Shown piece by piece: positions 1-64,000 of a DNA stretch of 64,000 nucleotides. Every line of letters starts with the position of its first letter. The stretch's first letter is position 1. Origin of the DNA: Winogradskyella sp. J14-2 (GTDB taxonomy: Bacteria; Bacteroidota; Bacteroidia; Flavobacteriales; Flavobacteriaceae); assembly GCF_001971725.1 (NCBI RefSeq), contig NZ_CP019388.1, forward strand, positions 1,674,001-1,738,000, in the 5' to 3' direction. A model generated the notes under the pieces. The model had not been told where the DNA came from. It worked only from the letters and a program-made list of their open reading frames with translations, and did no database searches. The translations under genes were made by a program, and so were the position numbers.

Positions 1-2
1 TA

Positions 3-362
3 CCAAAACAAGAACTCTTATCGCAAATTATTAAAGCCGGCAAAGCACGTTTAAGACCCGTATTGCTAACAGCAATTACTACGATTCTAGGACTTATTCC
101 GTTAGCAATCGGATTAAACATCAATTTCTTTACCTTAGTCAGTGAGTTCGATGCTAACATTTACTTTGGTGGAGACAATGTTATTTTTTGGGGACCTCTA
201 GCTTGGACGGTAATTTACGGATTATTCATTGCTACCTTCTTAACGCTAATCGTCGTTCCTGTACTGTTCTATTTATCCATAAGATTAAAGGTTTGGATGA
301 AAACAAAATTTAGCCGAGTTGAAGAATTTCAATCTTCTAAAGAAGAAACACTTCCACTATAA
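3..362 (+). CDS. RND-family efflux transporter, inner-membrane subunit (C-terminal fragment)
   Basis: The gene runs in from the left edge; only about the last 119 residues are present. The fragment contains the run GKARLRPVLLTAITTILGLIP, which is the conserved segment of AcrB/CusA-type resistance-nodulation-division pumps before the last transmembrane helices, followed by a hydrophobic helix (ATFLTLIVVPVLFYLS) and a short basic/acidic tail. Such proteins export drugs, metals or lipids across the inner membrane using proton exchange and work with a periplasmic adaptor and an outer-membrane channel, neither of which is in the window. An internal TTG at 63 is not the start because the frame stays open to the window edge. 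A strong hairpin terminator follows directly. The substrate cannot be told from this piece. Confidence 0.85.
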   Translation, partial: PKQELLSQIIKAGKARLRPVLLTAITTILGLIPLAIGLNINFFTLVSEFDANIYFGGDNVIFWGPLAWTVIYGLFIATFLTLIVVPVLFYLSIRLKVWMKTKFSRVEEFQSSKEETLPL

Positions 363-385
363 TAATAGCATATTGGTTAATAGCC

Positions 386-420
386 AAAAAGCCTCAACAA
401 TTGTTGAGGCTTTTTATTTT
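386..420 (+). terminator. Rho-independent terminator after the RND gene
   Basis: AAAAAGCCTCAACAA is followed by its perfect complement TTGTTGAGGCTTTTT and then more T residues. The stem begins 24 bases after the RND stop codon and separates it from aspS. Confidence 0.9.
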
Positions 421-438
421 TTTATCCTTTAAGTTGAT

Positions 439-446
439 TAAATTTG
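439..446 (+). promoter_or_regulatory. -7 promoter element for aspS
   Basis: TAAATTTG matches the Bacteroidota -7 consensus TAnnTTTG and lies 18 bases before the aspS ATG. I do not see a convincing TTG at the -33 spacing, so only the -7 box is marked. Confidence 0.45.
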
Positions 447-464
447 CACGATTAATTTTTGAAT

Positions 465-2219
465 ATGTACAGAAGTCATAACTGTGGAGAATTAAGAGCC
501 ACTCACAACAATACAGAAGTCACACTTGCAGGTTGGGTACAAGGAGTTAGAGATAAAGGTTTTATGATCTATGTAGATCTCAGAGACCGCTATGGAATAA
601 CACAGCTTTACTTTGATGAAGATCAAAGTACTAAAGCACTGATGGAAACGGCTCAAAAATTAGGACGCGAATTTGTAATTCAGGTCAAAGGAAAGGTACA
701 AGAGCGTACCTCTAAAAACCCTAATATTCCTACAGGTGATGTTGAGATTTTAGTTTCAGAATTAAGTGTGCTTAACGGTTCAAAAACACCTCCATTTACT
801 ATTGAAGATGAAACTGATGGTGGAGATGATTTACGTATGAAATACCGTTATTTGGATATTCGTCGCAATCCTGTGAAGGACAGTTTAGTGTTTAGACATA
901 AAGTAGCACAAGCCGTTAGAAATTATCTTTCTAATGATGGCTTTATTGAAGTTGAAACACCATATCTAATAAAATCTACACCAGAAGGTGCTCGAGATTT
1001 TGTGGTGCCTTCTCGCATGAACGAAGGTCAGTTTTATGCCTTACCACAATCACCACAAACCTTTAAGCAGCTGCTTATGGTTGGTGGCATGGACAAATAT
1101 TTTCAGATTGTAAAATGTTTTAGAGATGAGGATCTCAGAGCAGACCGTCAGCCAGAGTTTACACAAATAGACTGCGAAATGGCGTTTGTAGAACAAGAAG
1201 ATATTTTAAATACGTTTGAAGGATTAACACGTCATTTACTTAAAGAAATTAATGGTGTTGAGGTTGATAAATTCCCAAGAATGCTATATGATGACGCAAT
1301 GCGTCTGTATGGTAACGACAAACCAGATATTAGATTTGGAATGGAGTTTGGCGAGTTAAACGAGGTAGCACAGCACAAAGATTTTAACGTATTTAATTCT
1401 GCTGAATTGGTGGTTGGTATCGCTGTACCTGGCGGAAATGCATATACCAGAAAAGAGATAGACAAACTTATTGATTGGGTAAAGCGTCCGCAAGTTGGTG
1501 CTTTAGGTATGGTATATTGTCGTTGTAACGAAGATGGCACTTTTAAATCTTCAGTAGACAAATTCTACGATCAAGACGATTTAGCAAAATGGGCAGAAGT
1601 TACAGGTGCTAAAGCAGGCGATTTAATTTGTGTACTTTCAGGAAACACCAATAAAGTGAGAGCACAATTAAGTGCTTTACGTATGGAGTTGGCAGAACGT
1701 CTTGGCTTACGCAAGTCAGATGAATTTGCTCCACTATGGGTTATGGATTTCCCGCTTTTAGAATGGGATGAAGAGACAGAACGTTACCACGCTATGCACC
1801 ATCCATTTACGTCCCCAAAACCAGGACAATTAGAATTATTAGATTCTAAACCAGGTGAAGTAAAAGCTAATGCTTACGATTTAGTATTAAATGGTAACGA
1901 AATTGGTGGTGGTTCTATTCGTATTCACAATAAAGCAACACAAGCAATTATGCTAAAACACTTAGGATTCTCTGAGGAAGAAGCCAGATCTCAATTTGGT
2001 TTCTTAATGGATGCTTTTGAGTATGGTGCACCTCCACATGGTGGTATTGCTTTTGGTTTGGATAGACTTGTTGCTATTTTAGGCGGACAAGAAACCATTA
2101 GAGATTTTATTGCCTTCCCAAAAAACAATTCTGGCAGAGATGTAATGATAGATGCACCTGCACCAATAGATGATGAACAATTGCAGGAACTCAATTTAAA
2201 ATTGAATTTAAAATCATAA
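465..2219 (+). CDS. aspS: Aspartyl-tRNA synthetase
   Basis: Class II aminoacyl-tRNA synthetase that charges tRNA-Asp in the cytoplasm. The order is an N-terminal OB-fold anticodon domain (about residues 1-110, with [11 protein letters not shown]), the catalytic core with QSPQ, the motif 2 run [14 protein letters not shown], a bacterial insertion domain, and motif 3 [11 protein letters not shown] near the C-terminus. Length (584 residues) is normal for bacterial AspRS. The frame also opens at a TTG at 459, but the family begins [10 protein letters not shown], so the ATG at 465 is chosen; it sits at a suitable distance from the TAAATTTG box. It is a single-gene unit bounded by terminators on both sides. 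Confidence 0.97.
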
Positions 2220-2224
2220 ATATT

Positions 2225-2251
2225 AAATCCTGCTTCTTGCAGGATTTTTTG
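2225..2251 (+). terminator. Rho-independent terminator after aspS
   Basis: AAATCCTGC and GCAGGATTT form a 9-bp stem around a TTCTT loop, followed by a T run. It starts 5 bases past the aspS stop. Confidence 0.88.
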
Positions 2252-2264
2252 TTAGATTTAGAGT

Positions 2265-4046
2265 ATGCCAACTAAGTCCAACTTATTAAAACGATTACTC
2301 ATTTGGAGATACAAACATGTCTCCGAAAAGAACTTTATTTTTTTACTAAGTCTCATCATTGGTTTATTAGCTGGATTGATTTCAGTTTTCATTAAAAACA
2401 TAACCTTTGCTATTGAAGCTATTTTTGAAAAAGGCATTATACTTTCAGAAAATAGCATCTATTTTATTTTACCAATTGTTGGTTTGTTTTTGGTTTACTT
2501 GTTTGTAAAATACATTTCAAAACAACCAAGCGAACATGCCATTCCATCCATCCTCTTTGCCTTATCTAAAAGAGATGGCATCATAAATAAGAAAAAGATA
2601 TACTATCCTTTAATCACAGCTCCATTAACTGTAGGTTTTGGTGGTTCGGTAGGTTTGTTAGGACCTGCTATTGCTTCGGCTTCTGCATTAAGTTCTAACT
2701 TTAGTCGTTTATTACATATTGATAGAAAAACCAGAAGTTTGTTAATTGCCTGTGCAGCAGCAGGCGCAATTGCTTCTATTTTTAAATCACCAATTGCTGC
2801 TATTATTTTTGCTATTGAAGTCTTTAGCTTAGACCTAACATTTGCTTCACTCCTTCCTTTATTGATGGCTTCAGTGTCTTCTGTAATTACATCCTACTTT
2901 TTTCTGGGAGATAGTGTATTATTTGATTTTAGCGTTTCAGACAAATTTGTAATTAAGGATACACTATTTTACATTCTTTTAGGTGTAGGAACTGGTATTG
3001 CTTCTATCTATTTTTCAAAAATTTACTTCGGAGTTACGTCAATATTTAATCGTTTTAAATCCGCTAGACAAAAACTAATTGTTGGTGGTTTAGCTATTGG
3101 TGTTATGCTCTTTTTTATCCCTCCACTCTATGGTGAAGGTTTTGGCTTTATAAATAACCTTTTACTCGGTAACGATATTGCCGCCTTGGGCAAAACGCCA
3201 TTCGATTCGCATTTAGACAATATCTGGATTGTTATCGGACTTTTATTTGGCATTACCATTTTTAAAGCCATTGCCATGACCACAACGTTTGCAGCTGGTG
3301 GAACAGGCGGAATTATAATTCCAACCTTGGTTATGGGAAGCGCTTTAGGTAATGTGGTTGCCAAAGTCATTAACAATTGTGGTTTAGGATTTAATGTATC
3401 TGAAGCCAACTTTACTTTAATTGGCATGGCTGGTCTTATTGCTGGTGTGCTTCATGCTCCCTTAACTGCCATTTTCTTAATTGCCGAAATTACGGGTGGC
3501 TACCAATTGTTTGTGCCTTTAATGATCACAGCATCCATGTCTTTTATTATAAATAAAAATGGCTTAGATCACACTATTTACACCAAAGAATTATTAGAAA
3601 AAGGTGCGCTTCTCACTCAAAATAAAGACAAAAGCGTTCTTACTTTAATGAAGTTAGATTCTGTTATTGAACAAAATTTTGTAGAACTACATCCAGACAT
3701 GACATTGGGAGACATGCTAAAAAATGGAGTTTCTAAATCGAACCGAAATTTGTTTCCTGTTACTGATGATGAAAAGAACTTTATAGGCATCATTTTACTA
3801 GACAATATAAGATCGGTAATGTTTGACCAAACTCTTTATAACTCAACTACGGTTGAAACCTTTATGCAAAAACCACCTGAAATCATTTACTATGAAGAGG
3901 ACTCAATGGAAAAGGTGATGAAGAAATTTCAACGCTCAAAAGCCTGGAATTTACCCGTAATTAGAAATGATAAATATTATGGTTTTGTATCAAAATCTAA
4001 GCTTTTAACAGCGTATCGTCGTGAATTGATTAATTTTACATCTTAG
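2265..4046 (+). CDS. ClC-family chloride channel/transporter with C-terminal CBS pair, gating glutamate replaced
   Basis: Polytopic inner-membrane protein of 593 residues: about 10-12 hydrophobic segments to residue 440, then two CBS domains (about 455-590) that usually sense nucleotides. Family landmarks are the HAIPSILFAL stretch (equivalent of GSGIP), GGSVGLLGP around residues 127-134, and GGTGGIIIP in the second half. In ClC transporters the second landmark normally reads G-(K/R/L)-E-G-P, the Glu being the gating and proton-coupling residue (E148 in E. coli ClC). Here the residue is Leu132 (codons TTG TTA). From the family this predicts loss of proton coupling or a constitutively open anion pathway, but that is inference. 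A small membrane protein gene follows 11 bases downstream and is probably co-transcribed. Confidence 0.9.
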   Translation: MPTKSNLLKRLLIWRYKHVSEKNFIFLLSLIIGLLAGLISVFIKNITFAIEAIFEKGIILSENSIYFILPIVGLFLVYLFVKYISKQPSEHAIPSILFALSKRDGIINKKKIYYPLITAPLTVGFGGSVGLLGPAIASASALSSNFSRLLHIDRKTRSLLIACAAAGAIASIFKSPIAAIIFAIEVFSLDLTFASLLPLLMASVSSVITSYFFLGDSVLFDFSVSDKFVIKDTLFYILLGVGTGIASIYFSKIYFGVTSIFNRFKSARQKLIVGGLAIGVMLFFIPPLYGEGFGFINNLLLGNDIAALGKTPFDSHLDNIWIVIGLLFGITIFKAIAMTTTFAAGGTGGIIIPTLVMGSALGNVVAKVINNCGLGFNVSEANFTLIGMAGLIAGVLHAPLTAIFLIAEITGGYQLFVPLMITASMSFIINKNGLDHTIYTKELLEKGALLTQNKDKSVLTLMKLDSVIEQNFVELHPDMTLGDMLKNGVSKSNRNLFPVTDDEKNFIGIILLDNIRSVMFDQTLYNSTTVETFMQKPPEIIYYEEDSMEKVMKKFQRSKAWNLPVIRNDKYYGFVSKSKLLTAYRRELINFTS

Positions 4047-4057
4047 AATTTATATTA

Positions 4058-4303
4058 ATGAAGCCAATTCATATTATTACACTCATTGCTTTTTTGGCAT
4101 CTTTATGCAGCATTGTTTGTGGATTGATATTAGATGTAGACTATTCTCAAAAGCTGGTAGGCTTTGGTGTATTAGGTTTATTCTTGGTTGTTTTTCCATT
4201 ATTTTCTTATTACAGATGGAAAGGAAAAGACGTTAAGGACTACATGTTAACCAAGGAAAATCTTGATAAAATGCGCGAAAACCAAAAGAAAAACAACCAC
4301 TGA
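4058..4303 (+). CDS. Small two-helix membrane protein, function unknown
   Basis: An 81-residue protein with two predicted transmembrane helices (about 5-25 and 33-52) and a charged, Lys/Asn-rich cytoplasmic tail ending KENLDKMRENQKKNNH. It starts 11 bases after the ClC stop codon on the same strand, so it is likely translated from the same transcript and might assist or modulate the channel; nothing in the sequence proves this. I do not recognise a named family. Confidence 0.7.
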   Translation: MKPIHIITLIAFLASLCSIVCGLILDVDYSQKLVGFGVLGLFLVVFPLFSYYRWKGKDVKDYMLTKENLDKMRENQKKNNH

Positions 4304-4350
4304 TTAAGTTGTTAACTATCAATATTTTAAAATAAAACAATTAATTAACC

Positions 4351-4378
4351 TTGCACGTTAATTAATATCTTACCTTTG
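4351..4378 (+). promoter_or_regulatory. Promoter of the cold-shock gene
   Basis: TTG at 4351 and TACCTTTG at 4371-4378, 17 bases apart, match the Bacteroidota -33/-7 arrangement. Transcription would start near 4384, giving a leader of about 20 bases before the ATG at 4403. Confidence 0.7.
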
Positions 4379-4402
4379 TGCTTTAATTTTTATTTTTTTA
4401 TA

Positions 4403-4594
4403 ATGACTGGAACAGTTAAATTTTTCAATGATTCAAAAGGATTTGGATTCATTACAAACGAAGAAACAGGAAAAGATATCTTCGTTCACGTATCAAACCT
4501 TAATGGCGTAGAATTACGCGAAGGTGACAATGTAGAGTACACAGAAGAAGAAGGCAGAAAAGGAATGGTTGCTGCAAATGTAAGCGTTCTTTAA
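4403..4594 (+). CDS. Cold-shock domain protein (CspA family)
   Basis: A 63-residue single OB-fold protein that binds single-stranded RNA and DNA. It carries RNP1 (KGFGFI) and RNP2 (DIFVHVS), the aromatic RNA-binding surface of CspA proteins. The open frame extends upstream to 4376, but the family begins M-T-G-T-V-K-F-F, so the start is the ATG at 4403, which also lies downstream of the promoter. It forms its own unit with a terminator immediately after. Whether it is cold-induced or constitutive cannot be seen. Confidence 0.95.
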   Translation: MTGTVKFFNDSKGFGFITNEETGKDIFVHVSNLNGVELREGDNVEYTEEEGRKGMVAANVSVL

Positions 4595-4617
4595 GCGATA
4601 TACTTTATTTTTAGTGC

Positions 4618-4648
4618 AACGCTCAACCTTTGGTTGGGCGTTTTTTTT
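4618..4648 (+). terminator. Rho-independent terminator after the cold-shock gene
   Basis: AACGCTCAACC and GGTTGGGCGTT pair around a TTT loop (one G-T pair) and are followed by a run of T. It also separates the gene from the convergent lipoprotein ending at 4647. Confidence 0.88.
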
Positions 4649-5099
4649 ATTTAAAATCTATTGGTAAACTAGGTTTAGGAATTTTTACAATATGATAGGG
4701 TTGTGTCATAACTGAAGTTGCTATACCATCTGGTGATTTTCGTAATACCTCTATTAAAATTTTGTCCTTAGTTTCTTCAACAACGAGATTTAAGCTGTGA
4801 CCTCCTGAATTTTTAACCTCATCAAATACTGCAAGCACAGTATATTTTGAAAAATCAATATCAGTTTCAGAAAAACTATTGGAAACCTTATTAACTGAGT
4901 TTATGCTATTAAGCAAATTCTGCCATTCTTCTGAAGAGGTAACTATTAAATTCTGTTGCTCTATACCTTCAGCACCAGAGCCATGCAGGTTACCTTTTCC
5001 AATAAGAATAATATTTTCTTGTGTCATTTTTGCTTTATTTTCTGCTGATTTACAGTTTAAGGCAAACAGTAAAACTACAATTCCTAGTAACTTATGCAT
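4647..5099 (-). CDS. PrcB-like lipoprotein (protease-complex stability domain)
   Basis: A 150-residue protein with a signal peptide and lipobox (LFALNC, Cys16), so it should be a lipid-anchored envelope protein. The body resembles the PrcB C-terminal domain: a Trp-Leu-x-Leu segment (EEWQNLLNSIN), then DFSKYTVLAVF, NSGGHSLNL, and a terminal TQPYHIVKIPK strand. In Treponema the founding member stabilises a surface protease; in Bacteroidota the domain is widespread and of unknown role. It sits 11 bases downstream of tadA on the same strand and may be co-transcribed with it, without an obvious functional link. Confidence 0.75.
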   Translation of the reverse strand: MHKLLGIVVLLFALNCKSAENKAKMTQENIILIGKGNLHGSGAEGIEQQNLIVTSSEEWQNLLNSINSVNKVSNSFSETDIDFSKYTVLAVFDEVKNSGGHSLNLVVEETKDKILIEVLRKSPDGIATSVMTQPYHIVKIPKPSLPIDFK

Positions 5100-5110
5100 A
5101 AATATTTGTG

Positions 5111-5560
5111 TTAATTCAAATTACGCTTTTCAATAAAAAAACGTTTCATTAATTCTGATGCTTCTTCTGCTAAAACACCACTAACAACCTTAGTTTTAGG
5201 ATGCAATTTGGTTCCCATAGCTGTAAAACCACGCTGCTCGTCTGAAGCTCCGTAAACTATTTTTGCAATCTGGCTCCAATACAAGGCACCAGCACACATT
5301 TGGCATGGTTCTAAGGTTACATAGAGTGTGCACTTAGTCAAATATTTTCCACCTAAAAAATTGGCTGCAGAAGTAATAGCCTGCATCTCTGCGTGTGCTG
5401 TAACATCGTTTAGTAGCTCAGTAAGATTATGCGTTCTGGCTATAATTCTGTCTTCTACTACAATAACTGCACCAACAGGAATTTCACCTTTTTCAAAAGC
5501 AACCTCAGCCTCCTGAAGGGCTTTTTTCATGTAATATGTATCGTCAAATGGCTTTATCAT
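5111..5560 (-). CDS. tadA: tRNA adenosine(34) deaminase / nucleoside deaminase
   Basis: Zinc-dependent cytidine-deaminase-fold protein of 149 residues. The zinc site is visible as His56-Ala-Glu58 (TAHAEMQ) and Pro-Cys86-x-x-Cys89 (LEPCQMCAGAL); Glu58 is the proton shuttle. TadA converts A34 to inosine in tRNA-Arg, allowing one tRNA to read CGN codons. The N-terminus (KKALQEAEVAFEKGEIPVGAVIV) and length fit bacterial TadA, though guanine-deaminase-type paralogues look similar. It is transcribed divergently from dxs, with only 40 bases between the two start codons. Confidence 0.85.
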   Translation of the reverse strand: MIKPFDDTYYMKKALQEAEVAFEKGEIPVGAVIVVEDRIIARTHNLTELLNDVTAHAEMQAITSAANFLGGKYLTKCTLYVTLEPCQMCAGALYWSQIAKIVYGASDEQRGFTAMGTKLHPKTKVVSGVLAEEASELMKRFFIEKRNLN

Positions 5561-5562
5561 TA

Positions 5563-5594
5563 TTGTAAAAATACAAATTCAAATGGTACATTTG
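5563..5594 (+). promoter_or_regulatory. Promoter of dxs, placed almost on the start codon
   Basis: TTG at 5563-5565 and a perfect -7 element TACATTTG at 5587-5594 are 21 bases apart. The -7 element ends only 6 bases before the ATG at 5601, so the transcript should be leaderless or nearly so. Confidence 0.6.
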
Positions 5595-5600
5595 TATTTA

Positions 5601-7370
5601 ATGAAGCGTCTTCTCAAACATATCAACTTACCTGAAGACTTACGTCGACTCAAAGCTGAAGATTTACCTCAAGTAGCTAAAGAATTACGTGAGTTTATCA
5701 TCAACGTTGTGGCTACAAAAGAAGGCCATCTTGGTGCCAGTTTAGGTGTTATAGAATTGACTATTGCACTACATTACACCTTTAACACGCCTGAAGATTT
5801 ACTCATTTGGGATGTTGGTCACCAAGCCTATGGTCATAAAATTTTAACCGGAAGAAAAGATCGTTTTGAAACCAACAGACAACTTAATGGTATTAGCGGT
5901 TTTCCAAAACGAACTGAAAGTGATTATGATACCTTTGGAGTAGGGCACTCTTCCACTTCAATCTCGGCAGCTTTAGGTATGGCCATTGCATCACAACTTA
6001 AAGGTGAAAACAAACATCATATTGCAGTTATTGGTGATGCTTCTATCGCAAGCGGAATGGCTTTTGAAGGTCTTAACCATGCTGGAGTTACAGATGCTAA
6101 CTTATTAGTCATTCTCAATGACAATGCCATCGGCATAGACCCAAGCGTTGGTGCGTTAAAACAGTACTTAACCAATGTAAAAAAGGGCACACAAAAACAA
6201 GATAACATTTTTGAAGCCTTAAACTTTAACTATTCTGGTCCTATTGACGGTCATGACTTACCGCTGTTAATTTCTGAATTAGAACGGTTAAAAACTGTAA
6301 AAGGTCCAAAGTTTTTGCACGTAATTACCACTAAAGGTAAAGGTCTAAAACAAGCAGAAGCAAACCAAGTTAAATACCATGCACCTGGTAAATTTGACGC
6401 AAAAACAGGAGAACTTATTACAAAATCAAGTACTGTTGAGCCTCCAAAATATCAAGATGTTTTTGGTGAAACTATTGTAGAATTGGCCAGAAAAAACGAA
6501 AAAATTATTGGCATTACACCAGCTATGCCAACTGGGAGTTCTTTAAAATACATGATGGAAATATTTCCTAATCGTGCTTTTGATGTAGGTATTGCAGAGC
6601 AACATGCTGTTACTCTTGCAGCTGGTATGGCAACACAAGGATTAATTCCGTTTTGTAATATCTACTCTACCTTTTTGCAACGTGCTTACGACCAGATTAT
6701 ACATGATGTGGCGTTGCAAAATTTACCTGTTGTGTTTTGTTTGGACAGAGCAGGTTTAGTTGGCGAAGACGGCGCAACACATCATGGTGTTTTTGATTTG
6801 GCTTACCTTAATTGTGTACCTAATTTGGTGATTTTTGCACCAAGAGATGCTATTGCTTTACGAAATATAATGTACACCGCTCAATTAGGAATTGATTTCC
6901 CAATTGCCATACGCTATCCACGTGGTAGAGGTCATCTTTTAGAATGGAAGCTACCTTATAAAACCATTGAAATTGGCAAGGGCGAATGCCTCAAAAAGGG
7001 AAAAGATATAGCCATATTATCTATTGGTACTATGGCAAAGCATGCTGAAGATGCTATTGTAGATTTAGATGTTTCGCATTATGACCTGCAATTTGTAAAG
7101 CCTCTTGATGAAACATTGCTACACGAAATTTTTAAAACACACAAAACTATTGTCACCATAGAAGATGGTACCATAGTAGGTGGTTTTGGAAGTGCTGTTT
7201 TAGCTTTTGCAAATAAGCACAACTATAAACAATATGTTGAGATATTAGGAATTGAAGATAAATTTACAGACCATGGCTCTGTGTTGCAATTGCAACAATT
7301 ACAACAGCTGGATTCCGCTTCAATTAAAAAGAATGTAGAACAACTACTCGCTGTCCTCAACAACAGCTAA
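5601..7370 (+). CDS. dxs: 1-deoxy-D-xylulose-5-phosphate synthase
   Basis: Thiamine-diphosphate enzyme that condenses pyruvate and glyceraldehyde 3-phosphate, the first step of the MEP isoprenoid pathway. Visible are the N-terminal VGHQAYGHKILTGR motif, the ThDP/Mg site GDASIASGMAFEGLNHAG followed by LNDN, the transketolase pyrimidine-domain run GIAEQHAVTLAAGMA with the catalytic Glu, and the C-terminal GGFGSAVLAF domain. An upstream ATG at 5583 is in frame, but it lies before the -7 element, and family members start near MKRLLKHINLPEDL, so 5601 is chosen (589 residues, slightly shorter than the E. coli enzyme). The last codons overlap a small convergent gene. Confidence 0.95.
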   Translation: MKRLLKHINLPEDLRRLKAEDLPQVAKELREFIINVVATKEGHLGASLGVIELTIALHYTFNTPEDLLIWDVGHQAYGHKILTGRKDRFETNRQLNGISGFPKRTESDYDTFGVGHSSTSISAALGMAIASQLKGENKHHIAVIGDASIASGMAFEGLNHAGVTDANLLVILNDNAIGIDPSVGALKQYLTNVKKGTQKQDNIFEALNFNYSGPIDGHDLPLLISELERLKTVKGPKFLHVITTKGKGLKQAEANQVKYHAPGKFDAKTGELITKSSTVEPPKYQDVFGETIVELARKNEKIIGITPAMPTGSSLKYMMEIFPNRAFDVGIAEQHAVTLAAGMATQGLIPFCNIYSTFLQRAYDQIIHDVALQNLPVVFCLDRAGLVGEDGATHHGVFDLAYLNCVPNLVIFAPRDAIALRNIMYTAQLGIDFPIAIRYPRGRGHLLEWKLPYKTIEIGKGECLKKGKDIAILSIGTMAKHAEDAIVDLDVSHYDLQFVKPLDETLLHEIFKTHKTIVTIEDGTIVGGFGSAVLAFANKHNYKQYVEILGIEDKFTDHGSVLQLQQLQQLDSASIKKNVEQLLAVLNNS

Positions 7371-7514
7371 ATCTGTTTTTCCTTCAATCTGTTCAATTTG
7401 TGCAGATTCCTTTTGTACTTCCTGATCTTTAACATTAGATATGTCGTCTAGCATTAATAGGCAAGTCAATACTACTACAAAAATGACTAAGCCTCCGAGT
7501 ATATTATTTCTCAT
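7344..7514 (-). CDS. Small predicted membrane peptide (56 residues)
   Basis: An open frame from an ATG at 7514 to TAG at 7344 encodes 56 residues: a basic start (MRNN), one hydrophobic segment (ILGGLVIFVVVLTCLLML) and a hydrophilic acidic tail rich in Glu, Gln and Lys ending AVVEDSE. The single-helix plus charged-tail layout is typical of real small membrane proteins and unusual for chance frames. It is convergent with dxs and overlaps its last nine codons, so the 3' end of dxs is read on both strands. No ribosome-binding site is evident, which is normal in this phylum. No family recognised. Confidence 0.45.
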   Translation of the reverse strand: MRNNILGGLVIFVVVLTCLLMLDDISNVKDQEVQKESAQIEQIEGKTDLAVVEDSE

Positions 7515-7596
7515 AAGTAGGTTTTTTTGAGACTAATTCTAGATTAAAATAAAACAAAATATCGCTTAAAAACAAATTTAATCGACCAAATGCATT

Positions 7597-8937
7597 CTAT
7601 AAGATGTTACCCTTCAGTTTTTTATGTAATAACATGGCATTTGTATCTGATAATTTTGAAATAAACAAACACACAGAGAGTAGATTATTGTAAAGAGATC
7701 CATTCGATAGATTAATGGTTTCTGGTAAGAGTTCTTGCAATAGTTTATCATAGTTAGATAAGCTATCATTATATACATTATATGCTAAATTTCCATAAGC
7801 ATTTAACAACTGATTTAAAATTTCATAACCTGCTACCTCCTTATTTATAACTTCTTTTGATCGGTAGACTTTTTTAATACTTAAATTTATAATATCTTTT
7901 ATCTGGGCTTTATACTGACTAGTGTCTAAAAGCGCTGTTTCAAATTTTCCGTCTAAAATGGCCTCTTCATTTTTCATAAATATCGATGCTGCTTCATCAA
8001 TTAAAGTACTAATAGCTAATGCGCGCAAATAACTAACTCTATCTTGTATAGTTTGTAGGGCATTATAGTTTTGAGTTATAATTCTCCCTTTTACAAGTTT
8101 TATTAAATACTCTAAAGCATAATCTTCTTCAATTAATCCAAGATTTATTCCATCTTCAAAATCTATAATAGTGTAACAAATATCATCGGCTGCTTCTACC
8201 AAATAGGCTAATGGATGCCTATTATAGTTTAGATCTTTTTGGCTTCGTGAAATTAAACCTAGTTCCGAAGCTACTTCTTTAAACATGTCTTTTTCACTTT
8301 GAAAAAAACCATACTTTTTATCAACTATATGTTTTGTTGGTTTTTTAGGTAGTGATTCCTTTGGGTATTTCATAAAAGCTCCGAGTGTGGCATAACTTAA
8401 CCTCAATCCTCCCAGCCTTCCAGCCCTACTTTCGGTTAAGATCTTAAATCCGTTGGCATTACCTTCAAAATCACACAAATCCTGATATTCTTTATCCGTT
8501 AAATTAGGTTTAAATTGCAATCCATTACCATTTTTAAAATATGCACCTATTGCCTTTTCGCCAGAATGTCCAAATGGTGGATTTCCAATATCGTGCGCTA
8601 ATGCAGCAGCCGCTACTATAGCACCAAAATCATTAATCTTATAACCGTGTACATTTTCTAATTGTGGATGTTTTTCTAGAAGTAGTCTACCTACTTGTCT
8701 ACCTAAGGAGCGCCCAACAACACTAACTTCTAAGCTGTGTGTTAGTCTCGTATGTACAAAATCTGTCTTAGATAACGGTACTACCTGCGTTTTATCTTGT
8801 AAACTTCTAAATTCTGAAGAAAATATAATTCGGTCATAATCGACCTCAAACCCAACACGTGTTTCGTCTTGTTCTTTTCTTAGTCTTTTATTATTGTCAC
8901 CAAAGCGTTTTAAGGATAATAGTTGCTCCCAGTTCAT
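7597..8937 (-). CDS. dgt: Deoxyguanosinetriphosphate triphosphohydrolase-like protein
   Basis: HD-domain phosphohydrolase of 446 residues that converts dGTP (or other dNTPs) to the nucleoside and tripolyphosphate, controlling dNTP pools. The metal-binding set is visible: His67 in HTRLTHSLEVS, the HD pair at about 115-116 in ALAHDIGNPPFGH, and a later Asp in EAADDICYTIIDFEDG. The N-terminal RSEFRSLQDKTQV-type segment (SSEFRSLQDKTQVVP) is characteristic of the Dgt family. It stands alone, with gaps on both sides. Confidence 0.92.
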   Translation of the reverse strand: MNWEQLLSLKRFGDNNKRLRKEQDETRVGFEVDYDRIIFSSEFRSLQDKTQVVPLSKTDFVHTRLTHSLEVSVVGRSLGRQVGRLLLEKHPQLENVHGYKINDFGAIVAAAALAHDIGNPPFGHSGEKAIGAYFKNGNGLQFKPNLTDKEYQDLCDFEGNANGFKILTESRAGRLGGLRLSYATLGAFMKYPKESLPKKPTKHIVDKKYGFFQSEKDMFKEVASELGLISRSQKDLNYNRHPLAYLVEAADDICYTIIDFEDGINLGLIEEDYALEYLIKLVKGRIITQNYNALQTIQDRVSYLRALAISTLIDEAASIFMKNEEAILDGKFETALLDTSQYKAQIKDIINLSIKKVYRSKEVINKEVAGYEILNQLLNAYGNLAYNVYNDSLSNYDKLLQELLPETINLSNGSLYNNLLSVCLFISKLSDTNAMLLHKKLKGNIL

Positions 8938-9052
8938 ATCTTAAAATTAAACATGCAAGATAACTAAATTGGTAAAGAGTTGGTTAAGAAAAAAGCTTGC
9001 ATTTGTGATACTTATCAATGTTAATAAATTGTATCGTTTATGCTAAATCAAT

Positions 9053-9085
9053 TAATATTAAACTAACATTTAACTAACTTTTTGG
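9053..9085 (+). promoter_or_regulatory. Three 11-bp direct repeats, PHO-box-like
   Basis: TAATATTAAAC, TAACATTTAAC and TAACTTTTTGG follow one another without gaps about 100 bases before the lipoprotein start at 9184. Tandem 11-bp units with a conserved left half are how PhoB-type response regulators bind. The same unit recurs before the phosphate transporter. Confidence 0.55.
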
Positions 9086-9183
9086 TTACAAAACTTTAAT
9101 CATTGAGTAACCTCTTCAAGAGAATATCACGTTTTCTTTGCATCACAATAAAACTAAAAATTGTTTACTAAAATTTTAACTCA

Positions 9184-10458
9184 ATGAAAAAATTACTTTT
9201 AATCGCGTTAGTAGCTTCTACACTAGTATTTACTGGTTGTTTTAAAGATGATGACACACCTATTATTATTGAAGAAACTACAATAATAGTTAACGACCCA
9301 GGCAATGGTGGTGGAGATGAATGCCCTGTTATTGCTGTAACAGGAGAAATCGCCGACGGTACAGTATGGACAAACGACAACATTTATCAATTAAACCAAA
9401 AAGTTGTTGTACCTGCTGGTGCAACATTAACTATTAATCCAGGAACTATCATTAAAGGTTCTTCTGGTACAGGTTCATTAGCCTCAGCTTTAATTGTTGC
9501 AAGAGGTGGTACACTTAACGCTAATGGGTCTGCAAGTGAGCCAATTATATTTACTTCTACTGCAGATAATATTACCTGTGGGCAGACTGCTGGTACTAAC
9601 CTAGATGAAGATGATAGAGGTCTTTGGGGAGGTTTAATTGTTTTAGGTAACGCTCCTTGTTCTTTCTCTGGTGATATTCCTGAGGCTCAGATCGAAGGTA
9701 TTCCTGCAGATGACGCTTTTGGTCTTTATGGAGGTACTGATGCTAATGATAGTTCTGGTAGCATGAGATATATTTCTATCCGTCACGGTGGGGCTTTAAT
9801 CGGTGAAGGTAACGAAATCAATGGTCTTACTTTAGGAGGTGTTGGTAACGGCACTGTAATTGACAATATCGAGGTTGTTGCAAACGTAGACGACGGTATT
9901 GAATTTTTCGGTGGTACTTGTAATGCGTCAAACTTATTAGTTTGGGCACAAGGCGATGACGCCATTGACATTGACCAAGCTTACTCTGGTACTATTGATA
10001 ACGCTGTAGTTGTATTAGGAGATATTTCTGATCACGCTTTTGAAATCGATGGTCCTGAAGGAACCGCTAATGGTTCTTTTATTTTAAGAAATGCAACCAT
10101 TATTGGTAACGCTGTAACTTCAAATGGTGAATATGCAGATTACAGAAGTAATGCTCAAGGTCTTACTGAAAATGTTTATGCTTTCGGTTTTCCAGCAGGC
10201 AAAGATGTTGAATTAGATAACGACGGTGTTGCTACAAACTATAATAATGGTGACTTAACTTTTGGCCCATGGGAAATTGTTTTACCTACGGGAGTAACAA
10301 ATGTTGAAGATATCTTTGTAAACAATGCAGATACTGTTACAGTAACTGGATTTGGATCTTTTGCTACTGCTGTAGCAGAAGGAGCACAAACTGTTGGTGC
10401 TACTACATCTAACCTTAGCTGGACCTACTCTAATGCAGAGGGTGGCTTAGGATTTTAA
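9184..10458 (+). CDS. Beta-rich outer-membrane lipoprotein, partner of the adjacent TonB receptor
   Basis: A 424-residue protein with a signal peptide and lipobox (FTGC, Cys19), then an acidic spacer (KDDDTP, poly-Glu/Thr) that may act as a surface-export signal, and a long repetitive beta-strand body rich in Gly, Asn and Ile (TIKGSSGTGSLASALIVARG, GLWGGLIVLG, DDGIEFFGG). The repeats suggest a right-handed parallel beta-helix. It is directly upstream of a TonB-dependent receptor (67 bases), so the two probably form a surface binding and uptake pair, like SusD/SusC but with an unrelated lipoprotein. PHO-box-like repeats before it and the phosphate transporter downstream suggest a role in acquiring phosphate or phosphorylated compounds; this is inference. 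Confidence 0.75.
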   Translation: MKKLLLIALVASTLVFTGCFKDDDTPIIIEETTIIVNDPGNGGGDECPVIAVTGEIADGTVWTNDNIYQLNQKVVVPAGATLTINPGTIIKGSSGTGSLASALIVARGGTLNANGSASEPIIFTSTADNITCGQTAGTNLDEDDRGLWGGLIVLGNAPCSFSGDIPEAQIEGIPADDAFGLYGGTDANDSSGSMRYISIRHGGALIGEGNEINGLTLGGVGNGTVIDNIEVVANVDDGIEFFGGTCNASNLLVWAQGDDAIDIDQAYSGTIDNAVVVLGDISDHAFEIDGPEGTANGSFILRNATIIGNAVTSNGEYADYRSNAQGLTENVYAFGFPAGKDVELDNDGVATNYNNGDLTFGPWEIVLPTGVTNVEDIFVNNADTVTVTGFGSFATAVAEGAQTVGATTSNLSWTYSNAEGGLGF

Positions 10459-10480
10459 AAACACTTTTCATTTACAAATA

Positions 10481-10511
10481 AATCCAATGTCTACGAGGTA
10501 GGCATTGGATT
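10481..10511 (+). other. Intercistronic hairpin between lipoprotein and TonB receptor
   Basis: AATCCAATGTCTAC pairs with GTAGGCATTGGATT around a GAG loop (one G-T wobble). No T run follows, so it is more likely an mRNA-stabilising or expression-balancing structure than a terminator. Confidence 0.55.
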
Positions 10512-10524
10512 AATAAAACATTAT

Positions 10525-13359
10525 ATGAAACATATATTAAAAGTCTTTGCTCTTATTATATTTTTCTCAGCTACATCTACAGCTTTTTCTCAAGGGAAAG
10601 TAACTGGAACTGTAATTGACGGTGAGTTTAATGAGCCTATGGCCTTTGCTAATATTTTGGTAAAAGGTACTTCAAAAGGTGTCACTACTGACTTTGATGG
10701 AAAATACGAGTTAGAGCTAGAAGAAGGCACCTATACATTAGTTTTTTCTTTTGTAGGGTATGCTACCAAAGAAATTTCAGACGTCGTTATAAAAGAGAAC
10801 GAGGTGTTTACTTTAGATGTATTAATGGAAACTAATTCTTTAGATACCGTTGTCATTACTACGACTACAAAAAGAAATACCGAGAGTGCAGTTTTAAACC
10901 TGCAAAAAAAATCAGCAGTAGTTTTAGATGGTTTATCTTCTCAGGCCATAAAGAGTACTGGCGCCAGTAATGTTGCTGCCGCTGTTAAAAGTGTTCCTGG
11001 TGTATCTATTCAGGGAGATAAGTATGTGTTTGTTCGTGGTCTGGGTGATCGTTATACAAAAACTACTTTAAATGGCATTGATATTCCTGGACTAGACCCT
11101 GACCGTAATACCATACAGATGAATTTATTTCCAACTAACATTATTGATAATGTGATAGTTGTAAAGTCCTCATCTGCCGAATATCCTGCAGATTTTACCG
11201 GAGGTTTAGTCGATATCTCCACAAAGGATTTCCCTAGCAAAGGTGAATACTCAATTTCTTTTGGCGGTGGTTATAATCCTGATATGCATTTTAACGATCA
11301 GTATCTAAAATCAGAAGGTAGTGATACTGATTTTTTTGGATACGATGATGGTACCAGAAATTTACCAATAAACAGGTACCAACAAATACCTGGTACTTTT
11401 GACAACAAGTTGTTATTAACTTCCTTAACAAGTAGGTTTTTAAATGAACTTGCTGGACAGCAGACAACCAGCGGAATGAACTATGATTTTGGTTTCACGC
11501 TAGGCAATCAATATGATGTAGGTAATGATCGATTAGGGTATCAAGCTTCATTCTCTTACAAAAATGAGACTACGTTCTATGAAGATAGACAAGACGGTGC
11601 TTTTGTTAAAAATAATGCCGATCCTTCTGATAATGATTTAAATTTCACTTTAGCCTCTACAGGTTCTGAAGGTATTAACAATGTTATTCTGAATGGAATG
11701 TTAGGTTTGACCTTTAAAACTGATAAATCTAAAATTAAGGCCAACTTACTGCATATTCAAAATGGTGAGTCAGCAGCTGGATTTTTCGATCAGGTGATAT
11801 CGCAAGATGGAGTAGGCGGTGGTTTAGAGCCTTTAACAAAAAATTCTATTACATATACAGAACGCTCTATTACTAATTTACTTTTAACTGGTAAACATAG
11901 ATTAAATAGTATTACAGAAGATAAGGCGTTTAACATGGAATGGAAACTGGCTCCGACGTTTTCTAAAGTTATGGATAAAGCACATAGAATCACACCACTA
12001 CAGCGAGCTGATAATGGTGAATTCTTTGTAAGTCCGTCTGCTGCTACTTTCCCTATACAATTATGGAGAAATTTAGTTGAAGAAAACTGGGCTGGTAAGG
12101 TAGATTTTGATAAAACTATTGAATTATTTAATCGTCCTGCTAAAATTAAATTTGGTGGTGCATTCACCTATAAGTTTAGAGATTTTAGTACTGATGATTA
12201 CACGTTTAATATACAGGGTGAAGATTCTTTTATTGCAGGAGGTGACGTTAACGAGTTATTAAACCCTAATAATATCTGGACACCAGATACTGGCAACGGA
12301 ACATACTTAATCTCAATTGATACGTTTAACCCTAATGATGCTTATGAGGGCGAACAGCAAATTGGCGCAACTTACGCGTCTGCAGAGTTTAACCTGTCTG
12401 AGAAATTAAAATCTGTTATTGGCCTTAGAGCTGAAGCATTTAATTCCTATTATACGGGTCAAGACAACTCTACTGTTTTTAACAGAGCAAATATTTTAGA
12501 TGAGTTAGACTTTTTCCCTTCAGCAAATTTCATTTATGCCTTAAATGATAATACAAACTTAAGGGCTTCTTACGGAAGAACAACGGCAAGACCTTCATTT
12601 AAAGAGGCTTCTGTTGCTCAAATTTTTGATCCTATTACAAATAGATTATTTATAGGTAACATTAATCTTGTGCCAACTTATGTCAATAATTTTGATTTAC
12701 GTTATGAATTTATTGGTGAAAACGGACAAATGTTTGCAGTAAGTGGATTTTATAAGGATTTTACAGATCCTATAGAACAAGCCTTCTTCCAGCAAGCACC
12801 AACTCAAATAACAGTTGGCAATCTTGGAGATGCTACTGTTTTTGGTGCTGAATTTGAAATAAGACAGCGTTTAGGATTTATTTCTGAAGGGCTTAACAAT
12901 TTAAGATTTGTATCTAATGTAACAGTTACAGAATCTAGGTTAACCATGGGAGAAGATGAGTTTAGCAGTAGACAACTTGCCGCCAGAGATGGTGAAACTA
13001 TAGATAGAGAAAGAGATATGCAAGGTCAGGCACCTTTTGTAATAAACGCAGGGTTTGATTACAATAATACTGATATAGGCTTACAAGCAGGTTTATTCTT
13101 TAATGTTCAAGGTGAAACTCTTGAGGTTGTTGGTATCGGTTTAGTACCAGATGTATACACTCAACCTTTTAATAGTTTAAATTTTACTTTTAATAAGACC
13201 TTTGGCGAAAACGGACGTTCTTCTATAGATCTTAAAGTTAATAACATATTAGCTGACGAACGCTTAAGTGAATATGTTTCCTTTGGAACCGACAATCAGG
13301 TTTTTTCATTAAGAGAGCCAGGAACTGAAATATCCTTAGGCTACACTTTTAAGTTCTAA
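10525..13359 (+). CDS. TonB-dependent receptor with carboxypeptidase-regulatory-like N-domain
   Basis: Outer-membrane beta-barrel receptor of 944 residues. A signal peptide ends at AFSQG, followed by a CarboxypepD_reg-like Ig domain (about 24-110), a TonB-box-like segment (DTVVITTTTKR), the plug domain with VRGLGDRYTKTTLNG, and a 22-strand barrel ending in the aromatic-terminated strand GYTFKF. These proteins import ligands with energy from TonB/ExbBD. It is not a typical SusC because its partner is a beta-helix lipoprotein rather than SusD. The ligand is unknown; the neighbouring phosphate transporter and 11-bp repeats suggest a phosphate-linked substrate. Confidence 0.88.
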   Translation: MKHILKVFALIIFFSATSTAFSQGKVTGTVIDGEFNEPMAFANILVKGTSKGVTTDFDGKYELELEEGTYTLVFSFVGYATKEISDVVIKENEVFTLDVLMETNSLDTVVITTTTKRNTESAVLNLQKKSAVVLDGLSSQAIKSTGASNVAAAVKSVPGVSIQGDKYVFVRGLGDRYTKTTLNGIDIPGLDPDRNTIQMNLFPTNIIDNVIVVKSSSAEYPADFTGGLVDISTKDFPSKGEYSISFGGGYNPDMHFNDQYLKSEGSDTDFFGYDDGTRNLPINRYQQIPGTFDNKLLLTSLTSRFLNELAGQQTTSGMNYDFGFTLGNQYDVGNDRLGYQASFSYKNETTFYEDRQDGAFVKNNADPSDNDLNFTLASTGSEGINNVILNGMLGLTFKTDKSKIKANLLHIQNGESAAGFFDQVISQDGVGGGLEPLTKNSITYTERSITNLLLTGKHRLNSITEDKAFNMEWKLAPTFSKVMDKAHRITPLQRADNGEFFVSPSAATFPIQLWRNLVEENWAGKVDFDKTIELFNRPAKIKFGGAFTYKFRDFSTDDYTFNIQGEDSFIAGGDVNELLNPNNIWTPDTGNGTYLISIDTFNPNDAYEGEQQIGATYASAEFNLSEKLKSVIGLRAEAFNSYYTGQDNSTVFNRANILDELDFFPSANFIYALNDNTNLRASYGRTTARPSFKEASVAQIFDPITNRLFIGNINLVPTYVNNFDLRYEFIGENGQMFAVSGFYKDFTDPIEQAFFQQAPTQITVGNLGDATVFGAEFEIRQRLGFISEGLNNLRFVSNVTVTESRLTMGEDEFSSRQLAARDGETIDRERDMQGQAPFVINAGFDYNNTDIGLQAGLFFNVQGETLEVVGIGLVPDVYTQPFNSLNFTFNKTFGENGRSSIDLKVNNILADERLSEYVSFGTDNQVFSLREPGTEISLGYTFKF

Positions 13360-13384
13360 GACAAAAATTATAAATTGTTAATAT

Positions 13385-13416
13385 AAAAAAGGCGCTCTAG
13401 AAAGAGCGCCTTTTTT
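13385..13416 (+). terminator. Bidirectional terminator between convergent genes
   Basis: AAAAAAGGCGCTCT and AGAGCGCCTTTTTT form a perfect stem around AGAA, flanked by A and T runs, so it works on both strands: for the TonB receptor and for the MORN-like gene. Confidence 0.93.
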
Positions 13417-13434
13417 ATAAAGTACCAATAACAA

Positions 13435-13797
13435 CTAATTATTAATGGCAACTTTAGTTTTGTTATCCCATTGGTTAACACTTACAATTTTAGAATCAAT
13501 AAAATCAACTTCTTTTAAAGATTCACCCTGCCAAAAAAACCATTTGCCAACTTTTTTGCCGTTGTCATAGTTTCCTAGTGCTACTTTATTACCATCTGAG
13601 TCATAGCTTTTCCACTCACCATGGACGTTACCTTCAGCGTTAAAAACACCTTTTTGACTTATTTCACCATTATCATGATAATATGTAACGTACGTTAAGT
13701 CGCCTTTCTTTTCTAACTTTGGTTCTTTATTGTCTTGAGCATTAGAAAAGGCTACACTCAACATCATAAGAACAATTACTAAATTTCTCATATTCAT
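13435..13797 (-). CDS. Secreted MORN/YwqK-like repeat protein
   Basis: A 120-residue protein with a signal peptide (cleavage likely after FSNA) and three to four short repeats of the type YYHDNGEISQKGVF, GEWKSYDSDGNKVALGNY and GKKVGKWFFWQGESLKEVDF, characteristic of the YwqK/MORN family of beta-hairpin repeats. Such proteins are often labelled as antitoxin components, but the secretion signal and absence of a toxin neighbour argue against that here. A second in-frame ATG at 13791 is an equally good start. It is transcribed away from the phosphate transporter, and a 55-bp array of 11-bp repeats lies 33 bases upstream of its start. Function unknown. Confidence 0.7.
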   Translation of the reverse strand: MNMRNLVIVLMMLSVAFSNAQDNKEPKLEKKGDLTYVTYYHDNGEISQKGVFNAEGNVHGEWKSYDSDGNKVALGNYDNGKKVGKWFFWQGESLKEVDFIDSKIVSVNQWDNKTKVAINN

Positions 13798-13829
13798 TTG
13801 GGCTTTAATTAATAATTACATTACAAACA

Positions 13830-13884
13830 TAACATTTAATTTACATTAAAACAACTTTTACGTAACATTAAATTAACATTAAAC
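13830..13884 (+). promoter_or_regulatory. Five tandem 11-bp repeats, PHO-box-like array
   Basis: Five contiguous 11-bp units: TAACATTTAAT, TTACATTAAAA, CAACTTTTACG, TAACATTAAAT and TAACATTAAAC. It lies between the divergent MORN-like gene and the PiT transporter. The repeats read in the direction of the transporter. Confidence 0.55.
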
Positions 13885-14009
13885 TCTTAATAATTTGATT
13901 ATAAGTATTTTAATTTTTAAAATAGTCTTAATAATACATAACTTATATTTTAGTTCCCATAGATAGCGGAAAAACAATTATTTGTTTTTTTAAATGCCAA
14001 AGCATATCA

Positions 14010-14031
14010 TAACATTTTGGTAACATAACGT
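14010..14031 (+). promoter_or_regulatory. Two 11-bp repeats just upstream of the phosphate transporter
   Basis: TAACATTTTGG and TAACATAACGT are in direct tandem, ending 47 bases before the transporter ATG. A weak -7-like GAAATTTG follows at 14046-14053, so a bound activator would sit at the -35 side of the promoter, as PhoB does. Confidence 0.55.
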
Positions 14032-14078
14032 TGAAATTAAAAGAAGAAATTTGCGAACAATTATAGTTACTTTTTTAA

Positions 14079-16352
14079 ATGGAAAACCTTTATATCTATA
14101 TGCTAGCTGCATTAGCGTTCTTAGCTGTTGCAGACTTAGTTGTTGGTGTAAGTAATGATGCTGTAAATTTTTTAAACTCCGCTATTGGCTCTAAAGCAGT
14201 ATCTTTTAAAACCATAATGATTGTTGCCAGTATTGGTGTTGCTGTCGGTGCAATGACTTCTAGTGGCATGATGGAGGTAGCGAGAAAGGGCATCTTTAAT
14301 CCAGGTGAGTTTATGTTTAATGAAATCATGGTCATTTTTATGGCTGTGATGCTAACGGATATTCTGCTTTTAGACTTCTTTAATACACTCGGTTTACCTA
14401 CCTCTACCACAGTTTCAATAGTATTTGAGCTGTTGGGCGCTTCAGTTGCGGTAGCTATAATCAAAATATATGCAGACAACTCTCAGTCTATCATAGATTT
14501 AGGCAACTATATTAATAACGAAAAGGCCATTGAAATTATATTAGGTATCCTTTTGTCTGTAATTGTTGCTTTTACCATTGGTGCTATTATTCAATATGTA
14601 TCGCGTTTATTACTCTCTTTTAATTTTGAAAAGAAACCAGATTGGTACAGTGCAATTTTTAGCGGTTTTGCACTAACATCCATAATGTATTTTATAATAA
14701 TTAAGGGATTAAAAAATGCAACCTTTATGGATGAGTCTGTGCTAAGGTTTTTAAACGATCATCCTGTATATTTTGTTGAAGCAAGTTTTGTAGCCTTCAC
14801 TTTAATAACCTATTTAGCGGTTAAGTTTTTTAACGCTAAGATCTATACTATAATAATAATCGTAGGAACATTCGCCTTAGCAGTAGCTTTTGCAGGCAAT
14901 GATCTTGTAAACTTCATTGGTGTTCCAATAGCAGCATATAATTCTTATGAAGCTTGGAGTGCCAGTGGTGCAGAGCCTACTAACTATGTTATGTCTGCCC
15001 TTGGCGAACCTGTACAGACCGAACCCTATTTACTGCTTGTTGCAGGTCTTATCATGGTACTAACGCTTTGGTTTTCAAGCAAAGCCAGAGCTGTAGTAAA
15101 AACATCAGTAGACTTGTCTAGGCAAGATGAAGTTAAAGAGCGTTTTGAACCCAATTATTTATCTAGAAACGTGGTTAGGCTAACAATTGGTCTTAACGAT
15201 AGTATAAATAAACTTTTACCAAACTCTTATAAAAACTGGGCCGAAAAGCAATTTTTAAAACCTAAGGCTATTATAAAACAACAAGACAAACCTGCATTTG
15301 ATTTAGTAAGAGCCGCTGTTAATTTGATGGTGGCGTCTGTCCTTATTTCAATAGCTACTTCTATGAAGCTACCACTTTCTACAACCTACGTTACGTTTAT
15401 GGTAGCTATGGGAACATCCTTAGCCGATAGAGCTTGGGGAAGCGAAAGTGCCGTATACAGAGTAGCAGGAGTGCTTAATGTTATTGGTGGATGGTTCTTT
15501 ACCGCCTTTAGTGCTTTTATTGCTGCCGCAGTAATGGCTTTTATCCTGTATTATGGCGGAGGTTATGCCCTAGCAGGATTGTTAGTTTTAGCTATCGTTC
15601 TATTAATTCGCAGCTATTTAGCACATCGTAAAAGCTCTAAAATAATCCGCGAAGAAGATCAATTAGAAAAGGCAGAAAGTAGCTCTACCCAAGGCGTTAT
15701 TCACGAAAGTGCTTCAAACATAGCTAACGTTATTAAACGCGGTAATAGAATTTATACTTCTGCCATAAATGGTCTAGCAGTGCAAGATTTAAAACTTTTA
15801 AAAAAGAACAGAAGGCATATTGATAAACTATCTAACGAAATTGATGATCTAAAAGATAACATCTTCTATTTTATTAGAAACCTAGATGAACCTAGTGTTG
15901 CTGCCAGTAATTTCTACATAAATATTCTTGCTCATTTACAAGATATAACACAATCTTTAGACTATATTTCTAAAGCTAGCTATAAACATATTAACAACAA
16001 CCATAAAAAATTAAAGTTTAGCCAAGTTAAAGAGCTTAAGGACTTGGACTCTAAACTAGAATTATTATTTACTACTACCCAGAAGGCATTTGAGTCTAGA
16101 TCGTTTGAACAAATAGGTGCCGTCTTAGAAAATAAATCCAAGATTTTTAATTTGGTTAGAGACAAAATACAAAAGCAAGTAGAGCGAACAAGAAGCGAAG
16201 AGTCTAGCCCTAAAAACACAACGCTTTATTTTAGTTTGTTACTAGAAACTAAAGATCTTTTAACTTCTATGATGAATTTACTAGAAGAATACTACCAATC
16301 GCATGATAGCTCTGTCGAGCCTGCTAAACTAAATACTGATCAAGAAGAATAA
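14079..16352 (+). CDS. PiT-family inorganic phosphate transporter fused to a PhoU/DUF47-like domain
   Basis: A 757-residue inner-membrane protein. The N-terminal two thirds contain about 12 transmembrane helices and both PiT signature copies: GVSNDAVNFLNSAIGSKA near residue 22 with GLPTSTTVSIVFELLGA, and the second-half copy KLPLSTTYVTFMVAMGTS. From about residue 540 the protein is soluble and helical, with heptad-like charged stretches (KKNRRHIDKLSNEIDDLKDN) resembling PhoU/DUF47 proteins that regulate Pit transporters in trans elsewhere. Here the regulator is fused. PiT proteins take up phosphate or metal-phosphate with a cation. PHO-box-like repeats in front suggest induction by phosphate limitation. 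Confidence 0.9.
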   Translation: MENLYIYMLAALAFLAVADLVVGVSNDAVNFLNSAIGSKAVSFKTIMIVASIGVAVGAMTSSGMMEVARKGIFNPGEFMFNEIMVIFMAVMLTDILLLDFFNTLGLPTSTTVSIVFELLGASVAVAIIKIYADNSQSIIDLGNYINNEKAIEIILGILLSVIVAFTIGAIIQYVSRLLLSFNFEKKPDWYSAIFSGFALTSIMYFIIIKGLKNATFMDESVLRFLNDHPVYFVEASFVAFTLITYLAVKFFNAKIYTIIIIVGTFALAVAFAGNDLVNFIGVPIAAYNSYEAWSASGAEPTNYVMSALGEPVQTEPYLLLVAGLIMVLTLWFSSKARAVVKTSVDLSRQDEVKERFEPNYLSRNVVRLTIGLNDSINKLLPNSYKNWAEKQFLKPKAIIKQQDKPAFDLVRAAVNLMVASVLISIATSMKLPLSTTYVTFMVAMGTSLADRAWGSESAVYRVAGVLNVIGGWFFTAFSAFIAAAVMAFILYYGGGYALAGLLVLAIVLLIRSYLAHRKSSKIIREEDQLEKAESSSTQGVIHESASNIANVIKRGNRIYTSAINGLAVQDLKLLKKNRRHIDKLSNEIDDLKDNIFYFIRNLDEPSVAASNFYINILAHLQDITQSLDYISKASYKHINNNHKKLKFSQVKELKDLDSKLELLFTTTQKAFESRSFEQIGAVLENKSKIFNLVRDKIQKQVERTRSEESSPKNTTLYFSLLLETKDLLTSMMNLLEEYYQSHDSSVEPAKLNTDQEE

Positions 16353-16355
16353 AAT

Positions 16356-16385
16356 AAAAAGCCTAGTTTTCTTAGGCTTTTTTTA
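16356..16385 (+). terminator. Rho-independent terminator after the phosphate transporter
   Basis: AAAAAGCCTA and TTAGGCTTTTT form the stem around GTTTTC, followed by T residues, three bases past the stop codon. Confidence 0.88.
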
Positions 16386-16481
16386 TAGCCCAATCTAAAG
16401 AAATATTGTATTTGGACATCTAAAATCCGCATTTGGTCGTATATCCATTATACACTGCATACACTAACTTAAAACAAAAAC

Positions 16482-17333
16482 ATGAAAAAAATTTCAATGC
16501 TTTTATTAGTAACGATTTTAGTAAGTTCTTGTGTTTCAAAAAAGAAATACATGGCTTTAGAGCAAGAAAATGGTGAGATTAAAAGTCAGCTAACCAAAAC
16601 CCAAGTAGAAAAAGAAGATTTAGAGAATAAGTTTGCAAAAATAAAAGAGCGAGTAGACCGCTATAACGACAAAATTAGTTCACTTAGCGAGGACGTAAAG
16701 GGTCTTAAAATTGAAAATGACATTAAGCTAGATGTTAACAAAGATGGTACAGTTATGTCTAACGACAGTAAGCAAAAAATGCTCGCCACATTAAAAAACG
16801 TGGATCCTATAAAGTTAGCTAATGCAAAAACCTTAAAAGATTCTATGAATTTGGCAATTCAATACAATCTTAAAAAAACCATGAACAGTTCAGACTTAAA
16901 CGAAGAGGGAGATATTGCTGTAAACATTAATGAAACTGTTGTTATGATTTCAATATCAGACAAAATGCTATTTAATTCTGGAAGTTATAGAATAAGCAGT
17001 AAGGCAAACAACATTTTACAAAAACTGGCAGATGTCATTAATTCTGAAGAAAGTATAGATGTAATGGTAGAAGGTCATACAGATTCTAGAAGTATTAATA
17101 CAGAGAAAATACAAGATAACTGGGATTTAAGCGTCTTGAGAGCGACATCGGTTGTTAGAAAACTACAACACAAATACAAAGTAGATCCTGCAAAACTCAT
17201 TGCATCTGGCCGTAGTAGCTACCAACCTTTGGTAGACAATAATACTCAAGAAAACCGATCTAAAAATCGTAGAACACGCATTATTCTGATGCCTAATATT
17301 GATAAGTTCTTTGCTTTAATGGAAGCAAATTAA
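16482..17333 (+). CDS. OmpA-family peptidoglycan-binding lipoprotein
   Basis: A 283-residue lipoprotein (lipobox LVSSC, Cys17). After the anchor comes a coiled-coil region (about 25-80, EQENGEIKSQLTKTQVEKED) like that of Lpp/OmpA-type tethers, then a linker and a C-terminal OmpA domain (about 150-275) with the diaminopimelate-binding features VEGHTDSRS, NWDLSVLRATSVVRKL and NRSKNRRTRII. It should be anchored in the outer membrane and grip peptidoglycan, contributing to envelope integrity. It has its own terminator; no operon partner is seen. Confidence 0.9.
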   Translation: MKKISMLLLVTILVSSCVSKKKYMALEQENGEIKSQLTKTQVEKEDLENKFAKIKERVDRYNDKISSLSEDVKGLKIENDIKLDVNKDGTVMSNDSKQKMLATLKNVDPIKLANAKTLKDSMNLAIQYNLKKTMNSSDLNEEGDIAVNINETVVMISISDKMLFNSGSYRISSKANNILQKLADVINSEESIDVMVEGHTDSRSINTEKIQDNWDLSVLRATSVVRKLQHKYKVDPAKLIASGRSSYQPLVDNNTQENRSKNRRTRIILMPNIDKFFALMEAN

Positions 17334-17356
17334 TTAATCCATTATTTTATAAAGGT

Positions 17357-17397
17357 AAAAAAGCACTCTCCTATACGATTCGGTATTGAGTGCTTTT
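17357..17397. terminator. Terminator between OmpA lipoprotein and RDD protein
   Basis: AAAAAGCACTC and GAGTGCTTTTT form an 11-bp stem around a 19-base loop. A run on one side and T run on the other make it usable in both directions between two convergent genes. Confidence 0.8.
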
Positions 17398-17426
17398 TAC
17401 TGTTTAGCTTTTCTTATCTAAAAAGA

Positions 17427-17930
17427 TTATTCAGTTAGTTTTCCTAATTCTTCAAGTCCTAATTCGGTCTCTCTTTTACTTTCAAACTTCTTTGCATCAA
17501 CAACATAAGTTTTTGAAATAGAATCATGCCACCCTTTGCCAGTTTCTCCTAAAAAAGAGAATTGCTCAAAAGGGATAAACCTACATATGGTTCTTATAAA
17601 AACAGTCTCAATATTAGGCTCTATGCCTTTGTGGGTAACCACTTTGGTTTTGGTAATATACTTACCTAAAGTTCTTCCTTTGGTAAAGGTCTCAAAAGGG
17701 ATGTAATAAAATAGCCAAATTAATATACCAAAGAGATACTCTACAAGTATATTACTATCTATCAAATCTAAAAGGGCATAGCTGCCGAGTAACTCTGAAA
17801 TAACTCCTAAGATTAAACCAACTACAAAGGATAAGATAATTATAGCAATATAGTCGATGATAAAGTTTGCAAAGCGTAATCCTTTAGTAGCTAGAAGTTC
17901 TGGAGATACATGATTACTGTTTTGATTCAT
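17427..17930 (-). CDS. RDD-family membrane protein
   Basis: A 167-residue inner-membrane protein with three hydrophobic segments and the RDD landmarks: RFANFIIDYIAI at the first helix (Arg and Asp), GRTLGKYITKTKVV after the third, and a terminal GWHDSISKTYVV (the usual WHD segment). Members have been linked to ion exchange or lipid-related transport, but no activity is established for this branch. It is a single gene, convergent with the OmpA lipoprotein. Confidence 0.85.
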   Translation of the reverse strand: MNQNSNHVSPELLATKGLRFANFIIDYIAIIILSFVVGLILGVISELLGSYALLDLIDSNILVEYLFGILIWLFYYIPFETFTKGRTLGKYITKTKVVTHKGIEPNIETVFIRTICRFIPFEQFSFLGETGKGWHDSISKTYVVDAKKFESKRETELGLEELGKLTE

Positions 17931-18270
17931 TTTGTTGATGGTTTAGTTACAAATCAAATATAAACTTCTTAGACTAATACTAATAATTAATCTGCTATAT
18001 TTAAATGACAGATCTTAACTTAACCACAATTTCCTCACAATATAAAATTATTTTGTAAGTACTCACCTATGAGAGTATAACTACGTGCTCTGGTTAATAT
18101 TTAATAAGTTGAGTAAGTTTAAAAAACGCCCTAAAACCATGAAAATAAACAGCTAGCTAATACCAAAAGCACATTTTAGGGTAAAAACAAGGACAACTGC
18201 AACCTCTAAACATGTGAGTAAAACAAGAATAAAGCTATCGAAAGAATACTTTGGCAACGCAATAAATCAT
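17931..18270. other. Gene-free stretch with a loose inverted repeat
   Basis: I see no credible coding frame in these 340 bases. CCCTAAAA at 18129-18136 and TTTTAGGG at 18174-18181 are perfect complements enclosing the short palindrome AGCTAGCT; this could fold into a hairpin downstream of the DUF3109 gene, but no T run follows. Nothing else recognised. Confidence 0.4.
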
Positions 18271-18840
18271 CTATTTAAAATTATTCTCGGCCACGCTTTC
18301 TAACTCAGCATACCAATCTTCACCAAATTTTCTAATCAAAGCTTCTTTTACAAACTTATAAACAGGCACTTGTAATGCTTTGCCGAGTGTACAGGCATCA
18401 TCACAAATATCCCATTTTTCATAGTTAACGGCTGAGAATTCAGAATAGTCGTTTATTCTAATAGGGTAAAGGTGGCAAGACACAGGCTTTTTCCAAGATA
18501 TTTCACCTTGGTTATAAGCTTCCTCAATACCGCATAGCGCAGTATTTTTATCATCAAAAATAACATAAGCACACTCAGCACCATTAATAAGTGGAGTCTC
18601 TAACTCTCCGTAAGACGTTTTTACCCATGCACCTTGTGCATCTAGCACCTCTACACTTTCTTTTCGTAAAAAAGGCTTAACTTTTGGATAAATCTCATCT
18701 AAAATCTTTGTTTCCTCTTCATCTAAAGGGGCACCAGCGTCCCCATCTACACAGCATGCTCCTTTGCATGCCGACAAATTGCACACAAAATCTCTCTTAA
18801 TGATATCTTCTGAAACTATTGTTTTTCCTAGCTGAAACAT
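18271..18840 (-). CDS. DUF3109 family cysteine-rich protein
   Basis: A 189-residue soluble protein with the family cluster Cys20-x4-Cys25-x3-Cys29-Cys30 (CNLSACKGACC), later cysteines in LCGIEE, VSCHLYP and ICDDACTLG, and the DUF3109 run KKPVSCHLYPIR. The pattern resembles YkgJ-type zinc/iron-chelating proteins, so a metal or Fe-S site is likely; no reaction is known. A -7 box TATTTTTG on the minus strand (18845-18852) ends 4 bases before the ATG, predicting a leaderless transcript. It is divergent from marC. Confidence 0.88.
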   Translation of the reverse strand: MFQLGKTIVSEDIIKRDFVCNLSACKGACCVDGDAGAPLDEEETKILDEIYPKVKPFLRKESVEVLDAQGAWVKTSYGELETPLINGAECAYVIFDDKNTALCGIEEAYNQGEISWKKPVSCHLYPIRINDYSEFSAVNYEKWDICDDACTLGKALQVPVYKFVKEALIRKFGEDWYAELESVAENNFK

Positions 18841-18876
18841 ATGGCAAAAATAAATAAACTTTACGGTTATTTAATA

Positions 18877-18906
18877 TTGTTAATCCACAATAAAATAAGA
18901 CCTTTG
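18877..18906 (+). promoter_or_regulatory. Promoter of marC-like gene
   Basis: TTG at 18877-18879 and GACCTTTG at 18899-18906 (seven of eight matched to a TAnnTTTG box counting the free bases) are 19 bases apart. The promoter lies inside the longer possible frame, which fixes the start codon at 18931. Confidence 0.55.
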
Positions 18907-18930
18907 CGCCAAATTTTAAAAACGAAAGTT

Positions 18931-19512
18931 ATGCAGTTAGAATTTAAACAAATATTTACTGCTTTTATGGTCTTATTTGCTGTAATTGATATTGTTGGCA
19001 ACATTCCAATCATTATCGATTTACGAAAAAAAGTTGGCCATATTCAGAGTGAAAAGGCATCATTAATTGCTGGTGTTATAATGATTGTTTTTCTATTTGT
19101 GGGTAAAAGTTTATTAAACCTCATTGGTATTGATGTTAACTCTTTTGCGGTTGCTGGTGCTTTTGTGCTTTTCTTTATCGCCCTAGAAATGATTTTAGGG
19201 ATAACACTTTACAAAGATAATGGTGACGATGCCATAACAGCATCTATATTCCCCTTAGCATTTCCTCTAATTGCTGGTCCTGGTAGCTTAACAACTTTAC
19301 TTTCACTGCGTGCAGAATTTGAGATAGAAAATATCATCGTAGCCGTTATTGTTAATGTAATAGTAATATATATTGTTCTTAAGACCTCTGCTAAAATTGA
19401 AAGAATTATAGGTAAAAACGGAATTAACATAATAAGAAAAGTTTTTGGTGTAATTTTGTTAGCAATAGCAGTGAAGTTATTTGCTCATAATATTAAAATG
19501 CTATTGGCTTAA
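18931..19512 (+). CDS. MarC-family integral membrane protein
   Basis: A 193-residue protein with six predicted transmembrane helices and MarC/YchE landmarks: FTAFMVLFAVIDIVGNIPIII at the N-terminus, FVLFFIALEMILG in the middle and FPLAFPLIAGPGSLTTLLSL, the family's most conserved stretch. Despite the name the family has no proven role in antibiotic resistance; transport is suspected. The frame is open from 18841, but a promoter at 18877-18906 and the family N-terminus show that translation begins at 18931. Two further genes follow closely on the same strand (11 bases, then a 4-base overlap), making a three-gene operon. Confidence 0.9.
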   Translation: MQLEFKQIFTAFMVLFAVIDIVGNIPIIIDLRKKVGHIQSEKASLIAGVIMIVFLFVGKSLLNLIGIDVNSFAVAGAFVLFFIALEMILGITLYKDNGDDAITASIFPLAFPLIAGPGSLTTLLSLRAEFEIENIIVAVIVNVIVIYIVLKTSAKIERIIGKNGINIIRKVFGVILLAIAVKLFAHNIKMLLA

Positions 19513-19523
19513 ATACTCTTAAC

Positions 19524-19727
19524 ATGAAAATTTTTATTTGGATCTTAACCGCAGTGGCTGTTGTTCTTATAGTTTTTAACGCAACAAAACTAAACCTAGA
19601 TGCATTGCTAACTGGCGAAAGTCAAACCGCTATTATTACAATTATTTCTGCGCTTTGTGCCATCATCTTATTACAAATTCTAAGGATTTCTAAACAAATT
19701 GAAACGTTAAGCAAAAAAAAATCATGA
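19524..19727 (+). CDS. Small two-helix membrane protein
   Basis: A 67-residue protein with two hydrophobic segments (about 3-20 and 33-53) and a short basic tail ending KKKS. It lies 11 bases after marC and its stop codon overlaps the next start (ATGA), so it is translationally coupled to the flavoprotein. No family recognised. Confidence 0.65.
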   Translation: MKIFIWILTAVAVVLIVFNATKLNLDALLTGESQTAIITIISALCAIILLQILRISKQIETLSKKKS

Positions 19728-20335
19728 CTTTCGATGTTTTGATTATTGGTGCTGGTGCAGCTGGTCTATCTTGTGCTCTGGTTTTAGGGTCTGCTAAAGA
19801 CAAACCGTTTGCGAAAGATAAAGCAATTGGCATTATTGCACATCAGAAAAGCTCACACCTTCATACAGCATTGTTTAATAATGTTCTGGGGCTTAAACCG
19901 GGAACTCTAGGGAAAGATATCTTAAGTGATGGTATACAACAGCTCAAAGATTTATATCCTCATGTCACTCAGATAGAAAAAGAAAAAGTAACACATATTG
20001 CGAAAAACAAGGACGGTTTTAAAGTTACTACCAATAAAAACGAACATGTATCTAAAATCGTAGTGATAGCCGTTGGCTACACCAATCTTTTTACCATAAA
20101 AGGTTTAGAAAATTATATTGAACCACACCCAAGAGCAGCAACTGAAAAGGATAGAATATGGTTAAAAAATAAAGACCACTTAATTGAAAAAAATTTATAC
20201 GTTGCTGGTACACTAGCTGGCTGGCGAAGTCAGTTTGCCATTGCTTCTGGCAGTGGTGCACAAGTAGCTACCGATGTACTTACACTTTGGAATGGTGGCA
20301 AACACACCAAAATTCACGATAAGGTTACTGCTTAA
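19724..20335 (+). CDS. Short FAD/NAD(P)-dependent oxidoreductase
   Basis: A 203-residue Rossmann-fold flavoprotein with GAGAAG (residues 9-14) for FAD and a C-terminal LYVAGTLAGWRSQFAIASGSGAQVA segment typical of the thioredoxin-reductase-like family. It is about 100 residues shorter than thioredoxin reductase and lacks both the CxxC redox pair and a separate NAD(P) domain, so it cannot be a standard disulfide reductase. The substrate is unknown. The start overlaps the previous gene by 4 bases and the end overlaps the convergent protease gene by 11. Confidence 0.8.
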   Translation: MTFDVLIIGAGAAGLSCALVLGSAKDKPFAKDKAIGIIAHQKSSHLHTALFNNVLGLKPGTLGKDILSDGIQQLKDLYPHVTQIEKEKVTHIAKNKDGFKVTTNKNEHVSKIVVIAVGYTNLFTIKGLENYIEPHPRAATEKDRIWLKNKDHLIEKNLYVAGTLAGWRSQFAIASGSGAQVATDVLTLWNGGKHTKIHDKVTA

Positions 20336-21932
20336 AATTTGGGTACTCGTTGCTAAGAAGAATTACTTCTTGCACCATGATATCTTCCTTATTAAGGACT
20401 TCTTCAAAGGAATTGTCATCAAATAATTGCCTTGCTAAGGTTGCCTTTATAAGACGTCTTATTTCGTCATTGTACGCTACAAAAGTGATATTGGTACCTT
20501 CTTTTCGATTTACGTAATCCTGAAAACGAATAACGATATCGTCACTTACTTCAAAATTATTTATAAAATCGTATTTAGTTACATCTTGATATATGGTTCT
20601 ATCTTTATCTAACTCTTCAAAAACAAAATATCCAAAATGACCTCGCCGTCTTAGATAGTTTATAGTTTCGTTATCAAATGATCGGTCTACAGGCACAAAA
20701 ACATCTGGTATAATGCCTCCGCCTCCGTATACTACTTTTCCTTTAGGTGTTGTAAATTTTAATGAGTCGTCAACTTTAATGTTTTCTTCATCTGCTAATT
20801 CACCTGTGCGAAGACGTTTATAATAATCATTATAATACGAATTATTGTCTCCATTGGTATATGGCCTTTGTATAGAACGACCTGTTGGAGTATAATATCT
20901 AGAAACAGTTAAACGTACGGCACTACCGTCACCAAGTGCCATTTCACGTTGCACTAACCCTTTACCATAAGAGCGTCTACCAACTATAATTCCTTTATCA
21001 TTATCTTGTAATGCACCTGCAATAACTTCACTTGCTGAAGCTGAATTTTCATTAATAAGTATAAATATTTCACCATCTTCAAAATCACCTCTTCTTGTAG
21101 CATAAGTGCGTTCTTCTCTACCTTTTTTGTCTCTTGTAAATAATATCAGCTTATCGTCTTCTAAAAACTCATCTGCGATTTGCTCTGCAATACCTAAAAA
21201 TCCTCCAGGATTATCTCTTAAATCAAGTGCTAATTTTGTAGCACCTTGGTCTTGTAAATCCTCCAAAGCCGCTTTAAACTCCTTAAAACTTGTCTCTGCA
21301 AACCGATTCATTTTTATGTAACCCAACTCATCGGTAAGCATATAAGCTGCATCAATACTTTTTATGGGGATGGTTTTACGCCTTACATCAAACTCTAGAA
21401 TAGTATCTTCACTTTTTCTATAAACTGTAAGTTTTACCTTAGTATTTTTATCTCCTTTTAACTTTTTTGCTACAAAATCATTAGATATCTTACGCCCATA
21501 AATGGTATCGCCGTCTGCGAGTAGAATACGGTCTCCACTCATTATACCTACACTTTCACTAGGCCCATCTTCAGTAGGCTTTATAACAGCAATTGTGTCT
21601 TTGTAAGGATAATAGTTGATACCAATACCTACAAAATCACCCTTCATATTCTCGGTAATACGTTCTAAATCTTCTTTTGGGATGTAGGTAGAATGTGGAT
21701 CTAAGTTGTCTAAAATACCATTGACTGTGACATCTACAATACTATCCGTGTTTACCTCATCTACATATTCGTAATCTATATAATCTATTAATCTATTGAG
21801 TTTGTCCTTTTTACTATTGGTTGTAAAAAGATTATCTGACGTATCTGTAAAGTTCAACTTGCCCCCAATAACAACACCTGCGGCTATAGCTACGCCAATA
21901 ATAAGAGGAATGTATTTGTTTTTGGTTGCCAT
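20325..21932 (-). CDS. S41-family C-terminal-processing peptidase
   Basis: A 535-residue periplasmic serine protease with an N-terminal signal anchor (LIIGVAIAAGVVIGG), a PDZ domain (about 95-175) that recognises substrate C-termini, and an S41 catalytic domain. The Ser/Lys dyad is visible as Ser299 in NENSASASEVIAGAL and Lys324 in RSYGKGLVQ, with the same 25-residue spacing as in CtpB. LALDLRDNPGG is also conserved. Such enzymes trim or degrade envelope proteins from their C-termini. It directly follows the dCMP deaminase gene with a one-base overlap, so the two are co-transcribed. Confidence 0.93.
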   Translation of the reverse strand: MATKNKYIPLIIGVAIAAGVVIGGKLNFTDTSDNLFTTNSKKDKLNRLIDYIDYEYVDEVNTDSIVDVTVNGILDNLDPHSTYIPKEDLERITENMKGDFVGIGINYYPYKDTIAVIKPTEDGPSESVGIMSGDRILLADGDTIYGRKISNDFVAKKLKGDKNTKVKLTVYRKSEDTILEFDVRRKTIPIKSIDAAYMLTDELGYIKMNRFAETSFKEFKAALEDLQDQGATKLALDLRDNPGGFLGIAEQIADEFLEDDKLILFTRDKKGREERTYATRRGDFEDGEIFILINENSASASEVIAGALQDNDKGIIVGRRSYGKGLVQREMALGDGSAVRLTVSRYYTPTGRSIQRPYTNGDNNSYYNDYYKRLRTGELADEENIKVDDSLKFTTPKGKVVYGGGGIIPDVFVPVDRSFDNETINYLRRRGHFGYFVFEELDKDRTIYQDVTKYDFINNFEVSDDIVIRFQDYVNRKEGTNITFVAYNDEIRRLIKATLARQLFDDNSFEEVLNKEDIMVQEVILLSNEYPNFKQ

Positions 21933-22363
21933 TAGGCCGTTAAATCTTCAATATATGTTAGTTCTATACCCGCTTTTTTCAAAAAATCAATTCCAGAATC
22001 ATCCTTATAAGACTGGGAATACACAACTCTTACAATACCTGCTTGATGTATTAACTTACTACACTCTTTACAAGGTGATAAGGTAATATACAATGTAGCT
22101 CCTTTACAAGATTGTGTTGAGGATGCTACTTTTAGTATCGCATTAGCTTCTGCATGGAGCACATACCATTTTGTATAGCCTTCATCATCTTCACAATAAT
22201 TCTCAAATCCCGTCGGTGTACCATTATAACCATCGGAAATAATCATACGGTCTTTTACGATAAGTGCACCAACTTGTTTACGCTTGCAATGCGAAAGTTT
22301 TCCCCATTCTTTGGCAATGCGCAAATAAGCTTTATCGTAACGTAATTGTTTTTTGTTTGACAT
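21932..22363 (-). CDS. dCMP deaminase family protein
   Basis: A 143-residue zinc-dependent deaminase with the ligand set His70-Ala-Glu72 (LHAEANAIL) and Pro-Cys98-x-x-Cys101 (SPCKECSKLI), and the ComE/dCMP-specific DGYNGTPTGFENYCE segment that holds the nucleotide. It converts dCMP to dUMP, supplying thymidylate synthesis. It is the first gene of a two-gene unit with the S41 protease. Confidence 0.92.
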   Translation of the reverse strand: MSNKKQLRYDKAYLRIAKEWGKLSHCKRKQVGALIVKDRMIISDGYNGTPTGFENYCEDDEGYTKWYVLHAEANAILKVASSTQSCKGATLYITLSPCKECSKLIHQAGIVRVVYSQSYKDDSGIDFLKKAGIELTYIEDLTA

Positions 22364-22451
22364 TAAGTGTTTTAAACAAAGTATTTAACGAATATAATAG
22401 GATAGAATTGTATAAGCAATTACGCTGTCGTTAAAATTTTACCAATTATCG

Positions 22452-23042
22452 CTAGTTTAACAGGTCGCTTCCGTAAATCATTGGTATCACCAGCCCAATA
22501 ACAATTGCAGATAATACCATAACCCAATCGCGCCTCGAAAATCTAAAAATTGTTTGGAATAAAAAACCCAAAAAGAGTACAATAAACACAATAATAATCT
22601 GTGCAATTTCAATGCCCAATGCAAACTCAATAAGAAGTTCTACTTTATTTTCGGACTGACCAGCAAACATTTTAAACTCTCTCGCAAAGCCTAAACCGTG
22701 TATTAAACCAAAAAACAGGGTCGTAAAAAACAGTAATCCTATTTGTTTGCCTTTATCTTTTTTCCCTGCGGTAAACACATTATAAATTGCCGTTATTAGA
22801 ATGGTCACTGGAATTAAAAACTCAACTAGTTTTCCATCAACGGAAACCACACCATAAGCAGCCAAAACTAAAGATAGTGTATGGCCGAGCGTAAACATAG
22901 AAACCAACAATAAAACACGTTTCCAGTCTTTGAAAAGATATGGCACCGCTAGTACCATTAAAAAAAGTACATGGTCATAACCATTTGGGTCTAAAACGTG
23001 GTTAATGCCATATTTTACATTAAACCAAAAATTTTCTAACAT
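22452..23042 (-). CDS. HupE/UreJ-like membrane protein
   Basis: A 196-residue protein with about six transmembrane helices and the HupE/UreJ family histidines and motifs: YGINHVLDPNGYDHVLFL near the N-terminus, FTLGHTLSLVLAAYG, and FGLIHGLGFARE. Canonical members are thought to move nickel or other metals, but there is no hydrogenase or urease here, and this branch is common in Flavobacteriia without a known partner. It is separate from the downstream dCMP deaminase gene by about 90 bases. Confidence 0.85.
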   Translation of the reverse strand: MLENFWFNVKYGINHVLDPNGYDHVLFLMVLAVPYLFKDWKRVLLLVSMFTLGHTLSLVLAAYGVVSVDGKLVEFLIPVTILITAIYNVFTAGKKDKGKQIGLLFFTTLFFGLIHGLGFAREFKMFAGQSENKVELLIEFALGIEIAQIIIVFIVLFLGFLFQTIFRFSRRDWVMVLSAIVIGLVIPMIYGSDLLN

Positions 23043-23105
23043 AGCTTAAATTTATTCATTTGGGTTAGCCCAAAGTTACGATTAATATTAAAAAAAATGG
23101 TATTG

Positions 23106-24494
23106 CTAATCGATCTTTGGCACTTTAATAGACCTATTAATCCAGCACACTGTTTTTATGGTTTTCCCAGATAAGCCGCTTAGAAAAATTTCTTCTTTAG
23201 TTGGTGCTTTGGCCAAATAACTTTGCACATAGGATTTTGCTGTACTTTGTAAAGTTGGATCGACACGAGAAGCTTTTTGCGCCTCTTCTGCTGCCAACCA
23301 ATATACTGCTCTTTGATGAAAATTATCTTTCCCGCAATTTTTGTCCTTTGCGCTATCGTTATACATTTCGGCGATGTACAGATGCGGTTTCCCGTTTGAG
23401 GGATTTAACTCAAGAGCCTTTATTAAAAAATTGCGTGCTTTAGAATATTGACCTTTAACTTTTAACATAGCGCCTATTCTTAAAGCAATATTGGCTTTTT
23501 TATATGGTCTTGTTTCTAGTTTGTAGGCTTCTTCTAGATATTTATAGGCTTCTTCATCCTTTGCTTTTTTAAATAATACCGTAGCAACATACACTTTTGT
23601 GTCTGCAGATGGAGCAACTTTATCATATTGCTTAACCAATGTTTCGTAAAGATCATCATTTGTACAATCTTTATGATACATTCTACTTACTGAGCGTTTT
23701 AACCAGATAGAATCGTTTTGATGTACTTTAAAGTCTTTAGCATATAGCGGAATTAAATTACTGCAATTGGCTCTTTTATCTGCGATAATATTCATATTAC
23801 TTTGAATAAGTCCGTAGTTTTTGAGATAACTTTCATAGGCTCTTTTCTTGTTATCTTCGTTGGTGGTTAGTGTGCCTCCATTATCAACTTTTTTTACCAA
23901 AGCATTTAATTTTTCAGAATAATTCTGAATTTCAACTTCTATTTTTTCGTTAACACTGTCATAGATTTTGAATAATTCGGATGCTGTTTTTTTCTGTGCA
24001 TCAAATAATTCTGCCACCAAGGAGAAGTAGGTATATAAGCTTTTTGGATGTGTAAAGGTTTCTTTATCCGCATTAAAAGTGGCATCAAAACAATCAAAAA
24101 GTTCTAAATTAGTTTTGCCTAGCTCGTCTTTGTAATCGTATTGTAGTTGGCAAGCTTTAGTATTATATTCTCCTAGTGGTGTATCGCTGTTATAGTACTT
24201 TTTACGCAGAATCCATAAGTCTAACATGCTATTGATAAAGCTTTGCTGAACTTCACCTTTGGAGTTTTCAATTTTATGTTTTAATATCTTTTCTCCATCA
24301 GCATATGTAGCTAGATTTAAATCAGGACAATTCTTTTTCACATATAGCCAAGGTTCGTAAGCAGCGTCATATTTCTTAGCTTTAACAGCTTCATGAAAAA
24401 TTGAAAGCTTTGTTTTGCATTCTAATTTAGTTTGAGCATTAGTCCCAAAACTCAAGAGCAAAGTCACGGAAAAAAGGATAGATTTTAGCCTCAT
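23106..24494 (-). CDS. Secreted TPR-repeat protein
   Basis: A 462-residue protein with a signal peptide (cleaved after TNAQ) and helical repeats. Clear tetratricopeptide units lie at about 295-390 (YVATVLFKKAKDEEAYKYL, ANIALRIGAMLKVKGQYSKA, FLIKALELNPSNGKPHLYIA). The N-terminal half has conserved Cys and acidic helices. It presumably acts as a periplasmic scaffold; no enzymatic motif is visible. It is 63 bases upstream of the HupE/UreJ-like gene and could share its transcript. Confidence 0.8.
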   Translation of the reverse strand: MRLKSILFSVTLLLSFGTNAQTKLECKTKLSIFHEAVKAKKYDAAYEPWLYVKKNCPDLNLATYADGEKILKHKIENSKGEVQQSFINSMLDLWILRKKYYNSDTPLGEYNTKACQLQYDYKDELGKTNLELFDCFDATFNADKETFTHPKSLYTYFSLVAELFDAQKKTASELFKIYDSVNEKIEVEIQNYSEKLNALVKKVDNGGTLTTNEDNKKRAYESYLKNYGLIQSNMNIIADKRANCSNLIPLYAKDFKVHQNDSIWLKRSVSRMYHKDCTNDDLYETLVKQYDKVAPSADTKVYVATVLFKKAKDEEAYKYLEEAYKLETRPYKKANIALRIGAMLKVKGQYSKARNFLIKALELNPSNGKPHLYIAEMYNDSAKDKNCGKDNFHQRAVYWLAAEEAQKASRVDPTLQSTAKSYVQSYLAKAPTKEEIFLSGLSGKTIKTVCWINRSIKVPKID

Positions 24495-25097
24495 AATATT
24501 GTTGATTTACAGTTAGTTATTAACATAAAAGCCACAAAAAATGTACCAAATCTACCTAAAACATAAAAGACAGACTTATGATTACACTTGCCGTTTGAAA
24601 TTGTTTGTACAGAACATTGAACTAGTCTCTAACCAAAACATTAAGCTATTTAAAAAACCCGTATAGTCTTTATAATATTTATAAAACCTAAATGGATTGC
24701 AATAATAAACAAGAAGAATCCTTTTTCGATATCTAAAATCTATAGATAAATGAAGTTTTTAAATGTAACATTGCTAATTTTTTTTGGATTGGTGACTTAT
24801 CTATTGCTGATAAGTCGGACATAAAGCTAAGAACCAATTCGTTTGAGAGCTGCTCTTTAATAGAAAATAAGCTATGACATACTCAAACGAGGAAATAATT
24901 AGTTAGCTATATTAATGCTTAGGTAGCTTATAAATCGAAATAGACTAATTTTGGTTAACCAAAATATTATCCCACTAGATGTAGAAGTATGGTATATGTC
25001 ATAAAAGTTTCGATAAGAATCTTTTTTATTGATAAGACTTCTACGAATATATTTTAATACTTACTTTAGAAAACAACTTTAATAAAGTCAATATTAC
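24495..25097. other. 603-bp gene-free region with several inverted repeats
   Basis: No coding frame is credible. Four inverted repeats stand out: GACTTATC/GATAAGTC (24794-24816, 7-base loop), TCGTTTGAG/CTCAAACGA (24839-24890, 34 bases between), an 18-bp perfect palindrome ATTTTGGTTAACCAAAAT (24948-24965), and GTAGAAGT/ACTTCTAC (24981-25044). They could be operators or parts of a structured RNA. Nothing recognisable as a tRNA, riboswitch or mobile-element end. Confidence 0.5.
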
Positions 25098-25286
25098 ATG
25101 TCTGTTTTTAATAGTAACAAATCATCTGGATTAGATTCAAACAAAAACCTCATTTCACGTAAGGAAGCCCTAAAAAAGCTTGGTAAATACGCTGGCATTA
25201 CGGCTATTGGTACTTTTGTTATTTTAAACCCACTAAAAGCACAAACATCTTCACCACCAGACCCAGGCGGAAATCCATTTGATTAA
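25098..25286 (+). CDS. Short exported peptide with Tat-like leader
   Basis: A 62-residue product: hydrophilic Ser/Asn-rich start, then SRKEALKKLGKYAGITAIGT-type sequence resembling a weak twin-arginine leader (Arg-Lys rather than Arg-Arg), a hydrophobic stretch, an LKAQ cleavage-like site, and a 13-residue Pro/Gly/Asp tail (SSPPDPGGNPFD). Almost the whole protein is leader, so a tiny secreted peptide would remain. It precedes the beta-roll surface protein by 145 bases. No family can be named; a chance frame is possible but the organised layout argues against it. Confidence 0.5.
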   Translation: MSVFNSNKSSGLDSNKNLISRKEALKKLGKYAGITAIGTFVILNPLKAQTSSPPDPGGNPFD

Positions 25287-25325
25287 ATAATAAGTTAAAA
25301 TCTGTATATGCATTTGCATTTGAAT

Positions 25326-25344
25326 AGTTTGTTTTTTGTCAGAA
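25326..25344 (-). promoter_or_regulatory. Weak fifth copy of the PUL-associated motif
   Basis: AGTTTG-N7-TCAGAA on the plus strand resembles the GGTTTA-N7-TCAGAA motif found before PUL genes, but its orientation points away from the nearest downstream gene (25432, plus strand), so it may be fortuitous. Confidence 0.2.
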
Positions 25345-25431
25345 TTGGTTTGTTGAAAATCTAGTTAGACCTCTATCTAACTTAAAAGAACGGATTTTTT
25401 TTATCTTGGTAGGTATTATTCCATAATAACT

Positions 25432-27159
25432 ATGAAAAAAATATCTCTATACCTTTTAATTTTACCAATTTTTACTTTCTCTCAGATTGGAATCGGCACA
25501 ACATCGCCTAATGCATCGCTAGATATTAGGTCGTCCAATCAAACAGCACCAGCAAATACCGACGGTTTGTTAATTCCTAAAATCGATGCCTTCCCGGTTG
25601 CTGATCCTGGTGTAAACCAAGATGGAATGCTCGTTTATCTTACCACGGCAGATACTCACAACAGTATTAATTACATTTCTGGATTTCATTACTGGGACAA
25701 CGGTTCTACGCGATGGCTACCAATTACAAGTATCGAGCGGATTAACGACTTAATAGACGGTAAATCTGACATTGATGGGAGCAACGACGGGTCGTCAATA
25801 TTCTTAGGGATATCTGCAGGCGCAGGAGATGACAGTTCCCATAACAGAAATATAGGAATAGGGTTTGAAGCCCTCAACGCTACTGTTGGAGCTGACGTCA
25901 GTGATCCAGATGGAACAAACAATGTGGCCATAGGTTTCCAATCTATGCGAAATAATACAACAGGCAGACAAAATGTAGCTATTGGTTCTTTTACTCTAGA
26001 TGAAAATACTATTGGGTTTAATAATACAGCTATAGGCTACAATACGCTCACAGCAAATGTCGATGGTTTAAGAAATACGGCTGTAGGGCAATCTGCTCTA
26101 TCGTCTAATACAGATGGAAATAATAATACCGCAATCGGTGGAGGTGCACTTGGAGCAAATACTTCAGGTGTTTCAAATGTTGCCATTGGTGCATTTTCTT
26201 TAACGAGGAATGAAACTGGTGTAAATAATGTTGCTGCAGGTAATCAATCACTAAGGTTTAATGAAGATGGAGGCGGAAATGTAGCCATCGGTGATTACGC
26301 CGGACGCTCAGTAGATTATACAGGTGGCACAACTGATGACAATAATGTCTTTATAGGTAGTAAAGCTGGAGATTCAGATGTAGAATCTTCAAACAATGTT
26401 TATATAGGTTTTCAGTCTGGTGCCGGAGATTATAATCCAGAGGACAATACAGGAACTTCGGAAAGTAAAAGTGGAAATATTTTTATTGGTTACCAATCAG
26501 GATATAATGAATCAAATGACAATCGACTGTATATTGAGAATTCTGATGCTGGACAAAACGGTGCTTTAGTCTATGGTCGTTTTGATAATGATCTTTTTAG
26601 AATAAACGGAACACTACAGGTAGGAAACCCAGGAGCCACAAGTGGTTATGCTTTCCCAACTATTGACGGTACTGCAAATCAGGTTTTAACTACAGACGGA
26701 GCTGGCACTGTAACTTGGGAGAACTCTAACTTGTCAATGTCAGCCGCTAGAGCTACGCTTTCAACTGCACAGACTATTACTGTAGCTAATACTTGGACAA
26801 CGATTAATTTTGATACCGTTGACTTTGATTTAAACTCAGACTTTGACACTCCCAATAATCAATTTGATATTCCTGCTGATGGTATTTATAGAATTACGGC
26901 AATGTATACTTCCGATGTCAACTTAAATAACAGTAATACTTTTGGAATTAGAATATCAGTTAGTGGTGGTGCTAACCTTCAAGAGGTTAACTATAAGCAC
27001 ATGAACGAAAATTCGAGGATTGTGAGACAAGTAACTACTTTAGCACAACTTACAGCAGGACAAAGTATAGAGATACAAGCTCGAGCAAACGTAGCATCAG
27101 TACTTGTAATCGATACTGCATCGCGATTTACTAGCTTTTCAATTGAGCGTGTAAGATAA
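25432..27159 (+). CDS. Secreted YadA-head-like beta-roll protein with C1q-like C-terminal domain
   Basis: A 575-residue exported protein. The signal peptide (to FTFSQ) is followed by the Bacteroidota IGIGTTSPNASLDI segment. Residues about 140-360 form a series of repeats of 14-22 residues with the core NVAIG or NTAIG (for example NVAIGSFTLDENTIG, NTAIGYNTLTANVDG, NTAIGGGALGANTSG), the left-handed beta-roll signature of trimeric adhesin heads. The last 135 residues look like a C1q/TNF-like jelly roll (AARATLSTAQTI, WTTINFD, FDIPADGIYRI), which also trimerises. There is no YadA membrane anchor and no T9SS tail, so anchoring is unclear. It may be an adhesin or a tail-fibre-like surface protein. 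Confidence 0.75.
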   Translation: MKKISLYLLILPIFTFSQIGIGTTSPNASLDIRSSNQTAPANTDGLLIPKIDAFPVADPGVNQDGMLVYLTTADTHNSINYISGFHYWDNGSTRWLPITSIERINDLIDGKSDIDGSNDGSSIFLGISAGAGDDSSHNRNIGIGFEALNATVGADVSDPDGTNNVAIGFQSMRNNTTGRQNVAIGSFTLDENTIGFNNTAIGYNTLTANVDGLRNTAVGQSALSSNTDGNNNTAIGGGALGANTSGVSNVAIGAFSLTRNETGVNNVAAGNQSLRFNEDGGGNVAIGDYAGRSVDYTGGTTDDNNVFIGSKAGDSDVESSNNVYIGFQSGAGDYNPEDNTGTSESKSGNIFIGYQSGYNESNDNRLYIENSDAGQNGALVYGRFDNDLFRINGTLQVGNPGATSGYAFPTIDGTANQVLTTDGAGTVTWENSNLSMSAARATLSTAQTITVANTWTTINFDTVDFDLNSDFDTPNNQFDIPADGIYRITAMYTSDVNLNNSNTFGIRISVSGGANLQEVNYKHMNENSRIVRQVTTLAQLTAGQSIEIQARANVASVLVIDTASRFTSFSIERVR

Positions 27160-27194
27160 TGCCGTTTTTTCTGCTGCCTAGTCTTATCTTGCTG

Positions 27195-28853
27195 CTAAGA
27201 ATAATAAATATAAACACCTATAACGATTAACGTTATAATCGCACCAACAATCTTTGCATGCTTCCATGGCGTGATATCCACTTGATGTGTAAATTTTTGT
27301 TCATAGGCTACTCTTCTCGGTTTAAAGTAACCGATGGCAAGCATAATGACTACATTTAATACAAATAGTATTGCCATGATATGTAAAAAGTGAGGATAGG
27401 CTTCAACCTCTACATTCTTTAATTCTTTAATTGAAGACATTCCATTTGCCTTAGATTTTTCTAATGCAGATGAAACCATATTTGGCCGTATTACAAATTC
27501 ACTGATAATATATAGTATAGAACCCGAAAACAATCCTATTTTCGCTGCTATTGCAGGTACCTTTTTAGTTACAAAACCAACAAATATAATTGTTAAAATA
27601 GGAATGCTGTAAATGCCATTAACACGTTGTAGATAATCAAAGATACTATCTAAATCAGACAAAAATGGTGCTATAAACATAGCGCCAAAAGCCAAAATCA
27701 CACCAAATGTTTTGCCATATTTTACAGTGGTTTTATCATCAGCATTTTTATTGATGTGTTCTTTATAAATATCTATTCCAAATAAAGTAACAGCACTATT
27801 TAAAACACTATTGAAAGAACTAAGAATTGCACCAAACAAAACTGCCGCGAAAAAACCAATCAATTCAGCAGGTAATACTTTCTTCACTAGTTCTCCGTAG
27901 GCTTGGTCCGTTGCCGAGACATTCAACATCCCATTTTTGTTCATGTAGAATGCGATAATACCCGGCAGTACAACGATTAAAGGCCCCAAAATTTTAATAA
28001 ATGAGCCCAACAATAGCCCTTTCTGCCCTTCCTTTAAATTTTTTGCACCAAGTGCTCTTTGAATGATTTGTTGGTTGGTTCCCCAATAAAATAATTGCAC
28101 CAACATCATCCCAGTAAAAATAGTTGCAAACGGTACTGAAGCTGTATCACCACCAATGGAATCAAACTTTTCTGGAATATTAGATTTTAGAGCTGATATA
28201 CCCTCAAAAACACTTCCGTCCCCAACAATCAACAATCCAAAAACAGGTATTAACAAACCGCCGATTAATAAACCAATTGCATTTATTGTATCAGAGACAG
28301 CTACAGCTTTTAAGCCTCCAAAAACTGCATAAATAGAACCGATGACACCAATACCCCAAACACAAACCCAAAGTGCCGCCTGATCTGAAACTCCCAATAA
28401 TTCGGGAACATTAAACATACCACTAATGGCAAGTGAACCAGAATATAAAATGGTAGGTAAGAGTACGACCACGTAGCCTGTTAAAAACAACCCAGAGGTT
28501 AAGGTCTTGGTTGCGACATCAAATCGTCTTGACAAAAATTGAGGTATTGTTATTAAACCGCTCTTAAGATATCTTGGCAAAAGATACAAAGCCGTAACAA
28601 CCATAGCTATAGCCGCTAAAGTCTCCCAAGCCATTACCAATATTCCTTCACTATAAGCAGAACCATTTAAACCTACAATCTGTTCTGTTGAAAGGTTTGT
28701 CAATAATAATGATCCAGCAATTACTCCAGCCGTTAAACTTCTACCACCCAAAAAATAACCATCTGATGATGTTTCATCTGTTTTTCTTGTTGCCAGGTAG
28801 GATATAATTGCAACAATAGTGGTAAAGCCTGCAAAGGATAAAATGCTTATCAT
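27195..28853 (-). CDS. Sodium/solute symporter (SSS family, SGLT-like)
   Basis: A 552-residue inner-membrane protein with about 14 transmembrane helices. Family landmarks are LLTNLSTEQIVGLNGSAYSE near helix 1, the vSGLT-type GGLKAVAVSDTINAIGLL, and GAILSSFNSVLNSAVTLFGID holding the sodium-site serines of helix 8. SGLT-like members import monosaccharides or other small solutes with sodium. Its place at the end of a PUL accessory block suggests that it takes up a monosaccharide released by the locus, perhaps fucose or xylose; the specificity cannot be read from sequence. A strong terminator separates it from the preceding T9SS gene, so it has its own promoter. Confidence 0.88.
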   Translation of the reverse strand: MISILSFAGFTTIVAIISYLATRKTDETSSDGYFLGGRSLTAGVIAGSLLLTNLSTEQIVGLNGSAYSEGILVMAWETLAAIAMVVTALYLLPRYLKSGLITIPQFLSRRFDVATKTLTSGLFLTGYVVVLLPTILYSGSLAISGMFNVPELLGVSDQAALWVCVWGIGVIGSIYAVFGGLKAVAVSDTINAIGLLIGGLLIPVFGLLIVGDGSVFEGISALKSNIPEKFDSIGGDTASVPFATIFTGMMLVQLFYWGTNQQIIQRALGAKNLKEGQKGLLLGSFIKILGPLIVVLPGIIAFYMNKNGMLNVSATDQAYGELVKKVLPAELIGFFAAVLFGAILSSFNSVLNSAVTLFGIDIYKEHINKNADDKTTVKYGKTFGVILAFGAMFIAPFLSDLDSIFDYLQRVNGIYSIPILTIIFVGFVTKKVPAIAAKIGLFSGSILYIISEFVIRPNMVSSALEKSKANGMSSIKELKNVEVEAYPHFLHIMAILFVLNVVIMLAIGYFKPRRVAYEQKFTHQVDITPWKHAKIVGAIITLIVIGVYIYYS

Positions 28854-28900
28854 TTTGATTCAGTTTAAAAAGTTAGGAGTTTATGTAGTTTTATTACATA

Positions 28901-28945
28901 CAAAAACTGAGATTTCACTTTATAGTATTGAAATCTCAGTTTTTG
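28901..28945 (-). terminator. Long perfect hairpin terminator
   Basis: CAAAAACTGAGATTTCA and TGAAATCTCAGTTTTTG are 17-base perfect complements around an 11-base loop. It lies just after the T9SS protein gene ending at 28978 (minus strand) and before the symporter gene. The symmetric A/T flanks allow function on either strand. Confidence 0.85.
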
Positions 28946-28977
28946 AAGATTTATTAAAATTCTTAGTTTTATAAAAA

Positions 28978-30180
28978 TTATTGTTTAATAATTCTTTTTA
29001 CAGCTTTATTAGAAGTTTCATCAGTGACTCTTAATAAATACACACCTGACCTCAATTGAGAGATATCTAATTTATTATCTATTAATCGATTGGTCTCAAG
29101 AACTTTTTTTCCTGTAATATCGAATATTTCAGCATTTATAACCCCATTTAACACATTAATATATATAAATGTATCAGCTGGATTTGGAGAAACACTAAAA
29201 GAACTAATAGAATTATCAGAAGTTGATAATATGTTGTCTACAACAATACTATCAATTTCAAAAAGTCCATTCCCTTCTTGGCCAACAGTATCATCAAAAA
29301 CCAATTCTACACCAGCTTTTTCACCTGTCCATGCTGGGTTTGAACCTAAATTAAAGTCGTAGGTTACAAAATCCGTATCGTTTGTTGAAATAGTTTGTGT
29401 TACGGTAACATTACCACCCATACCATCTGGATATACAATTTTTAATTGGTCATCATTAGTGTTATTTTTTAGTGTAATATGGAGATAAGGATTTCCTGTG
29501 GCATCGATTACATATAGGCTGTTTAATGCAACTTTAGAATTGTTAGTGTCCCCTGGTGTACCTGTACCAGCCAACTGAACTTCCAAATTCCCATTATTTG
29601 CAGCAACTGAACAACGTATAGTATCGTCCCATCCTTCTTCTGAAGAATCAAAAGTATAGGTGTTTTGAACGGTTGCGGGTATAGAGGGTAAAAATTCAAC
29701 TGTGTCAATTTCTATGGTCTCACCTGTAGTAGAATGATTTGTTCCGCTATTTGTGCCATCATTATCTTTAAACTGAAATCTTATGTTATTCTCTGTACCA
29801 CTCCAATTAGAGTCTGTAGCGTCTATGTAATAGGTAACAAAATCCGTCTGAGTGGGATCTAAAACAACTGTTTTGTAAACAAAACCACTTAGGTCGTCTT
29901 TTTGGATTCTTAAACGTAAATATGTTGGCCCACCTGCGCTTAACCTTAATGTTACCGCAGCAACGGTATTTGCATCCGCGTCTACTCCAGCCGATTCATT
30001 GGTAAAGTTTGGATTATTACCTCCATTAGTAGTTAATGTCCATGCTGTTGCTCCTGTAGCAGCCGTACAGCCTCCTCCTCTAGACCATCCATCTTCAGTG
30101 CCGGTGAATTCCCAAGGCCCTTGTGCCAAGCCAAAAAATGGAACAGCCATTAAAATAGATAATAAAGTAATTTTTCTCAT
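28978..30180 (-). CDS. T9SS-secreted protein with two carbohydrate-binding-like domains
   Basis: About 400 residues: signal peptide ending GLAQ, two similar beta-sandwich units beginning WEFTGTEDGWSR and YTFDSSEEGWDD, each with a TDFVTYYID / TDFVTYDFN strand and a W-S/T-G segment, and a T9SS type A C-terminal domain (SVSPNPADTFIYINV to AVKRIIKQ). The two units are probable carbohydrate-binding modules; no catalytic motif is seen. The frame opens at 30213, but the signal peptide starts at MRKITLL, so 30180 is used. A glycan-tethering role next to the PUL is likely. Confidence 0.78.
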   Translation of the reverse strand: MRKITLLSILMAVPFFGLAQGPWEFTGTEDGWSRGGGCTAATGATAWTLTTNGGNNPNFTNESAGVDADANTVAAVTLRLSAGGPTYLRLRIQKDDLSGFVYKTVVLDPTQTDFVTYYIDATDSNWSGTENNIRFQFKDNDGTNSGTNHSTTGETIEIDTVEFLPSIPATVQNTYTFDSSEEGWDDTIRCSVAANNGNLEVQLAGTGTPGDTNNSKVALNSLYVIDATGNPYLHITLKNNTNDDQLKIVYPDGMGGNVTVTQTISTNDTDFVTYDFNLGSNPAWTGEKAGVELVFDDTVGQEGNGLFEIDSIVVDNILSTSDNSISSFSVSPNPADTFIYINVLNGVINAEIFDITGKKVLETNRLIDNKLDISQLRSGVYLLRVTDETSNKAVKRIIKQ

Positions 30181-30295
30181 AATTCGTTGTTTTGGATTAA
30201 TATTTAAAATCAATTAGTACTGCCTTAGTTGGTGGCAGCACTTATCGTATCCCTACATACAATAAGTACCTTGCCAACTTGCTAACAATCAATAG

Positions 30296-30646
30296 TTACT
30301 CTTTTGTTTTTTCTTTACCTACTTTTCTTGCTTTCTTTTGCTTTTTGGTAAGAATATCTTTATAAATCTGTTGATTATATTTTTTGTTTATTGCTTTTCT
30401 GTCTTCTTTGCTTCCATCAGCTTTTTTTACTTTTCGCAATTCTTTAAGACGTGCAATATGCAATTCGTAAATTTTATTGCGCTGCTCGTCAGAAAGTGCC
30501 AAGGATTTATCTCCAGCAGCAACTATCTGGGCATTTAATTCTTCTACTTTCTCTGTTGCTTTAGCCTTCATTTTATCTGACTGTGCCGTAGCAGCAGTAA
30601 GACCCAAGACCATGAAACATATACTTGCTAAAATTATTTTCTTCAT
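30296..30646 (-). CDS. Small secreted Lys/Glu-rich helical protein
   Basis: A 116-residue protein with a signal peptide (cleavage after TATAQ) and a very basic, mostly helical body (SDEQRNKIYELHIARLKELR, TKKQKKARKVGKEKTKE). The pattern of a helical hairpin with LSDEQ and LTKKQ turns resembles Spy/CpxP-type periplasmic proteins, whose LTxxQ motifs sit in similar places. A chaperone-like envelope role is possible but not shown. It lies 23 bases downstream of the Calx-beta lipoprotein gene and is probably co-transcribed. Confidence 0.65.
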   Translation of the reverse strand: MKKIILASICFMVLGLTAATAQSDKMKAKATEKVEELNAQIVAAGDKSLALSDEQRNKIYELHIARLKELRKVKKADGSKEDRKAINKKYNQQIYKDILTKKQKKARKVGKEKTKE

Positions 30647-30669
30647 AATATTTATGTTATTAGTGGTTG

Positions 30670-32409
30670 TTATTGTGAATTGACACTGATATTATCAAAT
30701 CGCCATCTTAATCTATAATCATCATCGGTTACGGTTCCTGTAACCCGTATAGCAACGTAAAAATCAGCACTTGGGTCGATAGTAAATTCCTGACGCTTGT
30801 AATCGTTGTTTCCAAAACCTTCTCCATCCATGTTAGCTACTGTTTCTGTTCCCATAATAGTCCAATCGCTTTCATTAAATGTACCTGAGCCATCATAAGC
30901 CTGTGACCAATAAAAGGTTATCGATGCTGGATTTTGATTTTTAAAGGCATAAGCACCATCAACGGTTACATCCATAAGACCACTACCTTGTAGTATAGGT
31001 GTTATAAGAACATTATCTAATTGGCCATTGCCTGCTGCATTGCTTTGTGCATTATAGAAAATATTCAATCCGTTGTCCGAAGTTCCGCTAACATCGTTTA
31101 CGTCAGTGAAACTTCCTGCATTAGTGATTAAGCTTAGCACCTCTGTGTCCGGAAGCGTCTGAGTACTTAAACTGAAACTTTCAAATTGAAGTACATCTGT
31201 GAGATACGTATCCGTTCCATCATTACTTTCAAAGGTTTCCGTGTAATTAAACACAACGGCATCATTATCTGTAATGGTCAGTGTTTGCTGTTGCAAATCC
31301 AAACCTGCGTCCAAACCTCCAGTGACGTTGGTTATGTCTAAAACAATAGTTTCATCTACTTCTGTATCAGCATCGTCTTCAATGTCTAAGGTAATGCTTG
31401 CGGAAGTGCTTCCGGCTAGAATTGTAAAACTATATGGACTAGACGCTACTCCCTGGAATGTATAATCATTGCTATCTGCCGTACCTGTTGCAGTCAGTTC
31501 TACTGTTGCATCGGCAGTTGTGGCATCACTTAGATCAAAGTTTAAGGTTACGGTTCCTGCACTTTCGTCGTAAACTAATGTATTGCCAGCACTAAAATCA
31601 ATGACAGGATTTGGCGGACTATCATCATTAATTATAGTTACTGTAGTTTGAGTTACAGCTCCTAAGGACAAACCACCCGAAACTTCCGTAAGCTCAAAGA
31701 TTACCGATTTATCAGCTTCAAAATCACCATTATTAATGGCAACGACTTCAAAACTTGCCGATGTTGCTCCAGTTGGCACTGTGATATCAAAATTTGATAC
31801 GATCTGTCCGTTGATTGAATAATCCGTTCCGAAAGCAGCATCTCCAGAAGACGAAACCGAAATGGTTCCGCCATCTGTAGTTGCCTGATTAAAAGGGATG
31901 TTAATCGTTAGGGGATTTGAAGAATCCTCTTCAATCTGGTCAGTTTCATTTTCAAAACCAACCATTGCTATTAAAGGGTTGTCATTATCTAAAATGGTAA
32001 ACGTAAGTGTTGTCTGCTCCCCTAATTCTAGAGCTCCTGATGCAGCTGTAATAGTTATAATCAATACAACATCGTCCTCAATGACATCATCATCTATAGG
32101 GTTTATGGAAAACGTAGATACTAAACTTTGTGGTTCTACTTCTAAGGCAAAGTTTGAAGAACCTTGACTCGTTTCATAATCTACACCATAATTTCCACCT
32201 GTTATGGAAACATCAATGATGCCTCCGCTATGGTTAAAATTATCTATACCTATATTTAGAGTCAATGAACTTGTGGCGTTTTCTACCTCTACCAATTCAA
32301 TTAGAGAAAAGTTTATAACACCTGTTCCGTTTGTGTTTTCATCATCATCTTCGCAGGCCAAAATGCAAACTAAAAAGAGCATCGAAAAAAGCAAGGGTTT
32401 TAATTTCAT
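30670..32409 (-). CDS. Surface lipoprotein with Calx-beta repeats and choice-of-anchor-J-like domain
   Basis: A 579-residue lipoprotein (lipobox ILAC, Cys19) whose acidic start EDDDENTN fits the surface-export signals seen in this phylum. Three Calx-beta-like units follow (about 28-140, 148-262 and 270-385), each ending in a D-N-D calcium-binding turn (TFTILDNDNP, TIINDDSPPN, TITDNDAV). The last 190 residues resemble a choice-of-anchor J jelly roll (FESNDGTDTY to WRFDNISVNSQ). Likely a calcium-stabilised adhesive or glycan-binding protein. A PUL-type regulatory motif lies 62 bases upstream of its start. Confidence 0.78.
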   Translation of the reverse strand: MKLKPLLFSMLFLVCILACEDDDENTNGTGVINFSLIELVEVENATSSLTLNIGIDNFNHSGGIIDVSITGGNYGVDYETSQGSSNFALEVEPQSLVSTFSINPIDDDVIEDDVVLIITITAASGALELGEQTTLTFTILDNDNPLIAMVGFENETDQIEEDSSNPLTINIPFNQATTDGGTISVSSSGDAAFGTDYSINGQIVSNFDITVPTGATSASFEVVAINNGDFEADKSVIFELTEVSGGLSLGAVTQTTVTIINDDSPPNPVIDFSAGNTLVYDESAGTVTLNFDLSDATTADATVELTATGTADSNDYTFQGVASSPYSFTILAGSTSASITLDIEDDADTEVDETIVLDITNVTGGLDAGLDLQQQTLTITDNDAVVFNYTETFESNDGTDTYLTDVLQFESFSLSTQTLPDTEVLSLITNAGSFTDVNDVSGTSDNGLNIFYNAQSNAAGNGQLDNVLITPILQGSGLMDVTVDGAYAFKNQNPASITFYWSQAYDGSGTFNESDWTIMGTETVANMDGEGFGNNDYKRQEFTIDPSADFYVAIRVTGTVTDDDYRLRWRFDNISVNSQ

Positions 32410-32470
32410 CTGATTAAAAATATATTGAAGTATTTAACTTATGTAAAATTCAAAAAAAACGGACGATAAG

Positions 32471-32489
32471 GGTTCAAAATTAGTCAGAA
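32471..32489 (-). promoter_or_regulatory. PUL-associated motif upstream of the Calx-beta lipoprotein
   Basis: GGTTCA-N7-TCAGAA on the plus strand. The minus-strand gene start at 32409 is 62 bases away. Same spacing and orientation as the copies before susC and two other PUL genes. Confidence 0.45.
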
Positions 32490-32519
32490 CTCGTTTAATC
32501 TTTGGTAAAATAGACGCTT

Positions 32520-35183
32520 TCAATGAATAATAACTTTCTTTGTGACTTTTTGGTTCTCATTTTCAAACACGGCTACATATACTCCCGGAGCCTTATTTTC
32601 TAATTGAATCCTTTGCTCACTTAATGACGTTTCTAAATCAAAAACCGAAATTTTCCTAGCTTGTATATCATAGACGCTGAGCTTTGAGCCTTCTGCAATA
32701 TTTCCTGCTACAGTTATTATATTGTTACTTGCAAATAGCCTTACAGCATTGGACACCACTTCTTGGGTGGATAAAACATTGTTGCCAACACGCAAGTAAA
32801 ATCTTCCTATACCATTAATCTCTGTTTGGGTTGTTATCACATAATCCAAATCGTTTAATAGTGTAAACGTATTTTCTTCAACATCCTCTAAATAAATCAT
32901 CACATCTGTTGGCATATTGAAATGAGAAAGCGAAAATATAACTTGAGTACTTTGCTGCGCATTAACACCAAGCGGAATGATTATGTTTGCTATTTCATTT
33001 GGCCCTAAGGTCTGCATTGCCATAGCTTGGTCAGAACTGTTATCTACCAACGCGGTATAAATTGAAAATGAAGGATCTGGCTCACCAAAAAACGAAGCAT
33101 CATAACCAGCATCTAAACTACTTGTGGCATTTTGATTATAATAGATATTTGTTGAACGAACGGTAGTGTTGTCTGAAAGACTCACCGTAAAATTACCGAT
33201 GTGATTATTGGATGTGTTTCTGCCGGCTATAAAATCGTCCGAAGCACCAATAGTGCGCATTGTAGTTGTAAAATCTACTGTTCCACCACCAGATTTTGAA
33301 GCCACAAAAAAGCCTTGGCCTGGCGTAATTAAAGTCTCTGGATTAGCATCTGAAAATGCTTGGTTCCAAATAACCCATCCATCTGATGCGTCACCATCAT
33401 AACCATAAACACCTGAAGTAGCCGCATCAAATTCAGAGTTATTCTCTGTTAAGAAATCTGAAAGACTGATATATGACGCGTATGGGTTGCCTATTAAATT
33501 CCACTGTCCAAAATCACCTGTTTCTGAATTAATAGGCACACTAACATCAGTCGTTACAACTGTTCCGTGAAAGTTTAGTCCCGAAGTTTCTGCCAATGTT
33601 CCGTTGGTTCCCATTCTAAATCCATTGCCTGCACTCATCGATGTTGTAGCATCAAAATCCCAATTGACATAGACGCCAGGATTTGCAGCATTATCAAACG
33701 GCCCAAAAAGTACGGCATCGCTACTTGGGTCTTCTACAAAAAACGAGGCGTTATCGTTATAAAAATCATTGAAAGAGGTAATCTCTACTGGTGAGGCTAT
33801 CAAATCATTTCCTGCCGATGCTTCTACATCGTTTACATAACGTCTAAACCTTATCTCGCCAGTTGAAGTTCCTTCAACGATTAATGAGGAAAACTGGTCG
33901 GAATCTCCTCTAAGAATCAAACTATTGTTTACTGCGGAATCTGTAACCAAATCACCTTCAACAGTTATAGAATTGCCTTTGTTAACGAGAAGTTGCTGTC
34001 CCGAAGTAATAGTCAAGTCATTTGCTGATACATCATTGTTAACCGTTATAGTATGGTTAATTACAACATTATCTGTTGCTCCAGGCACTATTCCACCAAC
34101 CCATGTTGTAAAGTCACTCCAATTACCTGTTTGGGTTGACGCTATTGCATCCGGTGTTGCTGGTGTTAAATCATAATAGTCAACAATAACAGACACATTA
34201 TCAAAATCAAAAGTATCTCCCAAAACAGCACTTGCAGCATTGGTTTTAACTCTTAATGCTACTCTTATTTCGTCAAAATCAGAACTTAAAGACCTGTTTA
34301 GACTGTACGATGTCCAAGCGTTTGTTAGGTTTTCATTGCCGTTGAATTGATTTACCTCTGCACTACCACCTAAAGAATGTGTGATTTGTACACCTACAGT
34401 AACAGCTGTATTGCTAGATTGGGCATCAAAATTTACGGTCACCGCATCGACTTGCTCTAATTCATTAGCAATAAAAGTGAAAAAGGAATTTTGAAGTGTA
34501 TTATTGCCAGTTGCATTTTGGTCAAACGTCAATCGGCCTGCACTTCCACCTCCGTTACCAGTTGTTAAAGAGGCTGAAACATCTGAACCATCAGCAACCC
34601 AAGGAGCAAGTTCACCACCGTTATTTTCAAAATCACCGTTAGCCACAATATTTACCGAAAGTGTGTTTACGATAATAAATTGGTCTATTTTCAGTGTGCC
34701 AGCTAAATCTCCAGCAGCATTTAGCTGTACTCTTAATCCTATCCTATCTAATGTCCCTGCATTATCCGGGTTGGATGGGATCGCAAAATCGATAGTTTGG
34801 AATCCCGCACCATGAGGAATGGTTAGATTGCCTGATTGTTCTGCATTGCCAGCAGAGTTATCTCCGATATCATAATTCACGATTCTAAACGTTTCATGGT
34901 TACCGCTAGTACTGGTCAATAAGTTTTCAACGACTAATCTTACCACTGTATAGTCAGACTCTACTAAACCCAATCCATCTGGTGTTCTAATCTGCTGAAA
35001 CCCTCCTGAATAATCCGTTGGTGTATCTGATGCTTCTAATACTCCACCAGATACCGTAAAACTCGGTATACCACCTTGAGTGAATCCTTCTAAATCTCCA
35101 TCTGTATTAAAATCGTAATAGTAGCTTTGGCCAAAAATAAAAAATGGTACTACCGCAAAAAGTAAAATTGTAAATCTTCGCAT
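32520..35183 (-). CDS. Large T9SS-secreted surface protein with carbohydrate-binding-like domains
   Basis: An 887-residue protein: signal peptide ending IFGQ, a first beta-sandwich (about 19-170, DFNTDGDLEGFTQGG), a CBM4/9-like domain (about 178-340, NGDFENNGGELAPW to FDNVSVIV), a short parallel-beta segment starting GNWSDFTTWVGGIVPG, a long domain of unknown type (about 440-800), and a T9SS type A C-terminal domain (SKLSVYDIQARKIS to KKVIIH). No enzyme motif is evident. It is probably displayed on the cell surface to hold polysaccharide. A copy of the PUL motif overlaps the end of the upstream gene, 48 bases before this start. Confidence 0.78.
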   Translation of the reverse strand: MRRFTILLFAVVPFFIFGQSYYYDFNTDGDLEGFTQGGIPSFTVSGGVLEASDTPTDYSGGFQQIRTPDGLGLVESDYTVVRLVVENLLTSTSGNHETFRIVNYDIGDNSAGNAEQSGNLTIPHGAGFQTIDFAIPSNPDNAGTLDRIGLRVQLNAAGDLAGTLKIDQFIIVNTLSVNIVANGDFENNGGELAPWVADGSDVSASLTTGNGGGSAGRLTFDQNATGNNTLQNSFFTFIANELEQVDAVTVNFDAQSSNTAVTVGVQITHSLGGSAEVNQFNGNENLTNAWTSYSLNRSLSSDFDEIRVALRVKTNAASAVLGDTFDFDNVSVIVDYYDLTPATPDAIASTQTGNWSDFTTWVGGIVPGATDNVVINHTITVNNDVSANDLTITSGQQLLVNKGNSITVEGDLVTDSAVNNSLILRGDSDQFSSLIVEGTSTGEIRFRRYVNDVEASAGNDLIASPVEITSFNDFYNDNASFFVEDPSSDAVLFGPFDNAANPGVYVNWDFDATTSMSAGNGFRMGTNGTLAETSGLNFHGTVVTTDVSVPINSETGDFGQWNLIGNPYASYISLSDFLTENNSEFDAATSGVYGYDGDASDGWVIWNQAFSDANPETLITPGQGFFVASKSGGGTVDFTTTMRTIGASDDFIAGRNTSNNHIGNFTVSLSDNTTVRSTNIYYNQNATSSLDAGYDASFFGEPDPSFSIYTALVDNSSDQAMAMQTLGPNEIANIIIPLGVNAQQSTQVIFSLSHFNMPTDVMIYLEDVEENTFTLLNDLDYVITTQTEINGIGRFYLRVGNNVLSTQEVVSNAVRLFASNNIITVAGNIAEGSKLSVYDIQARKISVFDLETSLSEQRIQLENKAPGVYVAVFENENQKVTKKVIIH

Positions 35184-35231
35184 AACCTGTATAATTGTAT
35201 GTCCAAAAATAACTTAGTTAGTTTTGTTAAT

Positions 35232-35250
35232 GGTTTGCTAATTGTCAGAT
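35232..35250 (-). promoter_or_regulatory. PUL-associated motif upstream of the large T9SS protein
   Basis: GGTTTG-N7-TCAGAT on the plus strand, with 19 of 21 bases around it identical to the copy before susC (35229-35249 against 63886-63906). It overlaps the stop codon of the isomerase-like gene; a minus-strand -7 box TATTTTTG follows at about 35202-35209. Confidence 0.5.
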
Positions 35251-36167
35251 AACGTTTGATTAAAGTATATCGGTAGTTTTTTATAGCAATAACAACTTAA
35301 AAACAAGTCTTTAAGCCCTTCTTCATTATCTCTTAAAATCTTTTCTGGGTCACCTCCTTTTATATGGCCAAGAATACCGATAGGACCTTTGTAACCCAAA
35401 TCCAATAATTGTTGAATCATTTCTTTTTCTAAATCACCTTTGCCTATGGTGATTATTTTTGGACCATCTGTTTTCATACCGTTAAGATTGACACACCATA
35501 AATAAGGTAATAGTTTTTTAATATTTTCGGAATAATCATCTAAATCATTATGTGCATGATGAAAATTAAAGACAACACCTAAATCTTCATTTGGTAAAGC
35601 TTTAATAATCTTTAGCTGATTTTCAGGTTTCCCGTACCATCCGCCATGATTGTAGAGTGCAATTTTACAGCCTAAAGTTTTGGCACGTTTCGACAAATAT
35701 TCAATCATCTTTTTTGCCTCTCGAAGTGATTCTTCTTCTGATAAGTCATTGAAGTAATTCGGTTGAAAACCGACCCAAATCTGGGTTTTTAACCCAACGG
35801 CTTTTAAATTCTTAAAAACAACTTCGCTTTGGGGTTTTAGCTTATCAACTCTGTCTTTTTTAAGATTTATGTAAAGCCAGACTGCTTTTATGTTTATACC
35901 CTTTTCTTTAGCCAATTCCCATTCTTCTTGCATTGTTGGGATGTGCTCTGGGCGGTTACCGTAAGCATATTTATTGTACCCTAAACGCTCTAGCATCTCT
36001 AATCGCTCTTTTGGTGAACGTTTTTTGACATCAAAACCAACAATGGACCAAGGAATTAAGTTGTCTTTACTAAAAAGATTTATTTTACTTGTTTTACAAG
36101 AGATGACAGAAAGTACTGCCAATGCAAATAAACAAGAAGACAAGCGGACCACCAGAAGTTTTAGCAT
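35238..36167 (-). CDS. Lipidated xylose-isomerase-like TIM-barrel protein
   Basis: A 309-residue protein of the sugar phosphate isomerase/epimerase (AP endonuclease 2-like) TIM-barrel family, with metal-site segments IALYNHGGWYG, VVFNFHHAHND and a late Glu. Unusually it has a lipobox (SVISC, Cys24), so it would act in the periplasm or on the outer membrane rather than in the cytoplasm. Family members interconvert or oxidise free sugars; some similar ones work on 3-keto sugars. It overlaps the mutarotase-like gene by one base, so the two are translationally coupled. Substrate unknown. Confidence 0.75.
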   Translation of the reverse strand: MLKLLVVRLSSCLFALAVLSVISCKTSKINLFSKDNLIPWSIVGFDVKKRSPKERLEMLERLGYNKYAYGNRPEHIPTMQEEWELAKEKGINIKAVWLYINLKKDRVDKLKPQSEVVFKNLKAVGLKTQIWVGFQPNYFNDLSEEESLREAKKMIEYLSKRAKTLGCKIALYNHGGWYGKPENQLKIIKALPNEDLGVVFNFHHAHNDLDDYSENIKKLLPYLWCVNLNGMKTDGPKIITIGKGDLEKEMIQQLLDLGYKGPIGILGHIKGGDPEKILRDNEEGLKDLFLSCYCYKKLPIYFNQTLSDN

Positions 36168-37189
36168 TATAGTATTTCTATTGAAAACGAGCAGTTGAAC
36201 GTTTCATTAGGCGCTAATTTCATTATACCCTCTTTTTGGGTGTAATCCTTGCTATGGTCTTTTCTGTCAGCAATGCCATACCAAGGTTCTATGCAGACAA
36301 AAGGCGAATCTTGGTTTTTGGACCAGATGCCCAAATACGGAAATCCTTTAAAATCCACGCTTAAATATTGTTTTTGTGTGGGCTCGTGTACAAAGGTTAC
36401 TTTAGAAAATTTGTTTGGGTTAAAGGTTAAAGAGCCTTTATCGAAAATGGTGTCTGGCAATTTCATAACGCCAGCTTCTTCAAAAATCTCATAGGTATCT
36501 CCTTCATAAAGTCCTTTTACGTTAGAGTGGAATTTTGGTGAAATCTTTTCATCAAACACCAATTGGTATTCGTTTCGTTTTTGACCATCTTCAAAAGGGC
36601 AATTAAATGCTGGATGCGCTCCTATAGTAAAATATAAATCTTTTGATGCTGAAGGATTTTTTACAATATATTCGGTATGAAGTGTCTTCCCTTCCAACGT
36701 ATATTTTACTTGTAACACATAGTCAAATGGATAAATGGTTTTGGATTTTTGGGTTGCCACCTGCTCAAACGTGATGCTTATTTCCGTTTTTTCAATAACC
36801 TCAAAATCATTATCTCTTGCAAAACCATGCTGTTTCATGGGATAGGTTTTTCCCTTGTAGGTATATTCGTGATCCTTTAATCGCCCTACTATAGGAAACA
36901 AAATCGGCGCATATCTGGGCCAAATTTTTGGGTCTGCTTGCCATACATACTCTAAACTATCGGTATTAAAACTAATCATTTCGGCACCTATTGTGTTGAA
37001 TGATGCTGAAATTTCATTATTTTTTAGCGTGTATACAGACATATTCTTTTCTGTATTAATAGTACTATTTTCAACAATGATAGAAACGTCTTTTGCGATG
37101 TTTTCAGGCTGTTCTTTTTTAGAATTACAACTTACTGATATCACAAGAATGAAACAAACTATAAAAAAGTATGCTAATTTTTTTATCAT
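36167..37189 (-). CDS. Lipidated aldose 1-epimerase (mutarotase)-like protein
   Basis: A 340-residue protein with a lipobox (SVSC, Cys21) and a galactose-mutarotase-like beta-sandwich. Active-site histidines are visible as His121 in KQHGFARD and His192 in GAHPAFNCPF; a C-terminal Glu in FVCIEPWYGIAD matches the catalytic base. Mutarotases speed alpha/beta interconversion of reducing sugars; this LacX/YeaD-like subtype may also handle hexose-6-phosphates, but the lipid anchor places it in the envelope where sugars freed by the PUL enzymes would be met. It forms a coupled pair with the TIM-barrel gene. Confidence 0.82.
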   Translation of the reverse strand: MIKKLAYFFIVCFILVISVSCNSKKEQPENIAKDVSIIVENSTINTEKNMSVYTLKNNEISASFNTIGAEMISFNTDSLEYVWQADPKIWPRYAPILFPIVGRLKDHEYTYKGKTYPMKQHGFARDNDFEVIEKTEISITFEQVATQKSKTIYPFDYVLQVKYTLEGKTLHTEYIVKNPSASKDLYFTIGAHPAFNCPFEDGQKRNEYQLVFDEKISPKFHSNVKGLYEGDTYEIFEEAGVMKLPDTIFDKGSLTFNPNKFSKVTFVHEPTQKQYLSVDFKGFPYLGIWSKNQDSPFVCIEPWYGIADRKDHSKDYTQKEGIMKLAPNETFNCSFSIEIL

Positions 37190-37201
37190 TTTTAAAACTG
37201 A

Positions 37202-38992
37202 TTATTCCTTAATAAACTTGATGCTGCTTGATTTATTTTTAATAATATAAAGCCCTGAGGCCAAACTGGAAACATCTATTTTTAATGTTCCTTGGGTGTT
37301 TGCATTGATAACCTTCAGGCGTTTTCCTAAAATATTATAAATCTCGAATGTTTCTTCAATATTCAAATTATTAAAGCTTAGGAACAAATCACTTTTAGTA
37401 GGATTAGGATATAATTTTATCTGGCCAGAATCAAATTTTTGGTTAGACAATGTAGCATCAAACTCTAAAGCACCTAAATCTGGATTAGAATCTCTTGTAT
37501 TTCCATTAAAATCATCATTTGGTGCAAAATTGTCATCGGCTATATCTATGGCTGGTGAGTTGGACTGTAAATTAAAATTATGAATCGTTTCTAGTAAATG
37601 GTCGCCAACATTTACAAATAATGGATTGGCTATTGTTGTGTTTTCGTCCACATTGGTAACGTCGTTATCTTGGTTTACCGTTCCGTTGATGCCAAAAATC
37701 ATATTGTCAGTAACCGTTAAGTTTGTTGTTCCGCCAGCCGATAGCGCAAAAGCGTTCCAATCGGTATCAATTACTGATATGTTATTTATCATTTTTATAT
37801 CATTACTACTTTGAGCACTAATACCAATATTATTGCCTCTTTGCTCAATGGTTGGGTTTGTTTCAGGATAAGTAATGGTATTGGTGTAAGAATTCATGTA
37901 ACAGGTATTGTTAATAAAATCAATCCTGTGACCATCGTTGGTATGTACACCACTAAAGCCATTCCAATAGCAGAGGTTGTTGGCTACTAAAATACGGCCG
38001 TTTCCATTTATCCATCCATTAGTATTGTTTCTTTGCAAGGATATACCTTTACCCTCATCAATCCGTGGCGTAATTATGGTTTTACTTGGCGACCAAGAAT
38101 ACTGTTCGTTATAGTTGTGGTGTATTTCATTACGCAATATCTTGATACTGTAATCCGAAGACCCAATAGGCTCTGTTTTGGTAACCACCAGAGCATGCGT
38201 ACCAGAATAGGATTTTACTGAGCATCTGTAAATTTCATTTTCAAGAATATCCACGTACTTACTATCTGACACCCTTAAACCACCGCCAGGTGTGTGGTGT
38301 ATGGTATTGTTAGTTATAATAATATGTTCTGAATTACTCATAAAAAAACCTCGTGTATCTATGTAAGACGGTCTTTTTACGTTTTCATTGCTAATGTCCG
38401 TATAGATATCTGTCTCTTCAACGATATTGTCGTTGTCATTGGTTTCATCTTCGTTTCTAAACCTAATGTCACTAGCCAATGGGTTTGTAACTGTACCTTG
38501 TAAACTGCCATTATCAGTTATGTAAACAAACTGAAGAGCATTCGCTGTAGATAATGGGATTCTTTCTACTTCCCCTTCGATATTAAAGTCTTCAATTCTC
38601 AAATATGAGCTATTGGTTACCCTAAAAATATTGGCTCCGTCACCTCTTAATACAGTATTCTCATCATGGGCTTTAATGGTAATATAATTTCCTGCCGAAC
38701 CGTTTAAATTGTTAATTCTAATTGTGTTTTCAGCATGCCATAAATGCGAATCGTGTTCAACACTGTAAGAATACGATGGGTTATAGCTTGAGTTTGTGTA
38801 TTCACCCACTATTTCTATGGTATCGCCTGGTGATACTTGATTTTCAGCTTCATCAAAAGTTTCAAAAGCTGTTGCTATGCTTGTTCCGTTATTGCTATCA
38901 CTTCCGTTTTGTTGGTCAACGTAATATGTTGTTTGGGCAAAAAATAGATTGCAACCTAAAATGAAAGCTAAGATGTGAATTTTTTTTATCAT
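37202..38992 (-). CDS. T9SS-secreted right-handed beta-helix protein
   Basis: About 596 residues: signal peptide ending LFFAQ, a start typical of DUF1565/PL-like beta-helices (TYYVDQQNGSDSNNGTS), then many short coils such as IITNNTIHH, YVDILENEIYRC, IKILRNEIHHN and ILVANNLCYWNG, a choice-of-anchor-Q tail (SNSPAIDIADDN to DLGALEF) and a T9SS type A domain (IKLYPNPTKSDLFLSF to IKFIKE). The fold is shared by polysaccharide lyases (PL1, PL6) and glycosidases (GH28, GH82), so an enzyme is plausible, but I cannot place it in a family. The frame opens at 39013; the signal peptide fixes the start near 38992. Confidence 0.75.
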   Translation of the reverse strand: MIKKIHILAFILGCNLFFAQTTYYVDQQNGSDSNNGTSIATAFETFDEAENQVSPGDTIEIVGEYTNSSYNPSYSYSVEHDSHLWHAENTIRINNLNGSAGNYITIKAHDENTVLRGDGANIFRVTNSSYLRIEDFNIEGEVERIPLSTANALQFVYITDNGSLQGTVTNPLASDIRFRNEDETNDNDNIVEETDIYTDISNENVKRPSYIDTRGFFMSNSEHIIITNNTIHHTPGGGLRVSDSKYVDILENEIYRCSVKSYSGTHALVVTKTEPIGSSDYSIKILRNEIHHNYNEQYSWSPSKTIITPRIDEGKGISLQRNNTNGWINGNGRILVANNLCYWNGFSGVHTNDGHRIDFINNTCYMNSYTNTITYPETNPTIEQRGNNIGISAQSSNDIKMINNISVIDTDWNAFALSAGGTTNLTVTDNMIFGINGTVNQDNDVTNVDENTTIANPLFVNVGDHLLETIHNFNLQSNSPAIDIADDNFAPNDDFNGNTRDSNPDLGALEFDATLSNQKFDSGQIKLYPNPTKSDLFLSFNNLNIEETFEIYNILGKRLKVINANTQGTLKIDVSSLASGLYIIKNKSSSIKFIKE

Positions 38993-39198
38993 AACAATTG
39001 AATGATTCAACAAAGCTAAATAATGTCATATTATAATAGGTTTAATAATTAACGCTTAAAGAACAAAAACAGTCAGAAAAGCCCTTATATGGTCATCACC
39101 TCAAAATTAATAGACGTTTATTAAACCTTAATAGTTAAATATGCGACCCGTAGAACATGTTAAAAACATAATTTCGAACCATAGCAACCTACTCGATT

Positions 39199-42100
39199 AT
39201 GACATTAAAATTACGACTTGCAACAATCTATTGCTTTTTGAGCTTTTACTTGTCCTATCCCCAAATGGATATGATGAATGCTTTGCCATCCAATCTGGCT
39301 ACGCATACAGCAGTGCAAAATGGCGATTGGTTTAATGCCTCTACTTGGAATGTCAATACTGTCCCATCTACAGGAGCAATAGTTTACATTCCAAATGCAA
39401 TAACTGTAGATTACGAAGGCACTTCTGGTGACCATCTTTTTGCCGTTCGTGTCGATGGTAACATCAATTTTACGCAAGGTAATGCCAACCAAGCCACACG
39501 TATAAAATTCGATACATTTTTTGCTATGCATGGTTCTTTCGTTACAGCCATTGCAGATGGCGACAGCGATGGACGGATCATTTTCAATATTGAACCTTTT
39601 GATATCGAGGCCTACCGCTCAGGAAACAATATCTGGTCAACCGCAGCTGAAAATCACTTTAGGGACAATGGCGTGGTGACTTTTAAAATACGAACAGGAC
39701 AAGGTGACGATAGGTACAACACTTACCAACAGGCCATAAATGGCGATTTTCAAATAGTTGAAAGTGCTGGTACAACAGTTAACGATGATGAAGGTGTTTT
39801 AGGCCGCTACAGTTGGGACCCAAAACAGTTGAGCCTTGGTTTTGTAACGATGGGGCAACTTGAAATTATTGGGCAGGAAAAAACCAACATGGTAAAATTA
39901 TCTGCTGATGCATCTTCAGGCTTAAACAGCATTCAACTTTCAGAAATACCAGCAGGTTGGGAAGCAGGTGACGACATTATCATAACAAGCGGTGGTAATG
40001 CCAATACATCCAACAATGGTGAAGACCAGGTAAAAATCCAGAGCATCTCTGGAACAACAGTTACCCTACAAAACAACTTATCCAAAAATCACCTAGGTCG
40101 AAGTGCTGACGATTTGCATTGCTACGTCGGTAACTTAACAAGAAACGTCGTTTTTAAATCGCCAAATACAAGTGTGGTAACCCAACGTGGCCATGTTATG
40201 GCGATGCACAACGATACTAATGTTCAAATAAAAAACGTACAATTTTTAAGATTGGGGCGAACCGATAAATCTAAACTGTTAGACGATTTTGTTTGGAACA
40301 ACTGGTTAGATCCAAAAGTATTTATTTCAAAAATCTCACCTCTTGGGCAAGAAATTGCTGAAATGAGAGCTATTCCAGTAAATGAAATGACAAATCCTAG
40401 AGGTCGTTATTCTATTCACTTGCACAAATTAGGAACAACATTTGGTTCCAATATGGCGCAAGTGACTGGAAACGTAGTTTGGGATAATCCCGGATGGGGC
40501 ATTACGCACCACGACTCGCACGCCAATGTTTCGGAAAATGTGGTCTATAACGTAATAGGTGCAGGCATTGTTTCAGAGACCGGAAGCGAAACAGGGACTT
40601 GGGACAATAATTTGGTGGTCAACGTTCAACAAGGTCATACCACAGACCCTTATACAGCATCGCTGCATCACGATGATTATTTGTTTTCTGGTCAAGGCCT
40701 AGCTATGAAAGGTCGTGCCGTTTTGTGCCGAAATAATGTTATTGCAAATGCCAGACAAGGCGTTGGTGTTATTAACATGAACAATTCCATTAACAACCTG
40801 GACCGTTTGGATGCCCAAGCCTTGGCGACCACAAGACCAGGTTATAACGTAGATAATTTCCCATTGAGCAGGAACGGTTACAGCAAGGAAGACGATGGCG
40901 TAATGCCTGTTGAAGCAGCACTCATTATGGAAAACACTACCGTTATAGACTGCAACCAAGGGCTGCGTTCCATTGAGCGCGATATGGGCGTTAATAGCGA
41001 AACACGCTCAATTTTTGATGGGTTTACAGCTTGGGGCATAAAAACCGGACTTTCCATAACCTATCAGGCAGATTACAGTTTCAGGGACGTGTTTATTTCT
41101 GGCGACAACCCAAACAACGCTATTGGCATAGATATGTGGAAACACTCGCACAACCAAACCTTTGAAAATATAAAATTGGTCGATTTGAATTATGGCGTTA
41201 AAGTATCTAAAGTGGTACTTAACAATTCTCAAGGCCCAAAAACCCGAAACAATGGATTTACACCTTGGGTTTTTGTGAATCTTGAAACCAGTAACGTCAA
41301 CAATTTTTATGAATTGGATGTTGACAATCCATCGGTTGACCCAAGTTTTAATTACACAGAACACACCGATAATACCATTATACTAAACAGTAGCGACATC
41401 ATCTCTCGACCAACAACGTTTACCATTTTGGACGATTCAACCCTAGAAGTAGATTATTCTGAAACTGGTGATGATGCCTTGCGTTTTGAAGTTGATGGTG
41501 TTATTACCGACGATTTTGGAAGTTATGAGATGGGAATCCAACAAGCCTTGGCCCAAGGTAGTTTAAGGGAGGGATATCCTAAACGTATCTATCAATTTGC
41601 ATCTCATGCGAAGTTTGAAGAATACTTACAAAACAATGGTGTTTATAAAGATGAAAATGATAATGACCAGTTATACTTCATCCTTAATGAAAGTTTACCT
41701 AACCGACGTACTTTTGAATACACAACATTTCCTGTTCGTGTAAAAATCTTGAATGCACCTAGTACAGGCGTGTTTGCAAACCCACAGGTAGAAAGTGCTG
41801 CTGCCCTCGCTCCTAAAAATCAACTTATAAGTCGATTGGCAACAGTTTCACAAAGTACAACCCGCAGCGATTTAAGTTATGACGATGGTACGCATGCTAC
41901 AGCGACTATTATTTTAGAAGCTGAAAAAGCCATTGATGGCAACAACAACGGACGTATAAATGCGCAATATTACCAAAGAGGTTTAGTGCCTGTTGGAAGT
42001 TTTTCACAAACACAAAATTCAATAGAGCCCTACTACGATTTAGATTTTGGTGAGCTTAAAACTATTGACTATTTTGATATTTGGAATACGGTTGAAATTA

Positions 42101-42630
42101 ATGGTTCTAATCTAGAAACACCTTCAACACACTTTAAAAACTTCTCAGTATTTATTTCAGATACACCTTTTACAGGAACAACATTTGCAGAATCACAAGC
42201 CCAAGCTGATTATGAATATGCAAAGAATTCAATACCTACGCTAAAATTCTCTCAAAACAACTTAAATGCTGTAGGTCGTTATATGCGTATTCAATCGTCA
42301 CACACAAGTAACATTAAATTAAAATTTGCCGAAATTGAAGTTATAGGAAGAACTTATGAAGAAACTTTATCTACAGAAAATCCAGTCGAGGAAACCTTAG
42401 TTAAAATTTACCCTAATCCTACCAATGGTATAGTTAATATAAAGCTTAACAAAGAATATTCTAATGTTAGCGTTGATGTTATAAACATTCTTGGTCAAAC
42501 CGTATCTACAAATAGATATGATAAACTTACTACAACTCAAATCAATATTGGGCATCAATCTGGAATCTACATTTTAAAAATAAAAGGGGATAACAACTTA
42601 AGCCTTTCAAAGAAAATTATAAAGGACTAG
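39199..42630 (+). CDS. G8-domain / beta-helix / discoidin protein secreted by T9SS
   Basis: A 1143-residue surface protein: signal peptide (to YLSYPQ), a G8-like domain from about residue 42 (DWFNASTWNVNTVPSTGAIV), a long parallel beta-helix (about 230-720) with FVTMGQLEIIGQ, GRYSIHLHKLGTT and WGITHHDSHANVSENVVYNV, a discoidin/F5-8C-like domain (about 890-1060) and a T9SS type A tail (VKIYPNPTNGIVNIKL to LSKKIIKD). The G8 plus beta-helix order is that of animal CEMIP/TMEM2 proteins, which take part in hyaluronan breakdown. Here a polysaccharide-cleaving or binding role is likely but unproven. It is the only plus-strand gene inside the PUL; the middle looks GC-richer than the 3' end. Confidence 0.78.
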   Translation: MTLKLRLATIYCFLSFYLSYPQMDMMNALPSNLATHTAVQNGDWFNASTWNVNTVPSTGAIVYIPNAITVDYEGTSGDHLFAVRVDGNINFTQGNANQATRIKFDTFFAMHGSFVTAIADGDSDGRIIFNIEPFDIEAYRSGNNIWSTAAENHFRDNGVVTFKIRTGQGDDRYNTYQQAINGDFQIVESAGTTVNDDEGVLGRYSWDPKQLSLGFVTMGQLEIIGQEKTNMVKLSADASSGLNSIQLSEIPAGWEAGDDIIITSGGNANTSNNGEDQVKIQSISGTTVTLQNNLSKNHLGRSADDLHCYVGNLTRNVVFKSPNTSVVTQRGHVMAMHNDTNVQIKNVQFLRLGRTDKSKLLDDFVWNNWLDPKVFISKISPLGQEIAEMRAIPVNEMTNPRGRYSIHLHKLGTTFGSNMAQVTGNVVWDNPGWGITHHDSHANVSENVVYNVIGAGIVSETGSETGTWDNNLVVNVQQGHTTDPYTASLHHDDYLFSGQGLAMKGRAVLCRNNVIANARQGVGVINMNNSINNLDRLDAQALATTRPGYNVDNFPLSRNGYSKEDDGVMPVEAALIMENTTVIDCNQGLRSIERDMGVNSETRSIFDGFTAWGIKTGLSITYQADYSFRDVFISGDNPNNAIGIDMWKHSHNQTFENIKLVDLNYGVKVSKVVLNNSQGPKTRNNGFTPWVFVNLETSNVNNFYELDVDNPSVDPSFNYTEHTDNTIILNSSDIISRPTTFTILDDSTLEVDYSETGDDALRFEVDGVITDDFGSYEMGIQQALAQGSLREGYPKRIYQFASHAKFEEYLQNNGVYKDENDNDQLYFILNESLPNRRTFEYTTFPVRVKILNAPSTGVFANPQVESAAALAPKNQLISRLATVSQSTTRSDLSYDDGTHATATIILEAEKAIDGNNNGRINAQYYQRGLVPVGSFSQTQNSIEPYYDLDFGELKTIDYFDIWNTVEINGSNLETPSTHFKNFSVFISDTPFTGTTFAESQAQADYEYAKNSIPTLKFSQNNLNAVGRYMRIQSSHTSNIKLKFAEIEVIGRTYEETLSTENPVEETLVKIYPNPTNGIVNIKLNKEYSNVSVDVINILGQTVSTNRYDKLTTTQINIGHQSGIYILKIKGDNNLSLSKKIIKD

Positions 42631-42679
42631 TTGAGTTTAATACAGGAAACAAAATTTATTTAAGTTAGTAATTTTGACG

Positions 42680-42712
42680 AGCGCTGTAATGATTACAGCG
42701 CTTTTCCTTTTA
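42680..42712. terminator. Terminator at the meeting point of the G8 gene and the sulfatase operon
   Basis: AGCGCTGTAAT and ATTACAGCGCT are perfect 11-base complements separated by one base (three-base loop in practice), followed by T residues on the plus strand and an A-rich side for the minus strand. It lies between two convergent genes. Confidence 0.82.
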
Positions 42713-42735
42713 AAATAAAGCGATTAAATTAGTGG

Positions 42736-44415
42736 TTAATCTATAATGCTATTTGCAATTTCGCTTGCCTTATAACCAATACGCTCTGCTATAGTATACA
42801 GATATTGCCCTTTTACAACCTTAAAAGGTTTGCTATATAGTTGCCAACCACTATCAAAATTGATATTACTTATGGCTTTATCTGAAATGATATAAGCAAT
42901 GGAAGCACCTTTAGTTTCAGTTGATAACGAAATAGTATCGTCGTCAATAACAATTTCAACTGCATTTGTTTTAGGCTGCTCAAAATTAGGCCACATACTT
43001 TTTATCATTTCTACTTCAGGCTGTAACGCTCTGTCTTCAAAACGGTTTTCTCTGAAGTCTGATAGTAGGTTGCGACCTTTTTCCAATTGACTCTTAAAAT
43101 CAAAGTTTTCAGCTAAATTAACAAGATTATGTGGGTCGGTTTTTCTATTGTATAGTTCTTCTTTCGGTTTATCACTAAACCATTCTAATTGTGTTTTGTT
43201 CAGTTTTCCTACATCACGAAGTTGAAGCATTTCAGCCATCATTGGTACCTGTTTTCTGTATCCAACATCTTTGTACCACATTTTATTTGGGAAATCATTT
43301 TGGATGTAGATAAACTCCTCGAAATAAACAGTTCTGGAACGGTCTGTAAACTCATCAAAACGATCTGAAGAACCAAAAGCAGCTTCTCGCTTTTCTTTTA
43401 TGTTTTTCCCTAAAAACGGTTTGCCTTGAATGTGTTTTGGAATATCCGCACCAGCAAGATGTAATACCGTTGGCGCTAAATCCACAAAAGAAACCATATT
43501 ACTGCTACGGCCAATTTTACCATCAATCCCTTTGACTATAAACGGTACGTGTAACCCACTTTCATAAAGCTCACGCTTTTGTCTTGGCAGTGGTCCACCA
43601 TGATCACTATAGAAAAATATAATAGTCTTATCATAAAGTCCATCTGCTTTAAGTTCTGCGATTAACTTTCCAACTTGTTTGTCTAACAATTCTATATTAC
43701 TGTAAACTCTTGCAATGTCTTTTCGAGAGGTTTCTGTATCTTGATAATATGGTGGCACAGGAACTGTTGACGGCTCAACAGTTAAAGGTTTATCAGCATT
43801 TTTCCAGATTTTGCTTTCGTGGGTAACATCAAAATTAAATACAGAAAAAAATGGCTGTCCCTCTTTTCGGTTTCGCCAATGTGCTTGTTTGTTGTTTTGG
43901 TCCCAAGCTGTTACTGGTGCAGCAAATTGATAATCGGTCTTTTGGTTATTAGAAGTAAAATAACCGTCTTTACGAAGGTATTCGGTAAAACATTTTACAT
44001 TTTCTGGTATGACTGTACTATATTGTATAATCTCATTGCCTTCTAAATCAAAACGATTGGTATCTGTTTTGTACTCACGTTTTCCCCAAGATTGAATATC
44101 CAAACCTGTTCGCATATGCATGGTGCCAATGCTTGTAGGATACATACCTGTAATAATGGATGATCGGCTAGGTCCACAAACGCCAACCACAGCAAAAGCG
44201 TTTTCATACACAACACTTTCTTTTGCCAAGGCATCTAAATTGGGTGTTTTAGCAGTATTATCACCATAAAATGACAATATAGGACTGATGTCTTCACAAA
44301 CCACCCAAAGGATATTAGGTTGTGTTTTTTCTTGAATTTCCTCTACTTTTTTTTCAACTTTAGAATTGCATGAACTAAAAAGTATTACAATAAAAAATAG
44401 TTTAAAAACATTCAT
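42736..44415 (-). CDS. Sulfatase (S1 family), lipoprotein, last gene of the PUL operon
   Basis: A 559-residue type I sulfatase with lipobox (LFSSC, Cys16). The signature Cys80-G-P-S-R marks the cysteine that a formylglycine-generating enzyme converts to the catalytic aldehyde. Metal and sulfate ligands are visible as CEDISP (in place of DD), YSDHGGPLPRQK and the C-terminal FGSSDRFDEF segment. The last 60 residues add a small beta domain. It removes sulfate esters from a carbohydrate; the position and sugar are unknown. It starts on the last base of the GH10 stop codon (TAATG), so the two are translationally coupled. Confidence 0.92.
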   Translation of the reverse strand: MNVFKLFFIVILFSSCNSKVEKKVEEIQEKTQPNILWVVCEDISPILSFYGDNTAKTPNLDALAKESVVYENAFAVVGVCGPSRSSIITGMYPTSIGTMHMRTGLDIQSWGKREYKTDTNRFDLEGNEIIQYSTVIPENVKCFTEYLRKDGYFTSNNQKTDYQFAAPVTAWDQNNKQAHWRNRKEGQPFFSVFNFDVTHESKIWKNADKPLTVEPSTVPVPPYYQDTETSRKDIARVYSNIELLDKQVGKLIAELKADGLYDKTIIFFYSDHGGPLPRQKRELYESGLHVPFIVKGIDGKIGRSSNMVSFVDLAPTVLHLAGADIPKHIQGKPFLGKNIKEKREAAFGSSDRFDEFTDRSRTVYFEEFIYIQNDFPNKMWYKDVGYRKQVPMMAEMLQLRDVGKLNKTQLEWFSDKPKEELYNRKTDPHNLVNLAENFDFKSQLEKGRNLLSDFRENRFEDRALQPEVEMIKSMWPNFEQPKTNAVEIVIDDDTISLSTETKGASIAYIISDKAISNINFDSGWQLYSKPFKVVKGQYLYTIAERIGYKASEIANSIID

Positions 44416-46160
44416 TATAATTCTATCTTATAAAAATTTGATTGCCTTGGTTTAAGTTGAAAAGTTCCTGAGACCAACTGGCCATTTTCAACAAAAGAAT
44501 ATTCGTACTCGCCAAAAAAACCTATTCCTGAAACCGTTCCGTCTTCAGAAGTTGTTTCGTTTAGGCTGGTCTTCCAAGCACCGTGGACTAATGAGAAATA
44601 AGCTTTACCCATAACACCAATCTCATTATCGGCATTAAAAATATCTGATTTTTTTCGACCATCTTCGGTATTTCCCCAAAACAGAAACTCTGATACATTT
44701 GGATGACTAAAAGCAGCTATCATAAAATCGCGTGTGTATTGTTCGCGCACTTTTGGGTCTTGTACATCCATAGTAAACTCCGAAATACTAATTTGCTTTC
44801 CTAAAGTAGCATAGAACGATAAAATTTCAAGCACACGTTCTGGTGGTGTTAAATCACTTCCTATATGGCTTTGTATGCCTATGCCTTGTACCAATCCGCC
44901 TGTATTTTCATCGATACGTTTTATAAAATCGTAATACCATTGTTGCTTTTGGGTGTCAATTCCGCCTTTACTTATAATGCCATACTCGTTAGTAAAACGT
45001 CTAACTTTTGGTTGTTTTTTTGCCAATGTTCTAAATCCGTTGTAAAGAATCTCTTCACTTCCTGTTGTTTTTTGTAAATCTCTATTGGTATAGGCTTCAT
45101 TAACCACATCCCAATGCGTTAGTTTTCCTTTGGTTGCATCTAAAATAGAATTGACGTGGCTTTTAATTATTTCTGTTACTTTTTCAGGATTGTCCTTGTT
45201 TTGTCTTACTTCTGGCGTGAGGTAGTTAAATCCAGGCCAAATTAATACATGCCCTTTTACAGGATAACCGTCTTCCTCTAAAACATCTAATGCTTTTAAT
45301 GTCATTGCGCGCTTTTTCTTGTTTTGCCAATGCTTAATTTTGAGGTCATTACCAAGAACCAAACAATTAAAAGCTTTTTTGAAATTTTTGTAATCATCAG
45401 AATTGTTTACGATATCCTCTGCAGCCATTCGTGCTCCAAAAGGGAATAAATGTTTTTTTAGTTTTACGTTAAACGATTTGCTTTTTAAAGGTTGACCGTC
45501 TTTATAGAACTGTAATGTGAATTTTCCCTGCCTAATCGATTCAATACGTTCTATGGCATCTTTTCGCCATTGTGCATCAGCTTCCATACCAGCATAAGTG
45601 ATTTCGGTTTTGGGTAAATCTCCTAGTTTAGTTCCTTCTGGAAAAACTTCAAATTTAATATCCTTAATAGAAAAAGACTGCGGTCTGTAACCATATTGCA
45701 TCACAAGTCCTAAATTGTCTTTGTTGATGTATCTATCTGCTTCAAAAGGTAGATAGTAGGTTTGCCACTCTGATGAAAAACTTTGCGTATAATCTATATT
45801 GCCTTTGTAATCTCCCGTTTGCTTAAAGATTATAAGTGCTTTTGCTTCGCCTGTTTCTAAACTTGCTGTTTCGGTTTTTGCCTTAAAAGACAATAAAAAA
45901 ACGGTTCCTTTTTTATAGCCTTTTTTAATTATAGGAATACTGGTAGCACAATTGTAAATGAACTTTGGCTCTTCTTTAGTTTCAATTAAAAACTGAAGGT
46001 TCCCAGCAGCGTCTTTAGATTTTTCGATGTTTGATAAATTGCCCTTTGTATTTAGAAATGCAATCTTGTTTTTATTTATTAAGTCTTTGCCTTTAGGCTT
46101 ATTCTGGGCAAAAGCCAACGTAATAAAACATATGAAATATAATGATGTTATGTGCTTCAT
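44415..46160 (-). CDS. Divergent GH10-family glycoside hydrolase
   Basis: A 581-residue exported protein. After the signal peptide comes a beta-sandwich resembling a carbohydrate-binding module (about 25-175), then a GH10 barrel (about 210-530). The acid/base is Glu355 (HWDVVNEAYT) and the nucleophile Glu461 (ISISEFTMD); GIQSHIG is also conserved. In classical xylanases the third beta-strand reads GHTLVWH; here it is GHVLIWPG, so the subsite -1 histidine is missing. Endo-beta-1,4-xylanase activity is the family norm, but the changed subsite and surrounding sulfatases suggest a modified beta-xylan or other beta-glycan. It lies two bases after the esterase. Confidence 0.85.
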   Translation of the reverse strand: MKHITSLYFICFITLAFAQNKPKGKDLINKNKIAFLNTKGNLSNIEKSKDAAGNLQFLIETKEEPKFIYNCATSIPIIKKGYKKGTVFLLSFKAKTETASLETGEAKALIIFKQTGDYKGNIDYTQSFSSEWQTYYLPFEADRYINKDNLGLVMQYGYRPQSFSIKDIKFEVFPEGTKLGDLPKTEITYAGMEADAQWRKDAIERIESIRQGKFTLQFYKDGQPLKSKSFNVKLKKHLFPFGARMAAEDIVNNSDDYKNFKKAFNCLVLGNDLKIKHWQNKKKRAMTLKALDVLEEDGYPVKGHVLIWPGFNYLTPEVRQNKDNPEKVTEIIKSHVNSILDATKGKLTHWDVVNEAYTNRDLQKTTGSEEILYNGFRTLAKKQPKVRRFTNEYGIISKGGIDTQKQQWYYDFIKRIDENTGGLVQGIGIQSHIGSDLTPPERVLEILSFYATLGKQISISEFTMDVQDPKVREQYTRDFMIAAFSHPNVSEFLFWGNTEDGRKKSDIFNADNEIGVMGKAYFSLVHGAWKTSLNETTSEDGTVSGIGFFGEYEYSFVENGQLVSGTFQLKPRQSNFYKIEL

Positions 46161-46161
46161 C

Positions 46162-47232
46162 TTATTCTATAATTTTTGATAATTCCTCTGCAAACGATTT
46201 TGCGCCTGCGACACTTAAGTGCACATTATCCTTTAGATCTTCTATCGTCGTCAATTTATCGCCTTCAATTATGTAGATATTGTCGTCACCCTTTTGCTGT
46301 CTTTCTTTTATAATCTCTGTTATTGCTGCTATAAAGAGCTCTATTGGTAAATTTGTTTTTTTAGATGTTTTCCATTTTGTCGCCAAGGATACGATACAAT
46401 AGATTTTGGTCTCCTTATGGGTCTCCCTTATGATGTTCAAGATGTTCTCATAGCGTTTTTTTAATGCTTCAACACCAACGCCTTCTCCATTAAAATCGTT
46501 GGTACCAATGAGAACAGTCATCATATCGATGTGCTTAAAATCATCGCGAATCATTTCTGCCATAACTTCCGATGTTTTTGAACCTCCTACAGCAGTATTA
46601 AATAACTCATAATTCAACTTTTTTGCTAAAATAAAAGGGAATGTTTCCTGAGTGGTTTGTTGCCCAGTACCATGTGAAATAGAATCGCCAAAAGCAACAT
46701 AGGTCTTTCTAGTTTCCCTTTTTAAAGGTTCTAAATTATGGTTCTCTTCGAGCTCTAAACCTAGAAAATGTACATCGGTTTTTAATGGAAATGTTATAGA
46801 ATACGTGACATGTTTACCTGATTTTTTAGAACTTATATCTATAGTAACTATGTTATTTGGAATGTACTTAAATTGTTTGTTTTTATCAAACACATCATCC
46901 TGAAACACACCAAAAACAGGTGCTTTATCCAAACCTTCAATAATCTTAAATCTTACTTTTACCGTTGGGCTTTTCGTTTTAAAGTTTAATGTTATCCCAG
47001 AACATGTCCTTGCCTTTAGGGGATTAAATAAATTTTCTTTTGTTGTATTCTCATATACTTTTTGATTATGTCTATGCGCAACTAATTCATTATCCTCAAT
47101 TGATACATAATTACTCCCTTCAACAATAATATTTTTATCATTACAAGGAACATTGTAATAGTCTTGGGCAGCTACATTAATAGTAATCAGCAAAACAAAT
47201 GATATTATTAAATTAGTCACTATATTGTTCAT
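46162..47232 (-). CDS. SGNH/GDSL-hydrolase, probable carbohydrate esterase
   Basis: A 356-residue exported enzyme: signal peptide ending VAAQ, an N-terminal beta-sandwich (about 25-165), and an SGNH domain with Ser184 in FGDSISHG, Gly/Asn in VGGSK and LIGTNDFNG (Asn245), and the Asp335-x-x-His338 pair (KDNVHLS). Such two-domain enzymes remove acetyl or similar ester groups from polysaccharides. Its placement between a sulfatase and GH10, with single-base gaps on both sides, implies that the target glycan is esterified as well as sulfated. Confidence 0.87.
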   Translation of the reverse strand: MNNIVTNLIISFVLLITINVAAQDYYNVPCNDKNIIVEGSNYVSIEDNELVAHRHNQKVYENTTKENLFNPLKARTCSGITLNFKTKSPTVKVRFKIIEGLDKAPVFGVFQDDVFDKNKQFKYIPNNIVTIDISSKKSGKHVTYSITFPLKTDVHFLGLELEENHNLEPLKRETRKTYVAFGDSISHGTGQQTTQETFPFILAKKLNYELFNTAVGGSKTSEVMAEMIRDDFKHIDMMTVLIGTNDFNGEGVGVEALKKRYENILNIIRETHKETKIYCIVSLATKWKTSKKTNLPIELFIAAITEIIKERQQKGDDNIYIIEGDKLTTIEDLKDNVHLSVAGAKSFAEELSKIIE

Positions 47233-47233
47233 C

Positions 47234-48679
47234 TTAAAATTTATCTTTCCAATTATTAAGTTCTTTCAGTAATTGCTGAACTAATTCTGGGTTTTTACCA
47301 GAAATATCATCCAATTCTGAGGGGTCTTTTCGTAAATCATAAAGTTCTGTCCTACCTTCTTGGTACCAATTGATAAGTTTATAATTACCTTTTCTAATAG
47401 CAGATGACCTGGTGTCTCCAGTATTTACAGGTCTTGCTTTAGATGAATGCCAAAACACGGTTCTACCTGTCCATTTTTCTTTGTTTTGAAGAATTGGCAA
47501 AAAGCTTTTTCCGTTGGTTTGTAAATCCATTTTAGCTGTAATATCTAAAACCGTTGGAAACACATCCATCAACATTACCAATGATTCATCATCAGTTTTT
47601 GGTTGAAATTTTCCGTTCCATTTTACCATTAACGGCACTTTTATACCACCATCATACAACCAACCCTTTCCGGCACGTAGCGGATAGTTTGATGTTGCTA
47701 ACTGTCGTTGTTTTGTACCATCGTTTGATAATCCTCCATGGTCTGATGAAAACACGATAATCGTGTTATCATCAATATTCAAGTCCTTGAGCAGTTGTAA
47801 TAGCTTTCCAACATTTTCATCCATCGTTTCTACCATTGCTGCATACTTAGGATGGTCTTGACGCATTTTAGTACGACCTGTTCCTTCCTTTATATATTCT
47901 GGTTGATTTCCGAAGTCAAAATTTTTGATTTCGGTTTTGTTTCGAGCAATATCTTTTTCTTTAGCCTCCAAAGGTTGATGCACTGCATAAAAGGAAAACA
48001 TCGCCATAAACGGTTTGTTTTTGTCTGCGTTTCTAATGTATTTAGCGACATTATCAGTCATCACGTCCATTAAATAATCACCTTCTTTACTTACTGAATC
48101 AACATCTGGAATTGGTTTTTTCTTGGTCTTCCCATTTCGCTTCAGTTCATTAAAAGGATATAGAAAACTAATTGGCGAACCTGCATGCCCAGCAGCAAAA
48201 CTGTAGTCGTAACCAAAATCTTTTAAACTTTGTTCATCTCCTAAATGCCATTTCCCAAAGTAAGCGGTTTGGTAACCTAAAGCTTTAATATTCTTAATAA
48301 AGTTTTTTTGATCAGGAACATTATTCATTTCAAAACCATCATCTGGCACATCCCCATTTTGCACTGGGTAATTGCCTGTCATCATCGCATATCGTGATGG
48401 TACACAGCGCGGATAATTGGCATACGCATTATTAAACACAACCGATTGTTTTGCCAACGCATCAATATTTGGTGTTTGATAAATCTGGCTACCATTCATA
48501 CTTAAATCGTGAAAACCTAAATCGTCTACATAAATAATGAGAATATTAGGTTTTGCCTCATTTGAATCTGAAACCGAAGCTGAATATGATTGTTGTGTCG
48601 CTTGTTTTGGTTTACAACCAAAGATTAAGCTACAAAGCACTAATGCGATTATTGGATATGATTTTAAGATCTTGTGCAT
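47234..48679 (-). CDS. Sulfatase (S1 family), lipoprotein, paralogue of the 51914-53362 gene
   Basis: A 481-residue sulfatase with lipobox (IFGC, Cys22) and the formylglycine site Cys92-V-P-S-R (YPRCVPSRYAMMTG). Metal-site residues are VDDLG at the N-terminus and SSDHGGLSNDG in the middle; FGKWHLG is conserved. It closely matches the sulfatase at 51914-53362: both have YPRC-x-PSRY, DHGGLSNDG, PLRAGKGWLY and DVFPT in the same order, so they arose by duplication inside the operon. Different positions on the same sugar are a reasonable guess. One base separates it from the genes on each side. Confidence 0.93.
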   Translation of the reverse strand: MHKILKSYPIIALVLCSLIFGCKPKQATQQSYSASVSDSNEAKPNILIIYVDDLGFHDLSMNGSQIYQTPNIDALAKQSVVFNNAYANYPRCVPSRYAMMTGNYPVQNGDVPDDGFEMNNVPDQKNFIKNIKALGYQTAYFGKWHLGDEQSLKDFGYDYSFAAGHAGSPISFLYPFNELKRNGKTKKKPIPDVDSVSKEGDYLMDVMTDNVAKYIRNADKNKPFMAMFSFYAVHQPLEAKEKDIARNKTEIKNFDFGNQPEYIKEGTGRTKMRQDHPKYAAMVETMDENVGKLLQLLKDLNIDDNTIIVFSSDHGGLSNDGTKQRQLATSNYPLRAGKGWLYDGGIKVPLMVKWNGKFQPKTDDESLVMLMDVFPTVLDITAKMDLQTNGKSFLPILQNKEKWTGRTVFWHSSKARPVNTGDTRSSAIRKGNYKLINWYQEGRTELYDLRKDPSELDDISGKNPELVQQLLKELNNWKDKF

Positions 48680-48680
48680 A

Positions 48681-50099
48681 TTATTGTTTGATATAGTCTG
48701 GATTTAGTTGTGGTTTTTCGTAGCCAGTTTCTGTTTTCCACTGTTGCAATCTTGCTTTTAATTTATCTATTTCGGCAGGATAGTTGTTTGACACCTCTTT
48801 AGTTTCATAAGGGTCGTTGTTCAAATTATACAAAGTAAAGTTGTTTGTTTCCACATCTTCTGTCATTTTAAAACCATCCATTTGTATCACATTCACCCAA
48901 CTTGAAGCAAACTCCTGTCTTTTTTCGTTCCAACGTGCATAGTTGGTGTATTGCCAAACCAATGCATCGCGTTTAGTTTCCGAAGTTATTCCTAATAAAA
49001 CAGGTGAAATGTCTTCACCATCCAAAACATAGTCTTTTGGTTTTGAGGTATTCGTCAATCCTAAAAGTGTTGGATAAATATCAACATGAATTATAGGTTC
49101 ATTAGACCTTGAGCCAGCCTTAATCTTATTTTTCCATTTGAAAATATATGGTACTCGAATGCCTCCTTCTAAAGTTTGACCTTTTACACCTTTGTATGGT
49201 TGATTGAAGATATTACTTTCGGTTTTGTAGTGACCGTTATCGCTTGTAAACACAATAATAGTATCGTCTTCCAACCCTAAATCGTTTAAAGTTTTTAATA
49301 ATTGACCAACACTTTCATCAAGACTTTTAATCATGGCTAAAACCTTAATTTCGTCTTTACCGACTATGGAATTATTTTTTAATTTATTTTTGAAATATGC
49401 CAAATATTCTGCTTTGGGCTCTAAAGGTTTATGTACTAAATAATAAGGTACATAAGCGAAGAAAGGTTTGTTTTCTGAAGACGCTTTTTTTATAAAATTG
49501 ATGGTTTTATCAGTAATCACATCTGCGGAATATTGTGTGTTATCCAAATCTTCTTGTTGTGGTGAGGTTTTGAAATTATAGTGTCCCGTAATTTCATAAC
49601 CTTCATCAAATCCTTGATTTTGGATTTGTAAATCGTTTTTTCCTAAATGCCATTTCCCATATGCTGAAGTTGTATAATTGCTGGTTTTTAAAGCTTCGGC
49701 AATGGTGATTTTATCTAAATTTAATCCTGCACCAGAACCCTTAACTCTATTGATTTCTGGTGGTAAAAAGCGCATCGCTTCCAATGTTTTTTTATCGGTT
49801 TTGTAACGATCTGCCACACGATACACTTTATGTCTTGGCACATATTGTCCTGATAAAATAGACGCTCGCGATGGTGCGCAAGTAGGATCGTTAGAATAAC
49901 CATTAGTAAAATGCATACCTTCAAAAAACAGTTTATCTATATTTGGCGATTCTACCAAAGCATTACCGTTAGAATTTAAGGCATTGATACCTAAATCGTC
50001 TGCCAAAATAAAAACGATATTGGGTTTTTTAGTCAGTTCTTGTCCTTTTACAAGAAAAGAAGTCGCTAGATATGCTATGAGTATTATTGTCTTATTCAT
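48681..50099 (-). CDS. Sulfatase (S1 family)
   Basis: A roughly 472-residue exported sulfatase. The formylglycine site is C-A-P-S-R (DPTCAPSRASILSG), preceded by LADDLGIN with the metal-binding Asp pair; YGKWHLGK, FTSDNGH and GGIRVPYIFKW complete the family pattern. SDNGH replaces the more common SDHGG, a normal variant. The frame has ATGs at 50105 and 50099; the second gives the better signal peptide and a smaller overlap with GH29. The start overlaps the end of the fucosidase gene by 8 bases, so the two are coupled. Confidence 0.92.
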   Translation of the reverse strand: MNKTIILIAYLATSFLVKGQELTKKPNIVFILADDLGINALNSNGNALVESPNIDKLFFEGMHFTNGYSNDPTCAPSRASILSGQYVPRHKVYRVADRYKTDKKTLEAMRFLPPEINRVKGSGAGLNLDKITIAEALKTSNYTTSAYGKWHLGKNDLQIQNQGFDEGYEITGHYNFKTSPQQEDLDNTQYSADVITDKTINFIKKASSENKPFFAYVPYYLVHKPLEPKAEYLAYFKNKLKNNSIVGKDEIKVLAMIKSLDESVGQLLKTLNDLGLEDDTIIVFTSDNGHYKTESNIFNQPYKGVKGQTLEGGIRVPYIFKWKNKIKAGSRSNEPIIHVDIYPTLLGLTNTSKPKDYVLDGEDISPVLLGITSETKRDALVWQYTNYARWNEKRQEFASSWVNVIQMDGFKMTEDVETNNFTLYNLNNDPYETKEVSNNYPAEIDKLKARLQQWKTETGYEKPQLNPDYIKQ

Positions 50100-51891
50100 A
50101 CACATTAAAAGCTGTAATTTGAATCACTCTCGTCTTTTTTGTGGGTTTTAATCGGATACCATAAATAGCATCGCCATTAAGTTTAATTCTTAAACCTTCA
50201 CCAATGGTTTTACCTTTATAAATGGTATTCCAAATACCACTTTTATCTTTAGCTTCAATGAAAAACTCGCGTACACAATGCGAACGCATATTCTCACTTA
50301 ATAATATGGTTTTTATGTTTTTAGCAGATTTGAAACCTAAAGTTAAACTTGGATTTTTATCTTCTTTTGAAGGTTCCCACCAAGATTTTAAGTGAATGCC
50401 TTCACTAAATACATTACCTTTTGTATTATAGATAAATTCTGGTTTGTTTTTCGCTTTTGCGAAAGTCGAAGCGCTGACATCAAACTCTTTTTTGGTTACC
50501 GGAATAGCTTTCCATGTTTCAATACTTTCAAAATTCGATGGGTTTTCAGCTAAAGTCAGTTCTACGATGTTATCAAGATTTTTGTGGAAATCCTCTTTAT
50601 TAAAATGAAGCAATAACTTTCCATTTTTTATTTCATGATTTTTGAATCCAGCCGTGATACCTTCCGAAGATAAGATTTCCATAGGAAGCATCGGTAATTC
50701 AATGGTTGCACCTGTATTAGTTGCCAATTGTTGTAATACGTGGATATAAAGTTTGTTAACAACTTGTGTTGAGGCACCATAATCGCCACCAATATAAATT
50801 CCACGACGCGTATTTTTTATGGTGTTTCCGTATTGTTTTATCCATTCACCTACTTTTAAAGCTTCTTCAGCTTCTTTTTCAACGAATTCGCCTTTACCAT
50901 TTGGACCTAAATTCAACAGTAAATTACCACCATTTCCTGCCACTTGAATAAGCATACTTAAAACCGTTTCATAAGGTTTTATTGGTCCCTTTGGACTGTA
51001 CAACCATTTGTCGGTCATGGTCAAACAGGCTTCCCAATAGCGATGATGATTCACTGGGCCGAGACTTTGCTCTGGTGTATCGTAATCACCTCTATCCTCT
51101 AATGGCCAACCAAATCCTGTTCTAGCATTGCTTAAAATTCCTGGTTGCCATTTTTTCATATCTTTTAAAATATGATAGGAATCCCATTGCCAGTATTTGG
51201 TTGCTAAATGATCCCAAAACACACCATCAATTCTACCATATTCAGTAAACAATTGCTCAATGTGTTCCTTCATATATGGTAGATAATTTTCATAATGGTT
51301 CTCACGAAGATTATCTGGATGCGTCCAATCGGGTTGTGAATAATACCAAAACAATTTAACACCAGCATTGTGTGCAGCATCTGCCAACTCCTTACAAATA
51401 TCACGACCAAAAGGTGTATTCATAATGTCATAATCAGTGTTTTTTGCATTGAAAAATGCAAATCCGTCATGATGTTTTGCGGTAAACACAATATATTCTG
51501 CACCCCAATCTTTAACTTGTTGCATCCATTTGTCTGCATCAAAATTTTTGGGGTTGAATTTTTTGTAGAGATTATCATAAACTTCAGTATCCACACCTTT
51601 GGTTGAAGGTTTTCCAGCACCAGGACGTTCGCCATGTCTTCCCCAACTTAATACATTAGTTTTTAATAAAGTTGGTCCCCAATGTACAAAGATGCCAAGC
51701 TTTGCATCTTTGAACCATTTCATATCGGATTCGGTGGCGTATAACTCTGTTTGTTGTTCTGCGGTAACATACATGGTAGCATCCTTTGCAGGAAACTGCC
51801 ATTGGTCTTTGTAATTTGATTTCTTGTTTTGAGCACAAGCACATATGGTTACAAAAACCCACAAGATTGTAATTTTTAATTGTTTTAGCAT
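50092..51891 (-). CDS. Alpha-L-fucosidase, GH29 family
   Basis: A 599-residue exported enzyme, possibly lipidated (ICAC near residue 20). The GH29 barrel shows WFKDAKLGIFVHWG, the signature KHHDGFAFF (about 139-147), FWYYSQPDWTHP and the probable nucleophile Asp227 in IDGVFWDHL. AGNGGNLLLNLGP is also typical. The C-terminal 90 residues form a discoidin-like domain (LGFKSAKNIKTILLSENM). It releases terminal alpha-linked L-fucose, probably after the neighbouring sulfatases have exposed it. It is the second gene after the internal promoter and overlaps the next sulfatase gene. Confidence 0.93.
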   Translation of the reverse strand: MLKQLKITILWVFVTICACAQNKKSNYKDQWQFPAKDATMYVTAEQQTELYATESDMKWFKDAKLGIFVHWGPTLLKTNVLSWGRHGERPGAGKPSTKGVDTEVYDNLYKKFNPKNFDADKWMQQVKDWGAEYIVFTAKHHDGFAFFNAKNTDYDIMNTPFGRDICKELADAAHNAGVKLFWYYSQPDWTHPDNLRENHYENYLPYMKEHIEQLFTEYGRIDGVFWDHLATKYWQWDSYHILKDMKKWQPGILSNARTGFGWPLEDRGDYDTPEQSLGPVNHHRYWEACLTMTDKWLYSPKGPIKPYETVLSMLIQVAGNGGNLLLNLGPNGKGEFVEKEAEEALKVGEWIKQYGNTIKNTRRGIYIGGDYGASTQVVNKLYIHVLQQLATNTGATIELPMLPMEILSSEGITAGFKNHEIKNGKLLLHFNKEDFHKNLDNIVELTLAENPSNFESIETWKAIPVTKKEFDVSASTFAKAKNKPEFIYNTKGNVFSEGIHLKSWWEPSKEDKNPSLTLGFKSAKNIKTILLSENMRSHCVREFFIEAKDKSGIWNTIYKGKTIGEGLRIKLNGDAIYGIRLKPTKKTRVIQITAFNVYE

Positions 51892-51913
51892 TAAACTAAA
51901 TTCTCCTCTTTAT

Positions 51914-53362
51914 TTAGTTCTTCTTTTTATTCTTTCCTTGACCCTTATTGCCCCTTTTGTTTTTCTTACCAACATTCAAACGCTCTGGCACGAGGTATTC
52001 CTTTTTCCAATCTTTTAACAACTCTAGCATTTGTTCTACTTTTACTGGTTCTTTTTCGGCTAGGTTATTTTCTTCTGAAATGTCTTCCTTTAGATTATAA
52101 AGTTCGAGGGATTTAGTTTCTAGATATTGAACCAATTTATAATCGCCAGAACGGACTACAGCCATTTTACTGTCTCCAGTACTGTGAGGTCTTGCTTTTT
52201 TTGAAATCCAAAATACGGTTCTGTCTTTCCAGTTGTCTTTTTCTTTTAAAACTGATGCATAGCTTTGTCCGTCAACACCTTCAACCTTTTTATTTACAGC
52301 CAACTCTAGTAATGTTGGAAATACATCCATCCCTAAAACGATAGAATCATCATCTACACGAGGTTTTAAGTGATTGTCCCATTTTACAAATAATGGTACA
52401 CGAATACCCCCTTCGTACAACCAACCTTTTCCTGCACGAAGTGGAATGTTAGTTGTAGCTAAATGACGCTCACCTTTGTGACCATCGTTTGACAGACCTC
52501 CATGATCTGAAGAAAATACAATAATGGTATTTTGATCGATTCCTAAATCTTTAAGCGTGTACAATAATTTACCAACATTCTCATCGACATTCTCAACCAT
52601 TCCTGCGTAAGCTGCATCATCTTGACGCATTTTACGACGTCCTTCACCTTCATTGATATACTCTGGTGTGTCTCCAAAATCTATAGATTTTAGCTGCTCC
52701 TTGTTACGAGCTTCATCTTCTGGTTTTGCTTCAATTGGTGTATGTACCGAATAATATGCCAAAACAGCTAAAAACGGTTGCTCTTTTGGGTTGTTTTTAA
52801 TAAACTCTATGGTGGCAGAGGTCATCATATCGCTAATGTAATCCCCTTCTTTACCATCTTCCACTACATCTGGCACATCATATTTCGCTGGCTTACCATT
52901 TTTTTGGATATTAAAAGGATAAAAACGTGAGCCAACACCACCAGCTTCACCTGCAGCATAAGTATGTTCGAACCCGAAATTTTTTGGTGTACTCAGCCCT
53001 TTACCTAAATGCCATTTTCCAACATAAGAGGTATTGTAACCTGCATTTTTAAATTGTTTGATAAAGTTTTTGTCTTCAGGAATGGCTCCTAGGTTGCCTT
53101 TATTTTCATTGACTGGATAAGTACCAGTAATCATTCCGTAACGCGAAGGTGTACAGCGTGGATAACTACTATAAGCATTGGTGAAGTTAACCGATTTGTT
53201 TGCCAACGCATCAATATTTGGCGTGTTGTACAACTCCGACCCTGTGATGCTTAAATCATGATAACCTAAATCATCGGTATGGATGATTAAGATGTTTGGT
53301 TTGTCTTGTCCAAAAACTCCCATTGTCAGACAAAATGCTAATAAAAACGTTATTTTTTTCAT
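51914..53362 (-). CDS. Sulfatase (S1 family) with basic C-terminal tail
   Basis: A 482-residue exported sulfatase: signal peptide ending VFGQ, HTDDLGYHD metal site, formylglycine site Cys70-T-P-S-R, SSDHGGLSNDG and PLRAGKGWLYEGG. It is the close paralogue of the sulfatase at 47234-48679. Unlike that gene it has no lipobox, and its last 17 residues are almost all Lys, Asn, Gly and Gln (KKNKRGNKGQGKNKKKN), a tail that could bind anionic glycans. It is the first gene after the internal terminator and carries a PUL motif 53 bases upstream, so it probably starts a second transcript. Confidence 0.92.
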   Translation of the reverse strand: MKKITFLLAFCLTMGVFGQDKPNILIIHTDDLGYHDLSITGSELYNTPNIDALANKSVNFTNAYSSYPRCTPSRYGMITGTYPVNENKGNLGAIPEDKNFIKQFKNAGYNTSYVGKWHLGKGLSTPKNFGFEHTYAAGEAGGVGSRFYPFNIQKNGKPAKYDVPDVVEDGKEGDYISDMMTSATIEFIKNNPKEQPFLAVLAYYSVHTPIEAKPEDEARNKEQLKSIDFGDTPEYINEGEGRRKMRQDDAAYAGMVENVDENVGKLLYTLKDLGIDQNTIIVFSSDHGGLSNDGHKGERHLATTNIPLRAGKGWLYEGGIRVPLFVKWDNHLKPRVDDDSIVLGMDVFPTLLELAVNKKVEGVDGQSYASVLKEKDNWKDRTVFWISKKARPHSTGDSKMAVVRSGDYKLVQYLETKSLELYNLKEDISEENNLAEKEPVKVEQMLELLKDWKKEYLVPERLNVGKKNKRGNKGQGKNKKKN

Positions 53363-53415
53363 GTGTTAATAATTGTTGTTGTCTATAATTTCATGTCATT
53401 AGACATGTATTTTTT

Positions 53416-53434
53416 GGTTTAGTTTAATTCAGAA
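53416..53434 (-). promoter_or_regulatory. PUL-associated motif before the second sulfatase operon
   Basis: GGTTTA-N7-TCAGAA on the plus strand, exactly the spacing seen before susC. A small inverted repeat CATGTC/GACATG (53392-53407) lies between it and the gene start. Confidence 0.45.
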
Positions 53435-53442
53435 ATTATGCC

Positions 53443-53470
53443 AAAAAAAGCGATAATAGAATATCGCTTT
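53443..53470 (-). terminator. Rho-independent terminator inside the PUL gene run
   Basis: Read on the minus strand, AAAGCGATA and TATCGCTTT form a 9-bp stem followed by a T run (A run at 53443-53449 on plus). It lies just after the sulfatase ending at 53478. Confidence 0.8.
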
Positions 53471-53477
53471 AAAAGTG

Positions 53478-55076
53478 TTACTGCGTTAAATGCGATTTGA
53501 GTTTTGCTTTCAAATCTTTTACCAAATCCTTATAATTTGAATCCTTAATTAAATTTCTTGTTTCTAAAGGATCTTTTTCATAATCGTACAGCTCCCTACC
53601 TACAATATTATCCTCTTTGTAAGGCATGTAACTCCTGTAATTGCTATCGTGCCATTCCGTATATCGATAACGTACGGTTCTTATACCATATCCCATTCGC
53701 GGACCTCTTCTATATTGGTGATAAGCATAATCCATACGAACTGTCGTTGAAGAATCACTATCTAATAGTGGCACTAATGACTTGCCATCGGTTTGTGAGC
53801 TTTGTGGCACATTAGCCAATTCAAAAACTGTAGGAAATAAATCCACAAGGTTTACTGGATGATGTGATTTTTGATTTTTCTCCACACCAGGGCCAGCAAA
53901 CATAAAAGGAATACGTGTGGCTTGCTCAAAGTTTGAATGTTTGCACCACTCGGTATGATCTCCTAAATGAAAACCATGATCTCCCCAAAGTACAATTACT
54001 GTATCGTCTAAAATCTTACGCTTTTCTAATTCATCTAATAGCTTACCTATTTGTGCATCTATATAAGAAACACATGCCATATATCCGTGGATCAACTCAC
54101 GTTGCTTAGCTTCTGGTAAAACATCTCCCTGACGTAATTTATTATCTATATCTGAAAAGGCACGTAATTCTCCAAAAGAATGAAAGGCAAATTTTGGTGT
54201 GCCTTTTGATAATTCTTGGAATTCAGCCAATTCAATTTCATTTCTATCGTACAGATCCCAGTATTTTTTCGGCGCTACAAATGGTAAATGTGGCTTTTGA
54301 TATCCAACGCCCAAAAACCAAGGTTTTCCTGTTTTTTCTAAATTTTCAAGTTGTTTTAAAGCTGTTTGAGTATATAATCCATCTTGATAAGCTGTATCGC
54401 TAACATCTGCACTTTCGGTTGAAGGTTTTAAACGCTTAAACACATAGGTTCTGATTTTCCCATTCTTAGTGATGCCTTTCTCTCTTGCCTCAGTTTCTAG
54501 TGCAGCCATTTGACGCTTTGTCTCAGGAGCTTGATAATAAGAAAACGCAGCTTCACCAGCGACTGGATCAAAATTATCTGGTAATTGATGTGGCATAGAC
54601 CAACTCTTACCATCATGTCCAGGTGCCGATGAGCCTTTATGATATATCTTGCCTACGGCTGTAGTTGCGTAACCTTGTGTAATGAGATACTCTGGCATTG
54701 ATATTAAATCTGAAGATTCTCTAAAATCGGTATGTAAATCCCAAACTTTTGTTCTATCTGGGTTAGCTCCTGTCATGACACTGGCACGTGAAGGACCACA
54801 CACTGCATATTGAACGTGAGCATTGGTAAATGTCATTCCCATTTTCGCCAAACGGTCAAAATTAGGTGTGTGCATTTGTGTTTCACCATAATTTGATAAT
54901 AATGGCTTTAAATCATCTACTGCTATGAAAAGAATGTTTTTCTTTTCACCATTCGGAATGGTTTCCGTTGTATTTGAAGTAGCTGAGTTGACATTTCTAG
55001 TAGTTGATCTCTGGGCATTGCATGCCATTAAAAATATAACAATTACTATTGATGCTATGGATAGTATTTTTTTCAT
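53478..55076 (-). CDS. Sulfatase (S1 family, iduronate-2-sulfatase-like), lipoprotein
   Basis: A 532-residue sulfatase with lipobox (LMAC, Cys19). It has the iduronate-2-sulfatase-like layout: AVDDLKPLLSNYGE, the formylglycine site Cys93-G-P-S-R in AVCGPSRASVMTGANPD, TKVWDLHTDFR, VGYQKPHLPFVAPKKYWDLY and LWGDHGFHLGDHTEWCKH. Members of this subgroup act on 2-O- or other sulfates of uronic acids, galactose or fucose, so the name does not fix the substrate. It follows the next sulfatase in the operon by 4 bases and is ended by a terminator. Confidence 0.92.
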   Translation of the reverse strand: MKKILSIASIVIVIFLMACNAQRSTTRNVNSATSNTTETIPNGEKKNILFIAVDDLKPLLSNYGETQMHTPNFDRLAKMGMTFTNAHVQYAVCGPSRASVMTGANPDRTKVWDLHTDFRESSDLISMPEYLITQGYATTAVGKIYHKGSSAPGHDGKSWSMPHQLPDNFDPVAGEAAFSYYQAPETKRQMAALETEAREKGITKNGKIRTYVFKRLKPSTESADVSDTAYQDGLYTQTALKQLENLEKTGKPWFLGVGYQKPHLPFVAPKKYWDLYDRNEIELAEFQELSKGTPKFAFHSFGELRAFSDIDNKLRQGDVLPEAKQRELIHGYMACVSYIDAQIGKLLDELEKRKILDDTVIVLWGDHGFHLGDHTEWCKHSNFEQATRIPFMFAGPGVEKNQKSHHPVNLVDLFPTVFELANVPQSSQTDGKSLVPLLDSDSSTTVRMDYAYHQYRRGPRMGYGIRTVRYRYTEWHDSNYRSYMPYKEDNIVGRELYDYEKDPLETRNLIKDSNYKDLVKDLKAKLKSHLTQ

Positions 55077-55080
55077 ATTG

Positions 55081-56721
55081 TTAATCAGATTTACCTGTTA
55101 GGACATCTTGTACAGAAGTTTCGTCATCTTTTTTGTCAACTATCGAGCCAAAATCAGTGTCGGTAATTTTCCTGAAATCTGCCAAGGATTTATCATTGCC
55201 AGATTCTTTCATTAATTCCTTTAGTTTTGACTTTAATTGTGAAAGCACGATTGCGTACTGTGGGTCATTGATAACATTATTCATTTGGTTAGGATCTTTC
55301 TCTAGATCATATAATTCCCAAACATCAATATTGTAATAGAAATGTGCCAAAGTATATTTCTGGGTTCTAATACCATAATGTGGCTGTACATGATGCCAAT
55401 ACGGGAATTCGTAATAATGGTAATACATGGCCTGCTCCCAATCTTTAGGTGTTTGCCCTTCTAAGATTGATTTAAAACTCTCACCTTGCATTTTTTGATC
55501 TGTATCAATATTGGCCAAATCCAATAGGGTTGGTGCAAAGTCAATATTTGTAATGATATCATCGTTAACGCTTTCCGCTTTAACCACTTTAGGATACCTT
55601 ACCATAAACGGCATACGTATAGATTCTTCATAGATAAACCTTTTATCAAAGAATCCGTGATCTCCCAAATAAAATCCCTGATCTGATGTTAATACAATAA
55701 TAGTATTGTCTGTTAAATTATTTTCATCCAAATATTTCAAAACACGACCAATATTATCGTCAACAGATTTCACACAAGCTAAATAATCCTTGATATATGT
55801 TTGGTATCTCCACTTTCTACCTTCTTCTGCGTTTAAGCCTTCTGGTTGCACTACTTCTCCTGGTTTTGCGCCATAAAATGCCCACTTAATTTTTTCTTTC
55901 CCTTTTAGGTTGGCTGGTTCTTCAAATTTCATATCTCTTCGAGAGAAATATTCCATTGTCATCTCAGTATTGCCCGCAGTTAGCTCTCTGCCTTTATAAT
56001 TGTCATTAAATGTTGATGGGTATGGCATTTCAATATTTTCCCAAAGTTGTTCGTACTTCTTATCAGGTTGCCATGGTCTGTGTGGTGCTTTAAACTGCAG
56101 AACCATTAAAAATGGATCGTCTTGTTTGCGCTCATTTTGCAACCAATCCATCGCAAAATCAGTACTCAAATTGGTTGAATAGCCTTTTACCTTTGTGTCC
56201 TTTCCATTAATGTTGTAAACCGGGTTCCAATAATGACCTTGTTGACCTGCAGAATTATGGTATTTAAAGACATCAAATCCTTGAGGTTCGGAACCTAAAT
56301 GCCATTTTCCGAAAAGGGAGGTTTGATAACCATTTTTTTGAAATTCTTGAGGGAATGTCCATTGAGTTTCATCAAATTTCCCTCCACTTTCATTTTTGTA
56401 GTAGCCATTAAGATTACTATAGTTACCTGTTAAAATGGCCGCACGTGAAGGTCCACAAATAGCATTGGTGCATAAAACATCTTGAAAGAGCATGCCTTCT
56501 TTGGCTATCCTATCAATATTTGGTGTTGGTGCTAAATCACTATATATACCACCATAAGCACTTATTGCCTGTGTGGTTAAATCATCTGCCATAATGTAGA
56601 TGATGTTTGGTTTTTGCACCTCTACTTGCTCTACAGTATTATAAGCTTGTTCCTTATTGGTTTCTTTACATGCAACTAAAAGGAATGTGCAAGCAAAACC
56701 TAATTTTAATGTCTTTAACAT
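55081..56721 (-). CDS. Sulfatase (S1 family), lipoprotein
   Basis: A 546-residue sulfatase with lipobox (LVAC, Cys18). Features are MADDLTTQAISAYGG, the formylglycine site Cys89-G-P-S-R (NAICGPSRAAILTGNY), FGKWHLGSEPQGFD, LQFKAPHRPWQPDKKYEQLW and TSDQGFYLGDHGFFDKR. The layout is that of the N-acetylglucosamine-6-sulfatase-like/S1_11-type group, though the true target here is unknown. It starts one base after GH3 and precedes another sulfatase by 4 bases. Confidence 0.92.
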   Translation of the reverse strand: MLKTLKLGFACTFLLVACKETNKEQAYNTVEQVEVQKPNIIYIMADDLTTQAISAYGGIYSDLAPTPNIDRIAKEGMLFQDVLCTNAICGPSRAAILTGNYSNLNGYYKNESGGKFDETQWTFPQEFQKNGYQTSLFGKWHLGSEPQGFDVFKYHNSAGQQGHYWNPVYNINGKDTKVKGYSTNLSTDFAMDWLQNERKQDDPFLMVLQFKAPHRPWQPDKKYEQLWENIEMPYPSTFNDNYKGRELTAGNTEMTMEYFSRRDMKFEEPANLKGKEKIKWAFYGAKPGEVVQPEGLNAEEGRKWRYQTYIKDYLACVKSVDDNIGRVLKYLDENNLTDNTIIVLTSDQGFYLGDHGFFDKRFIYEESIRMPFMVRYPKVVKAESVNDDIITNIDFAPTLLDLANIDTDQKMQGESFKSILEGQTPKDWEQAMYYHYYEFPYWHHVQPHYGIRTQKYTLAHFYYNIDVWELYDLEKDPNQMNNVINDPQYAIVLSQLKSKLKELMKESGNDKSLADFRKITDTDFGSIVDKKDDETSVQDVLTGKSD

Positions 56722-56722
56722 A

Positions 56723-59104
56723 TTATTTTACTTTTTCAATGGTAAAACCATCGTTGACAGAAATGGTTGTTATCTTTAAATCTTTATCGGCAGAGGAATT
56801 CCCTGTCATAATGGTAAAATCCCCAGGTTCTACTACAAAGTTGAAATCCTTATCATACATGGCTAAACTTTCTGCGGTAATTGGAATACTCACTGTTTTA
56901 GATTCTCCTGCTTTTACAAATACACGTTTATAACCCTTTAGCTCCTTAACTGGTCTGGTGTAAGAACTTCGGTTATCTCTTATGTACATCTGTACTACTT
57001 CCTCTCCATCAACCTCACTTGTGTTTTTAACAATTACAGATACCGTAATCGTATCATCTTTTCCATCAAATTCTGTTTTGGAAACGCTTGGTTCAGAAAA
57101 TTTAAATTTTGAATAACTTAAACCATAACCAAAAGGATGTAATGGTACTTTCTTTTCGGTATTATACTTATGAATGTAAGCGGTCGGTTTATGGTTATAT
57201 ATCATTTGTAACTGACCAACACTTCTTGGTACAGTTAATGGTAACTTACCGCTTGGATTAACTTCTCCCAGCAAGATTTCAGCAACGGCTTGTCCGCCAA
57301 ATGCACCTGGTTCCCAAGCATTGACAACCGCTTTGGCACGTTGCTCTAGCCAAGGTTCGGCAATAGGACTACCACTTACGTAAACGACTATTACAGGTTT
57401 ATTAAGCTCAAATAGTTTGTTGGCCAATTTCATTTGATTGCCTGATAGTTTTAATGTAGCTCTATCGATATTTTCGCCTGTGGTTTTATTTTTCCAATCG
57501 TGACGGTATGAGTTTTCTCCTAGAACCAAAACGATTATATCTGAACCTGTGGCTTTTTGTTTTGCTACAGCTATATTTTCATCAGTTATCCATTTTGAAC
57601 GTTGCCCACAATCATAGTATTCCGTCGCGTAACCATATTTTTCAGCCATATTATCCAAACCTTCTTTTATGGTTACATAGTTATCTTCTGGTTGTGGTGA
57701 AGACCAATCGCCAAGGGTTGTCATATTGTCTGCATTTGGACCAGTAATGAAAATTTTCTTTCCTGACACATTTTTAAGCGGAAGGAAACCATTGTTCTTT
57801 TGTAGTACAACACCCTTTCTAGCTTGTTCTAAGGCTGTTTGCTGGTGTTCTATAGTGAAAATTTCGGATTTTACACTCTCTAAATCAATGAATGGATTTT
57901 CAAAAAGTCCTAATCTAAATTTAGCTTCTAAAATCTTGTAAACAGCATCATTTACCCGATCTTCACTTAACTTACCTTCATTTACCAATTCTACTACGTA
58001 ATCCTGAAAATATGGTCCATGCATATTCATGTCCATTCCAGCACCTATTGAGAATTGTACAGATTCCTTAAAGTCTCTAGCAACATGATGCCATTTTGCG
58101 ATACGCGAAATATCATTCCAGTCACTCACATAAAATCCTTTAAAGCCCCAACGGTTACGCATTAAATCGGTCATCATGAACTCGTCCATATGTCCAGGCA
58201 TACCATTTACTTCATTATGAGCAGCCATAATAGAAAACACATTTGCTTCTTGAACCGCTCTACGATAAGGTGGTAAGAACATTTCAAAAAGTGTTCTTTT
58301 TGACACATCAGTCGGTGAAGCATTTAGTCCATTAACTGATTGACTACCTGCAATTAAATGCTTTGCACAAGCTATAACTTTATCTTCTCCTGTAAAATCG
58401 TTGCCTTGAAGCCCTTTGATAGCGGCAACACCCATATTACCAACAAGGAAGGGGTCTTCTCCATAGGTTTCGCCTGTTCTCCCCCAACGCGGATCTCTTA
58501 ATACATCAATATTTGGTGTAAATGTCCATTGGGTTCCTGTAGCCCTCATTTCTTTGGCAGTTTGCTGACTTGCTTTTACCATTAAAGAATCATCAAATGT
58601 TGCTGCCTGTGTAATTGGTGTAGGATATACTGTTGCTCCACCTTTGTAGTAGGCATTACCATGAATAGCATCTATACCAATAAGTAATGGGATTTTTAAA
58701 GGTGATTGTTGTGCCATTTCTTGAAGTTCATTAGCTTCTTCAGCGGTTAGTACATGCAGAAATGAACCTATTTTACCTTCTCTTGTCAATTTTGCGATAT
58801 CTGTGGTTTTAAAACCAGGATAGAAACCTTGTGCATCGTTGACGTCTAAATCTTCTTCTGATAAATCCCCAAGTGCCTTGCGCATGTGCTCCAAGCCAAC
58901 GTACTGGCTCATCTGTGCTGCTTTATCCTCAAGGGTCATCCGAGACATTAGGTCTTCTATTCTATCTTCTAACGAGGATGAAGCATCTAAATAAAGTGGA
59001 TTTTCCTCGTTTGAGGTATTCTTTTTTTGTTTGTCATTGCACGACAGCATAACCGTCACTGCGATAATTGTAATAGACAAATATTTAAATAGGTTCTTGA
59101 TCAT
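56723..59104 (-). CDS. GH3-family beta-glycosidase, lipoprotein
   Basis: A 793-residue enzyme with lipobox (VMLSC, Cys22), an N-terminal (beta/alpha)8 domain, an alpha/beta sandwich and a C-terminal fibronectin-III-like domain (about 690-780), the BglX arrangement. KHLIAG (about 248-253) and the nucleophile Asp328 in FYVSDWNDI are visible. GH3 enzymes remove terminal beta-linked glucose, xylose or similar units. Combined with GH10 it may be a beta-xylosidase or beta-glucosidase acting on oligosaccharides in the periplasm. It is the third gene of the susCD operon, 16 bases after susD. Confidence 0.92.
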   Translation of the reverse strand: MIKNLFKYLSITIIAVTVMLSCNDKQKKNTSNEENPLYLDASSSLEDRIEDLMSRMTLEDKAAQMSQYVGLEHMRKALGDLSEEDLDVNDAQGFYPGFKTTDIAKLTREGKIGSFLHVLTAEEANELQEMAQQSPLKIPLLIGIDAIHGNAYYKGGATVYPTPITQAATFDDSLMVKASQQTAKEMRATGTQWTFTPNIDVLRDPRWGRTGETYGEDPFLVGNMGVAAIKGLQGNDFTGEDKVIACAKHLIAGSQSVNGLNASPTDVSKRTLFEMFLPPYRRAVQEANVFSIMAAHNEVNGMPGHMDEFMMTDLMRNRWGFKGFYVSDWNDISRIAKWHHVARDFKESVQFSIGAGMDMNMHGPYFQDYVVELVNEGKLSEDRVNDAVYKILEAKFRLGLFENPFIDLESVKSEIFTIEHQQTALEQARKGVVLQKNNGFLPLKNVSGKKIFITGPNADNMTTLGDWSSPQPEDNYVTIKEGLDNMAEKYGYATEYYDCGQRSKWITDENIAVAKQKATGSDIIVLVLGENSYRHDWKNKTTGENIDRATLKLSGNQMKLANKLFELNKPVIVVYVSGSPIAEPWLEQRAKAVVNAWEPGAFGGQAVAEILLGEVNPSGKLPLTVPRSVGQLQMIYNHKPTAYIHKYNTEKKVPLHPFGYGLSYSKFKFSEPSVSKTEFDGKDDTITVSVIVKNTSEVDGEEVVQMYIRDNRSSYTRPVKELKGYKRVFVKAGESKTVSIPITAESLAMYDKDFNFVVEPGDFTIMTGNSSADKDLKITTISVNDGFTIEKVK

Positions 59105-59120
59105 TGCTTGCTTAAAAAAA

Positions 59121-60647
59121 TTAGTAGCCCGGATTTTGATCTGCTTGAGATATCTCGGTGTTATTTGATAGTTCTGTTGAAGGTATTGGCAACAACATGT
59201 TCTTTACCGATACAGGATAAATGTAATCCTTGTTGCCAAGGTTAGGGAAGTTGTTATGTGTCTCGATAATTTCTTCCAAGAAATATTCGTAACCTCTTCT
59301 TCTGGTATCAAACCAGTCGTGGTTTTCACCTAAAAGTTCGTACTGACGCTCTTTCATTATACGCATACGAAACATATCCTGGCTCATACCGCTCCAATCT
59401 GCTGGTTCTACTGCTTGCGTACCATCTGCTTGTGTGCGTGCTCTAGCCAATACCTCGTTTACATATTGGTATGCGTCGGCTGGACCGTTAAGCTCGTTTT
59501 CAATTTCTGCGAGCATTAACAATAAGTCTGCATATCGTAATTTTAGCATGTTTCGGCTTGTGGTCGTGCCATTGAAATTTGGGTCCAAATATTTGTTTAT
59601 TGCGGTAAAACCATCATTACCGTTAATTTGGGTTGGGTAAAGATTTACCGTGTTCCCATTTACTTTAACGTAGGAATCATAAGTGAAAGTGGCATCAATC
59701 CTTGGGTCTCCTGGATATTGATTGAAGTGTTGGTCGAAGACTTCTTTATTTGGTCTTACTCTTCCGAATGTTGGGTAATCGAAAAGTTGTTTTAAGGTGT
59801 AACTTCTGATTACGTCGGAATTTCTGACTGCACCGTTTGACCCATACTGAATTTCGAAAATGGCTTCTGAGGTGTTCTCATTGGTAATATCAAACAAATC
59901 TTCAAATACAGGTACCAAACTGTACCGTCCGTATACCTGAATAGCTTCGTCGTAAGCGGCTTGCCACATAGACATATCGTTGTTCTCCCCTGCCAAGGTC
60001 ATATATACTTTAGCTAAAAACATATTGGCAGCGGTTTTTACTGGGCGGTCTGAAATGTACTCCCCTGGATTTGGAAGCATTTCCTTAGCTTTTTCAAAAT
60101 CTGAAATCACTAACTCGTAAACCTCTTCTTTTGAGCTTCTAGGTGTATCTAAATCGTTGATGTTGGCCGGTAAGGTTTTGATGGGTACACCACCGAAATA
60201 GCGTACCAAATCAAAATAAGTCGCAGCACGAATAAAATAGGCTTGCCCTAATGTAGTCTCACGATTTGCAAGCTGGGAATCTTCCATATTGAAAATAATG
60301 GTGTTCGCTACATTAATGGTTGCATACATTTGTGGCCACATACGCGTCAACCAAGTATTGTTTGGCAAGGTATTTAAGCTCGTAGCGTCTTCACTAGCAC
60401 CTTGATTTGAAAAGAACCTTCCAGAAACAGGGTTGATAAAGGTATGTATTGAAGACCCATGATATCCAGGGTCTGAGTAACTTTGGTAAAGACCGTTTAC
60501 CGCAGCCTCAACGCCATCTTCGGTCGAAAATACTTGCTCTTCTTCAAAGAACGTCTCGATATCTTCTTCTAAGTAATCGTCACATCCTGTAACTACAAAG
60601 AATGAAGTGATTAATCCAATAATTGCTATATATTTTTTCATTTCCAT
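59121..60647 (-). CDS. SusD/RagB-family nutrient-binding lipoprotein
   Basis: A 508-residue outer-membrane lipoprotein (lipobox VTGC, about residue 22) with the acidic surface signal DDYLEEDIE, a TPR-rich body with LANRETTLGQAYFIRAATYF and ADLLLMLAEIENE, and the usual C-terminus (MKERQYELLGENHDWFDTRR, then YPVSVKNMLLPIPSTELSNN and NPGY). SusD proteins bind glycans and act as a lid on SusC. Starts at 60647 and 60641 are both possible. It lies 4-10 bases after susC. Confidence 0.95.
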   Translation of the reverse strand: MEMKKYIAIIGLITSFFVVTGCDDYLEEDIETFFEEEQVFSTEDGVEAAVNGLYQSYSDPGYHGSSIHTFINPVSGRFFSNQGASEDATSLNTLPNNTWLTRMWPQMYATINVANTIIFNMEDSQLANRETTLGQAYFIRAATYFDLVRYFGGVPIKTLPANINDLDTPRSSKEEVYELVISDFEKAKEMLPNPGEYISDRPVKTAANMFLAKVYMTLAGENNDMSMWQAAYDEAIQVYGRYSLVPVFEDLFDITNENTSEAIFEIQYGSNGAVRNSDVIRSYTLKQLFDYPTFGRVRPNKEVFDQHFNQYPGDPRIDATFTYDSYVKVNGNTVNLYPTQINGNDGFTAINKYLDPNFNGTTTSRNMLKLRYADLLLMLAEIENELNGPADAYQYVNEVLARARTQADGTQAVEPADWSGMSQDMFRMRIMKERQYELLGENHDWFDTRRRGYEYFLEEIIETHNNFPNLGNKDYIYPVSVKNMLLPIPSTELSNNTEISQADQNPGY

Positions 60648-60651
60648 TGAT

Positions 60652-63600
60652 TTAGAATGTTAGATTTAATGCTATAGAGTAGGTTTTCTGGTTAGGAAAC
60701 GAATTCCAATCTACACCGACTCTTCCTGGGTCGAAGGTAAAACTGGCACCTTCTGGGTCATAGCCGCTGTAATTTGTAAACAATAAGAGATTTTGACCGG
60801 ATAAGGATATGTAAGCATTATCAAAAATTGATTTTTCTGAAAAAGGAATGTTATAACCTAAGGTGACGTTTGCCAATCTTAAAAAACTTCCATCTTCCAC
60901 GATTCGGTCTGTAAATCCGGTTTCATCAGCAAGGTCGTAACCGACTCTTGGGAAAGTACCATCTGGATTATCTGGCGTCCAGGCATTAAAGTATGCTTCG
61001 CTTCTCACATTAGTAGAAGCATTATCTGCATAAGCCTCGCGCAACAAATTACCATTAGCGATATCATTACCATAAACGCCATTAAACAAGGCGCTTAATG
61101 ACCAATTTTTGTAGGTAAGGCTAGTACCAAAGCCATAATTAAAATCCGGGTTTGGATTACCGATTATAGTTAAATCGTTATTGTCTATGACACCATCATC
61201 ATTTTGATCAACCAAATACACATCACCTAATTGCGCTGGTGTACCATTAAAACTTGGTGCATTATCAACATCCTCTTGGTTACTTACTATACCATTAGTG
61301 GCATAACCATAAAAGAGTGCTGGTTCTTCTCCTTCAATGAAAATGTTGGCTTCTGTTTTGAAGAAATTTCCACCTGAAATCTGTCTACCTAAATACGCAC
61401 TGTACGTCTGTGTGCCGAATTGTGCTGGCGGAAATCCTAGGTCACCGACTTCATTTCTGTTAAAGGCAATGTTTCCGTAAACATTCCACTGAAAATCATC
61501 ATTGCTTACTATATCTGCATTGATAGCAAATTCAATACCTTTATTAATTAGTTCACCTCGATTGACAAAAGTCGCTTCAAAACCATTTGAAGGCGCAATT
61601 TGTGCATTCAATAATAAATCGTATATATTTTTGTAGTACACATCAACTGACCCAGTGACTCTATCGTTGGCAAAACCAAAATCCAAACCAGCGTTGTACT
61701 GGCTTGTTGTTTCCCATTTTAGAGTGGGATTTCTCAGGTTTTGCGGCACAATAGACGTTAATGGATTACCAGCTTCATCAGAATAAGGTGATTGTGTAAG
61801 GTTGAATCTTGTTATGGTACTGTAAGGGTCAATAGCCTGATTACCTGTTAGTCCCCAACCTAACCTCAACTTTGCCTGTGATATAAGTTTAGAATCTTTA
61901 AGAAAATTCTCTTCTTTCATTTTCCATGCAAATGCAAATGCCGGAAAATAGCCCCAACGATTATTGCCTCTAAATTTAGAACTACCATCTGCTCTAAAAG
62001 TTGCCGTGAACAAATATTTATCGAACATGGTATAATTTATCCTTCCTAAATAAGATAATAAGGACTCTTCTTCGGTGTAATAAAAGACAGGTTGCTGATT
62101 TTGCCCGGTTGTTATGCCATTCGCCCTTAAATCTTGCAATGGGAAATCGGTTGCTGATGCTGTTTTAAATGTAGATTGCCTCTGGTCGATAATAAACCCA
62201 ACTGTTCCATTGATGCGATGGTTACGGTTAAACCTGTGCTTAAACATTAAGGTGTTATCAATATTATATCTAAAACGCTCAAGATTACTTAGACCAGCCT
62301 CACCATTTACTAATGCACCTCTACGCAGAGCTGTACCAAACCATATTTGTCTTTCTTTCACTCTGTAATCTGCACCTACAGTTACTCTATAAGTAAAAGC
62401 CTTAGACAATTTATAATCTAGTTTTAAGGCACCCAGTAATCTTGATTCTTTGGATTCATCATCATAGTCAGATACCCATGCTCTTGGACCATCTAAACTA
62501 ATATCAAACTCATCGCCTTCAAAATTATCAACCTGCCCAATTATAGGTGCACCAGAAACTAATTGTCTAATAATACTATTGCTTGTGCCACCCAGATTTT
62601 CAGTGCCTTTAGATGCAAAGTTTTGAGTGTGCTGTGCCGCTATCTTAGTACTTAATTCTAGTTTCCCAGATAAATTGGTGTTGAATTTGGCATTGAAGTC
62701 CGTACTCTTGGCAATTGCCCTTGGCACAACACCTTCATTCTGTAGAAATCCTCCTGAAATATAATAGTCTGAGTTTTCACTACCGCCTGAAACCGCCAAT
62801 CTGTACTTATTGGTCACAGCCATTTTGAATATATCTTCACTCCAATCTACTCCCTCTATTCGCTCAATGGTATTGGCATTGTCTAACATAAATTGCTCAT
62901 CGTTTTGGAAGTTGGCAATACTGCCATCTGGATAAACAAAGTAGCTTGGATTAAATCCTTGATTAGCTCTTACATCATTTTGATAATCGACATAATCCCT
63001 TGTGCCTAAAACATCTATTTCATTAGTTACGAAGCCTAACCTCGTCGATGTATTAAATGTAAACTTTGCCTCACCTTTTTGACCTTTTTTTGTGGTAATA
63101 ATTATAACTCCGTTAGCACCACGAGAACCATAAATAGCTGTAGCTGAAGCGTCTTTGAGTACCTCAATGCTCTCAATATCGCGAGGGCTTAAACCTGTTA
63201 TACCGCCTTGTGGCGACAGATAGCTGTTACCGCTTGATAGTGGGTCTAGTGTATCCTCCGTAGCGGAATCTACAATGATACCATCAACAACGTAAAGCGG
63301 TTGGGTATTACCTGTAAGACTATTTAAACCTCTAATCCTGATGCTATTTGCTGCCCCTGGTTCAAATGCACTTTGTACCAAAACCCCTGCGACTCTACCC
63401 TGTAACAGTTGCTCAACATTGTTAGACTGCGCTACCAAATCCTCTTTCTTTTTTACTGAAGAAACCGCACCTGTTAAGTCTTTTTTATTGACCTCACCGT
63501 AACCTATGATGACCACTTCATCCAGGGCTTCTTGGTTTTCTTTAAGGACAATGGTTAAATTGGTCTGAGAAGTAACGGTAATCTCTTGGGTTTCGTAACC

Positions 63601-63816
63601 AAGATAGCTCACGACCAAAACAGCTGGCGTCTCATTCAGAGTTAATGTAAACTCACCATCTATATTGGTAACCCCTCCTTTGATCGTGCCTTTTACGATA
63701 ACCGAAGCTCCTGGTAGGGGAAATTTAGTTTCGTCCATGACCTTCCCTTTAATTTCGGTCTGCGCAAAAATCACCATTGGAATTATTAAAAGTGCTGTAC
63801 AAAAAAGTTTTTTCAT
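60652..63816 (-). CDS. SusC/RagA-family TonB-dependent outer-membrane glycan transporter
   Basis: A 1054-residue receptor: signal peptide ending IFAQ, a CarboxypepD_reg-like domain (about 22-100), the TonB-box-like ALDEVVIIGYGEV, a plug with QGRVAGVLV, IRGLNSLTG, LYVVDGIIV and IEVLKDASATAIYGSRGANGV, and a barrel ending in SIALNLTF. Its N-terminal segment places it firmly in SusC rather than siderophore receptors. It imports oligosaccharides with SusD and TonB/ExbBD. It is the first gene of the PUL operon, preceded by a PUL motif 72 bases upstream. Confidence 0.96.
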   Translation of the reverse strand: MKKLFCTALLIIPMVIFAQTEIKGKVMDETKFPLPGASVIVKGTIKGGVTNIDGEFTLTLNETPAVLVVSYLGYETQEITVTSQTNLTIVLKENQEALDEVVIIGYGEVNKKDLTGAVSSVKKKEDLVAQSNNVEQLLQGRVAGVLVQSAFEPGAANSIRIRGLNSLTGNTQPLYVVDGIIVDSATEDTLDPLSSGNSYLSPQGGITGLSPRDIESIEVLKDASATAIYGSRGANGVIIITTKKGQKGEAKFTFNTSTRLGFVTNEIDVLGTRDYVDYQNDVRANQGFNPSYFVYPDGSIANFQNDEQFMLDNANTIERIEGVDWSEDIFKMAVTNKYRLAVSGGSENSDYYISGGFLQNEGVVPRAIAKSTDFNAKFNTNLSGKLELSTKIAAQHTQNFASKGTENLGGTSNSIIRQLVSGAPIIGQVDNFEGDEFDISLDGPRAWVSDYDDESKESRLLGALKLDYKLSKAFTYRVTVGADYRVKERQIWFGTALRRGALVNGEAGLSNLERFRYNIDNTLMFKHRFNRNHRINGTVGFIIDQRQSTFKTASATDFPLQDLRANGITTGQNQQPVFYYTEEESLLSYLGRINYTMFDKYLFTATFRADGSSKFRGNNRWGYFPAFAFAWKMKEENFLKDSKLISQAKLRLGWGLTGNQAIDPYSTITRFNLTQSPYSDEAGNPLTSIVPQNLRNPTLKWETTSQYNAGLDFGFANDRVTGSVDVYYKNIYDLLLNAQIAPSNGFEATFVNRGELINKGIEFAINADIVSNDDFQWNVYGNIAFNRNEVGDLGFPPAQFGTQTYSAYLGRQISGGNFFKTEANIFIEGEEPALFYGYATNGIVSNQEDVDNAPSFNGTPAQLGDVYLVDQNDDGVIDNNDLTIIGNPNPDFNYGFGTSLTYKNWSLSALFNGVYGNDIANGNLLREAYADNASTNVRSEAYFNAWTPDNPDGTFPRVGYDLADETGFTDRIVEDGSFLRLANVTLGYNIPFSEKSIFDNAYISLSGQNLLLFTNYSGYDPEGASFTFDPGRVGVDWNSFPNQKTYSIALNLTF

Positions 63817-63888
63817 TGATTGAAATAATTAGTTTCTGCTAAACTACTCCAACAGGTTTATTCTTACGTCTAAAAATATATCACAAAT

Positions 63889-63907
63889 GGTTTATTAATT
63901 GTCAGAA
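63889..63907 (-). promoter_or_regulatory. PUL-associated motif upstream of susC
   Basis: GGTTTA-N7-TCAGAA on the plus strand. The copy at 35232-35250 matches it in 19 of 21 bases. An AT-rich stretch with TATTTTTA on the minus strand (about 63871-63878) may hold the -7 box. Confidence 0.5.
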
Positions 63908-63960
63908 CCTCAGAAAACAAACCAATAATCAAGCCTTTTTTAATTATTTATAAATTAGAA

Positions 63961-64000
63961 TTATGATTTTTTGAGACTTTCTATAAATGCGCTTGGCGTC
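63961..64000 (-). CDS. C-terminal fragment of a possible AraC/HTCS-type regulator
   Basis: The minus strand enters from the right edge with TPSAFIESLKKS followed by a stop codon at 63961. TPS-x-F/Y-I near the C-terminus is usual for AraC-type DNA-binding domains, including hybrid two-component regulators that commonly sit directly upstream of susCD. Only 12 residues are visible, so both the gene and its identity are tentative. Confidence 0.3.
   Translation of the reverse strand, partial: TPSAFIESLKKS

What the first reader, a model, noticed from the sequence alone, without database searches (positions are those of the whole stretch)
32471..63907. A shared motif, GGTTTA-N7-TCAGAA, marks four PUL promoters across 31 kb
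The plus strand shows GGTTTA-N7-TCAGAA at 63889 (before susC), 53416 (before the second sulfatase operon), GGTTTG-N7-TCAGAT at 35232 (before the large T9SS protein) and GGTTCA-N7-TCAGAA at 32471 (before the Calx-beta lipoprotein). All four are in the same orientation, with identical 7-base spacing, 48-72 bases before a minus-strand start codon. Two copies (63886-63906 and 35229-35249) share 19 of 21 bases even though one overlaps the end of a coding region. None of the core genes I inspected upstream of 24 kb has it. This suggests one regulator controls both the enzyme operon and the surface-protein block, defining the true extent of the PUL. I know of no published description of this motif.
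Basis: partly seen in the sequence, partly recalled or inferred. Interest (0 to 1): 0.75.

Follow-up and report, generated by a model that had tools for sequence, protein, structure and literature searches.

The report
Sugar-sensor's paired binding sites across PUL
A short DNA word seen before several sugar-degradation genes is one half of a paired landing site that very probably belongs to the sugar-sensing regulator encoded next door, so that it would switch on transporters, enzymes and surface proteins together; this is a known type of switch, here traced through related bacteria.

Summary
The motif is real, but is half of the element. Next to susC lies an AraC-type hybrid two-component regulator (HTCS). 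Behind its orthologues, mostly before susC, stands a tandem repeat, TTTTGACRATTANYAAACC + TTTTGTGATGNTTTTTNAAACC (period 21-22 bp), followed about 20 bp later by a -7 box. This is the architecture predicted for Bacteroides HTCS operators. A model built without the own genus ranks susC, the 887-aa T9SS gene, the divergent beta-helix gene (39199) and the lipoprotein gene 1, 2, 3 and 5 in the 3.35-Mb genome (E 6.7e-6, 9.4e-6, 0.016, 0.074); the 39013 operon has a weaker fifth site. In leave-one-genome-out scans, 46 of 46 hits precede a same-strand ORF start. The fourth (53416, sulfatase operon) is rejected. Two sites were missed (39109+, 39038-). One regulator for enzymes and surface proteins is thus well supported by comparative genomics; binding and induction are untested. 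New member of a known kind.

The parts
63961..64000 (-). 3' end of the AraC-type hybrid two-component system gene (HTCS, 1301 aa), which continues beyond the window (L012:1-3866)
   Evidence: Reg_prop, Y_Y_Y, HisKA, HATPase, receiver and AraC HTH domains; full frame read
63867..63907 (-).
   Evidence: Both arms conserved in G048; orthologous promoters; whole-genome rank 1, E 6.7e-6 with R2
63839..63846 (-). -7 box TAGTTTAG of the susC promoter (one mismatch to TANNTTTG), 20 bp after the second arm
   Evidence: Coordinates checked; T at columns 24, 25, 26 after the operator in 89, 98 and 80% of 44 sites
53478..63816 (-). susC, susD, GH3, two sulfatases: main operon
   Evidence: Pfam; susC-susD behind the HTCS in 14 of 15 loci of other genera fetched at length, all five genes in this order in 12 of 15
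35231..35271 (-).
   Evidence: PWM 26.9, composite 32.8, whole-genome rank 2, E 9.4e-6
35204..35211 (-). -7 box TATTTTTG (exact TANNTTTG)
   Evidence: Sequence, at the offset found; R2 match 35204-35266
32470..32510 (-). Box AATTTTAC at 32443-32450, one base nearer than usual
   Evidence: Composite 22.5, whole-genome rank 5, E 0.074 with R2, not listed with R1; lipoprotein homologues preceded by the operator in 6 of 6 genomes of other genera where one was found
39109..39149 (+).
   Evidence: PWM 21.9, whole-genome rank 3, E 0.016 with R2, rank 5, E 0.154 with R1; hits at the same place in G331 (27.0) and G048 (10.1)
39038..39078 (-).
   Evidence: PWM 15.9, composite 17.9, both below the highest random draw; divergent partner site also in G331 (20.9) and G048 (16.1); not found in this register in the whole-genome scans
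53416..53434 (-).
   Evidence: Scores -11.5 and -18.3, -15.7 and -32.4; overlaps a different conserved block, 53426-53445
32520..35183 (-). 887-aa T9SS-secreted protein, proposed regulon member
   Evidence: Por_Secre_tail
30670..32409 (-). 579-aa lipoprotein (N-terminus with LACE), proposed regulon member
   Evidence: N-terminus; no Pfam family at E 0.001

Best explanation
The motif is one arm of the operator of the HTCS encoded next to susC. Inferred mechanism: the periplasmic propeller senses an oligosaccharide released from a sulfated (perhaps xylose- or fucose-containing) glycan; the HTCS, through its AraC-type HTH domains, occupies two half-sites (TTNTGACRAT-N4-AAACC) in tandem on one DNA face, 21-22 bp apart, just upstream of the -33 region, and activates sigma-A RNA polymerase at a -7 box fixed about 20 bp further on. 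It would thereby switch on together the susCD/GH3/sulfatase operon, the 887-aa T9SS gene, the beta-helix gene at 39199, the T9SS603/epimerase/isomerase operon and the lipoprotein operon. Shown by sequence: the repeat, its conservation, its promoter position, and co-occurrence with the HTCS. Inferred: which protein binds, the direction of control (activation), and the ligand.
For: HTCS directly upstream of susC. Same-genus G048: the susC promoter keeps both arms. Intergenic stretches behind 24 HTCS genes (own, G048, 22 loci, two of them duplicates): best match to the two-arm consensus 24-35 of 38 positions, shuffled stretches mean 20.2, maximum 24. Matrix from other genera: the own top five hits in 101 kb are the five sites; with R2, genome-wide ranks 1, 2, 3 and 5. 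Leave-one-genome-out: 46 of 46 hits at or above 18 have a same-strand ORF start within 250 bp (random placement 8.6%), 0 hits for the reversed matrix in 713 kb, 19 of 20 susC promoters recovered. -7 box at fixed spacing although not used for alignment (TANNTT at one of two neighbouring offsets in 27 of 44). Family scan: all 35 matches with E up to 1.2e-4 fall in the 16 HTCS-bearing genomes of 395. In G199 the HTCS (C7) and the PUL (C2) are on different contigs, yet operators stand by both. Published HTCS operators are direct repeats averaging 21 bp (PMC3878776, passages).
Against: No binding or expression data. 15 of the 16 HTCS-bearing genomes have a site in training (13 of them their susC site), so the family separation is partly circular for positives; its margin is thin (weakest best match of an HTCS genome 4.6e-5, best of another genome 1.9e-4), E-values are rough, and 317 of 395 genomes have some match at E up to 0.1. 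The starting consensus was made by eye with the own susC site in view. 32470 and 39038 are weak alone: genome-wide E 0.074 and none; random draws reached 16.8 and 21.6. One untrained hit of an HTCS genome (G448:C1:2637083, E 7.5e-4) has no PUL homologue beside it. The downstream sulfatase operon (53362-42736) has no operator here, and none is listed at the sulfE-sulfD junction of relatives. The G448 susC promoter scores only 14.2.
Confidence: 0.87

Rival explanations
1. The operator belongs to another DNA-binding protein (a stand-alone AraC regulator or a paralogous HTCS) that merely travels with the PUL.
For: No binding experiment. Many HTCS-like candidates exist per genome (first-look counts of 13 to 131 in the rows shown).
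Against: Operator and this one HTCS co-occur (with the circularity stated above); in G199 an operator stands right behind the HTCS gene although the PUL is on another contig; in G138 an operator also stands before the sulfatase gene next to the HTCS; a direct repeat of about 21 bp is the HTCS form.
Confidence: 0.09
2. The motif is a part of the core promoter (sigma-factor element) common to the genus, without a specific regulator.
For: It lies at a fixed distance upstream of a TANNTTTR-like box, and the flavobacterial sigma-A -7 box is TAnnTTTG (PMC9723704, passages).
Against: Only two matches with E below 0.05 in the whole own genome with R1, both here; a core promoter element would be expected very many times.
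Confidence: 0.02
3. The four matches are chance in an AT-rich genome.
For: 11 genome-wide matches against 7 for the reversed pattern; one of the four (53416) is indeed not supported.
Against: Cross-genus models find three of the four without having been trained on them; the susC site is conserved in G048.
Confidence: 0.02

Closest known systems
HTCS operators of Bacteroides thetaiotaomicron (16 predicted HTCS motifs, PMC3878776; 12 passages seen)
   Same: Tandem direct repeat of two conserved sites with about 21 bp period, in promoters of susC operons next to an HTCS gene; one regulator may control several operons
   Different: Host is a Flavobacteriaceae species; the Bacteroides logos are figures I could not see, so half-site sequences were not compared; fixed distance to the -7 box shown here; proposed targets include T9SS surface proteins and a beta-helix protein
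Sigma-A promoters of flavobacteria (TAnnTTTG -7 box; PMC9723704, two passages seen)
   Same: The box at fixed spacing downstream of the operator fits this consensus
   Different: A -33 element was not looked for; the operator's downstream arm occupies the adjoining region
CgrA (AraC regulator of the carrageenan regulon of Zobellia, PMC5698469; 12 of 16 passages seen)
   Same: AraC-type regulator of a sulfated-galactan regulon in a marine flavobacterium
   Different: Stand-alone AraC protein, not an HTCS; no DNA site is given in the passages that I saw

Membership tests
AraC-type HTCS operator/regulon | Regulator with periplasmic sensor, histidine kinase, receiver and AraC-type HTH in one chain | tested here: met
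   Pfam: Reg_prop, Y_Y_Y, HisKA, HATPase_c, Response_reg, HTH_18/HTH_AraC; periplasmic placement of the sensor is inferred
AraC-type HTCS operator/regulon | HTCS gene co-localised with susC/susD | tested here: met
   144 bp between HTCS stop (63961) and susC start (63816); susC is the next homologue behind the HTCS in 18 of 22 loci examined (two duplicates), not in L064, L066, L148, L152
AraC-type HTCS operator/regulon | Direct repeat of two conserved sites, about 21 bp apart | tested here: met
   TGA to TGA 21 bp, AAACC to AAACC 21-22 bp
AraC-type HTCS operator/regulon | Site conserved before orthologous target genes | tested here: met
   19 of 20 susC promoters in leave-one-out; lipoprotein 6 of 6 in other genera; in G048 the lipoprotein promoter keeps only a partial site
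AraC-type HTCS operator/regulon | Binding of the HTCS to the site | not testable with these tools
   Needs EMSA or DAP-seq
AraC-type HTCS operator/regulon | Induction of target operons by the cognate glycan | not testable with these tools
   Needs RNA-seq or proteomics
Flavobacterial sigma-A promoter | TAnnTTTG -7 box downstream of the operator | tested here: met
   T at columns 24-26 in 89, 98 and 80% of 44 sites, TANNTT at offset 20 or 21 in 27 of 44; exact at 35204-35211 and 39011-39018, one mismatch at susC and at 39169-39176; the lipoprotein box AATTTTAC departs more

The most novel reading that the evidence does not exclude
A single HTCS-operator pair has been kept across Flavobacteriaceae and Saprospiraceae, so well that a model from other genera predicts the regulon of an unseen genome, including unlinked targets (G199, G443, G378) and surface proteins without known family (lipoprotein, 116-aa protein, C1q-like proteins in G259). 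These would then be dedicated capture proteins for one sulfated glycan, and operator scanning would define PUL membership better than gene neighbourhood.
Probability: 0.5. Interest if true: 0.6.

Novelty: new member of a known kind. Interest (0 to 1): 0.47.

Why it matters
PUL borders are usually drawn by gene neighbourhood. Here the regulator's own DNA sites draw them: they join T9SS, beta-helix and lipoprotein genes of unknown function to the sulfatase/SusCD operon and predict unlinked members in relatives. Six searches of the open library aimed at HTCS or PUL promoter motifs listed no paper that I could recognise, from titles, abstract starts or the passages opened, as describing an HTCS operator in Flavobacteriia; closed-licence papers and RegPrecise are not held. 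So this gives a directly testable regulon in a group where regulation is little known.

Tried and rejected
The TTCTGA half there is part of another block, TTTGGCAYARTTTSTGAATT, shared by own, G048, G331 and G261 after a hairpin; its TAAACC half is not kept in G048. The hairpin before it (AGCGATA...TATCGCT plus a T-run, 53449-53468) looks like a terminator to the eye, but the terminator scan did not list it. Single 19-bp-arm scan: weak by itself (random 101-kb maxima average 15.0 and reach 21.4; 63889 scores 23.7, 35232 22.5, 32471 10.7, 53416 2.5), which is why two-arm and composite models were used. First reading of every site as upstream arm: rejected for 35232 and 32471, which fit better as downstream arms. 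Footprint of the lipoprotein promoter in G048: alignment poor, only a partial site. Footprint of 35232 in G048: the contig starts inside the gene. A look for the published S/CHIP motif in the receiver domain by regular expression was not informative. Substrate by PDB similarity: GH10 closest to beta-xylanases, one sulfatase to GlcNAc-6-sulfatases, another to an arylsulfatase and iduronate-2-sulfatases, the beta-helix protein only by its sorting tail: substrate left open. Matches in genomes without the HTCS (G232, G340) were looked at: no homologue of the window's PUL genes beside them.

Rows dropped: L063 and L064 (same loci as G261 and G199) and L156/G448 susC (misaligned) from the first matrix. 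The own genome was held out of all matrices; G048 was in the first matrix but in none of the later ones. The 44 model sites, from 20 genomes or loci, are those scoring 24 or more; the 49 at 15 or more trained the matrix and include a few hits without a listed PUL gene behind them. Sites were chosen by score over all relatives together before the leave-one-out test.
Full report
OBSERVATION. GGTTNR-N7-TCAGAW matches exactly four places in the window, 32471, 35232, 53416 and 63889, all on the plus strand, i.e. TTCTGA-N7-TAAACC in the direction of the minus-strand genes (0.12 expected). Distances to the start codons are 61, 48, 53 and 72 bases. Genome-wide there are 11 matches in 3.35 Mb, with 7 for the reversed control; 6 of the 7 outside the window lie inside ORFs of at least 100 aa. 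Because the pattern was made from the four sites, I looked for independent evidence.

THE NEIGHBOUR. The window ends 40 bases inside the next gene. Beyond it, the same frame encodes a 1301-aa protein (extended coordinates 63961-67866) with two-component-regulator propeller, Y_Y_Y, HisKA, HATPase, receiver and AraC-type HTH domains: a hybrid two-component system (HTCS). A sulfatase-maturating FGE-type gene is divergent from it. Between HTCS stop and susC start lie 144 bp.

FOOTPRINT. G048, a same-genus assembly, matches the stretch from the second sulfatase operon through susC to the HTCS at 74% DNA identity over 15.9 kb. HTCS orthologues (46-63% identity) occur in 15 of 396 other family genomes sampled, and named loci come from Flavobacteriaceae and Saprospiraceae or their kin (L061-L066, L091). 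The stretch behind the HTCS, which is the susC promoter in 18 of 22 loci, shows the two arms TTTTGACRATTANYAAACC and TTTTGTGATGNTTTTTNAAACC, period 21-22 bp: 24-35 of 38 consensus positions in 24 sequences, against a mean of 20.2 and a maximum of 24 in shuffles; the weakest is L156 (G448). Bacteroides HTCS motifs were predicted to be direct repeats with two conserved sites on average 21 bp apart (PMC3878776, passages).

REGULON IN RELATIVES. I fetched 20-40 kb from 15 orthologous loci and mapped homologues of the window's genes: susC-susD stand behind the HTCS in 14 of 15, susC-susD-GH3-sulfatase-sulfatase in this order in 12 of 15; in G261, G138, G245, G221, G272 and G259 the PUL also includes the lipoprotein. 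The operator stands before susC, before the lipoprotein (6 of 6 of these genomes), before the 116-aa gene where no lipoprotein was found (G331, G200, G182, G228; G199, G443, G378), and before some T9SS genes and the beta-helix gene. With each genome left out of training, 46 hits of score 18 or more were found in 713 kb, and 46 of 46 have a same-strand ORF start within 250 bp (8.6% for random places); the reversed matrix gave 0 hits; 19 of 20 susC promoters were recovered, the miss being G448 at 14.2.

PROMOTER. Without aligning on it, columns 24, 25 and 26 after the operator are T in 89, 98 and 80% of the 44 sites, with a weaker A at 21-22 (66, 68%) and A or G at 27 (89%); TANNTT stands at offset 20 or 21 in 27 of 44. 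This fits the TAnnTTTG box of flavobacterial sigma-A (PMC9723704, passages). The box lies about 20 bp after the downstream arm, so the regulator would sit against the -33 region; activation is inferred from this geometry.

BACK TO THE WINDOW. A matrix made from other genera, scanned over 101 kb (window plus 37 kb), has as its top five 63867- (31.7), 35231- (26.9), 39109+ (21.9), 32470- (15.9) and 39038- (15.9), the next being 11.7; random sequence of the same length reached 9.6 on average and 16.8 at most in 30 draws. With the -7 box added the same five lead (36.3, 32.8, 21.1, 22.5, 17.9 in the same order), the next being 12.8; 40 random draws gave a mean maximum of 7.7, highest 21.6, second 14.4. 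A sequence model of the 69-bp element ranks susC (6.7e-6), the 887-aa T9SS gene (9.4e-6), the beta-helix gene (0.016) and the lipoprotein (0.074) as 1, 2, 3 and 5 of the whole genome; rank 4 (0.056) lies elsewhere (150 of 6094 first-look candidates were scored). With the 41-bp operator alone, susC and the T9SS gene are ranks 1 and 2 (1.3e-5, 5.1e-4), the beta-helix site is rank 5 (0.154) and 32470 is not listed. 39038- rests on the two matrices, on an exact TAGCTTTG at the right offset, and on the same divergent pair in G331 and G048.

THE FOURTH SITE. 53416 scores far below zero in either register. It overlaps a block (53426-53445) that own, G048, G331 and G261 share for another reason. In G182, G228 and G443 the gap between these sulfatase genes is under 55 bp, so the second sulfatase operon may be reached by read-through; this is open.

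LINK TO THE HTCS. In a scan of 395 family genomes with the 41-bp model, all 35 matches with E up to 1.2e-4 lie in the 16 genomes that have the HTCS, and all 16 have one; the best match in any other genome is 1.9e-4 (G232), and 317 genomes have some match at E up to 0.1. 15 of the 16 gave sites to the model, so the independent part is the absence elsewhere plus six untrained sites among the 35 (G000, three on G199:C2, G443:C6, G259:C6). Five of these stand before PUL or surface-protein homologues (and the susC site here); the sixth, G199:C2:1414888, lies at the 5' edge of a sulfatase-like ORF as called. A weaker untrained hit, G448:C1:2637083 (7.5e-4), has no such homologue near it. In G199 the HTCS is on another contig than the PUL, with operators at both.

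SUBSTRATE. GH10 resembles beta-xylanases; sulfatases, an alpha-L-fucosidase and GH3 are present. Marine PULs predicted for sulfated fucose- or xylose-rich glycans have been described with such families (PMC6298971, passages). I leave the glycan open.

VERDICT. A conserved HTCS-type operator; the kind is known, the member and its reach into surface proteins are new as far as the six motif-directed library searches show. Not shown: protein binding, direction of control, inducer.

Noticed in passing
window 53426-53445 (minus strand), G048, G331, G261: After a hairpin with T-run between two sulfatase genes a block TTTGGCAYARTTTSTGAATT is conserved in four genomes although the hairpins differ; it may be a promoter of another kind.
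   Followed up: partly
window 25325-25365 (minus strand): Sixth-best operator-like hit in 101 kb (11.7), between a small ORF and the plus-strand C1q/BclA-like gene 25432-27159 but pointing away from it; G048 has a similar inverted hit (L208, about 10760) on the other side of that small ORF. In G259 two C1q-like homologues have correctly oriented operators.
   Followed up: partly
window about 25200-25290 (plus strand) and L208 (minus strand): A small ORF ending in ...SSPPDPGGNPFD, with a signal-like N-terminus in G048, lies upstream of the C1q-like gene in both genomes (read by eye).
   Followed up: no
L012:3931-5049: An FGE-type sulfatase-maturation gene is divergent from the HTCS; no hit of the scans falls in the 64-bp gap between them, so autoregulation through this site is not indicated.
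   Followed up: partly
L012:13717-15024: A gene with HTTM and vitamin-K-dependent gamma-carboxylase lumenal domains lies beyond the PUL.
   Followed up: no
window 37202-39013: The listed TTG start is probably not the true one; an ATG at 38992 (MIKKIHIL...) fits the operator and -7 box better.
   Followed up: no
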